In this document: positions 1 to 35,096 of the stretch, piece after piece
How positions within the stretch are numbered: position 1 is the stretch's first letter
Layout of the letters: each line of letters opens with the position of its first letter
Assembly (NCBI GenBank): GCA_017526745.1
Contig: JAFXQX010000021.1
Span: 1-35,096 of the forward strand
Length of the DNA: 35,096 nt
Direction of reading: 5' to 3'
DNA from: Lachnospiraceae bacterium
GTDB taxonomy: Bacteria > Bacillota > Clostridia > Lachnospirales > Lachnospiraceae
Made by a program: the position numbers and the translations under genes
The notes under the pieces: generated by a model
What the model saw: the letters and a program-made list of their open reading frames with translations, nothing else
Told to the model about the DNA's origin: nothing
The model's database searches: none

Positions 1-3
1 ATT

Positions 4-49
4 CATTGAGACAACACCTCCGTCCCCCTGTCTCAGTCTCTCCGCCCCC
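4..49. repeat. C-rich dispersed repeat, copy 1 (edge copy)
   Basis: This stretch matches the right arm of the large inverted repeat at 585-638 almost base for base (ATTGAGACAA, then CCTCCGTCCCCCTGTCTCAG, then CTCTCCG). Only the right-arm orientation is present, so the partner arm probably lies to the left of the window. With the copy at 528-660 it brackets the small metal-binding gene. Confidence 0.7.
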
Positions 50-67
50 GCATATTTCAAAAATGGA

Positions 68-120
68 TTGATTTGTCGGATGACGGGTGGTATCATGTAT
101 ATAAGTTAGCCAGGCCTAAC
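68..120 (+). promoter_or_regulatory. Promoter and shared operator, site 1
   Basis: The -35 TTGATT (68-73) is followed after 17 bases by -10 TATCAT (91-96). The palindrome GTTAGC-CAGG-CCTAAC lies at 105-120, one base off the perfect form. A protein bound here would sit over the transcription start of the gene at 139. This is the first of eight related sites in the window. Confidence 0.75.
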
Positions 121-138
121 GGATGACAGGAGGGCATT

Positions 139-510
139 ATGGGTAATGTATTGACAATTGCGGCACTTGTTGCGATAGTGGCATTTGCCGTGTATGGAAC
201 GGTAAAGAGGATCAGGTTCGGATCGTCCTGCTGCGGGCAGAAGGATCCGCCGGATAAAAAGGTTAAGGTACAGGACAGAAATAAGGCGCATTATCCGTTC
301 AGATATGTGCTCGGTGTTGACGGAATGCACTGCGCCAACTGTGCCCGAAGGATCGAAAATGCGTTTAACAGGACAGAAGGAAGATGGGCAAAGGCAGATA
401 TATCAAAAAACGAGGTTGAACTTTGCTCCAAACAGGAAGAAGCCGAAAAAACGCTGTCAGATATAGTTTCCCAAGCAGGTTATACTATGGTATCATTTAC
501 TCAAAGTTAA
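139..510 (+). CDS. FeoB-associated-like membrane segment fused to HMA metal-binding domain
   Basis: This 123-residue protein has one N-terminal membrane helix (about residues 4-22), then a basic stretch and a Cys-Cys-Gly motif (about 31-33). That layout resembles FeoB-associated Cys-rich membrane proteins (PF12669-like). The rest (about 54-123) is a heavy-metal-associated domain with the metal-binding loop GMHCANC, as in copper chaperones and P-type ATPase N-termini. It is probably a membrane-tethered metal chaperone or sensor; the metal is not evident from sequence. The start is supported by AGGAGGG at 128-134, 4 bases ahead of the ATG. The gene stands alone, under a copy of the shared operator and bracketed by C-rich repeats. 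The fold calls are confident; the link to iron is inference from the N-terminus and the shared operator. Confidence 0.75.
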   Translation: MGNVLTIAALVAIVAFAVYGTVKRIRFGSSCCGQKDPPDKKVKVQDRNKAHYPFRYVLGVDGMHCANCARRIENAFNRTEGRWAKADISKNEVELCSKQEEAEKTLSDIVSQAGYTMVSFTQS

Positions 511-527
511 TTCTTTGAGACAGAGGG

Positions 528-660
528 CTGAGACAGGGGGGACGGAGAGACTGAGACAGGGGGACGGAGGTATTGTCTCAATGAATTGAGACAATACCTC
601 CGTCCCCCTGTCTCAGTCTCTCCGTCCCCCTGTCTCAGTCTCTCCGTCCCCTTGTCTCAG
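528..660. repeat. Large near-perfect inverted repeat plus 22-bp direct repeats
   Basis: The left arm 528-582 and right arm 585-638 are reverse complements over about 54 bases, with a 2-base centre and one extra G in the left arm. The right arm continues as direct copies of a 22-base unit (core CTCTCCGTCCCCCTGTCTCA) ending near 660. As RNA this would fold into a very long hairpin and could terminate transcription of the gene at 139. It is the same family as the edge repeat at 4-49. No gene is visible between 511 and 747. Confidence 0.85.
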
Positions 661-672
661 CCTAGTTCCGGA

Positions 673-722
673 TTGACATTGGGGCAAAGCGGTGATATCA
701 TCTGTAGTTAGCAATGGCTAAC
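673..722 (+). promoter_or_regulatory. Promoter and shared operator, site 2
   Basis: The -35 TTGACA (673-678), a 17-base spacer and the -10 TATCAT (696-701) form a strong promoter. The perfect palindrome GTTAGC-AATG-GCTAAC occupies 707-722, five bases beyond the -10. It controls the methyltransferase at 748 and probably the fusion gene behind it. Confidence 0.8.
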
Positions 723-747
723 CTAATCGCATTATAGGAGCATAATT

Positions 748-1392
748 ATGACAGACAGGGAATACAAGGAAATGTCGCGAAAGGAGTTCGCGAAAGCTGC
801 CAAAGTATATGAAACGGACAAAGGCGGCGTATACAAAATGTGTAAAAAGGACTATCCGGATGTCCTTGCCGAACTGGAGAAGGAGCCGTTCTCCGATCTG
901 CTTGACTGCGGATGCGGACCGGCACCGATGCTCACACTGCTGCATGAAAAGTATCCGGATAAGCATTACACGGGGATCGATCTTACCCCGGAGATGATAG
1001 AGACGGCCAAGGCCAAGAACATGAGTGATGTTGAACTTGTGGTAGGAGACTGTGAGAACCTCCCGTTCGGAGATGAGACATATGATGCCGTCATATGCTG
1101 CCAGAGCTTTCATCATTATCCGAATGTTCAGGATTTTTTCGACAGTGTATACAGGGTCCTGCGGCCGGGTGGACGTCTGATACTGCGTGATATGACTGCG
1201 AAAACAGCCCCGGTTCTGTGGTTCATGAACCATATTGAGATGCCGCTGATCAATCTTACCGGACACGGTGATGTTCATGTTTACAGCGTCGATGAGGTGA
1301 GAAAACTGTGCGAAAAGGCAGGACTCAGACTCGAGAAGGGCGAAAAGAGAGGCTTTCTCCGCCTTCACTGTGTGGCCAGAAAACCCGCATAA
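748..1392 (+). CDS. Class I SAM-dependent methyltransferase
   Basis: A 214-residue Methyltransf_11/UbiE-type protein. Motif I is DCGCGPA (residues 53-59), the acidic residue closing strand 2 is in GID (76-78), motif II is GDCENLPF (100-107), and the post-core RVLRPGGRLIL motif follows. It transfers a methyl group from S-adenosylmethionine, probably to a small molecule; the substrate cannot be read from sequence. AGGAG at 736-740 supports the ATG. It is the first gene after operator site 2, and the MBL-methyltransferase fusion begins 32 bases after its stop, so the two are probably co-transcribed. Methyltransferases recur in this island (1425, 15049, 22980), suggesting the transported compound or its ligand is methylated; that link is inference. 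Confidence 0.85.
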   Translation: MTDREYKEMSRKEFAKAAKVYETDKGGVYKMCKKDYPDVLAELEKEPFSDLLDCGCGPAPMLTLLHEKYPDKHYTGIDLTPEMIETAKAKNMSDVELVVGDCENLPFGDETYDAVICCQSFHHYPNVQDFFDSVYRVLRPGGRLILRDMTAKTAPVLWFMNHIEMPLINLTGHGDVHVYSVDEVRKLCEKAGLRLEKGEKRGFLRLHCVARKPA

Positions 1393-1424
1393 AAACAGGC
1401 AGGAAGTATCATGGAGGACTAAGA

Positions 1425-2942
1425 GTGTCTAAGAAAGCATCAAATTTTCAAAAAAAGGTAATGTCAATAGGATACAGGGGCAAGGAGATATTCAAGCCAT
1501 TAAATACTGGACGGATAGATGATAGTGTTGCGTGTGTCCGTGAGTGGATCGCGAATATCTTTTTCTACACGAAGAACGGTACGACGATCATGATCGATGC
1601 CGGATATAACTATGACAGACTTAAGGAAAAGATGGAGTGGCTCGGTATCGCACCCTCCGCGATAAAGCATATATTGATCACACATCAGGATACCGATCAT
1701 GTCGGAGCGGTTGAAAGAGACAGCGACGGCCTGTTTACGAAAGCAAAATTGTACATCGGTGAGATCGAAAATCGCTATATGACGGGAGAGAGGCGCCGCA
1801 AAGTGATCTTCGGCCTGTATAAGCTCCCCATGGTAAAAAGCGACAATGAACGGAAACTGTTGAAGGACGGAGACGTTTTTTATATCGATGATATCAAGGT
1901 TGAAGCGATCCTCGTGCCCGGCCATACATGGGGTCATATGGTCTATCTTATTGATGACGGATACCTGTTTACGGGCGATACGATCTGGTTCGGTGCCGAT
2001 GGCGGGTACAGTTTTATCAATTCCCTGGCAGAGGACAATGAACTGGCAAAACAGTCGCTTGTAAAACTGGAGAGGATACTTCGCAACCGGAATCTGTCTC
2101 CAAAAGTGATCACGGGTCATACCGGATGGTCGGATGATCTTGATTTTGTGTTTGCACATAAGGACCAGGTCTGCAACAGCATGAAAAAACAAAAGCCCCA
2201 TGACCCGAATGCTCCTTATGACGGATATGATGAGTCGGAGGATACAAAGGAGCGGGCGCAAAATGAGCTCCTTCCCAAAGCGGTGCCTGTTACGGACAGG
2301 ATAAAAAGCGCATATCATGCTTCAAAAAACATCTATGACAATGTACTGACCCAGGGGAGCTTTCTTAGCAGGATGTATATCCGGTTTTTCTGGAGCGGAA
2401 CCGATGATGTTGAAGTCGCGAAAAAGATCCTGTCATACATTCCCCGGGATTTTTCGGGAAAGATCCTTGATGTGCCGGTTGGAACTGCCGTATTTACGCA
2501 GCGCAGGTGGAGAAGACTGTCAAAGGCAAAGATAACATGCCTTGACTACAGTACGGATATGCTTGATAAGGCAAAAGGACGCCTTGGGGAATGCGGTCAC
2601 ATCTCGTTCGTACAGGGTGATGTGGGGAAGCTCCCCTTTAATGACGGTGATTTTGACATCGTCCTGTCAATGAACGGGTTCCATGCTTTTCCGGACAAGA
2701 AAAAAGCATTTCAGGAGACGAGGCGTGTTCTGAAGAAGGGCGGACTGTTTATCGGATGTTTCTATATCAAAGGAAAATCAAAGCGAACAGACTGGCTGGT
2801 GGGAAGGATACTGACCCAAAAAGGATGGTTCACGCCGCCTTTCCTTACGGAAGATAGTCTTCGAAGTGTTCTTGGCAGGCTGTATTCCGAAGTCGATTGT
2901 CATATTGACGGATCCATTGCATATTTCAAATGCAAAAAATGA
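1425..2942 (+). CDS. Metallo-beta-lactamase-fold hydrolase fused to SAM methyltransferase
   Basis: A two-domain protein of 505 residues. Residues about 15-250 are a metallo-beta-lactamase fold: a first metal motif of the form HxDxDH (His87, Asp89, Asp91, His92; the usual middle His is Asp), His167 in PGHTWGH, Asp185 in FTGDT, and His232 in TGHTGW. After a linker, about 340-505 is a class I methyltransferase with motif I LDVPVGTA, the GDVGKLPF segment and a VLKKGG post-core. The GTG start at 1425 is preferred because GGAGGA (1413-1418) lies 6 bases upstream; the frame is open further upstream, but starting there would overlap the previous gene by 85 bases. One polypeptide may hydrolyse and methylate the same small molecule, but the substrate is unknown. 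It is probably co-transcribed with 748. Confidence 0.8.
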   Translation: MSKKASNFQKKVMSIGYRGKEIFKPLNTGRIDDSVACVREWIANIFFYTKNGTTIMIDAGYNYDRLKEKMEWLGIAPSAIKHILITHQDTDHVGAVERDSDGLFTKAKLYIGEIENRYMTGERRRKVIFGLYKLPMVKSDNERKLLKDGDVFYIDDIKVEAILVPGHTWGHMVYLIDDGYLFTGDTIWFGADGGYSFINSLAEDNELAKQSLVKLERILRNRNLSPKVITGHTGWSDDLDFVFAHKDQVCNSMKKQKPHDPNAPYDGYDESEDTKERAQNELLPKAVPVTDRIKSAYHASKNIYDNVLTQGSFLSRMYIRFFWSGTDDVEVAKKILSYIPRDFSGKILDVPVGTAVFTQRRWRRLSKAKITCLDYSTDMLDKAKGRLGECGHISFVQGDVGKLPFNDGDFDIVLSMNGFHAFPDKKKAFQETRRVLKKGGLFIGCFYIKGKSKRTDWLVGRILTQKGWFTPPFLTEDSLRSVLGRLYSEVDCHIDGSIAYFKCKK

Positions 2943-3044
2943 ACCCTTGGTGTCGCGACGATCTCGATTCATCAAACTTTTCATCGTATTTCCGGCCGCT
3001 TCCGCGCTGGCAGCATGGATCTGCAGCCTGTTCTGATCTGATCC

Positions 3045-3098
3045 TTGACAAAGATCCGCCGGTGTGTTAGTTTATATATGTTAGCTAACGACGTTAAC
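3045..3098 (+). promoter_or_regulatory. Promoter region and shared operator variant, site 3
   Basis: TTGACA at 3045-3050 is a good -35; the -10 is unclear (TAGTTT at 3068-3073 with a 17-base spacer). The compact palindrome GTTAGCTAAC lies at 3080-3089, followed by GTTAAC at 3093-3098, so several half-sites are packed together just ahead of the TetR gene at 3121. This could serve autoregulation or a global regulator. Confidence 0.6.
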
Positions 3099-3120
3099 AA
3101 ACGATACACGCAGGTAGCTT

Positions 3121-3729
3121 ATGCCAAGAGACAAGAGCACTAACCACATTAAGATCATGGCGGCAGCCAGAGAAGAGTTTATGGAAAAGGGCTATGAGAA
3201 AGCGTCCATGCGAAGCATAGCCGACCGCTGCGGGATGACCGCAGCAGGGATCTACAGGCACTGCAAGGATAAGGAAGATCTCTTCTGCCAGCTCGTAACT
3301 CCTGCCGAAGATAAACTGATGGAATGGGCTAAAGAGCATATTAAAAGGTACGCAGATCCGGCAAAAAAAGGTAAGAAGATCACATGGCAGGACTCCCATA
3401 TCGATATGATGAGAGAACTGGTATATCCGAACATGGTGGATTTTCACCTTCTTATCGCCAAGTCCAAGGGGAGCAGGTACGAAAACTTCCTGCACGATAT
3501 GACCGAAGAATCCCAGAACAGATTTCTCGATTATCTGGCAAAGCTCAGGAAGTCCGGAGCAAATGCGCCGAAAATCACACCGGTACAGCTTCATCTTCTG
3601 ATGACGGCATATATTACCGCATTGTTTGAACCGGTTGTTCACAATTATTCTTATGAGGAGGCCATCGACGCCCTTAGTGTGCTGGAAGCATTCTTCCTGC
3701 CGGGCTGGAAGCGTCTGATGAACCTGTAA
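3121..3729 (+). CDS. TetR/AcrR-family transcriptional regulator (TetR1)
   Basis: A 202-residue protein with an N-terminal TetR helix-turn-helix (about residues 10-56: A-R-E-E-F-x-x-K-G-Y-E-x-A-S, then IADRCGMTAAGIYRHCKDKEDLF), followed by an all-helical ligand domain with no recognisable signature. TetR proteins are usually ligand-released repressors of neighbouring transporters. It lies upstream of the first ABC pair, separated by a terminator-like hairpin and operator site 4. It resembles the other two TetR genes, and all three have the same place in their cassettes. The ribosome binding site is weak (AGG), which suits low expression. The ligand is unknown. Confidence 0.85.
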   Translation: MPRDKSTNHIKIMAAAREEFMEKGYEKASMRSIADRCGMTAAGIYRHCKDKEDLFCQLVTPAEDKLMEWAKEHIKRYADPAKKGKKITWQDSHIDMMRELVYPNMVDFHLLIAKSKGSRYENFLHDMTEESQNRFLDYLAKLRKSGANAPKITPVQLHLLMTAYITALFEPVVHNYSYEEAIDALSVLEAFFLPGWKRLMNL

Positions 3730-3763
3730 TATTCTTAGCGATAAATTCAATATTGAACGATAA

Positions 3764-3808
3764 CTCACCGTCTGGTCCCGTTATGGGATCAGGCGGTGAG
3801 GCCGTTTT
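3764..3808 (+). terminator. Rho-independent terminator or attenuator after TetR1
   Basis: A 16-base stem (3764-3779 against 3785-3800) with two mismatched or wobble positions and a 5-base loop is followed by GCCGTTTT. It separates TetR1 from the ABC pair, and operator site 4 starts five bases beyond the T-run. Confidence 0.7.
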
Positions 3809-3812
3809 AAGG

Positions 3813-3822
3813 GTTAGCTAAC
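3813..3822. promoter_or_regulatory. Shared operator, compact form, site 4
   Basis: The 10-base perfect palindrome GTTAGCTAAC lies between the TetR1 terminator and the first ABC pair, about 40 bases ahead of the chosen start. No convincing -35/-10 pair is visible here, unlike at most other sites. Confidence 0.6.
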
Positions 3823-3864
3823 AAAGAATATGAAATGTTAACAAACAAGAGAAAGGAAAGCATT

Positions 3865-5658
3865 ATGAATGAAGAGGTAACAAAAGAAGAGAAGAAATGG
3901 TTTAAAACATTGCTTTCTTACGCGAAGGGCAGTGGGGGAAGACTGGGATTATCGGTTGTCTTTTCGATGGTAAGCCTTATATCGGGGCTCGTACCATATT
4001 ACTGTGTGTACAGAATACTGGATGGGTATATCGCCGCAAATGCCGACAAGTCGCTTATCCTGCATTATTGCCTTACAGCATTTTTTGCGTATCTTGTAAA
4101 AGTCATCTGCTTCGGTATATCGACGGGGATATCGCATTATGTGGCGTTTAATGTTCTGGAGGGACTGAGGGTAAAGGTTTCGGATGTATTTTTAAAGGCT
4201 CCGCTCGGAGAAGTCTATTCGCATTCCATCGGACAGATAAAAAGCGTGATAGTTGATAAGATCGAGGACATTGAGCCGCCGCTTGCACACGTTGTCCCGG
4301 AAGGCGCCGGGCACATACTGCTTCCCATAGTCTGCTTTATTGCACTTGCGTTTGTTGATATCCGTGTTGCACTTGGTGCACTTGCGGCGCTCCCGCTCGG
4401 ACTGGTCTTTATGATGCTCACATTTTGGCTAAGTGGCAAGAATATGACCAAGTATCAGGAAGCAAATGCCAACATGAGCAGCATGATAGTTGAATACGTG
4501 GAGGGTATCGAGGTTATCAAAGCCTTCGGAAAGGCAGGAGTAAGCTATGAGAAGTTTGCTGGATCGATCAGGGATTACAGGGATTTTGTCATAGAGTGGC
4601 TTGAATCAACTTGGGTTACGATGAAACTTGCCTTTGCCTTCATGCCTGCGACGCTGCTCGGAGTTGTTCCCGTAAGCATTGTTCTCGTACAAAAAGGCAG
4701 TATGACGATATCGGAAATGGCACTTGCCGTAATGCTTGCCATGTCAATGGTCATCAGCATGGCGAAGATAGAAGTGTTTTCAAACGGACTTCGGCAGATG
4801 CAGTATACGGTGCTCGAAATTCAAAAACTGTTGAAGATAAAAAGCCTGCCGGAGCCTTCCTCCGATGATCTTCCGGATGGATATTCCATCGAGCTGAACG
4901 ATGTGCGTTTTTCATATGATGATGAAGAAGGCGAGGTGCTCCACGGGATCAATCTTGGCCTGAAAGAGGGAAGCTTTACGGCACTCGTTGGGCCGAGCGG
5001 AGGCGGAAAATCAACCGTAGCAAAACTCATCGCAAGATTCTGGGATGTAAGCGGCGGCACGATCAGTATCGGCGGGTGCGACATAAAAAACATGAAAGTT
5101 ACATCGCTTGCAAACATAGTAAGCTTCGTAACCCAGGATAATTTCCTGTTTGCAAGATCGATAAAAGAAAACATCCGGCTCGGCAAACCCGGTGCAAGCG
5201 ATGAAGAAGTGATAAAGGCTGCAAAGGCTGCATGCTGTGATGAATTCATAAGAAAGCTTCCGGACGGATATGATACATCGGCAGGAGAGGCGGGAAAGCG
5301 CCTGTCGGGAGGCGAACGCCAGAGGATAGCGATCGCCCGTATGATGCTGAAAAACGCACCGATAGTGATCCTTGATGAAGCAACGGCATTCACGGATCCC
5401 GAAAACGAAACGAAGCTTCAGGAATCCATTGCCAATCTGACAAAGGGTAAGACATTGCTTGTCATAGCACACCGGCTATCGACGATAAAGAATGCGGATA
5501 ATATCGTGGTGCTTGATGACGGCCGGATCGTTGCACAGGGGACGCAGGAGGAACTGATGGAGTCCTGTCCTTTATATAACAGAATGTGGCAGGCCCATAT
5601 AGGCGCAAGAAGCTGGGCGGCAGGAAATGCGGCAGCCGGACAGGTAAAGGAGGCGTAA
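3865..5658 (+). CDS. ABC transporter half-subunit, permease-ATPase fusion (pair 1, A)
   Basis: A 597-residue type IV (exporter-fold) ABC half-transporter. An N-terminal six-helix membrane domain (to about residue 340) is followed by a complete ATPase: Walker A GPSGGGKST near 375, Q-loop TQDNF, signature LSGGERQR near 479, Walker B IVILDEA near 500, and H-loop AHRLST near 535. ATG 3865 is preferred over an in-frame ATG 10 codons upstream because GAAAGGAAAG sits just ahead of it. The partner at 5661 starts 2 bases after the stop, so the pair should form a heterodimer. Pairs of this architecture include both exporters and the siderophore importers YbtPQ and IrtAB. The metal-linked neighbours favour import of a metal chelate, but direction cannot be read from sequence. 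Confidence 0.88.
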   Translation: MNEEVTKEEKKWFKTLLSYAKGSGGRLGLSVVFSMVSLISGLVPYYCVYRILDGYIAANADKSLILHYCLTAFFAYLVKVICFGISTGISHYVAFNVLEGLRVKVSDVFLKAPLGEVYSHSIGQIKSVIVDKIEDIEPPLAHVVPEGAGHILLPIVCFIALAFVDIRVALGALAALPLGLVFMMLTFWLSGKNMTKYQEANANMSSMIVEYVEGIEVIKAFGKAGVSYEKFAGSIRDYRDFVIEWLESTWVTMKLAFAFMPATLLGVVPVSIVLVQKGSMTISEMALAVMLAMSMVISMAKIEVFSNGLRQMQYTVLEIQKLLKIKSLPEPSSDDLPDGYSIELNDVRFSYDDEEGEVLHGINLGLKEGSFTALVGPSGGGKSTVAKLIARFWDVSGGTISIGGCDIKNMKVTSLANIVSFVTQDNFLFARSIKENIRLGKPGASDEEVIKAAKAACCDEFIRKLPDGYDTSAGEAGKRLSGGERQRIAIARMMLKNAPIVILDEATAFTDPENETKLQESIANLTKGKTLLVIAHRLSTIKNADNIVVLDDGRIVAQGTQEELMESCPLYNRMWQAHIGARSWAAGNAAAGQVKEA

Positions 5659-5660
5659 AA

Positions 5661-7427
5661 ATGTTCAGAACAGTAAAACGTATCATAGACTGGTGCGAGG
5701 GATTCAAAGCAAGTCTGTTTGTCGGTTTTATATTTTCATTTCTTTCATCATGGGCGGTGGCAGCACCTGTTGCTTATTCGGGATATGTGATAGGACAGAT
5801 CATAGGTGACGCAAGAAGCGGGAAGGGTGTCGATCCGATGCTGGCATGGAAGAGCCTTCTTATGATCCTGCTGACTGTACTTGCAAGATTTCTGTTTGAC
5901 TACCTGAAGGCCCGCTTTCATGAAAAGATAGGCTATGAACTTGTGGCAAGAGACCGCTTGAAGATCGGTGAGGCACTCAAAAGAGTATCACTAGGCTACT
6001 TCCAGACCAATGATACCGGAAGGATCCTCAATGCCATAACAACGGGACTTGCAACTCTTGAGAACATGGGTATACGTATGGTGGACGGATTTATCGGAGG
6101 GTATCTGAACTTCCTGTGCATATTGTTGTTCCTTGCATTCATAATCCCGGAATGTGCCCTGATCGCGATATGCGGTGTATTGGTCTCATTCGTGTTCCTT
6201 CTGATGATATCAAAGCACAGCAAAGATAACACAAAAGTACTGAATGAGGAAAATGAGCGTCTTACCAGAGCGGCGCTGGAATACACAAGAGGATTGCCGG
6301 TCGTTAAATCATTCGGAATGGAGGGAGCTTCGGCCAAGGATTTTAAAGATGCATGTTCAAGTGCAAAATCTATCGCACTGAAGATCGAATGGGGTTTCAT
6401 TCCGTATAACTGCCTGCATATATTTGCACTTAAGGCGGCAAGTGTATGGATGGTGATCGCGGTGATGTATGCAGGGCTCGCCGGAAAGCTCGAACTGTCC
6501 ATGGTGCTTATCGTTTCGTTCCTGTCGATGTCGATCTTTAACTCGGTGGAGCCTATAGCCGACAGCGCTCATGTCCTGTCGGTGATCGAAAATGCATTTG
6601 ATAAGATGGAGATGTTTTCCGACAGCAATCTTCTGGATGTCAAAGGCTCGGACATTAAATGCGAAAATCATGATATCGAGTTTAAGAATGTTGATTTTTC
6701 ATATTACACTGCAAGATCAACCGAGAACAGGAAGGTTCTGAAAGATGTTTCATTTGTTATCCCGCAAGGGACGACAACTGCGATCGTGGGACCCTCGGGA
6801 AGCGGTAAGACGACTATCTGCAATCTTATCGCAAGATTTTATGATGTAAGCTCTGGTACTATCACGCTCGGAGGTAGAGACGTGAAGGAATACAGCCTTG
6901 ACAGTCTGCTGTCAAATATCTCCATGGTGTTCCAGAATGTTTATCTGTTCAATGATACCGTCCGTGCAAATATCTGTTTCGGAAGAGATAATGTGTCCGA
7001 GGAGGAGATGATCGAGGCGGCAAAAAAAGCCCGGTGCCATGATTTTATCATGGATCTTCCAAACGGATACGATACGGTGATCGGTGAAGGCGGCGGCACT
7101 TTGTCGGGAGGACAGAAGCAGAGGATATCGATAGCAAGGGCAATACTGAAGAATGCTCCGATAATCATCCTTGATGAATCTACAGCGAGCATCGATCCTG
7201 AAAACGAGCACCTGATCCAGGGCGCCATTTCCGAGCTTTCAAAAGGAAAGACAGTGATCATAATCGCACACAGGCTGGCAACCATAGAAGCAGCCGATCA
7301 GATACTCGTGGTTGATGACGGACGGATAATCGAAAAAGGAAAACACAGCGAACTTGTAAACCTGGGCGGCAAATATGCCGCATTTGTCAGGATCAGGCAG
7401 GAAGCCGAAAACTGGCAGATCGCCTGA
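5661..7427 (+). CDS. ABC transporter half-subunit, permease-ATPase fusion (pair 1, B)
   Basis: A 588-residue partner of the preceding subunit with the same layout: six membrane helices, then an ATPase with Walker A GPSGSGKTT (near 376), signature LSGGQKQR (near 481), Walker B IIILDES with the catalytic Glu kept, and AHRLAT. Both nucleotide sites of pair 1 therefore look competent, unlike heterodimers with one degenerate site. The start is fixed by AAGGAGG at 5647-5653; an open frame reaching back into the upstream gene is discounted. The C-terminal tail ends in a Trp-x-Ile-Ala motif shared with the B subunit of pair 2. Confidence 0.88.
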   Translation: MFRTVKRIIDWCEGFKASLFVGFIFSFLSSWAVAAPVAYSGYVIGQIIGDARSGKGVDPMLAWKSLLMILLTVLARFLFDYLKARFHEKIGYELVARDRLKIGEALKRVSLGYFQTNDTGRILNAITTGLATLENMGIRMVDGFIGGYLNFLCILLFLAFIIPECALIAICGVLVSFVFLLMISKHSKDNTKVLNEENERLTRAALEYTRGLPVVKSFGMEGASAKDFKDACSSAKSIALKIEWGFIPYNCLHIFALKAASVWMVIAVMYAGLAGKLELSMVLIVSFLSMSIFNSVEPIADSAHVLSVIENAFDKMEMFSDSNLLDVKGSDIKCENHDIEFKNVDFSYYTARSTENRKVLKDVSFVIPQGTTTAIVGPSGSGKTTICNLIARFYDVSSGTITLGGRDVKEYSLDSLLSNISMVFQNVYLFNDTVRANICFGRDNVSEEEMIEAAKKARCHDFIMDLPNGYDTVIGEGGGTLSGGQKQRISIARAILKNAPIIILDESTASIDPENEHLIQGAISELSKGKTVIIIAHRLATIEAADQILVVDDGRIIEKGKHSELVNLGGKYAAFVRIRQEAENWQIA

Positions 7428-7436
7428 TTTTCCGGA

Positions 7437-7494
7437 AAGTGGCCCTATACCCCCAAGTGGCCCTATACCCCCGACCCCATAGTCCATTTGTGGG
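7437..7494. repeat. CCCTATACCCCC repeat cluster A
   Basis: Two exact 18-base tandem copies (AAGTGGCCCTATACCCCC, 7437-7454 and 7455-7472) are followed by GACCCCATAGTCCAT. Nearly the same blocks occur at 9846-9911, and a degenerate version at 19362-19395. It begins 10 bases after the end of the first ABC pair. Confidence 0.75.
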
Positions 7495-7506
7495 TACGAT
7501 ATGTGA

Positions 7507-7512
7507 TATAAT
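7507..7512 (+). promoter_or_regulatory. Probable -10 element for the sugar operon
   Basis: A perfect TATAAT lies about 70 bases ahead of the kinase start. No good -35 is present at 16-18 bases, so the promoter may need help or depend on flanking contacts. Confidence 0.4.
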
Positions 7513-7579
7513 CTATAGAGTATCATCAGAAGATAGTGGTCCGGCTTAGTGCCGGCGGATGGATAACCAAGGAGACGTG

Positions 7580-8569
7580 ATGGAAAGATCATATGATGTT
7601 GCAGCTTTGGGAGAATTGCTGATCGACATGACGATGAACGGTAAATCCGCTCAGGGTAATGCGATGTATGAAGCAAATCCCGGAGGGGCGCCGTGTAATG
7701 TTCTTGCGATGCTTGAAAAGCTCGGCCGAAGGACGGCGTTCATAGGCAAGGTCGGAGACGATATATTCGGACATGAACTAAGGCAGGTGCTTGGCGAGGT
7801 GGGGATAGATGCCACAGGGCTTGTTACGGACAGCAATGTCCGGACCACTCTTGCATTTGTTAAGACCTATGAGGACGGTGACAGGGATTTTTCGTTCTAC
7901 CGTAATCCCGGAGCCGACATGATGCTCACAAAAGATGATGTTGACGCAGATATTATCCGCTCGGCAAAGATCTTTCACTTCGGGACTCTTTCCATGACGC
8001 ATGAGCCGGTACGTTCGGCAACGATTTTTGCTCTTGATGAGGCCAAGAAGGCAGGGATTATAATCTCATTTGATCCAAACCTGAGGGAGCCTCTGTGGGA
8101 CAGCCTGGATGAAGCTAAAGAGCAGGTCCTTGCAGGCCTTGGGTACTGTGATGTGCTCAAGATCTCGGATAACGAGATACAGTGGCTGACAGGACTTGAT
8201 GATTATACAAAAGGTGTAGAATGGATACTTGCACGTTTTAAGGTAAGGCTTGTTACGGTGTCGTTGGGTAAGAGCGGGAGCATGGCTTTTTACAGAAAGG
8301 ATCCGGATACTTCCGGTTATATTAAAGCAGAGGCAGCACCATTCCTTCAAAATGATACCATCGAAACAACAGGTGCCGGTGATACGTTCGGCGGATGTGT
8401 ATTAAACTATGTTCTCGAAAAGGGCCTTGATGATCTTGGAGAGTCTGACCTTAAGGAAATGCTGACATTTGCAAATGCCGCCGCATCGATAATCACGACC
8501 AGAAGAGGGGCACTTCGTGTGATGCCGCAGCCTTCCGAGGTCAGGGAGCTTATCGCAGGTAAACTGTAG
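7580..8569 (+). CDS. PfkB-family carbohydrate kinase, probable fructokinase
   Basis: A 329-residue ribokinase/PfkB-fold kinase. The N-terminal GE-x-LID start, GGAPCNV (35-41) and GKVGDD-x-FG (56-64) form the sugar side of the active site, and the C-terminal ETTGAGDTF motif holds the anion hole and catalytic base Asp268. Length and motifs fit bacterial ScrK-type fructokinases, which make fructose 6-phosphate from ATP and fructose. GGAG at 7571-7574 supports the ATG; a GTG one codon earlier is possible. The isomerase at 8627 follows after 57 bases and could supply fructose from mannose, so the two make a sensible pathway. No shared operator was seen here; the unit appears to be a metabolic insert between cassettes 1 and 2. 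Confidence 0.82.
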   Translation: MERSYDVAALGELLIDMTMNGKSAQGNAMYEANPGGAPCNVLAMLEKLGRRTAFIGKVGDDIFGHELRQVLGEVGIDATGLVTDSNVRTTLAFVKTYEDGDRDFSFYRNPGADMMLTKDDVDADIIRSAKIFHFGTLSMTHEPVRSATIFALDEAKKAGIIISFDPNLREPLWDSLDEAKEQVLAGLGYCDVLKISDNEIQWLTGLDDYTKGVEWILARFKVRLVTVSLGKSGSMAFYRKDPDTSGYIKAEAAPFLQNDTIETTGAGDTFGGCVLNYVLEKGLDDLGESDLKEMLTFANAAASIITTRRGALRVMPQPSEVRELIAGKL

Positions 8570-8626
8570 GGGATATTGTGAGCGGGCTTGTTTGATATGA
8601 TCGTTCTTTGGTAAAGAGAGAATACT

Positions 8627-9850
8627 GTGAATAAATATGAAATAGATACAAGTGAAAACAGAGAGTTTATGAAGTTTTTGCGTGATGACCTGCTTTCCTT
8701 CGGCCATGGATTTGTATCCCCGGAAGGCGGAGCATACTATCTAGGAGATGACGGTATGCCCTGGCGTGACAGGCCGCGCGAGACGTGGATCACATGCCGT
8801 ATGACGCATGTGTACAGTATGGGAGAGCTGCTCGGACATAAGGGCAGCAGACAACTCGTGGATTCTGCGCTAAAAGGGCTTTGCGGCGAACTTCGCGATG
8901 ATGCAAACGGCGGGTGGTATGCCGGTATCAATCCAGACGGAAGCGTACTTCCCGACAAGCAGTGCTATGCGCATGCATTTGTTATCCTTGCGGCGTGCTC
9001 GGCAAGTCTGATTGGTGCCGATGGTGCGGATGAACTCCTCAAACGCGCGCTTGAAACTTATGATCGATACTTCTGGGATGAAGAAGAAGGTCTTGCGGTT
9101 GATACCTGGAATACGGAATTTACACATCTTTCGGATTACAGAGGTATCAATGCCAATATGCATACGGTCGAAGCTTTCCTTGCAACAGCCGATGTCCTTC
9201 ATGACGAAAAATACAGAGTAAGAGCAGGAAGGATAATCGAGCGCGTCATCAAATGGGCCGAAGAAAACAACTGGCGTATACCCGAGCATTTTACAAAAGA
9301 CTGGATGGCCGATCTGATGCTGAACAAAGATAAGCCGGATGATCCGTTCAAACCGTTCGGTGCCACACCCGGACACGGTATCGAGTGGGCAAGGCTGATA
9401 TCACAGTATGCCCTTTCGGCACATAAGGACGATAAAGAGAAGATGGCCGGATATACAGATGCCGCCCGGAATCTGTATGACCGCGCAATAGCAGATGCAT
9501 GGTCCGCCGACGGGGCACCGGGTATCTGCTATACGACCGACTGGGAAGGAAATCCTGTCGTACATGACAGGATGCACTGGACTCTTGCGGAAGCGATAAA
9601 TACATCGGCAGTTTTATATCGTATCACCGGATCGGACAGATATGCCGCGGATTATGCGATGTTTATGAAGTATCTTGATGATAAGGTACTTGATCATAAA
9701 AACGGATCATGGTTCCATCAACTTGACTGCAACAATCAGCCAAAAGGCACGGTCTGGCCGGGTAAATCAGATCTGTATCACGCTGTTCAGGCAACACTCA
9801 TCCCATATAATGATAATATAGGACTGTCCATAGCACCGGCGCTCGTATGA
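8627..9850 (+). CDS. AGE-family sugar isomerase, probable D-mannose/aldose-ketose isomerase
   Basis: A 407-residue member of the N-acylglucosamine 2-epimerase superfamily, an (alpha/alpha)6 barrel. RPRETWITCRMTHVYS (about 49-64), NANMHTVEA (His179), TPGHGIEW (His250), DRMHW (His317) and SDLYHA (His385) match the mannose isomerase/YihS branch; His250 and His385 occupy the places of the catalytic pair described for YihS. It probably interconverts mannose (or a related aldose) and fructose, feeding the kinase upstream. The start codon is GTG with a GAGAG ribosome site. The stop codon lies inside a C-rich repeat unit. A cellobiose 2-epimerase role cannot be excluded. Confidence 0.8.
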   Translation: MNKYEIDTSENREFMKFLRDDLLSFGHGFVSPEGGAYYLGDDGMPWRDRPRETWITCRMTHVYSMGELLGHKGSRQLVDSALKGLCGELRDDANGGWYAGINPDGSVLPDKQCYAHAFVILAACSASLIGADGADELLKRALETYDRYFWDEEEGLAVDTWNTEFTHLSDYRGINANMHTVEAFLATADVLHDEKYRVRAGRIIERVIKWAEENNWRIPEHFTKDWMADLMLNKDKPDDPFKPFGATPGHGIEWARLISQYALSAHKDDKEKMAGYTDAARNLYDRAIADAWSADGAPGICYTTDWEGNPVVHDRMHWTLAEAINTSAVLYRITGSDRYAADYAMFMKYLDDKVLDHKNGSWFHQLDCNNQPKGTVWPGKSDLYHAVQATLIPYNDNIGLSIAPALV

Positions 9851-9911
9851 TGGTCCTATACCCCCATCGCTCCTATGATGGTCCTATACCCCCGTCCCCA
9901 TGGTCCATCGA
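9846..9911. repeat. CCCTATACCCCC repeat cluster B
   Basis: Exact 20-base copies of TATGATGGTCCTATACCCCC lie at 9846-9865 and 9874-9893, followed by GTCCCCATGGTCCAT. The first copy contains the TGA stop of the isomerase gene, so the repeat has reached the coding boundary. It is related to the clusters at 7437 and 19362. Confidence 0.75.
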
Positions 9912-9920
9912 AGAAAAATA

Positions 9921-9963
9921 TTGACAGGAAAAATATTACGGCGTAATATTACACCGTAATATT
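9921..9963 (+). promoter_or_regulatory. Promoter with private palindromic operator of TetR2
   Basis: TTGACA (9921-9926), a 17-base spacer and TAATAT (9944-9949) form a near-consensus promoter. Three half-sites of AATATTAC/GTAATATT overlap it: AATATTACG-G-CGTAATATT is a perfect palindrome at 9932-9950, and AATATTAC-ACC-GTAATATT is a second at 9945-9963. A bound dimer would cover the -10, so negative autoregulation by TetR2 is likely. I saw no copy elsewhere in the window. Confidence 0.8.
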
Positions 9964-9982
9964 TTGCGTTAAGGGTGACCAT

Positions 9983-10600
9983 ATGGGATATGACTATGAT
10001 CAGACTCATGAAAAGATACTGGAAAGTGCCGTAGCGCACTTTAAGGATAAAGGTTTTTCGGGCGCTTCAATAAGACAGATCTGTAAGGATGCGGGGGTAA
10101 CGAACGGAGCATTCTATGCACATTTTGCCAGCAAGGAAGATCTGTTTTTGGCGATAGTATCTCCTGTCGTGGAGGGTATGAATGAACTCTATGGCAAAGA
10201 GAATTCGCATTATATGGATATAGAGTCCGTCGATGATATTGATAAAGCAATGAAAAGAACCTTTTCATCAAACAACAGACTGATCCGGTACGTATATGAG
10301 CACATTGATGTTTTTAACATCCTTCTTCGCGGCTGCGCCGGAACTGAATATGAAGCATTTGCAGATACACTTGTGGAAGAAGAGGCGAAAAACACAATGG
10401 AGTTCCTTGATAAGTGCCGCAAGATCACCGGTAAACGCGACAAGATTTCGAAGGATATGATCAGACAGATAAGTCGTTTTATAATATCCTCGGTTTTTGA
10501 CCAAGTGGTGGCCCAAAGAGAGGAAAAGGAAGTGATCAGCGAGACTGAACTTGTTTCGGAGTTCTGTCTGGCAGGTATGAGGCATTTTATGGAAATATAA
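9983..10600 (+). CDS. TetR/AcrR-family transcriptional regulator (TetR2)
   Basis: A 205-residue TetR protein. The helix-turn-helix spans about residues 8-55 (AVAHFKDKGFSGASIRQICK, then DAGVTNGAFYAHFASKEDLF); the C-terminal domain is helical and unassigned. It has a strong promoter fused to its own palindrome, which points to autorepression. It lies upstream of ABC pair 2 and is separated from it by a small hairpin and operator site 5, the same order as in cassettes 1 and 3. Whether it binds the GTTAGC sites is unknown; its own palindrome is a different sequence. Confidence 0.87.
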   Translation: MGYDYDQTHEKILESAVAHFKDKGFSGASIRQICKDAGVTNGAFYAHFASKEDLFLAIVSPVVEGMNELYGKENSHYMDIESVDDIDKAMKRTFSSNNRLIRYVYEHIDVFNILLRGCAGTEYEAFADTLVEEEAKNTMEFLDKCRKITGKRDKISKDMIRQISRFIISSVFDQVVAQREEKEVISETELVSEFCLAGMRHFMEI

Positions 10601-10610
10601 TCGGATTATG

Positions 10611-10634
10611 AATGTCTGACGGATGTCAGGCATT
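10611..10634 (+). terminator. Hairpin after TetR2
   Basis: A 10-base stem (AATGTCTGAC against GTCAGGCATT, one wobble pair) with loop GGAT. There is no clear T-run after it, so termination would be weak or partial. It sits in the same place as the terminator in cassette 1. Confidence 0.4.
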
Positions 10635-10645
10635 ATATTATGGCA

Positions 10646-10669
10646 TTTAGTTAGCATACGCTAACTAAA
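10646..10669. promoter_or_regulatory. Shared operator, most extended palindrome, site 5
   Basis: Arms TTTAGTTAGC and GCTAACTAAA surround the 4-base centre ATAC, giving a perfect 10+4+10 palindrome. The core GTTAGC-ATAC-GCTAAC is at 10650-10665. TATTAT at 10636-10641 could be a -10, but the matching -35 is poor. It controls ABC pair 2. Confidence 0.8.
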
Positions 10670-10694
10670 ACAATTACAGAAAGGATCAAACATC

Positions 10695-12446
10695 ATGAAA
10701 GAAGAAAAGAGAAGAGGTACACTTGGCTGGGTGATGGAATTTGCCGGGATGAACAAAAATGCATATCTGGCAAGCGTGACCATGGCCATCATAAGTGTTG
10801 CGGCAGGATTCGTTTCGTATCTGTTTGTGGCAAACATAATAAGGGCACTGACAGACGGTAACAGGGATATGCAATACTACCTGATACAGTGCGGATATAT
10901 TACCTTGTGCTGGCTTGTAAACAAGATGGCACATACAATATCAACCACTATGTCGCACAAGGCTACATTCGGTGTGTTGGCTCAGATAAGAAGGATGCTG
11001 ACCAAAAAGCTAAGTCTTATGCCGCTCGGAGATGTGCTTGATGATTCGTCGGGTTCATACAAGAACATCATCGTTGAGCGTGTGGATTCCGTGGAGACGA
11101 CACTTGCTCATATCATACCGGAAGTGATATCAAATGCGATCGTCCCGGTGGGGATATTTGTCCTGATGCTGAAGGTAAACTGGAAGCTTGCACTTTTGTC
11201 GCTTCTGTCGGTCCCCCTGGGAGCCTTATTCTACGGATTGATGATGGTGGGAGCGACAGACAGCTTCAGAAATACCATAGAGAAGACAAAAGCGTTAAAT
11301 GACACCGCTGTGGAGTATATCAACGGGATAGAGGTAATAAAAGCTTTTGGAAAAACAAAGACTTCATATGAGAAATTCATATTTGCGGCAAAGGAGGGAG
11401 CAGACTGTTTCATAGAGTGGATGAGAAGATGCAACTTATGGCAGAACCTTGCCATGACGCTTTTGCCGGCTCAGCTTTTGTCACTTCTTCCCTTTACGGG
11501 GTGGTTCTATCTGACCGGAAGGATTGACGGTGCGGACGCTCTTTTGATGATCATCTTAACTCTTGGACTGGTTTCTCCGTTCATGATAATAGCCGGTCAT
11601 GTGGACAATATGGGCAAGATGGGGTCGATCGTAAAAGAAGTGGTAACAATCCTCGAAAAGCGTGAAATGCAGCGCCCCGACAAAATGAATGAGTTTCCGA
11701 ACGGAAGTGATATTGAATTTCGTAATGTTCATTTCGGATATAAGGACCAGGAAGTATTACACGGCGTTAACCTTACGATAAAAGAGGGGACAGTAAATGC
11801 CCTCGTCGGACCGTCAGGTTCGGGAAAATCAACGATCGCCAAACTGATCGCCTCCTTCTGGGATGTCGACAGCGGAGAGGTGTTATATGGCGGAGTCGAT
11901 ATCAGGGATATTCCGCTTGACGAATATAATAAGCACATCGCATACGTTTCCCAGGATAACTATCTGTTTGATGAAACCGTTATGGAGAATATCCGGATGG
12001 GAAATCCCAAGGCGTCGGACGAGGATGTTATAAATGCGGCAAAATCATGCGGCTGTCATGATTTTATAATGAATCTTGAAAAAGGATATGACACGATAGC
12101 GGGAGGTGCAGGCGGACATCTTTCGGGCGGTGAAAGACAGAGGATAAGCATAGCAAGAGCCATGCTTAAGAATGCTCCTGTTGTGATACTTGATGAGGCC
12201 ACGGCATATACCGATCCTGAAAATGAGGCGCTCGTTCAAAAATCGGTCGCAAAGCTTATACGCAAAAAGACACTCATAGTTATCGCACACAGATTATCCA
12301 CGATAGCTTCGGCAGATCAGATCATAGTGATAGATGACGGTACCGTAACCGCTGTCGGCACACAGAATGAACTGTTAAACAACTGCCCGCTGTACAGGAA
12401 TATGTGGGAAGCTCATATTTCGTCAAAAGATTCGGAGGTGGCATGA
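10695..12446 (+). CDS. ABC transporter half-subunit, permease-ATPase fusion (pair 2, A)
   Basis: A 583-residue exporter-fold half-transporter: six membrane helices, then an ATPase with Walker A GPSGSGKST (near 371), signature LSGGERQR (near 475), Walker B VVILDEA and AHRLST. The text around the signature, the D-loop (DPENE) and the tail (ending MWEAHIS) closely follow the A subunit of pair 1, so the two are paralogues. The ribosome site is AGAAAGGA, about 10 bases before the ATG. It overlaps its partner by 4 bases (ATGA), implying translational coupling and a heterodimer. Substrate and direction are unknown; the shared operator argues for the same physiological trigger as pairs 1 and 3. Confidence 0.88.
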   Translation: MKEEKRRGTLGWVMEFAGMNKNAYLASVTMAIISVAAGFVSYLFVANIIRALTDGNRDMQYYLIQCGYITLCWLVNKMAHTISTTMSHKATFGVLAQIRRMLTKKLSLMPLGDVLDDSSGSYKNIIVERVDSVETTLAHIIPEVISNAIVPVGIFVLMLKVNWKLALLSLLSVPLGALFYGLMMVGATDSFRNTIEKTKALNDTAVEYINGIEVIKAFGKTKTSYEKFIFAAKEGADCFIEWMRRCNLWQNLAMTLLPAQLLSLLPFTGWFYLTGRIDGADALLMIILTLGLVSPFMIIAGHVDNMGKMGSIVKEVVTILEKREMQRPDKMNEFPNGSDIEFRNVHFGYKDQEVLHGVNLTIKEGTVNALVGPSGSGKSTIAKLIASFWDVDSGEVLYGGVDIRDIPLDEYNKHIAYVSQDNYLFDETVMENIRMGNPKASDEDVINAAKSCGCHDFIMNLEKGYDTIAGGAGGHLSGGERQRISIARAMLKNAPVVILDEATAYTDPENEALVQKSVAKLIRKKTLIVIAHRLSTIASADQIIVIDDGTVTAVGTQNELLNNCPLYRNMWEAHISSKDSEVA

Positions 12447-14182
12447 TGTTAAAAACACTTAAAATGTATTTTCAGTTTTGTAATGATACAAACCGGAAGA
12501 AACTGTATAAGGCAATGATACTTGGCGTATTGAAAGCTATGTTCGCAACGCTGCGTATCCCGGCGATAGCAGTCATATTACAGGGGATCCTTAATAAGGA
12601 TATGTCCATGAAAAATGTCTGGATGTCACTCGGTATCATGTGCCTCTCCGTTGCCGGACAGGTTCTTGTGGGATTAAAGACAACAATGCTTCAGACAGAA
12701 GCGAGCTATAATACCAGCAGCGGGAAACGAGTTGAGATCGCAGAACACTTAAGGTATCTGCCGATGGGATTCTTTAATGCGAACAGCCTCGGCAGGATCA
12801 CAAATATAACCACGAATACCATGGAGATGCTTGCGGATGTGGCTACTCTTGTAGTCATGATCACAACGCAGGGGATCATTACAACTTCGGTCATATTTAT
12901 CTGTATACTGTTTTTTGATCCGCGAATAGCTCTTATTCTGCTTGCCGGAGTAGCGGTGTTCGCATTCTTTAATTCCATGATGCAAAAAGCCACAATACCC
13001 GTGGCACCGAGAAAATCAAAGGCCGATGAGGGACTGGTCGCAGCTGTGATAGAGTACATCCAGGGCATCGCAGAAGTGAAGAACTTTAATCTGACCGGAA
13101 AATGTGCCAAAAAGCTTGAAGAAGCGATCTCGGAGAAGCAGGCAGCTGATACCAGACTTGAGTATTCCGTTATTCCGTTCATGTTCCTTCAGGGAATCAC
13201 AACGAAGCTTACGGGTGTGGTAATGGCTCTGGCTTCGGTATACTTCTGCCTTAACGGCACTATGCCGTTACTGTATGCGATACTGATGATCATATCGTCC
13301 TTCATGGTATATGAGAGTCTGGATATGATGGGCGGTTTTTCGGCACTCATGCGAAATGTAAACATCGTCGTAACACAGGCAAACGAAGTCCTGTCAATAC
13401 CGCCCATGGATATAGAAGGAGAAGACCACAGGCCGGAGAATATGGATATTGAACTTGAGAATGTGTCGTTCGCCTATGAGGACAAGACCATTATTGACGA
13501 TGTATCACTCAGAATACCGGCTAATACGACGACCGCGATTGTGGGGCCGTCCGGTGGAGGTAAAACAACCCTGACAAATCTTATGGCAAGGTTCTGGGAT
13601 GTGAGATCGGGCAAAGTTCTTCTGGGTGGAAAGAATGTAAAAGAATACAGTTTTGATTCGCTGATGAAGAATTTCAGCTTTGTTTTTCAAAGAGTATACC
13701 TGTTTGAGGATACGATAGCCAACAACATCCGTTTCGGAGAGCCGGACGCATCAATGAACAAGGTTATTGAGGCGGCAAAGAAAGCACGGTGTCATGATTT
13801 TATAATGAGTCTTCCCGACGGATATGATACGGTGATCGGGGAAGGAGGCGCATCCCTTTCCGGAGGTGAAAAACAGCGTATATCCATTGCACGGGCGATC
13901 ATGAAAGATGCGCCTATCATCATACTTGACGAAGCGACGGCAAATGTGGATCCCGAAAATGAGGCGGAGCTTACCAAAGCAATAGAAGAACTGACAAGGA
14001 ATAAAACCATAATCATGATCGCCCACAGGCTTAAGACGGTAAGGCATGCCGATCAGATCATTGTCGTATCAGACGGAAAAGTTGTGCAAAGGGGAACACA
14101 TGATGAACTGGTAAACCGGGACGGGATATACAGGGATTTTGTCAGTGAACGAAGAGAAGCCGTATCCTGGAAGATAGCTTGA
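12443..14182 (+). CDS. ABC transporter half-subunit, permease-ATPase fusion (pair 2, B)
   Basis: A 579-residue partner of the preceding gene. The membrane domain is followed by Walker A GPSGGGKTT (near 366), signature LSGGEKQR (near 471), Walker B IIILDEA and AHRLKT; all catalytic residues are present. The start is ATG 12443, or the adjacent ATG 12446 which is better spaced from GGAGG at 12434-12438. The tail ends Trp-Lys-Ile-Ala, like the Trp-Gln-Ile-Ala of the pair 1 B subunit, supporting cassette duplication. Confidence 0.88.
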   Translation: MMLKTLKMYFQFCNDTNRKKLYKAMILGVLKAMFATLRIPAIAVILQGILNKDMSMKNVWMSLGIMCLSVAGQVLVGLKTTMLQTEASYNTSSGKRVEIAEHLRYLPMGFFNANSLGRITNITTNTMEMLADVATLVVMITTQGIITTSVIFICILFFDPRIALILLAGVAVFAFFNSMMQKATIPVAPRKSKADEGLVAAVIEYIQGIAEVKNFNLTGKCAKKLEEAISEKQAADTRLEYSVIPFMFLQGITTKLTGVVMALASVYFCLNGTMPLLYAILMIISSFMVYESLDMMGGFSALMRNVNIVVTQANEVLSIPPMDIEGEDHRPENMDIELENVSFAYEDKTIIDDVSLRIPANTTTAIVGPSGGGKTTLTNLMARFWDVRSGKVLLGGKNVKEYSFDSLMKNFSFVFQRVYLFEDTIANNIRFGEPDASMNKVIEAAKKARCHDFIMSLPDGYDTVIGEGGASLSGGEKQRISIARAIMKDAPIIILDEATANVDPENEAELTKAIEELTRNKTIIMIAHRLKTVRHADQIIVVSDGKVVQRGTHDELVNRDGIYRDFVSERREAVSWKIA

Positions 14183-14205
14183 TTGTTTATATCATGAGGT
14201 GATCA

Positions 14206-14256
14206 TGGACTTTTGTTTGCAGAAGTGATATCATACATAGGTTAGCAAAGACTAAC
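14206..14256 (+). promoter_or_regulatory. Promoter and shared operator, site 6
   Basis: TGGACT (14206-14211), 17 bases, then TATCAT (14229-14234), then GTTAGC-AAAG-ACTAAC at 14241-14256 with one deviation from the perfect palindrome. The geometry is nearly the same as at site 2. It serves the three-gene unit 14285-16195. Confidence 0.75.
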
Positions 14257-14284
14257 TCACGCAAGAGCGTAGGGGTGAATTGAT

Positions 14285-15052
14285 ATGACTTTTGAAGAGT
14301 TCGGAAAAGAAAACAAAAAAACGATGATGCTGCTGCCGGGAACATGTTGCGACTGGCAGACAAACTTCGGGACTGTTTTTCCGCGTTTGGCGGAAAAGTA
14401 CCATCTGATCTGTGTGAACTATGACGGGTTTGACGGCAGTGACAGTATATTTCCGGATATGATCACGGTCACAGAAAAGATTGAAAAGTATATCATAGAA
14501 AATCACGACGGCCGGCTTGATGCTGCGCTTGGATCTTCACTCGGATCCAGTTTTGTGGGGCAGCTGATCCAAAGAAGAAATGTGCATATCGATCACGGGA
14601 TATTCGGGAGCCCGGATCTTGACCAGAGCGGGAAGCTGTCGGCCAAACTCCAGTCCATGCTGGTGGTGCCGCTTCTTACAAGCTTTACCAAAAACGATAA
14701 GAAACAGAAGAGATCCAAGAATCTTTTGATGAAAACATTTCTTATGGATGAGGAGACGGCGGATAAGTTCATGGAGTGTTTTGCGAAGTTTTCTCCCGTA
14801 TCGATCAGGAATGAGTACTATACCGATCTGCTCACATATCTGGAGGATGACATTAAAGTTGAACATACAAAGGCCCATTTTATATATGCAAATAAAATGG
14901 GTGAAAAATATCTTAAACGTTACAGAAGATATTTCCGTGATCCGGATATCAGGGAATTTGACATGCAGCATGAGCAGTGGCTGTTCGGGGGAGAGAAATA
15001 TGCAGCTTTGGTGCTAGATGCGATATATGATTTTATGGAGATGCCGGTATGA
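14285..15052 (+). CDS. Alpha/beta-fold hydrolase
   Basis: A 255-residue alpha/beta hydrolase. The early LLPGTCCDWQTNF segment forms the oxyanion-hole strand; the nucleophile elbow is G-S-S-L-G with Ser85; the probable catalytic His is His229 in DMQHEQW. It should cleave an ester, thioester or amide of a small molecule; the substrate is not recognisable. GGGGTGA precedes the ATG with good spacing. It is the first gene of a unit under operator site 6, overlapping the next gene by 4 bases (ATGA). In a metallophore context it could act as an intracellular esterase that releases metal, but this is inference. Confidence 0.75.
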   Translation: MTFEEFGKENKKTMMLLPGTCCDWQTNFGTVFPRLAEKYHLICVNYDGFDGSDSIFPDMITVTEKIEKYIIENHDGRLDAALGSSLGSSFVGQLIQRRNVHIDHGIFGSPDLDQSGKLSAKLQSMLVVPLLTSFTKNDKKQKRSKNLLMKTFLMDEETADKFMECFAKFSPVSIRNEYYTDLLTYLEDDIKVEHTKAHFIYANKMGEKYLKRYRRYFRDPDIREFDMQHEQWLFGGEKYAALVLDAIYDFMEMPV

Positions 15053-15549
15053 AAAACTATGTAAAAGAAGGACAAAAACTCCCTATGTTCGGAATCGGAC
15101 CGTATCTGATAGCGGGCATGGGAATTATAACCCTGATCTGTATGATCCTGTCGAATAATTTACTGATCTCCGGGAAACTTGAGGGAATATGGGTCACACT
15201 CTTCAGAATTGCCGGGAGCCTTCTGATAGTTTCGGGAGTTATCATATGGTATATAGGCGCTGTTAGATCGGATATGGATGACAGTATAACCGAGAACAGA
15301 CTGAAAACCGACGGCATTTACGCATGGGTCAGAAATCCGATGTACAGCGGATTGTGGATCATCATTACGGGAGTGGGCATGATGTGTCATAATGCATGGA
15401 TCCTTATCACGCCGGTAATCAACTGGGGACTTATGACGGTAGTTCTCATCAACACTGAAGAGAAGTGGCTTTGCGGATTGTACGGCAAAGAATACGACGA
15501 GTATAGGAAGCATGTAAACAGATGTATCCCCTGGAAAAGACATCGCTGA
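15049..15549 (+). CDS. ICMT/PEMT-family integral membrane methyltransferase
   Basis: A 166-residue membrane protein with about four helices and the signature of isoprenylcysteine carboxyl methyltransferase/PEMT-like proteins: TDGIYAWVRNPMYSG (about 87-101), then the C-terminal E-E-x-W-L, YGKEYDEY and R-C-I-P-W block. It uses SAM to methylate a lipophilic or membrane-associated substrate, which cannot be named here. It is translationally coupled to the hydrolase upstream (ATGA) and followed after 31 bases by the thiazoline-carboxylate hydrolase-like gene. Confidence 0.8.
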   Translation: MKNYVKEGQKLPMFGIGPYLIAGMGIITLICMILSNNLLISGKLEGIWVTLFRIAGSLLIVSGVIIWYIGAVRSDMDDSITENRLKTDGIYAWVRNPMYSGLWIIITGVGMMCHNAWILITPVINWGLMTVVLINTEEKWLCGLYGKEYDEYRKHVNRCIPWKRHR

Positions 15550-15580
15550 AAAGAAACCGACTACGGAAGGAGATGTATTA

Positions 15581-16195
15581 ATGGATCTTGATAAGAAAAT
15601 TGACATTAAAGAAGGACTGATCGCCATAACGGGTAAGGATGAAGCGGAGAAGATCTGGCTGAGGGCGAAGGAGAAATTAAAACAGATCGAAGAAAAGTAT
15701 GCGGGTATTTCGAAGAAAGAACAGATGCATACGGGTTTTATTTTTCCATGCGCGGTGATACAGCTTGCAATAAAAGAAATAAAGGGTGATACGGAACTCG
15801 GTTATAAAGTCATTTCCGAATACTCCTGGGCCAAGTCGAGGAAAACGGGTGCAAAACTTCGTAAAATGTCCAAAATCCCCGGATTCAACAGCTTTTTTGT
15901 TAAAACGTGGGGTCCTGTCAGCAGAAAGGCTTTCGGAGGGGATGCGGGGTTTAAAAATGTATTTTATCCGAAGAAAAAAGGTGAATTCAGGATGGATATA
16001 ACAGCGTGTCCTTACAACAGGTATTTTACCGAACTGGGTACACCGGAGCTTACCAAGATATTCTGCATCAATGATGAATGCGCCTATGGAGATATCCCCG
16101 GCCTTGAGTTTATAAGACATACGACGCTCGGTAAGGGCGGTGATAAGTGCGATTTCTATATCCGCGTAAAGAATGGACCTGCGGGACGGGGTTAG
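15581..16195 (+). CDS. L-2-amino-thiazoline-4-carboxylic acid hydrolase-family protein
   Basis: A 204-residue protein with the C-terminal signature of the ATC hydrolase family (PF14196-like): DITACPYNRYFTELG with Cys143, FCINDE with Cys162, Asp165 and Glu166, a later LEFIRHTTLGKGG stretch, and KCDFYI with Cys190-Asp191. The named family member opens the thiazoline ring of 2-amino-thiazoline-4-carboxylate during cysteine production, but most members are uncharacterised. AAGGAG at 15567-15572 supports the start. It is the last gene of the unit under operator site 6. A relic of a second family member lies at 25684. A role in opening thiazoline rings of an imported metallophore is a hypothesis. 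Confidence 0.8.
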   Translation: MDLDKKIDIKEGLIAITGKDEAEKIWLRAKEKLKQIEEKYAGISKKEQMHTGFIFPCAVIQLAIKEIKGDTELGYKVISEYSWAKSRKTGAKLRKMSKIPGFNSFFVKTWGPVSRKAFGGDAGFKNVFYPKKKGEFRMDITACPYNRYFTELGTPELTKIFCINDECAYGDIPGLEFIRHTTLGKGGDKCDFYIRVKNGPAGRG

Positions 16196-16204
16196 TGGTC
16201 CACA

Positions 16205-16257
16205 TTGACAGGATGAGGATTTGATGATATACTGCCGACGTGTTAGCAGATGCTAAC
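16205..16257 (+). promoter_or_regulatory. Promoter and shared operator, site 7
   Basis: TTGACA (16205-16210), a 17-base spacer and TATACT (16228-16233) make a strong promoter. The perfect palindrome GTTAGC-AGAT-GCTAAC follows at 16242-16257, extended to TGTTAGC/GCTAACA. It controls DUF3793 and flavodoxin. Confidence 0.85.
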
Positions 16258-16280
16258 AATCAGACACAACGGAGGTGAGT

Positions 16281-16835
16281 ATGTCAGAAGAGCTGATCGT
16301 GGATAATTGTTCTCCCACGCTTGCGGGGATTAAAACGGGCAATCTTTTCTCGGTGAAGATCACGGAGGGGATTGATATTATCAGCGAGGTCAGACGGCTT
16401 AACCGCGAACTGAGAAAAAAGGGTATTCGCGTGATACCGTTAAAAAGGACCGAAGAATATGCGTTGATATATTTGTATCGCCCCAAGTACCTGAAAAGGG
16501 ATCTTAATGATCCGGAGGCTCTCAGGATCCTGAGAAACAGAGGGTATCATTGCGACAGCCCCGAACACTGTATAGTCCAACTGATCGGAAGACTCAGGGA
16601 CAGCAAATCTTTTCCACACGAGATCGGCCTGTTTCTCGGATATCCGCCATCGGACGTTGCATGTTTTATCAAGCATCCGTGCGAAGGAGTCAAATGCTGC
16701 GGTTGCTGGAAGGCGTTTTCAAAGCCGGATGCGGCAAGGAAAACCTTCAGCAGATTCGAGATGTGCACCAAAGCATACAGACAGATGAACAGGCAAGGCA
16801 AATCTCTGACACAGCTTGCCGTCAGAACAGGATAA
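16281..16835 (+). CDS. DUF3793-family protein
   Basis: A 184-residue protein recognised as DUF3793 (PF12672-like) from its C-terminal block: HEIGLFLGYPPSDVACFI, then CCGCWKAF (about 135-142), then F-x-x-C-T-K-A-Y, and the closing G-x-S-L-x-x-L-A. No enzymatic function is established. In Clostridia this family is often found beside a flavodoxin and in iron-responsive loci, and a flavodoxin follows here after 15 bases. GGAGG at 16271-16275 fits ATG 16281 better than the GTG two codons earlier. Operator site 7 lies directly upstream. The several Cys residues could bind metal or a cluster, but this is not shown. Confidence 0.8.
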   Translation: MSEELIVDNCSPTLAGIKTGNLFSVKITEGIDIISEVRRLNRELRKKGIRVIPLKRTEEYALIYLYRPKYLKRDLNDPEALRILRNRGYHCDSPEHCIVQLIGRLRDSKSFPHEIGLFLGYPPSDVACFIKHPCEGVKCCGCWKAFSKPDAARKTFSRFEMCTKAYRQMNRQGKSLTQLAVRTG

Positions 16836-16850
16836 AGGAGGAAGTATATT

Positions 16851-17273
16851 ATGAGTAAGATAGCAGTAGTATATTGGAGCGGAACAGGTAATACGGCAGC
16901 TATGGCAAAGGCCGTTGAGGATGGAGCAAAAAACCGCGGCGCGGATGTTGCCGTGTTCGGACCGGATGCATTTTCTGCTGATAAGGTATCTGAATTTGAT
17001 GCCATCGCGTTCGGATGCCCGGCAATGGGTGCCGAAGTGCTCGAGGAATCTTCATATGATCCTATGTTCACATCCATCGAAGGCGAGCTTTCAGGCAAGA
17101 AGATCGCACTTTTCGGTTCATATGGCTGGGGAGACGGCCAGTGGATGAGAGACTGGGAAGAACGGTGTAAAGCTGCCGGAGCAAAGCTTGCATGTGATAG
17201 TGTCATGGCCAACAATGCCCCCGGTGAGGATGCGCTCGAGGAGTGCAAAGACCTCGGAGCGGCATTGGCATAA
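16851..17273 (+). CDS. Short-chain flavodoxin
   Basis: A 140-residue flavodoxin. The FMN-phosphate loop is YWSGTGNTAAMA (about 8-19), the second flavin loop is CPAMGAE (about 58-64), and the third is FGSYGWGDG. It carries single electrons on FMN in the cytoplasm and commonly replaces ferredoxin when iron is scarce. AAAGGAGG supports the start, and it is clearly co-transcribed with DUF3793 from operator site 7. Its place in this regulon is the strongest clue that the shared operator responds to iron or another metal. Confidence 0.9.
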   Translation: MSKIAVVYWSGTGNTAAMAKAVEDGAKNRGADVAVFGPDAFSADKVSEFDAIAFGCPAMGAEVLEESSYDPMFTSIEGELSGKKIALFGSYGWGDGQWMRDWEERCKAAGAKLACDSVMANNAPGEDALEECKDLGAALA

Positions 17274-17288
17274 TCCTTTTTTTCTTAA

Positions 17289-17465
17289 TTTAATCATATC
17301 CCGAAGGCAGGAGTTCTGATCGCTCCTGCTCTTCCCGGATGTGACCCTGATGAGAAAAGTGATTTTACAAGCGTTGAAGAAATAGCTGCCGCTCTGGGAA
17401 AATGGCTTGCGCTGTTTGATCCTGAAAAGTTTGCCAGAGGGACAGAAATTGTCTGCAGGAGATGA
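17289..17465 (+). pseudogene. Gene remnant, C-terminal fragment, unassigned
   Basis: An open stretch of 58 codons without a start begins just after a stop and ends at TGA 17463. The peptide is compositionally protein-like (AGVLIAPALPGCDPDEKSDF, then EEIAAALGKWLALFDPEKF), so it is probably the 3' end of a lost gene; I cannot name the family with confidence. Its end contains the ribosome site and lies just ahead of the GTG start of the next gene. A T-run at 17276-17283 may end flavodoxin transcription, although no good stem precedes it. Confidence 0.45.
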
Positions 17466-17469
17466 AAAG

Positions 17470-18411
17470 GTGAAGATACTTGTTTTCGGAACGGGAGCGA
17501 TTGGGTCGGTTATGACCCATTATTTATGTAAGGCGGGAAATGATGTTACGGTCATTGCCAGGTCCACGTTTAACGAACTCAGTAAAAACGGACTTGTGAT
17601 CAGACATTATCTACAGAAGAAGACGACCGTAGATCATCCGAAGGTCAGAAGAGAAGCAGATGATAAACATTATGACATTGTGTTTTCAGTCATGCAGGGT
17701 CAGCAGCAGCTTGCAGTATTACCCGTGCTGGCATCCCTGAACACTAGTCTTATTGTGCTTGTCGGCAATAACCTGGAAACCGGCAAGTGCGAGGAGATGC
17801 TCGGAAACAAGCACCACCTGTATGGCTTTCAGGATTCGGCAGGGCACCGGGAGAAAGGCGTAACCATCGCCGGACGTCTTCCCGTCACGAACTTAACAGT
17901 CGGAGGCCTGCATGGCGCACCCTCGTTCCCGGATGCCGAAAAGCTAAGGATAGCCTTTAATGTTAAAGGGTATAAGATCACGCCCGTTGATAATATGTAC
18001 GCATATTACATGTATCACCTGGCCGAGCTCATGCCGTACTGTTATCTATGTTATCATCTTGACTGTGACCTGAAGAGGGCCAAAAGGAGTCAGATCCGGA
18101 TGATCATGACTGCCACCAAAGAGTGTTTTGATTATCTGAAGAGCCGGAATATTCCTGTTACGCCGGTAGGCGAGGATGCATATTATGACGGCGGGATAAG
18201 GAAGGTGATGATGCAGACCCTTTACAGCGTTATGTCCAAAACGGTGCTCGGAAGACTCATGGTTTCAGATCACTGCAAGAATGGTATTATGGAAATGAAA
18301 TACCTGGATGAGAAGTTTGAAGAGTACAAAAGGGAAAATCCCGGAGCCCAAATGCCAACATGGGACAGTATGAGAAAATGGGCAATCCCCGCATTTGAAA
18401 CGGAAAAATGA
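17470..18411 (+). CDS. Ketopantoate reductase-like (ApbA/PanE family) oxidoreductase
   Basis: A 313-residue protein whose N-terminus, VKILVFGTGAIGSVM, holds the Rossmann G-x-G-x-x-G (residues 7-12), followed by the strand-2 segment VTVIARS. The C-terminal half is helical, as in 2-dehydropantoate 2-reductases, but the usual Lys/Asn/Glu signature is not obvious, so pantothenate synthesis is not assured. Many paralogues of this family in Clostridia act on unknown substrates. The GTG start at 17470 has AGGAG 8 bases upstream and gives a standard Rossmann N-terminus; an ATG 21 codons upstream falls inside the preceding remnant and is rejected. A small membrane reading frame overlaps its stop (ATGA). 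Confidence 0.7.
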   Translation: MKILVFGTGAIGSVMTHYLCKAGNDVTVIARSTFNELSKNGLVIRHYLQKKTTVDHPKVRREADDKHYDIVFSVMQGQQQLAVLPVLASLNTSLIVLVGNNLETGKCEEMLGNKHHLYGFQDSAGHREKGVTIAGRLPVTNLTVGGLHGAPSFPDAEKLRIAFNVKGYKITPVDNMYAYYMYHLAELMPYCYLCYHLDCDLKRAKRSQIRMIMTATKECFDYLKSRNIPVTPVGEDAYYDGGIRKVMMQTLYSVMSKTVLGRLMVSDHCKNGIMEMKYLDEKFEEYKRENPGAQMPTWDSMRKWAIPAFETEK

Positions 18412-18594
18412 TCTTAACTATAATATTGACACTGTTGATGTGTATATTGATGTTTCTTCCAGCATTATCTGCCGGAGACCGAGGGATGTAAGGGATATCA
18501 CGATTTCGGGTTCAACCGTAAAGAACAGATCAGACAGGTCATCAAGTTACCGTTTGTTGCCCTGCTGACCGCATGGATCTGCTCGTTGTTTTAA
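18408..18594 (+). pseudogene. Frameshifted small two-helix membrane protein
   Basis: An ATG overlapping the previous stop (ATGA) opens a hydrophobic frame, MILTIILTLLMCILMFLPAL, that ends after 27 codons. One frame over, a coding-like stretch runs from about 18460 to TAA 18592 (HDFGFNRKEQIRQVIKLPFV, then ALLTAWICSLF). Joined by a single +1 shift they would give a roughly 60-residue protein with two membrane helices. It is most simply a recently broken gene; programmed frameshifting or a sequencing error is possible. I do not recognise the family. Confidence 0.4.
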
Positions 18595-18682
18595 AATAGA
18601 TTGTACTATCAGGAGCTTTACTGTGGTTTGCGCGGAAGCTGTCATAGATCCGGATCAATAAAACGGATGTTGCGAAAATCAC

Positions 18683-18740
18683 TTGACAATCATGGTAGGC
18701 ACTGATAATATAATTACCGATAATTGAATTATCGGTAATT
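18683..18740 (+). promoter_or_regulatory. Promoter with private 29-bp palindrome of TetR3
   Basis: TTGACA (18683-18688), 17 bases, then TAATAT (18706-18711). Immediately after is a perfect palindrome: AATTACCGATAATT (18712-18725), a central G, and AATTATCGGTAATT (18727-18740). A dimer bound here would block the transcription start, so autorepression by TetR3 is likely. Nothing else was found in the remainder of the 18412-18755 gap beyond the broken gene above. Confidence 0.85.
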
Positions 18741-18755
18741 TTTCATGGGGTTATT

Positions 18756-19373
18756 ATGTCGGTAAGAGATACGAGTATAGATCCGAAACTGTTACAAAGT
18801 GCAAGGGAAGAGTTCAAAGAAAAAGGATTTCTTAAGGCTGATCTCAAATCCATCTGCGACAATGCGGGTGTTACAACCGGAGCAGTTTATAAGAGATATA
18901 AAGGGAAAGAAGAACTCTTTTGTGCAGTTGTTGAAGGAGTTGTAAAGGCTCTTGATGATTTTCTCGACAATCGGTCCGAAAGTGATTTTTCATCCTTAAG
19001 CGATGGCGAGATCAGAGAGTCATGGAAAATGAGCTATGAGAATATGATCCCTATGTTCAGAATGCTCAGAAGCTTCGGTGATGATTTTAAGATCCTGATA
19101 GATAAGAGTGCCGGGACAAGATTTGAGAATTTTAATCACGAATATGTGATAAAAATGAGCTATGCATATGAGCACTTTTATAAGGAAGCCTACAGGCGCG
19201 GTATCGCCAAAGCAAAGGTTGACCGCGAAGAGTTTCATATTCTTCTGACATCATTCTGGGATTCAATATGTGAACCGTTTGTACATGATATGCAGAAAAA
19301 AGAGATGGAGGAGCACTGCCGGGTGATGTGCAGGTTCTTTGACTGGGCATCTGTCATTAAAATGACCCCATAA
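18756..19373 (+). CDS. TetR/AcrR-family transcriptional regulator (TetR3)
   Basis: A 205-residue TetR protein. The DNA-binding part (about 10-56) reads SAREEFKEKGFLKADLKSIC, then DNAGVTTGAVYKRYKGKEELF; the rest is a helical ligand domain resembling TetR1 in arrangement (FKILIDKSAGTRFENFNHEY against the TetR1 stretch FHLLIAKSKGSRYENFLHDM), so these two are probably paralogues. GGGG at 18747-18750 precedes the ATG. It is autoregulated through the 29-bp palindrome if the usual TetR pattern holds. The last codons and the stop overlap a degenerate C-rich repeat. It lies upstream of ABC pair 3. Confidence 0.87.
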   Translation: MSVRDTSIDPKLLQSAREEFKEKGFLKADLKSICDNAGVTTGAVYKRYKGKEELFCAVVEGVVKALDDFLDNRSESDFSSLSDGEIRESWKMSYENMIPMFRMLRSFGDDFKILIDKSAGTRFENFNHEYVIKMSYAYEHFYKEAYRRGIAKAKVDREEFHILLTSFWDSICEPFVHDMQKKEMEEHCRVMCRFFDWASVIKMTP

Positions 19374-19395
19374 CCCCGTCCCCGTGGTTCATTGT
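19362..19395. repeat. Degenerate C-rich repeat, cluster C
   Basis: ATGACCCCATAACCCC followed by GTCCCCGTGGTTCATTG matches the second half of clusters A and B (consensus GTCCCCATGGTCCAT). It overlaps the TAA stop of TetR3. No complete CCTATACCCCC unit is retained. Confidence 0.55.
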
Positions 19396-19398
19396 ATT

Positions 19399-19416
19399 TG
19401 CCGTCAATCGACGGCA
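19399..19416. terminator. Hairpin between TetR3 and ABC pair 3
   Basis: A perfect 7-base stem, TGCCGTC against GACGGCA, with loop AATC. It is followed by an A-run rather than a T-run on the plus strand, so it is not a classic terminator in the gene direction. It occupies the same position as the hairpins of cassettes 1 and 2. Confidence 0.35.
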
Positions 19417-19432
19417 TAAAAAATCTCGTCGA

Positions 19433-19448
19433 GTTAGCGATGGCTAAC
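19433..19448. promoter_or_regulatory. Shared operator, site 8
   Basis: The perfect palindrome GTTAGC-GATG-GCTAAC lies 28 bases ahead of the start of ABC pair 3. A weak promoter may lie upstream (TTGTAT 19392-19397, 17 bases, CATAAA 19415-19420). Spacing to the gene resembles that at site 5. Confidence 0.8.
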
Positions 19449-19476
19449 TGGCAAAATCGTGCAAGGAGGAATTGTA

Positions 19477-21210
19477 ATGTTCAAAAAAGTTGCCCCATAC
19501 ATAGGGGAGTACAAAAAGTACACGGTGTTGGCTGCTGTGCTCATGTCACTTGGCATTGTGGCAAATGTTGTCCCGTACTTTTTCCTGTATCAGATCATCT
19601 TGCCGCTGACAAAGGGCGAACATATCGATCTGCAATATGTGTTGATAAGGGTGCTGGCGGTAGCAGTATGTGAGATCGCATTTGCTCTTTTGTATGTAAA
19701 AGGGTTGGAGTTTTCGCATATTAGCGCGTATAACACTCTCAAAAATCTTCGCATTTCTTTGCAGGGAAAACTGGAGAGGCAGCCGCTCGGTAACATACAG
19801 AACCTGGGGACCGGACGGATCAAAAAGATATTTACCGATGATATCGACCAGATAGAGCTTCTCCTGGCACATGCGATCCCTGAAGGTATCGCCAATATAG
19901 CGATACCCGTCCTTATCATCATACTGATGTTTGTCGTCAACTGGCGGATAGGGCTTCTGTCGCTTGTTCCGCTCGTGCTCGGGATGTTTGCGATGGGAAT
20001 GATGATGAAGTCGGGATTTGAGAAGATGAACGATTATTATGAATCCGCGGCTGTGATGAACAACACCGTAATTGAGTACGTCAACGGTATGGAAGTGGTC
20101 AAGGTATTCAACAAGGACGGGGATTCATACAGAAGATTCGGAGAAGTGGTAAGAAACTATCGTGATTTTACGATCGCGTGGTACAAGGTGTGCTGGCCGT
20201 GGATGGCAGCGTATGCGAGCATCCTCCCGTGCCTGGTACTTCTTATGCTTCCGGTAGGCTCTGCGATGGTCCTTTCGGGCACGGTATCTCTTGATAAACT
20301 GATCCTTGTGCTGTGCATGTCATTTGCGGTAGGGCCGTCGGTATTAAAGGCTCTTAACTTCGCCGGTAAGTTTCCGCAACTGGATTATAAGATCGCCGAG
20401 CTTGAGAAGCTCATGGAGCATCCGCCTCTTAAGGCCGGAACAGCAGGATTTAAGGGAACTGACAGGGATATCTCATTCAAAGATGTCTGCTTCGGATATG
20501 ATGACAAAGAAGTTTTACACGGCGTCAGCCTTGATATGAAACAGGGAACAACAACCGCACTTGTTGGAGAATCCGGGAGCGGAAAATCAACACTGGCAAA
20601 ACTCCTGGTACACTACTACGACCTTGATAAGGGTTCAATAACCATCGGAGGCCAGGATATCACAGACATGTCACTTGAAGCCTTAAATGACCAGGTCGCA
20701 TACGTATCACAGGAACAGTTCCTGTTTAATACCACTCTTTATGAGAACATACTGATCGGAAAACCCGGAGCGAGTAAAGAGCAGGTTCTTGAAGCGGCAC
20801 GAAGGGCCCAATGCGATGAGTTCCTCGACAGGCTTCCCGATGGCATATATACGATGGCAGGCGACGGAGGAAAACAGCTGTCCGGCGGAGAAAGACAGAG
20901 GATATCGCTTGCCAGGGCGATACTTAAGGACGCTCCGATCATTGTATTGGACGAAGCAACTGCATTTATGGATCCGGAAAATGAAGCAAAGCTTAATGCT
21001 GCGATCGATGAGATCATCAAGGATAAGACGGTACTTGTGATCGCACACAGATTATCCACCGTTAAGAACGCAGACAAGATCTGCGTTATGAAGGAGGGTG
21101 AGTGTATTGCTGCCGATGTGCATGAAAACCTGCTTTCCGGATGCCCCGAGTACAAAAAATTCTGGGACGCATCCGTAAGCGCCAGTACGTGGAAGATTAA
21201 GGAGGCCTGA
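19477..21210 (+). CDS. ABC transporter half-subunit, permease-ATPase fusion (pair 3, A)
   Basis: A 577-residue exporter-fold half-transporter with six membrane helices and an ATPase: Walker A GESGSGKST (near 363, Glu in place of the Pro found in the other five), signature LSGGERQR (near 468), Walker B IIVLDEA and AHRLST. AAGGAGGA at 19463-19470 fixes the start. It is a paralogue of the A subunits of pairs 1 and 2 (shared DPENE D-loop, C-P-x-Y-x-x-x-W tail). The partner begins 4 bases after its stop. Operator site 8 links it to the rest of the island; the substrate is unknown. Confidence 0.88.
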   Translation: MFKKVAPYIGEYKKYTVLAAVLMSLGIVANVVPYFFLYQIILPLTKGEHIDLQYVLIRVLAVAVCEIAFALLYVKGLEFSHISAYNTLKNLRISLQGKLERQPLGNIQNLGTGRIKKIFTDDIDQIELLLAHAIPEGIANIAIPVLIIILMFVVNWRIGLLSLVPLVLGMFAMGMMMKSGFEKMNDYYESAAVMNNTVIEYVNGMEVVKVFNKDGDSYRRFGEVVRNYRDFTIAWYKVCWPWMAAYASILPCLVLLMLPVGSAMVLSGTVSLDKLILVLCMSFAVGPSVLKALNFAGKFPQLDYKIAELEKLMEHPPLKAGTAGFKGTDRDISFKDVCFGYDDKEVLHGVSLDMKQGTTTALVGESGSGKSTLAKLLVHYYDLDKGSITIGGQDITDMSLEALNDQVAYVSQEQFLFNTTLYENILIGKPGASKEQVLEAARRAQCDEFLDRLPDGIYTMAGDGGKQLSGGERQRISLARAILKDAPIIVLDEATAFMDPENEAKLNAAIDEIIKDKTVLVIAHRLSTVKNADKICVMKEGECIAADVHENLLSGCPEYKKFWDASVSASTWKIKEA

Positions 21211-21214
21211 TACG

Positions 21215-22948
21215 ATGTTAAAGATATTACACAGACTGGTAGGCATTACGGGGAAATATAAATCAAGGATACGGCTGTCATACATCACATCATTTATAAA
21301 AGGACTGATGATGAAGGCACCGTTGATATTGTGCTTTATGGTGATAAGCCTGTTCATGCAGGATCTGATGGACAGAAATAAATGCCTGTATTTCGGGATA
21401 GCTATTGTTGCAAGTGTGGTGATCGAAGCTGTGTTTGAACACATCACAAACGTGCTTCAGTCTGCTACGGGTTATAAGGTATTTGCCGACATGAGGATGC
21501 GGCTGGGCGATCATTTGAGAAAGCTTCCCATGGGATACTTCACGGAAGGCAATATTGGTAAGATCAGTGCGGTTCTTTCGACGGACATGGTGTTCATTGA
21601 AGAAAACTGTATGGGCGTTTTGTCGGAACTCGTGTCTTTTATCATCTCGCAGGGCATCATGGTCATTATGATGTTTGTGATGGATATACGTCTCGGAGTT
21701 CTGGCGTCCATTGTAACCATAGCATTTATCGTGGTCGGCAATCTGATGCTTAAGACAACGCTTGCTCATTCTGTTATCAAGCAGGAGGACAGCGAATCGC
21801 TTACAGAAGAGGTCCTTGATTTTGCCGAAGGGATAGGGATCATAAAATCATTCAACATGCTTGGCGACAGGTCGAAGAGGCTGACGGATGAATTCGAAAA
21901 AAGCTGCAGACAGAGTATTGATTTTGAGATCGCGTACAGTCCCTGGGCAAGGGCGCTGTACCTGACATTCGGGATAGGAACATCATTGATGCTCGCACTG
22001 GCCGGAGTGTTGTATGGCAAAGGAATGATGCCTGATACATATATGGTCGGTATGACTTTATTCCTGTTTGATATGTTCGTTTCCATAAAGAGTTATTACA
22101 GCCAGATGGCAAGACTGACCGTTACATCCGCCAGCCTTGACAGGATAGAGGAAGTGTTTGAGGCCGCAGAGCTTGCGGATGACGGGAAGGAGGTTCTGCC
22201 GGATGCATCGGGGAAGGAGTTGTCAGTGCCTGCCATAGAGTACGACGATGTCAGCTTCGGATATACCGATAAGGATGTGCTGCGTGGCGTGTCATTTAAG
22301 GTGAACACAAATGAGATGACTGCACTTGTGGGCCCCTCCGGAGGAGGAAAATCAACGATAGCTTCGCTTCTTGCAAGATTCTGGGATGTCGCAAGCGGAC
22401 GGATACTTGTTAACGGCCGGGACATAAGGCAGGTGCCGCTCGGAAGCCTGATGGACAGTATCAGTATGGTGTTCCAGCGTGTATATCTGTTTCAGGACAC
22501 GATATATAACAACATTGCCATAGGACGCCCGGATGCAACAAAGGAAGAAGTGGAAGAGGCAGCGAAAAAAGCCAGATGCTATGATTTTATCATGCAGCTT
22601 CCCGATGGGTTTGATACCGTGATAGGTGAGGGAGGAGCCTCTCTTTCCGGAGGAGAAAAGCAGAGGATATCCATAGCAAGATGTATCCTGAAAGATGCTC
22701 CGATCGTGATATTGGATGAAGCCACGGCAAGCGTGGATGCCGATAACGAAAGAGCCATTCAGGAGGCCATCTCGGAGCTTTGCCGTAATAAGACCCTTCT
22801 TGTTATAGCCCACAGATTAAAAACAATAAAAGATGCCGACCAGATACTGGTAGTATCCGACGGACAGATAGCCGAGAGAGGAGACCACGCCGGACTTATG
22901 GAAAAGGATGGATTATATGCCCGTATGGTATCTTTGCAGGCATCATAA
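21215..22948 (+). CDS. ABC transporter half-subunit, permease-ATPase fusion (pair 3, B)
   Basis: A 577-residue partner subunit. Walker A GPSGGGKST (near 372), signature LSGGEKQR (near 476), Walker B IVILDEA, D-loop VDADNE and AHRLKT are all intact. AAGGAGG lies about 10 bases ahead of the ATG. Its signature and H-loop match the B subunit of pair 2 rather than the A subunits, so each cassette carries one A-type and one B-type gene. Unlike the other B subunits it lacks the Trp-x-Ile-Ala tail. The methyltransferase at 22980 follows after 31 bases and is probably in the same transcript. Confidence 0.88.
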   Translation: MLKILHRLVGITGKYKSRIRLSYITSFIKGLMMKAPLILCFMVISLFMQDLMDRNKCLYFGIAIVASVVIEAVFEHITNVLQSATGYKVFADMRMRLGDHLRKLPMGYFTEGNIGKISAVLSTDMVFIEENCMGVLSELVSFIISQGIMVIMMFVMDIRLGVLASIVTIAFIVVGNLMLKTTLAHSVIKQEDSESLTEEVLDFAEGIGIIKSFNMLGDRSKRLTDEFEKSCRQSIDFEIAYSPWARALYLTFGIGTSLMLALAGVLYGKGMMPDTYMVGMTLFLFDMFVSIKSYYSQMARLTVTSASLDRIEEVFEAAELADDGKEVLPDASGKELSVPAIEYDDVSFGYTDKDVLRGVSFKVNTNEMTALVGPSGGGKSTIASLLARFWDVASGRILVNGRDIRQVPLGSLMDSISMVFQRVYLFQDTIYNNIAIGRPDATKEEVEEAAKKARCYDFIMQLPDGFDTVIGEGGASLSGGEKQRISIARCILKDAPIVILDEATASVDADNERAIQEAISELCRNKTLLVIAHRLKTIKDADQILVVSDGQIAERGDHAGLMEKDGLYARMVSLQAS

Positions 22949-22979
22949 ACGCGTTACCGGAAAGAGAAAGGATGAAATG

Positions 22980-23765
22980 ATGAAAACTGATTACAGAAAC
23001 TGGATGCCAAAGAGTATGGTATCGGGATTTGCACGCGCGGCTATTGTCTTTTTTGTTCTGGCCATGTTCTTTTTGGCGATCCCGTGTTCACCCGTTGCAA
23101 AAAAAGTGACTGTTACGATATTGATGGCAATAACGGTACTGCTTATTATCGTAACGCTCTGGATGTATCTTATGTACAGGGCATTTGATTACAACGGAAA
23201 AAGGCAGATGTCAAAACAGATAATCGAAGGGGTTGCCGATTACATGAACATACCGGATGGCGGTAAAGGCCTGGATATCGGATGCGGCAGCGGAGCACTG
23301 ACTATAGCGTGCGCGAAAAAGAATCCGAAAGCATCCTGGACCGGGATAGACAGATGGGGCAGGGAATATGCATCTTTCAGCCGTGAACTGTGCGAAAACA
23401 ATTCCAGAGCGGAAGGTGTTGAGAATACATCGTTCATGCAGGGTGATGCAACTGCTCTGCCGTTTGAAGACGAAACATTTGACGCCGTTACAAGTAACTA
23501 TGTATATCACAATATTCCGAGCCGCGACAGGCAGGCTATCCTGCTTGAAACACTCCGCACCCTGAAAAAAGGCGGAACGTTTGTGATACACGACATCATG
23601 TCGAGATCCAAATACGGTGATATGGACTCTTTTGTAAAAAAGCTTAAGGATATGGGATACAGCGATGTAAATCTTATCGACACCACAGACGGTAAGTTTA
23701 TGACCAAATGGGAGTCGGTCTGGATGGGCCTGTCCGGATCTGCGGTACTGTACGGAAAAAAGTAA
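22980..23765 (+). CDS. Membrane-anchored class I SAM methyltransferase
   Basis: A 261-residue protein with two N-terminal membrane helices (about residues 16-35 and 41-63) and a cytoplasmic methyltransferase: motif I GLDIGCGSGALT, then GIDRW, MQGDATALPF, and LKKGGTFVIHD. ATG 22980 is chosen because GAGAAAGGA sits about 7 bases upstream; the ATG one codon earlier is equally possible, and the longer open frame reaches into the ABC gene. It follows ABC pair 3 in the same direction, as the soluble methyltransferases precede cassette 1. The membrane anchor suggests it acts on a substrate as it crosses or leaves the transporter; this is inference. Confidence 0.82.
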   Translation: MKTDYRNWMPKSMVSGFARAAIVFFVLAMFFLAIPCSPVAKKVTVTILMAITVLLIIVTLWMYLMYRAFDYNGKRQMSKQIIEGVADYMNIPDGGKGLDIGCGSGALTIACAKKNPKASWTGIDRWGREYASFSRELCENNSRAEGVENTSFMQGDATALPFEDETFDAVTSNYVYHNIPSRDRQAILLETLRTLKKGGTFVIHDIMSRSKYGDMDSFVKKLKDMGYSDVNLIDTTDGKFMTKWESVWMGLSGSAVLYGKK

Positions 23766-23771
23766 GAAATA

Positions 23772-23800
23772 TTGACATGGCAGTGTTATCTAATTATTAT
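23772..23800 (+). promoter_or_regulatory. Sigma-A-type promoter
   Basis: TTGACA (23772-23777), a 17-base spacer and TATTAT (23795-23800) lie about 65 bases ahead of the small gene at 23865. There is no GTTAGC site here, so this marks the right edge of the regulon. Confidence 0.7.
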
Positions 23801-23864
23801 TCATACGTGGTAAATAACAATGAAAATGGATCAACAGTGTTTTGGGAATGAAAGGAGACATGCC

Positions 23865-24098
23865 ATGAAAGTAGAAAACATCAAAGATATCAATAAGTTC
23901 TTTTCGGTTGTTGATGAATGCAAGGGAAAGATCGAACTTGTTACGGGAGAAGGCGACAGGCTTAACCTCAAGAGCAAGCTGTCCCAGTATGTGTCACTTG
24001 CGAATATCTTTTCGGACGGAGTTATCAAAGAACTTGAGCTTGTGGCTTATGAGCCCGAAGACATCGACCGTCTCTTCAAATTCATGATCAACCAGTAG
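23865..24098 (+). CDS. Small conserved protein of unknown function (often labelled polyA polymerase)
   Basis: A 77-residue soluble protein, rich in Lys, Glu and Leu. It resembles a short family common in Lachnospiraceae that databases often call polyA polymerase, although it has no nucleotidyltransferase motif; I treat the function as unknown. AAAGGAGA precedes ATG 23865, so an in-frame ATG 15 codons earlier is not preferred. The gene has its own strong promoter. Its last 11 bases overlap the end of the convergent hflX gene, so each transcript runs antisense into the other. Confidence 0.7.
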   Translation: MKVENIKDINKFFSVVDECKGKIELVTGEGDRLNLKSKLSQYVSLANIFSDGVIKELELVAYEPEDIDRLFKFMINQ

Positions 24099-25404
24099 AA
24101 GATCCGCCAAGACAGGAGTCGATATAGCCTGCCAACAGAGCCGGACAAACGGCTGTGACGTGAATGCCGGCCTCTTCGTATTCTTCGGAAATGATCCGGC
24201 CGCCGTTATGGATGCGGTTTAACAGATCGCCTCCACTGTAGGGGATAAGGACGTCAACCGTCCGGTCACCGGAGCCGAGGATGTTATCAAGTGTTGCAAG
24301 AAGGTCATCCATCCCGTATCCGGTCAATGCCGAGATATACACATGATCACTGCCGGGTACATTTTTGGTGTTTTGACCGGTGGCACGCAGGTCGGCCTTG
24401 TTATATACGTAGATCTTTGGAATGTCGAGAGCATTAAGATCACGGAGGGTATCTTCCGTGATCTTTTTATGCATCTGATGGTGAGGGTCGGATGAGTCCA
24501 TGACGATCAGCAGGACATCAGCGTATCTGACCTCCGCCAGGGTGGACCTAAAAGCCTTTATGAGATCGTGAGGTATGTTTTCGATAAACCCGACAGTGTC
24601 GGACAGCAGAAACGGACGGACGTTGCGGATCGCGATCTTTCGTATCGACGTATCGAGCGTTGCAAACAGCATGTCCTTTTCAAATACTTTTTTCTCATCA
24701 CCTGTTTCCGAAGCCGTATCCGACATATCAAGGAGACGGTTCATAAGGGATGATTTGCCGGCATTTGTGTATCCCACAAGAGCAACACTTGGGTATCCGT
24801 CCCGGCTGCGTCCGCCACGCTGAACATTGCGGACCTGTTCAATCTTTGCCAGTTCTTTTTTCAGTTCTGTGATCCGGTGTGATATCTGCCTTCTGTCCAG
24901 CTCTATCTGTTTTTCGCCTATTCCTTTGTTTGCGCGGCTGCCGCCACCGCCCCCCTGACGGCCCAGATGCTGCCACATCCCTCCGAGCCTGGGGAGCATA
25001 TACTGAAGGTAGGCTGTCTCAACCTGAAGTCTTGCCTCGCGTGTTCGGGCCCTTTTCGAAAATATCTCGAGGATCAGACGTGTGCGGTCCCATACAGGCA
25101 CTTCGATTATCTTTTGAAGATTCTTCATCTGTGCGGGAGAAAGGTTTTTCAGGCAGACGACAAACTCTGCACCTGATACTTCTATATGGTATTTTAATTC
25201 CTGTGCCTTACCCGATCCGATCCATGTGGAATTATCGGGATGGGGGAGAGCCTGGGTCAGGATGCCTTTTGATTCGAGATCACACGCCTCGCAAAGGCTT
25301 TTGAGCTCATTGATTGCATACTCGAACTCTTCTTCAGCCTCATCGGTCCTAAGGCAGACAAGTATCACAGGGGTTTGATCTTCAACGGATATATCTGTAT
25401 TCAT
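24088..25404 (-). CDS. hflX: Ribosome-associated GTPase HflX
   Basis: A 438-residue HflX protein. The N-terminal domain carries ATQALPHPDN-like text and the WIGSGKAQEL motif; a Gly-rich loop, LGRQGGGGGSRANKG, precedes the helical linker. The G domain has G1 GYTNAGKSS (near 211), the FATLD switch, G3 DTVGFI and G4 NKAD, with a short C-terminal domain. HflX splits stalled 70S ribosomes after stress. ATG 25404 is preferred: the longer frame to 25491 would start close to or upstream of a likely promoter and give an atypical N-terminus. No good Shine-Dalgarno is visible at either start. This is the only gene called on the minus strand. Confidence 0.92.
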   Translation of the reverse strand: MNTDISVEDQTPVILVCLRTDEAEEEFEYAINELKSLCEACDLESKGILTQALPHPDNSTWIGSGKAQELKYHIEVSGAEFVVCLKNLSPAQMKNLQKIIEVPVWDRTRLILEIFSKRARTREARLQVETAYLQYMLPRLGGMWQHLGRQGGGGGSRANKGIGEKQIELDRRQISHRITELKKELAKIEQVRNVQRGGRSRDGYPSVALVGYTNAGKSSLMNRLLDMSDTASETGDEKKVFEKDMLFATLDTSIRKIAIRNVRPFLLSDTVGFIENIPHDLIKAFRSTLAEVRYADVLLIVMDSSDPHHQMHKKITEDTLRDLNALDIPKIYVYNKADLRATGQNTKNVPGSDHVYISALTGYGMDDLLATLDNILGSGDRTVDVLIPYSGGDLLNRIHNGGRIISEEYEEAGIHVTAVCPALLAGYIDSCLGGSSTG

Positions 25405-25466
25405 ACGTATATAATAACATAAGAACGGACAATAGTTGTTATGAGAAATACGAGACTTGATGGTAT

Positions 25467-25495
25467 AATATATAAAATCAGTAATATACATGTAA
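25467..25495 (-). promoter_or_regulatory. Possible hflX promoter
   Basis: Read on the minus strand, TTACAT, 17 bases, then TATATT. The -10 lies about 63 bases upstream of the chosen start codon. The elements are moderate matches, so the call is tentative. Confidence 0.4.
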
Positions 25496-25559
25496 CGACT
25501 ACCGCTATGATTTTATGCCAAGTTGGCGGAGGCTAACCGCAAACGGGCTAAGATGTGAT

Positions 25560-25684
25560 AAGAAAACATTAATAATAGTATTATTGAAAAGACCATTGAT
25601 TCTATGCAGACCGAGAATAGCAAGCTTAAGAAGAGAACAATCAAGACCATGAAAGGGAAAGAGGCATTTAGGGGAGAAGAGTAA
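25560..25684 (+). pseudogene. Short C-terminal gene remnant, unassigned
   Basis: A frame without a start follows tandem stops (TGA TAA near 25554) and reads a Lys/Glu/Asn-rich helical peptide (NSIIEKTIDSMQTENSKLKK, then TMKGKEAFRGEE) to a TAA whose last base is the A of the next ATG. Stop-start overlap of this kind suggests it was once the end of a gene coupled to the hydrolase relic. No family is recognised. Confidence 0.3.
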
Positions 25685-26109
25685 TGAAGTATGCAGGTAT
25701 GCCGTCCGCTATGTGGATGCTCTATAAAAAGTCTTTTCGGAATCATCTGGTTTCTGATCTAGGATTTACAGATGATGCGGCAAACAGGATAACAAAACAG
25801 GCTAAACTAAAGTACAGAGAGATCGTTGAAAAACTGCCGGAGTTCGAGAAGGCAGACAGATTCAAGACAAATATCGTCAACTGTGCTTTGCTTGTTGCTT
25901 TTCTTCAGTGCATGGACAGACGGCCGACAGTAGAGGAATTCACGGACTTCTACGAAGCAGCCATGACTATGACTGCAACAAAAATATTCTGTAAAAAAGG
26001 CGGGAAGATCAAATTCACGGACAAAGACATAGAAGGCATGAGCCTTATCAGGAGGGAATTTTTATGGAGAGTTCGATCAATATATTTGCGGAGAACCTGC
26101 GGAACATGA
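25684..26109 (+). pseudogene. Truncated ATC hydrolase-family gene
   Basis: Residues 1-119 resemble the N-terminal half of Clostridia L-2-amino-thiazoline-4-carboxylate hydrolase-family proteins (FRNHLVSDLGFTDDAANRI, KLPEFEKADRFKTNIVNCAL, FTDKDIEGM). The conserved C-terminal half with the CPY, FC-x-x-DE and C-D elements is missing. After residue 119 the frame runs on only into the ribosome site and first codons of the next gene, giving 22 unrelated residues. A deletion or insertion junction therefore lies near 26040. The intact homologue at 15581 is a different, diverged member. Confidence 0.65.
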
Positions 26110-26666
26110 GAGAGAAAAGGGGGCTTTCACAGAAACAGCTCGGAGCTAGGATGCTTGTCAGCCATTCCACCATTGCCCGATGGGAGAGCGGCAGCCGCCT
26201 TCCGGATGCCGCAATGATACTACGTTTATCCAGATTTCTCGGGGTCGATGCAAATACACTGTTCCAATTCGTGGCACAGAGCGAGGAAAATCCAAACGTC
26301 ATCATGGTGGACGACAGCGGCATCGTCCTTTCCGATGGCCTGGCTGTCATGGAAGAGGTCATGCCAAATGCTGCGATCACCGGATTCATCTGGCCACAGG
26401 AAGCGATTGAATTTGCCAGGGCGAACCGGGTGGAGCTTGCCGTATTGGATATCGAGATGGGAAGGAGCAGCGGCCTTGATCTATGCCGCACGCTGCATGA
26501 GATAAATCCTACCACAAATGTGGTGTTTTTGACAGCTTATGCGGATTATTCCCTTGACGCATGGAAAACCGAGGCTAGTGGGTTCATCTTAAAGCCCATG
26601 ACGCAGGAGGGCATAAGGGAGCAGCTTAAAAAGCTGCGCTATCCATTTTTGGTGGGGGAGTACTGA
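26064..26666 (+). CDS. XRE-type helix-turn-helix fused to response-regulator receiver domain
   Basis: A 200-residue regulator with an unusual domain order. Residues 10-63 are a Cro/C1-type helix-turn-helix (LRNMREKRGLSQKQLGARM, then SHSTIARWESGSRLP). Residues 79-190 are a receiver domain with the acidic pair Asp83-Asp84, phospho-acceptor Asp129 (LAVLDIEMG), Thr157 and Lys177, so phosphorylation should work. DNA-binding domains usually follow the receiver; here the order is reversed and no LytTR domain is present. AGGAGGG at 26050-26056 supports the ATG. It is followed by a kinase relic and an intact sensor kinase in one apparent operon, so 26977 is its likely partner. Confidence 0.82.
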   Translation: MESSINIFAENLRNMREKRGLSQKQLGARMLVSHSTIARWESGSRLPDAAMILRLSRFLGVDANTLFQFVAQSEENPNVIMVDDSGIVLSDGLAVMEEVMPNAAITGFIWPQEAIEFARANRVELAVLDIEMGRSSGLDLCRTLHEINPTTNVVFLTAYADYSLDAWKTEASGFILKPMTQEGIREQLKKLRYPFLVGEY

Positions 26667-26669
26667 CCG

Positions 26670-26960
26670 ATGGACAACTGGATTGACCTCACTAATTATG
26701 GAATAGCTGTTGCAGGACTGATGGTCGTGCTTATGGGCCTTATCATGAGCATTTTCAGCCGTTATCAGGAGGAGTGGGACCGGAAGTTTTTTATCATCCT
26801 GTTTTCTTTCCTGATCGCTTATGTCAGTTTCGACCTGCTCAGCCAGTTTTCGCTTACCATGCTTGGCGAGTCCACCGCGATGCTCAGCCGGATCGTGGAG
26901 AATGCCGTCAAGCATGGAAGGGACCCATATGCCGGCCCGTTCCATATTTCCATCAGTTAA
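26670..26960 (+). pseudogene. Internally deleted sensor kinase
   Basis: A 96-codon frame starting 4 bases after the regulator. Residues 1-73 form the first two membrane helices of a sensor; the text then jumps straight to the kinase N-box (IVENAVKHGRDPY, then GPFHISI), which matches the ATPase of the downstream kinase nearly residue for residue, and stops. About 260-270 residues expected between the two are missing, including the phospho-accepting His. This looks like a deletion within a second kinase copy, or recombination with the neighbour. It may still make a small membrane peptide. Confidence 0.7.
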
Positions 26961-26976
26961 AGGGAGGTAAAGACGC

Positions 26977-28251
26977 ATGACCGACCTGATTGATTTATTC
27001 TATGCCTTTATAGCTGCGGCAGGCCTGCTGATAAGTATTATGGGGCAGTGGCTCGTTGCTGTAATGCCCGGTTCTGAACGCTGGAGCAGGCGATTTTTCC
27101 GGAGCTATTTTTTTGTTCTTATGTTATGCTGCATTTCCAGCATAATTGAAACAGTCCTTTATTATTGTCCTGTTCCTAATGCAGCAATCTATTTTGTAGA
27201 AGCTTTGGAATGCCTGCTTCTTTCGTTGCCGATGCCCATGATGACAGCTTATCTGCTGCACTGCTGTGGGGAAAATGTGAGAAAAAACAGACTCTTTCGT
27301 ACCGTTCTTTGTCTTATGGCAGTGTATTTTATCTTGGTCGCAGTTGGTCCTTTCATCGGCTGGTACACATATATAACACCGGACATGCAGTATATACGTA
27401 AGCCTATATATTCGCTTTTACTGGCACCGCTTGTCACAATAATGCTGCTCAATCTTGTAGGCCTTATAAAGCGCCGGGAACAGCTTGACCATAAGGTGTT
27501 CATAGCTTTCCATGTCGGAATGGTACCGCTGGCGGTATCGCTTATCGTGCAGATGTTCATCGATATCCTGCCGATAGTCGACATCAGCTATGTGCTTTCC
27601 GCTCTGGTCATGTACAGCTTCGTGCTCTCGGAACAGATTGAGCAGGATCTTCGCTATCAACAGGAAATTGCAAATCAGCGTGCAGGCATCATGGTTTTGC
27701 AGATGAGAACCCACTTTATCTATAATACCATGACAAGCATCTATTGCCTGTGCAATCAGGATCCTAAGCGGGCGAGGCAGGTCATCATGGATTTTACTAC
27801 CTATTTGCGACGGAACTTTACAGCCATCGCAAGCGCCGACCCTATACCTTTTTCCGCCGAGCTTGAGCATACGAAGACTTACCTTGCGGTGGAACAGGCT
27901 CAATATGAGGACAGCCTGTACGTTGAATATGATACGCCGCATACATTGTTTCGCATTCCGCCACTGACTCTGCAGCCGGTCGTTGAGAATGCCGTCAAGC
28001 ACGGCAGGGATCCATATTCCGGCCCGTTTCACATTTCTATACGGACGCGAAAAACGGATTCAGGGAGTGAAATCGTTGTTGCAGACGACGGAGTCGGCTT
28101 TGTATGTGATGGCAACGACGAGCCGCATATCGCATTGAATAACATCAAAAAAAGGCTTGAAATCATGTGTGGGGGGAGTTTGTCCATTATATCCGGCAGA
28201 GAAGGGGGAACAGTGGTGACAATAACAATCCCGGATAATCCTCCCGGATAG
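26977..28251 (+). CDS. LytS/AgrC-like membrane sensor histidine kinase
   Basis: A 424-residue kinase with about six membrane helices (residues 1-215) and no obvious extracellular domain. The His_kinase domain has QMRTHFIYNTM with His246 as phospho-acceptor. The HATPase has the N-box PVVENAVKHG (Asn338), the G1 box ADDGVGF (369-375) and a GGTVVTI close. GGGAGG at 26961-26966 fixes the start. It probably senses a membrane or small-molecule signal and phosphorylates the XRE-receiver protein at 26064. Kinases of this class usually pair with LytTR regulators, so this pairing is unusual. Confidence 0.85.
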   Translation: MTDLIDLFYAFIAAAGLLISIMGQWLVAVMPGSERWSRRFFRSYFFVLMLCCISSIIETVLYYCPVPNAAIYFVEALECLLLSLPMPMMTAYLLHCCGENVRKNRLFRTVLCLMAVYFILVAVGPFIGWYTYITPDMQYIRKPIYSLLLAPLVTIMLLNLVGLIKRREQLDHKVFIAFHVGMVPLAVSLIVQMFIDILPIVDISYVLSALVMYSFVLSEQIEQDLRYQQEIANQRAGIMVLQMRTHFIYNTMTSIYCLCNQDPKRARQVIMDFTTYLRRNFTAIASADPIPFSAELEHTKTYLAVEQAQYEDSLYVEYDTPHTLFRIPPLTLQPVVENAVKHGRDPYSGPFHISIRTRKTDSGSEIVVADDGVGFVCDGNDEPHIALNNIKKRLEIMCGGSLSIISGREGGTVVTITIPDNPPG

Positions 28252-28295
28252 ACATATGACCAAGGGAGGGTTTAGCAGATTACTCTTGAAAAAAG

Positions 28296-28321
28296 TTTGA
28301 CATTCTGGAGCATTCTCTTGA
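28296..28321. repeat. TTTGACATTCTGGA element, copy 1
   Basis: TTTGACATTCTGGA, 5 variable bases, then CTCTTGA. The copy at 34935-34960 has the same length and layout (21 of 26 bases equal by eye), and a shorter copy lies at 30247-30266. An extra CTCTTGA precedes this copy at 28283. The gap 28252-28449 holds nothing else that I recognise. Confidence 0.6.
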
Positions 28322-28449
28322 GGGAAGATTGAAATAAAAGTAGCATAGATGAACGACAGCCTGAAGATTGTGTTCCAACGGATAGTGCAGGCCGGGAATT
28401 CACATGTGGTTGGAAGGCAAAAAATATATGGTGCAGGAGGAATTATAAT

Positions 28450-29367
28450 ATGGAATGGGAAGCAAATCTGATTGAGTGGCTACAAAAATATGTCAGCAAT
28501 GTGCAAAATACAGAAGGGTTTGCGAAGTTTTTTGATTTCTTTGGCGCAGAGACAGGTCTGCTGATGGTTGTGCTGATAGTGATGTTCTGCTGGAAGAAGA
28601 CAGCCGGACAGAGGCTTGCGCTTATCGTAGCTTGTGTGAATATGTGGCTCCCGATGATCAAGTCGGTCGTCTTAAGACTAAGGCCGTATATGGAGCATCC
28701 CGATAAGGTGAGAGCACTGGCTTTGTCAGATGAGGGTGCGGAAACTATGGACGTGGTGGCTCAGGGGTATTCTTTCCCGAGTATATATAGCGCATCTGTT
28801 CCGGCGTTGTATTTTGCTTTGGCGAATGAGGTAAAAAAGAAGTGGCTTTGGATCTTAGCCGGGATAATGACCGTGGTCGTAGGCTTTTCAAGAGTCGTGG
28901 CAGGTATGCACTATCCGACGGACGTGCTGGCAGGATGGGCATTGGGATTCGCGGTGATCGGGGTATTTGCGCTGCTTGACCATTATATAAAGAAGGAATG
29001 GGCGATTCATCTGATACTTCTGATATCAGCTATTCCGGGGTTGTTCTATGTGCGCACGACAGATTATTTCACTGCTCTTGGGTGCCTGATCGGTGCCATA
29101 GCGGCGATATGGTTTGAACGCAAATATGTAAATTATGAGGATACACGCAGGTTCCCCGCTATGCTCCTGCGTGTTATCGGTGCCATATTGATATATTTAG
29201 TGGTGAATACTCTCTTAAAGCTACCTTTTGACAAAGAGTTCCTTGCAGGCACGAGTATAGCTGCCTTTTTGATAAGAACTGCAAGGTATGCGATCATCAT
29301 GTTCCTGATATTAGGCGTATACCCGATGATGTTTCCTTTGTTTGAGCGGGTCGGTAAGAAAGCATAA
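28450..29367 (+). CDS. PAP2-superfamily membrane phosphatase-like protein
   Basis: A 305-residue protein with about eight membrane helices. The acid-phosphatase motifs are K-x6-RP (Lys71, Arg78-Pro79) and S-R-x5-H-x3-D (Ser147-Arg148, His154, Asp158). The middle motif, normally PSGH, reads PSIY at 110-113, so the usual acid/base His is replaced by Tyr. It may be inactive or altered; the family otherwise removes phosphate from lipids such as undecaprenyl diphosphate. AGGAGGA supports the start. An RsbU fragment follows in the same frame directly after the stop. The HAD phosphatase and GtrA relic downstream fit a lipid-carrier setting. Confidence 0.75.
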   Translation: MEWEANLIEWLQKYVSNVQNTEGFAKFFDFFGAETGLLMVVLIVMFCWKKTAGQRLALIVACVNMWLPMIKSVVLRLRPYMEHPDKVRALALSDEGAETMDVVAQGYSFPSIYSASVPALYFALANEVKKKWLWILAGIMTVVVGFSRVVAGMHYPTDVLAGWALGFAVIGVFALLDHYIKKEWAIHLILLISAIPGLFYVRTTDYFTALGCLIGAIAAIWFERKYVNYEDTRRFPAMLLRVIGAILIYLVVNTLLKLPFDKEFLAGTSIAAFLIRTARYAIIMFLILGVYPMMFPLFERVGKKA

Positions 29368-29511
29368 GGAAAATGGAAGCGGGAGCAGAGCCTGGCTGAC
29401 GGGGTTTCATCTTATATGGCGAATCTGAAAGCTGCAACTGCCGAGAAAGAGCGTATAGGGACTGAGCTTTCTCTCGCGGCGAGGATTCAGGCAGATATGG
29501 AGGAAATGAGG
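29368..29511 (+). pseudogene. Fragment of RsbU/SpoIIE-type phosphatase linker
   Basis: In frame after the PAP2 stop codon is a coding-like stretch: SLADGVSSYMANLKAATAEK, then ERIGTELSLAARIQADM. This is typical of the HAMP-to-PP2C linker of RsbU-type serine phosphatases, where AARIQADM is normally followed by Leu-Pro and the catalytic domain. Here the resemblance ends at the ribosome site of the acetolactate decarboxylase gene. Both the sensor part and the phosphatase domain are missing. Confidence 0.6.
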
Positions 29512-29512
29512 C

Positions 29513-30238
29513 ATGAAAATATTTCAGGTATCAACACTGCAGGCTTTGATGTTAGGTTATTCGAGGGCGGTCATACCCGTATCGGAGCTGCTTCGTCACG
29601 GCAATATCGGGCTTGGAACATTCACGGATGTGGACGGGGAGATGATCGTACTGGACGGAATCTGCTACAGAGCCATGGAAAACGGCGACATTGCGGAGGC
29701 AGAACCGGATCGGGGCGTTCCGTTTTCCGCTGTGTGTTCCATGGAAGAGAGTACCCCTGTGGAATTTGGCTCTATGGATAATATAGAGGAGCTGAAGAGG
29801 GCACTCAATAATATCATTGATTCCCACTTTGGCTTAAACAGCATGCACATGGCGCGCATTGACGGTGAATTTAAGATCGTGGATGCCAGGTCGGAATCAG
29901 GCTACGAGTCCATGCATGTGGATCTTAAGACCATACTCGGCAAAACCCAGAAGGCATTTCAGTTTGAGGCGATAAAGGGCACTCTTGTCTGTGCCTATTT
30001 CCCTGATTACATGGATGGGATCAATGCAGCAGGATGGCATCTGCATTTTATCTCAGATGACAGAAAACACGGTGGACATGTTTTTGACATCAGCATGAAA
30101 TCCGGGAGGGGACAGATTTCCAAGATCAATTCCATAGAGATTAAGCTTCCGGACGAGCCGGTCTTTGACACCTATTCCTTAAAACAGGCATCGGAGGAGG
30201 AAATAAAGGCCGTTGAGCAGGGGAAGGGCAATGCATGA
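29513..30238 (+). CDS. budA: Alpha-acetolactate decarboxylase
   Basis: A 241-residue enzyme, the usual family length. The zinc site is visible in GWHLHFISDD (His176, His178) and KHGGHVFD (His189); the conserved early ISELL-like helix and the GDFGTF-like segment (GLGTFTDVDGEM) are present. It converts acetolactate to acetoin in the cytoplasm, diverting pyruvate to a neutral product. GGAGG at 29499-29503 lies 9 bases before the ATG. No acetolactate synthase gene is adjacent, and the gene begins right at the junction with a broken phosphatase gene, so it appears to have been moved here. Also known as alsD. Confidence 0.9.
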   Translation: MKIFQVSTLQALMLGYSRAVIPVSELLRHGNIGLGTFTDVDGEMIVLDGICYRAMENGDIAEAEPDRGVPFSAVCSMEESTPVEFGSMDNIEELKRALNNIIDSHFGLNSMHMARIDGEFKIVDARSESGYESMHVDLKTILGKTQKAFQFEAIKGTLVCAYFPDYMDGINAAGWHLHFISDDRKHGGHVFDISMKSGRGQISKINSIEIKLPDEPVFDTYSLKQASEEEIKAVEQGKGNA

Positions 30239-30246
30239 CAGAGAAT

Positions 30247-30266
30247 AAAAAAAGTTTGACATTCTG
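30247..30266. repeat. TTTGACATTCTGGA element, copy 2 (short)
   Basis: AAAAAAAGTTTGACATTCTG repeats 19 bases found at 28289-28307. The CTCTTGA half is absent here. It lies just after the decarboxylase stop and about 60 bases ahead of the HAD gene. Confidence 0.5.
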
Positions 30267-30325
30267 ACGATCACAAAAAAACTTTGATTTACTGAATGAT
30301 ATATCATCATTTTTGGAGAATTATT

Positions 30326-30961
30326 ATGAATGTATATGATTTTGACGGAACGATCTTTTATTCGGACTGCTCCATAGGCTTTGCTTTGTGGTGTATCAGG
30401 CGCCATCCGAAGCTGTGGGTCACTTATCTGCCGGGTATGCTCGGCACTCTGATAAAGCACAAGCTGGGAAAACTTCCGAATTATCAGCTGCAGCGAAGAA
30501 TGTTCAGCTATCTGACAATGATAGATGATTTTGATGAACAGATCGAACGCTACTGGGATAAATACGAAAGCAGGATCTCCGACTGGTATCTGGCGCAGAA
30601 AAGACCGGATGATCTTATTATCAGCGCATCTCCTGATTGCATCATCGGACCGATCGCGAAGAGGCTTGACGTAAAATATATGGCGACGGAGTATGACCGT
30701 GAATACGGCGTATTTACGAATAACCTGATGTATGCCAAGGAAAAGGCAAAGTACATCATTGACCATGGATTTCCTTTAATCGAGAATTTTTATTCTGATT
30801 CTCTTGCTGACACGCCGATTGCTCTGTGCGCGGAAAAAGCCTATCTGGTAAAGAATCACGCGACTACCGTGGTGGATTGGCCGGATCTCGATGATGAGAC
30901 AATGAAAACAGTAAAGGATAAGATTGATACAGGCTGGAGCATCCACCTGAAAGATGACTGA
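30326..30961 (+). CDS. HAD-superfamily phosphatase (subfamily IB-like)
   Basis: A 211-residue haloacid dehalogenase-fold phosphatase. Motif I is VYDFDGTIF with nucleophile Asp5 and general acid Asp7; motif II is IISAS; a Lys follows in MYAKEKAKYI; and motif IV is YSDSLADTP. The alpha-helical cap after motif I fits the SerB-like IB group. The substrate is unknown. GGAG at 30315-30318 fits ATG 30326 rather than the upstream in-frame ATG. It is followed by the GtrA relic; in related genomes such HAD genes sit with GtrA and PAP2 genes, suggesting polyprenol-linked sugar or lipid work. Confidence 0.82.
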   Translation: MNVYDFDGTIFYSDCSIGFALWCIRRHPKLWVTYLPGMLGTLIKHKLGKLPNYQLQRRMFSYLTMIDDFDEQIERYWDKYESRISDWYLAQKRPDDLIISASPDCIIGPIAKRLDVKYMATEYDREYGVFTNNLMYAKEKAKYIIDHGFPLIENFYSDSLADTPIALCAEKAYLVKNHATTVVDWPDLDDETMKTVKDKIDTGWSIHLKDD

Positions 30962-30980
30962 CGGGCATCCACCATCATTT

Positions 30981-31267
30981 ATGAGGAGTCAGAATGTGGA
31001 TAGTGGAAAGGAAATTGCCAGAGGCATTAGATTTGTTTTTTCTCCGTTTCGGCCGGTGTGATTGAGTTTGCTTCTTTCACGCTTCTGAACGGAGCCACAC
31101 AGTGGGATTATTGGTTGAAATACCTGAACGCACTCATTCTTTCAGTACTTTGGAATTTTACGTTGAACAGACGTTTTACATTTCGATCTGCCGGAAACGT
31201 ACCGGCACCTTTACAAAGGCGGTCATGTATATCATGCTCCTTTTCTTGCGAGGCGAACAGTGAATGA
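30981..31267 (+). pseudogene. Frameshifted and truncated GtrA-family gene
   Basis: The coding text of a GtrA-like membrane protein is split over three frames. From ATG 30981 it reads to IARGIRFVF; at the T-run 31036-31041 one base appears to be missing, and the frame changes to FFSVSAGVIEFASFTLLN and onward to WNFTLNRRFTFRSAGN; near 31195 it changes again to TFTKAVMYIMLLFLR and stops at 31261. The second half of a normal GtrA (about 130 residues) is absent. GtrA proteins move lipid-linked sugars across the membrane. It directly follows the HAD gene and precedes the sugar kinase. Confidence 0.7.
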
Positions 31268-31279
31268 GGAGGGAAACGG

Positions 31280-32872
31280 ATGTATGTCATTATTTATGAC
31301 TTCGGGACGAGCAGTGTAAAAACCTGCCTGTTTGAGATGGGCTCCGGGATAGAGCTTGTGGCAAGCGCGACCGCCGGTTACGGTCTCTATATTTCTGATG
31401 ATGGAGGGGCCGAGCAGGACACGGAGGAGTGGTGGGAGGCTCTGTGCCAGACAACAAGGGAGCTGTTTATAAAGTCGGATGTTAAGCCATCAGAAATTGA
31501 AGGACTCGCATTCTGCACCCAGATGCAGGGAACGGTTGTTGTTGATAAGGGTGGAAACTCCCTGAGACGCCCTATGAATTATCTTGATCAAAAAGGAGTC
31601 AGAGAATACAGGCAGTGCATGGGCAGAGGACTGATAAAGGTGTCAGGATGCGACCTGTATAAGCTTTTGCGAAACCTGATTGTAAATTATGCCGGTTCCG
31701 TAAGTGCGAAAGATCCGGTCTGGAAGTATAAGTGGGTAGAGAACAATGAGCCTGATATATACAGGAAGATATATAAATGGCTGGACGTAGGAGACTATCT
31801 TGTAGCTCGTGCGACCGGACGGATTGTGCGAACAGCGGACTCGGCATTTGCTACCTTTCTGTATGATACAAGAAAGGGAAAAGAAGGTTGGAACAAAGGT
31901 CTTCTGAAAATGTACGGGATAAATCCCGATCATATGCCGGATATCATTGACTGCTCCGATCTTGTTGGCGGGCTGACGAAAAAAGCTGCCGATGAACTGG
32001 GACTTGTAGAGGGAATACCTGTCTTTGGAGGGGGTGGAGATACAACCTTCGTTAATATAGGTGCCGGATGTGTAAGCCCCGGGGATACACATATATATAT
32101 TGGAACATCGGGCTGGGTATCTACATACATGGATCATCAGACGGTCGATCTTACTTCTATGATAACCGGTGTTTTATCAGCAAAGAAGGGATACTTCAAC
32201 TACTATGCGGAACTGGAGACAGCCGGCAAGTGTTTTGAGTGGGTCATGGCGCATCTTGCATTGGATGAGATAGGAATATATCTGGACAGAGTCAAGGTTA
32301 ACGATGTGGAAAGCAGGTACCTGAGCCTTTATGACTATCTCGCTGATGAAGTAAGCAAGGTGCCGCCGGGTGCGAACGGTGTGATTTTTACTCCGTGGCT
32401 TCACGGAAACAGATGTCCGTTTGAAGATTCAAATTCAGGTGGGATATTCTTCAACATTAGGGTTGAGAACGGAAAGAGGGACATGATAAGGGCTGTCCTC
32501 GAGGGCATTTGTTATCATTTGCGCTGGCTGTTGGAATGTGAAATGAGAAAGGTAAAGACTTCCGATACAATAAGATTTGTCGGTGGCGGTGCATTGTCCC
32601 CCGTTACATGCCAAATGCTGGCGGACATCACAGGAAGAACTATAGAGACAGTCGGTAATTCACAGGAGGTTGGCGCGGTCGGGACAGCACTTGTTGTAGC
32701 GGCCGGAATCAAAGGAGAGGATGTCCTTACGCTTGCGAAAAGGCTTGTAAAGATCAACCGTGTGTATCAGCCGGATGCCTCAAACAAAGCGGTTTATGAG
32801 AAAAATTACAGGGTGTTTAAGAGGCTTTACCGTTCCAATGCAAGGAACTTTAGCATGATAAATGGTGGATGA
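31280..32872 (+). CDS. FGGY-family carbohydrate kinase (xylulokinase-like)
   Basis: A 530-residue sugar kinase of the FGGY type. The N-terminal ATP phosphate loop is DFGTSSVKT (7-15), the sugar-binding segment includes FCTQMQG and RRPMNYLD, GGGGDTT holds the catalytic Asp254, and the FGGY-C domain shows IYIGTSGW, LEGICYHLRWLLE and FVGGGALS. It phosphorylates a pentose, hexose or polyol; xylulose is the closest guess but is not decided by sequence. GAGGAGGGAAA precedes the ATG. No transporter or isomerase for a pentose is adjacent, and it sits between two relics. Confidence 0.85.
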   Translation: MYVIIYDFGTSSVKTCLFEMGSGIELVASATAGYGLYISDDGGAEQDTEEWWEALCQTTRELFIKSDVKPSEIEGLAFCTQMQGTVVVDKGGNSLRRPMNYLDQKGVREYRQCMGRGLIKVSGCDLYKLLRNLIVNYAGSVSAKDPVWKYKWVENNEPDIYRKIYKWLDVGDYLVARATGRIVRTADSAFATFLYDTRKGKEGWNKGLLKMYGINPDHMPDIIDCSDLVGGLTKKAADELGLVEGIPVFGGGGDTTFVNIGAGCVSPGDTHIYIGTSGWVSTYMDHQTVDLTSMITGVLSAKKGYFNYYAELETAGKCFEWVMAHLALDEIGIYLDRVKVNDVESRYLSLYDYLADEVSKVPPGANGVIFTPWLHGNRCPFEDSNSGGIFFNIRVENGKRDMIRAVLEGICYHLRWLLECEMRKVKTSDTIRFVGGGALSPVTCQMLADITGRTIETVGNSQEVGAVGTALVVAAGIKGEDVLTLAKRLVKINRVYQPDASNKAVYEKNYRVFKRLYRSNARNFSMINGG

Positions 32873-32892
32873 ATGTACAGGCAAAAAATTGA

Positions 32893-33208
32893 GATTCAAG
32901 AACCGCAAAGCTAGCAAAAAAGCTGCTTGCGCAGCTTGATGAGCCCTATGAGGAAATATTCTAAGGATGGCGTGCCCGTAGGACTTTGCAGGGCAAACAG
33001 ACTTATTTTTGTGACTACGGCGGGAGGCTGCTATGTTCCGGATATTTATGGATTCGGATATGTCAGGGAACTTGCACAGAATTACTATGGCATTCAGGAG
33101 GTCCTAAAGATCGAGGCGGCCGGCCTTGATATTGACGGAGCCGATATTGAAAAGCTTATGAAGGATGCGGAAGCGGCTGTGGAAGCAGTGAAAATTTACA
33201 GAGATTAA
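32893..33208 (+). pseudogene. Deleted FMN-dependent azoreductase/NADPH reductase gene
   Basis: Two parts of a flavodoxin-2-type reductase survive. The first (32893-32950) reads DSRTAKLAKKLLAQLDEPYE, typical of residues 15-35. It ends at a TAA, and in another frame the C-terminal third follows: GVPVGLCRANRLIFVTTAGG, then the YVRELAQNYYGI segment, to a stop at 33206. About 100 central residues and the N-terminal strand are gone. The surviving C-terminal frame (from a TTG at 32927) could in theory still be translated. The rest of the gap up to 33326 shows no recognisable gene. Confidence 0.65.
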
Positions 33209-33326
33209 TAAGATGCCGGATGATGTTTATTGGCTCAGATATATCAAGAGCGGTAGCTTTAAGCCGTGAAAACTGACTTTATATCCGGGTCTGTGGAGCA
33301 TATAAAAAAGAAAAGGAGAAAGCAAC

Positions 33327-34862
33327 ATGGATACTAAGATCAAATGCAACAACGGCACCTTCATCGGCAAAGAGGCAGACGGGCTGATCATCTGGAAGGG
33401 CATCCCCTACGCTACGCAGCCGGTAGGGAAGCTTCGTTGGCAGAAGGCACTCCCTGCCGCGGACGATGACGGCGTGTACGAAGCGATAAAGCCCGGCCAC
33501 ATTCCCGTCGGGCCCGCGAACGACTCGCAGGGAACTGCGGAGTTTGGCGAGGACTGTCTCGTGCTGAACATTTATTGCAATACCGCCTGCACTGACAGCA
33601 GAAAGCCGGTCATGGTATGGATTCACGGCGGCGGATTCTGCGCTGAATCCCAGGCATCGCCTCTCTACGACCTTACCAATATCTCCAAACAGACTCCTGA
33701 CATCGTGTTCGTGTCCATCGACTACAGGCTCGGTTTCCTGGGATTCATGAACTTCGAGCGGGTTCCTGGCGGAGAGAACTTTAAGGAGGCAGGCAACCTC
33801 GGCCTGCTCGACCAGCTCGAGGCCTTACGGTGGGTACAGAAAAACATCGCAGGATTTGGCGGCGATCCGGACAATGTGACGATCTTCGGTGAGTCGGCAG
33901 GCTCGGCAAGTGTCACGTTCCTCCCGCTCATAGACGGAAGTGAGGGGCTCTTCAAGAGGATCATCGCACAGAGTGCCAACATCGCATACACCGACACGAT
34001 GGAGCACGGTATCCACGTCACGCAGAACTTCCTGACCGCAACGGGCTGCCAGACCATGGACGAGCTGATGGAGCTCACGACCGGGCAGCTAGCAGATGCC
34101 TATCTGAAAGCAGCTATCATTGACAAGAACTGCCTTCTTGGAACTGCCAACTTCCCACTCCTCGACGGTGTCACGCTGCCTGAGGACAGAGCGGATCTGT
34201 ACGGGATGTGGGGAGATGAGAAGAGGTCTAAGATAGATATGATGATCGGATCTAATCTTGATGAGATCAGGTACTTCGTTCCGACCGAGGGCGGCGAAGA
34301 AGGCTTCCTCGATACGCTGAGGTGGATCGCAAAGAGAGATCGCGCGCTGCTTAACGACCAGGAGAAGACCATGTATGACGAGTTCATGGACACGCTCGCA
34401 AGCGAAAGCGAGGGGAGCAGGCTGGAGCAATACTGCAACGACTTAAACTTCCGCGCAGGCAACACCGACATGGCCATCAGGCACTCTGCCGCCGGCGGCA
34501 ATACCTATATGTACTTCGTCAGGAAGCCTGTGATAACCCCCTATCTTGGCGCGATACACGCAGCCGAAATAACGTATCTGTTCGATACTTGCCTGGAGGA
34601 TCCGATGGGGAGCGGAGAGAACGTTGGGACCGACGAGTGCGAGTTCCGCCATGTCGCTAAGGAGATGTGGACAAACTTCGCCAGGACGGGCAACCCCTCC
34701 ACCGACAAATACGAGTGGAAGAAGTTCTCCGGTGACGACCGTCAGACGATGGTCTTTGACGATGCCATAGGCATGCAGAAGGATCTGTTCGGAAGGCGTG
34801 AGGATCTGATGATGTCCTGGGCCAGGCGCCTTGGGAACGGGTCATCAAAGAGGGTCTGCTGA
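33327..34862 (+). CDS. Carboxylesterase type B (para-nitrobenzyl esterase-like)
   Basis: A 511-residue alpha/beta hydrolase. The oxyanion loop is WIHGGGFC, the nucleophile elbow FGESAGS places Ser190, the acid is Glu313 (SNLDEIRYF) and the base His411 (GAIHAAEI), so the triad is complete. The conserved GNLGLLDQLEALRWVQ stretch is present. There is no signal peptide; it should hydrolyse carboxylic esters in the cytoplasm. AAAAGGAGAAA precedes the ATG. Third codon positions are visibly richer in C and G than in neighbouring genes, suggesting a different origin. The next gene, a probable amidohydrolase, may work with it. Confidence 0.9.
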   Translation: MDTKIKCNNGTFIGKEADGLIIWKGIPYATQPVGKLRWQKALPAADDDGVYEAIKPGHIPVGPANDSQGTAEFGEDCLVLNIYCNTACTDSRKPVMVWIHGGGFCAESQASPLYDLTNISKQTPDIVFVSIDYRLGFLGFMNFERVPGGENFKEAGNLGLLDQLEALRWVQKNIAGFGGDPDNVTIFGESAGSASVTFLPLIDGSEGLFKRIIAQSANIAYTDTMEHGIHVTQNFLTATGCQTMDELMELTTGQLADAYLKAAIIDKNCLLGTANFPLLDGVTLPEDRADLYGMWGDEKRSKIDMMIGSNLDEIRYFVPTEGGEEGFLDTLRWIAKRDRALLNDQEKTMYDEFMDTLASESEGSRLEQYCNDLNFRAGNTDMAIRHSAAGGNTYMYFVRKPVITPYLGAIHAAEITYLFDTCLEDPMGSGENVGTDECEFRHVAKEMWTNFARTGNPSTDKYEWKKFSGDDRQTMVFDDAIGMQKDLFGRREDLMMSWARRLGNGSSKRVC

Positions 34863-34934
34863 CCGGATTCGAGTATGCGGATAGGGGGTTACGTATCGAG
34901 GGCGGCGGCAAGCAGAAAGCATGGAGGGCATATA

Positions 34935-34960
34935 TTTGACATTCTGGAAACCCCTCTTGA
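34935..34960. repeat. TTTGACATTCTGGA element, copy 3
   Basis: The same 26-base layout as copy 1: TTTGACATTCTGGA, 5 variable bases, CTCTTGA. It lies between the esterase and the last gene. No -10 follows at promoter distance, so it is not a simple sigma-A promoter. Confidence 0.6.
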
Positions 34961-34977
34961 AGGCAGCAGAAAAAGCG

Positions 34978-35002
34978 GCAATAATTATCATATTATTATT
35001 GC
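34978..35002. promoter_or_regulatory. Possible palindromic operator before the last gene
   Basis: Arms GCAATAAT and ATTATTGC flank a 9-base AT-rich centre, about 37 bases ahead of the ATG at 35039. It could be a regulator site or simply AT-rich symmetry. Confidence 0.35.
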
Positions 35003-35038
35003 ATTTTGTTCAGTGCATGCGAAACGAAAGGAGAAACA

Positions 35039-35096
35039 ATGAAAGCAGACAAGATCATCAAAAACGCGAAAATCTTCACATCGGATAAGGACAAGC
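35039..35096 (+). CDS. Probable amidohydrolase, N-terminal fragment cut by window edge
   Basis: Only 19 codons are visible. The start MKADKIIKNAKIFTSDK resembles the opening strand of YtcJ-like amidohydrolases, which begin with a short beta segment of this type before the metal-binding barrel. AAAGGAG at 35027-35033 is well spaced. The metal motifs lie beyond the window, so the family call rests on a short match. Confidence 0.5.
   Translation, partial: MKADKIIKNAKIFTSDKDK

Follow-up and report, generated by a model that had tools for sequence, protein, structure and literature searches.

A contig of a Lachnospiraceae bacterium (35,096 nucleotides; "the window" hereafter refers to this whole analysed stretch) carries repeated copies of one palindrome in front of transporter, methyltransferase and flavodoxin genes. 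This arrangement raises the question of whether these genes form one regulated system and which type of repressor might read the shared site. The reading favored here, to which we give a probability of roughly 0.7, is that GTTAG-N6-CTAAC is the operator of a DtxR/IdeR-type, probably iron-responsive repressor that would control six units in the window.

Spaced palindromes in the window and the genome

A preliminary description had proposed eight sites in two forms, a spaced palindrome (GTTAGC-N4-GCTAAC) and a compact one. The spaced form was recovered at exactly the six coordinates given, four perfect (707, 10650, 16242 and 19433) and two with one deviation each (105 and 14241). Since the deviations affect the base flanking N4, all six sites are exact for GTTAG-N6-CTAAC, and the consensus reads RGTTAGC-N4-GCTAACY. 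As had also been claimed, every spaced site lies in the gap 5' of a plus-strand unit (Table 1), and the readable -10 elements reported for 105, 707, 14241 and 16242 are present as -10-like hexamers that end 5-8 bases upstream of these four sites. Good -35 boxes accompany 105, 707 and 16242; the first two promoters, TTGATT-17-TATCAT and TTGACA-17-TATCAT, end 8 and 5 bases upstream of their sites, respectively. Only weak promoters are seen at 10650 and 19433. Overlap of the box with the -10 element or start site, as in DtxR/IdeR-controlled promoters, is thus found at four of the six sites, with the start 5-8 bases past the -10-like hexamer.

Allowing up to two mismatches, the window contains seven spaced matches compared with a shuffle mean of 0.82, and none of 100 shuffles reached seven. 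The additional match, at 25522 (GTTGGC...), is weak and falls beyond 23.8 kb, in a part where no site had been noted earlier. All four exact 12-base matches in the 2.615-Mb genome are located on the window contig, and 12 matches with up to one mismatch were obtained genome-wide versus none in the reversed control. The 10-base core GTTAG-N6-CTAAC occurs exactly eight times in the genome, six of these in the 35-kb contig. Random density across the genome, which had been named as a refutation of the regulon, is therefore far exceeded by the exact and 12-base forms, but the core with one mismatch shows no excess genome-wide (24 versus 24 in the control). At least one spaced site lies outside the island, at C7:59742, 5' of an HlyD-like gene, and is kept in genome G006 in front of a gene with 69% identity. 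Among plasmids, no near match to positions 1-25000 of the window was found, and a plasmid origin of the island was rejected on this basis.

Table 1. Palindromic elements of the window and the genes beside them.
Feature	Position	Strand	Sequence	Location
Spaced site 1	105..120	+	GTTAGCCAGGCCTAAC	5' of FeoB-associated/HMA protein gene (139-510)
Spaced site 2	707..722	+	GTTAGCAATGGCTAAC	5' of methyltransferase and metallo-beta-lactamase/methyltransferase genes (748-2942)
Compact element	3080..3089	+	GTTAGCTAAC	5' of TetR1 (3121-3729)
Compact element	3813..3822	+	GTTAGCTAAC-N14-GTTAAC	5' of ABC pair 1 (3835-7427)
Likely TetR2 operator	9930..9965	+	AAAATATTACGGCGTAATATTACACCGTAATATTTT (near-perfect palindrome)	
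Spaced site 3	10650..10665	+	GTTAGCATACGCTAAC	Between TetR2 and ABC pair 2 (10695-14182)
Spaced site 4	14241..14256	+	GTTAGCAAAGACTAAC	5' of hydrolase-like/PEMT/ATC hydrolase unit (14285-16195; Pfam)
Spaced site 5	16242..16257	+	GTTAGCAGATGCTAAC	5' of DUF3793-flavodoxin (16275-17273)
Likely TetR3 operator	18710..18742	+	around ATTACCGATAATTGAATTATCGGTAAT	
Spaced site 6	19433..19448	+	GTTAGCGATGGCTAAC	Between TetR3 and ABC pair 3 (19459-22948)

The product of the gene behind site 1 contains an HMA domain, its FeoB_associated match being below the cut-off. When ten window proteins were compared with NCBIfam, only the flavodoxin reached the cut-off among the matches listed.

Compact elements and the TetR genes

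Both compact GTTAGCTAAC copies exist, yet their assignment to the same motif family as the spaced sites did not hold. With up to one mismatch, an equal number of compact matches was reached in 8 of 100 shuffles. Additionally, relative L071, whose TetR1 is 78% identical, does not preserve the compact palindrome: this locus carries GTTAGCGAAC in place of the element 5' of TetR1, and GTAAGCTAAC-N14-GTTAAC is the counterpart of the element at 3813. Because of this difference, and because the element at 3080..3089 lies just before the TetR1 ATG, where TetR2 and TetR3 appear to have operators of their own, it is read here as a probable part of a TetR1 operator outside the spaced set, and a single family of compact and spaced sites was rejected. 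Without the compact elements, the proposed eight units with all three ABC pairs are reduced to six units that include two of the three pairs. The likely operators of the other two TetR genes have counterparts elsewhere: GTAATATTAC-type repeats 5' of TetR2 are kept in the six relatives examined (L041-L046), and similar palindromes precede TetR3 in the four examined (L044, L045, L057 and L072).

Conservation and neighboring iron genes

In 38 loci around TetR2 relatives, the motif was counted 82 times, versus none in the reversed control and 0-3 at other spacings. All 37 testable loci carry it within 250 bases 3' of the TetR2 relative, 32 of them exactly. FeoB loci (n = 30) contain 19 occurrences at spacing 6 versus none at other spacings, and DtxR loci (n = 29) contain 12 versus 0-1; only spacing 6 is in excess at these three kinds of loci. 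Neighboring sites at the FeoB and DtxR loci, scored with the loose form TTAG-N6-CTAA, are mostly 29-35 bases apart. Across 294 genomes of the order, a stricter form gave 328 matches versus 20 in the control. The positions are conserved as well, with the place of site 4 occupied likewise in L041, spaced sites preceding DUF3793 genes in L045, L049, L060 and L061, and sites 3' of TetR3 relatives in L044, L045, L057, L072 and L076.

A set of 41 genomes contains 57 exact 12-base sites, distributed over 22 motif-bearing genomes. A FeoB_N match is found no more than 1 kb from at least 13 of these sites, in at least 11 of the 22 genomes, and three sites are about 450 bases or less from a DtxR match. 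In L042, feoB has two sites on its 5' side, and the genes that come next encode an HMA-like protein (26% in a blast comparison), DtxR and a P-type ATPase. The 54 open reading frames beside sites elsewhere include DUF2325 (9), FeoA (6), DUF3793 (5), FeoB (2), HMA (2) and FTR1 (1), together with several families that have no iron link (SBP_bac_5, MatE, SLH, enolase and HPr). The exact site is absent from 19 of the 30 FeoB loci, and no site was found near feoB or dtxR of the genome under study (G000) in the stretches examined. The proposal that the island behaves as one regulated system is partly supported. A predicted role of the palindrome as the operator shared by a co-regulated, metal-linked gene set is well supported by the density of the site in the contig, its conserved position, its exact spacing and the adjoining feoA, feoB and dtxR genes elsewhere.

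Candidate repressors and known systems

In the accessible text of PMC8464063, the single-dimer site of IdeR is TTAGGNNNNCCTAA, one half of the 19-bp TTAGGTTAGSCTAACCTAA. The window site TTAGCNNNNGCTAA equals this half-site in repeat length and spacer, with GCTAA for CCTAA. The canonical TTAGGN4CCTAA does not occur in the window or in the TetR2, FeoB and DtxR loci; neither the 19-bp box nor TTAGGNNNNCCTAA itself was found, the same geometry being built from GCTAA repeats. Literature searches returned no report of this motif, so that it still looks undescribed as a sequence, but in geometry it matches the half-site reported, in the part available, in PMC8464063. The genome encodes one DtxR-family protein with both domains (C32:46059-46433), which we infer to be the reader. 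With residue numbering from the accessible parts of PMC8464063 and PMC2628430, this protein combines IdeR and MntR ligands, having Asp at position 10 (for Met) and Cys102, which counts against the DtxR reading. Site-linked DtxR proteins have Met10 and Cys102 in L162, L171, L172, L173 and L177, Asn at position 10 in L168 and L178, and Asp there in L042. Equivalents of Cys102, Glu105 and His106 are invariant in 12 aligned DtxR proteins, most of which have the recognition helix S[KR]PSVS.

Under this DtxR reading, the repressor would bind as one dimer per site in a metal-dependent manner and, with enough metal (most likely Fe2+), would cover the start region of the six promoters. Iron shortage would release it, allowing production of the ABC transporters, methyltransferase, hydrolase, HMA protein and DUF3793-flavodoxin unit; because the palindrome before the six gene groups resembles a DtxR/IdeR site, the island is probably switched on when iron is short. 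TetR1-3 may act locally as a second level of control, through operators of their own, and probably sense the substrate of each transporter.

A repressor from another family (e.g. Rrf2 or MarR) with a link to metal or redox state is a rather unlikely reader. Such a protein would account for the motif-bearing genomes in which no DtxR was found, namely G003 (92% complete, four exact sites), G104 (one site) and G026 (one site, 69% complete), for the lack of a site near dtxR of G000 and for DtxR in motif-less genomes. However, these three genomes are drafts (69-97% complete), the geometry is exactly that of the IdeR half-site as given in the available text, and dtxR adjoins sites in several genomes. 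DtxR phylogeny and co-occurrence contribute little here. Site-linked proteins are spread over several branches of a tree of 31 DtxR proteins, G000 DtxR groups on a branch whose members have no site close by, and a motif-tied subgroup was rejected as there is no clean split. The motif occurs in 4 of 19 DtxR-less and 129 of 275 DtxR-bearing genomes (p = 0.03; p = 0.17 at two or more sites), an association that is weak because almost all genomes of the order have DtxR and that was rejected as proof. Reading by the TetR proteins whose genes adjoin the ABC pairs, every one of them using the shared palindrome, would fit the 37 of 37 loci with the motif behind a TetR2 relative and the frequent arrangement in which an ABC pair or other genes for transport come after a TetR gene. 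This is judged quite improbable, since the TetR proteins preceding the motif differ widely in their recognition helices (TNGAFYAHF, TTGAVYKRY and SVSGLYKHF), a TetR2 relative (E<=1e-15) is absent from 11 of the 22 motif-bearing genomes and the TetR2 and TetR3 genes are preceded by other palindromes, with TTAG-N6-CTAA in none of 14 regions checked upstream of such genes; the motif is also present at feoB/feoA/dtxR. A Fur-family operator would suit the iron-linked genes: in low-GC Gram-positives the iron repressor is usually Fur, according to the available portion of the review PMC10317159, and Fur-family matches were obtained in 12 of the 22 genomes. Yet the other ten have none, the exact motif occurs in none of the eight Fur-gene loci examined, and Fur was rejected, as a highly improbable reader, on the lack of any match at E<=0.001 in G000.

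More broadly, it is tentatively proposed, at somewhat less than even odds, that in Lachnospiraceae and families related to them iron control is exerted not by Fur, which some of the genomes lack, but by a short repressor of the DtxR type that reads single-dimer half-sites, standing alone or about three helical turns from a neighboring copy. Under the same proposal, the operator would travel between lineages (Lachnospiraceae, Saccharofermentans and possibly Treponema) on whole islands for iron acquisition that have a TetR layer of their own. The motif itself offers an operator with which iron control can be tested in anaerobes of the gut and rumen, where PMC10317159, as far as its text is available, would predict Fur, and bears on the role of IdeR at half-sites, a question raised in the accessible part of PMC8464063. 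DUF3793, DUF2325, ATC hydrolase relatives and paired ABC half-transporters would thereby be tagged as probably iron-linked.

The transporters of the island resemble the iron-carrier importers IrtAB and YbtPQ in being paired exporter-type ABC half-transporters. In a comparison with solved relatives that covered ABC1a, ABC2a, ABC2b, ABC3a and ABC3b, IrtA or 6p6i_A, which we take to be YbtP, ranked first below full-length eukaryotic chains for ABC1a, ABC2a, ABC3a and ABC2b, by small margins, whereas ABC3b is nearest to Sav1866/MsbA; transport directions read from these relatives are suggestive only. MntR is likewise a short DtxR-family protein that can have Asp at position 10, and an MntR chain (2h09) is the best solved match of G000 DtxR. 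In contrast to MntR, which has Glu at position 102 according to the available text of PMC10317159, G000 DtxR keeps Cys102, and the site-adjoining genes are iron-linked rather than Mn transporters. The present system differs from the actinobacterial IdeR/DtxR examples in phylum and in its repeat, GCTAA with a variable first base and outer R/Y. Its sites are single or have a neighbor, mostly at a distance of 29-35 bases, where the text available describes an overlapped box of 19 bp, and its DtxR proteins, at about 120-140 aa, have no room for the SH3-like domain at the C terminus. It shares with those examples sites near the promoter start, adjoining iron genes in relatives and a DtxR-family protein in the genome, and with the Saccharopolyspora erythraea half-site TTAGGNNNNCCTAA, as accessibly described, two inverted 5-base repeats with common CTAA, a 4-base spacer and room for one dimer.

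Distribution of the spaced palindrome

All six spaced palindromes listed in the preliminary description were recovered in the window, where each is exact for GTTAG-N6-CTAAC and the two deviations from the 12-base form GTTAGC-N4-GCTAAC sit in the base adjoining N4. The genome (2.615 Mb, 43 contigs, the window being the entire contig C29) contains eight exact copies of this core, with six in the window and the remaining two at C7:59742 and C12:13659, while the 12-base form, searched with at most one mismatch, gave 12 hits versus 0 for the reversed control. If one mismatch is allowed in the 10-base core, 24 copies are obtained versus 24 for the reversed control, so that the signal resides in exact matches.

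A set of 38 loci that hold TetR2 relatives (543 kb; records labelled Lachnospiraceae, Saccharofermentans, Oscillospiraceae or Ruminococcaceae, Treponema, Coriobacteriaceae and others) contains 82 copies of the motif and none of the reversed control, and a scan of 16 spacings detected an excess at 6 only. A copy is found no more than 250 bases downstream of the TetR2 relative in 37/37 testable loci (32 exact, 5 with one mismatch; one locus was too short), compared to 1 locus for the reversed control with one mismatch allowed. The 12-base form is present in 22 of 41 genomes, own genome counted, and in 133 of 294 genomes of the order (328 sites) versus 18 (20 sites) for the control. A profile from 125 sites reads RGTTAGC-N4-GCTAACY, with a purine before (92%) and a pyrimidine after (72%). 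In one locus (L053:10522-16843), the genes that come after the TetR2 relative and the motif encode a Trep_Strep/CbiQ (ECF-type) transporter together with a large ATPase protein. ORFs resembling this set by size and order alone follow TetR2 relatives in L052, L055, L056 and L059.

Features of the window (spaced sites by start position)
Feature	Position	Adjoining genes	Remarks
Spaced site	105	HMA/FeoB-associated protein	
Spaced site	707	two methyltransferase genes	
Compact site	3080	TetR1	GTTAGCTAAC
Compact site	3813	ABC pair 1	GTTAGCTAAC
TetR2 5' palindrome	9930-9965	TetR2	36 bases, near-perfect, GTAATATTAC-type repeats
Spaced site	10650	ABC pair 2	promoter weak by consensus
Spaced site	14241	hydrolase-like, PEMT, ATC hydrolase	
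ATC (aminothiazoline carboxylate) hydrolase relative	15581-16195		recurs in many related loci
Spaced site	16242	DUF3793, flavodoxin	
TetR3 5' palindrome	18710-18742	directly before TetR3	long, near-perfect, around ATTACCGATAAT/ATTATCGGTAAT
Spaced site	19433	ABC pair 3	promoter weak by consensus
Weak seventh copy	25522-25537	minus-strand GTPase (HflX-like by domains); ORF at 25684	one mismatch, GTTGGCGGAGGCTAAC; probably chance

Probable regulated units and compact sites

Eight units had been proposed as one regulon; the six with a spaced site most likely form one, and the two compact-site units are set apart. In a related locus (L071), whose TetR1 is 78% identical to that of the window, the compact-site counterparts read GTTAGCGAAC and GTAAGCTAAC instead, each followed at matching distance by a GTTA[AG]C element. 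The compact element near TetR1 directly precedes the start codon (ATG), a place occupied at TetR2 and TetR3 by long palindromes of their own, and is taken as the likely TetR1 operator. The TetR2 palindrome is probably an autoregulatory operator, with similar repeats in 6/6 related loci examined; palindromes like that of TetR3 were found in 4/4.

Production of a flavodoxin under iron shortage is a familiar response. In relatives, iron genes adjoin many of the sites. Of 57 exact sites in the 41-genome set, at least 13, among the matches listed, lie within 1 kb of a FeoB match (11/22 motif-bearing genomes), and three within ~450 bases of a DtxR match. L042 has a pair of sites upstream of feoB, with an HMA-like gene, a DtxR gene, DUF6110 and a P-type ATPase next in order after feoB. 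Groups of two to four TTAG-N6-CTAA sites, usually spaced by 29-35 bases, occur at some FeoB and DtxR loci. The exact motif is absent from 19/30 FeoB loci, including that of the window's own genome, where dtxR likewise lacks a site. Among 54 ORFs adjoining sites elsewhere, DUF2325 (9), FeoA (6), DUF3793 (5) and ABC transporters (4) are commonest, alongside SBP_bac_5, MatE, SLH, enolase, HPr and other families without known iron link. DUF2325 looks like an iron-linked family, and some of the small proteins (~93 aa) directly 3' of the motif in L201, L202, L207, L213 and L224 may belong to it. Outside the window, the C7:59742 site (L005:1501-1516) lies 5' of an HlyD-like membrane-fusion protein gene, whose 69% identical counterpart in G006 (L029) also has a site amid diverged flanks. 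ATC hydrolase relatives could conceivably open thiazoline rings of foreign siderophores.

For the transporter halves ABC1a, ABC2a, ABC3a and ABC2b, the nearest matches below full-length eukaryotic chains, whose higher scores come from holding two halves, are the iron-siderophore importers IrtA or 6p6i_A (YbtP); ABC3b is nearest to Sav1866 and MsbA. Since ABC1a shows equal affinity without a spaced site, this likeness only hints at uptake of iron carriers.

Candidate readers of the motif

The TetR proteins are unlikely readers of the spaced motif: a TetR2 relative was not found in 11/22 motif-bearing genomes of the 41-genome set (E<=1e-15), recognition helices differ among TetRs adjoining this one motif, and TetR2 and TetR3 each appear to be served by an operator of their own, conserved in all relatives checked (six for TetR2, four for TetR3). 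According to PMC10317159, iron control in low-GC Gram-positives is mostly exerted by Fur. A genome search of G000, the window's own genome, returned no Fur-family match and a single DtxR-family protein. Fur-family matches occur in 12/22 motif-bearing genomes (strong in G027, G032 and G037), and the motif is therefore no simple replacement for Fur. Against a DtxR reader, motif-bearing G003, G026 and G104 show no DtxR even by alignment search, G066, G213 and G230 give weak matches only, site-linked proteins do not branch apart from the others in a DtxR tree, and no site accompanies dtxR or feoB in G000. With DtxR present in almost every genome of the order (275/294), the DtxR-motif link across these genomes reaches only p = 0.03 (p = 0.17 for two or more sites).

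The motif is a genuine, conserved operator and, as judged from sequence comparison, most likely of the DtxR/IdeR kind. Sites at 105, 707, 14241 and 16242 start 5-8 bases past a -10-like hexamer, so that a bound dimer would cover the transcription start. In the simplest reading, metal-bound DtxR would repress the site-bearing units and be released under iron shortage. The DtxR of G000 has the helix SRPSVSRAM and keeps the Cys102, Glu105 and His106 equivalents, with Asp for Met10, which makes its metal uncertain. As described in PMC8464063, the IdeR single-dimer half-site has the same geometry, with CCTAA in place of GCTAA here, and IdeR Gln43 contacts the first C yet is dispensable. In the DtxRs considered here, Arg predominates at the equivalent position and the others have Asn, Val, Ile or Lys, which may fit a variable first base of the repeat. 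In comparison with IdeR, the motif would represent a new variant rather than a new kind of operator.
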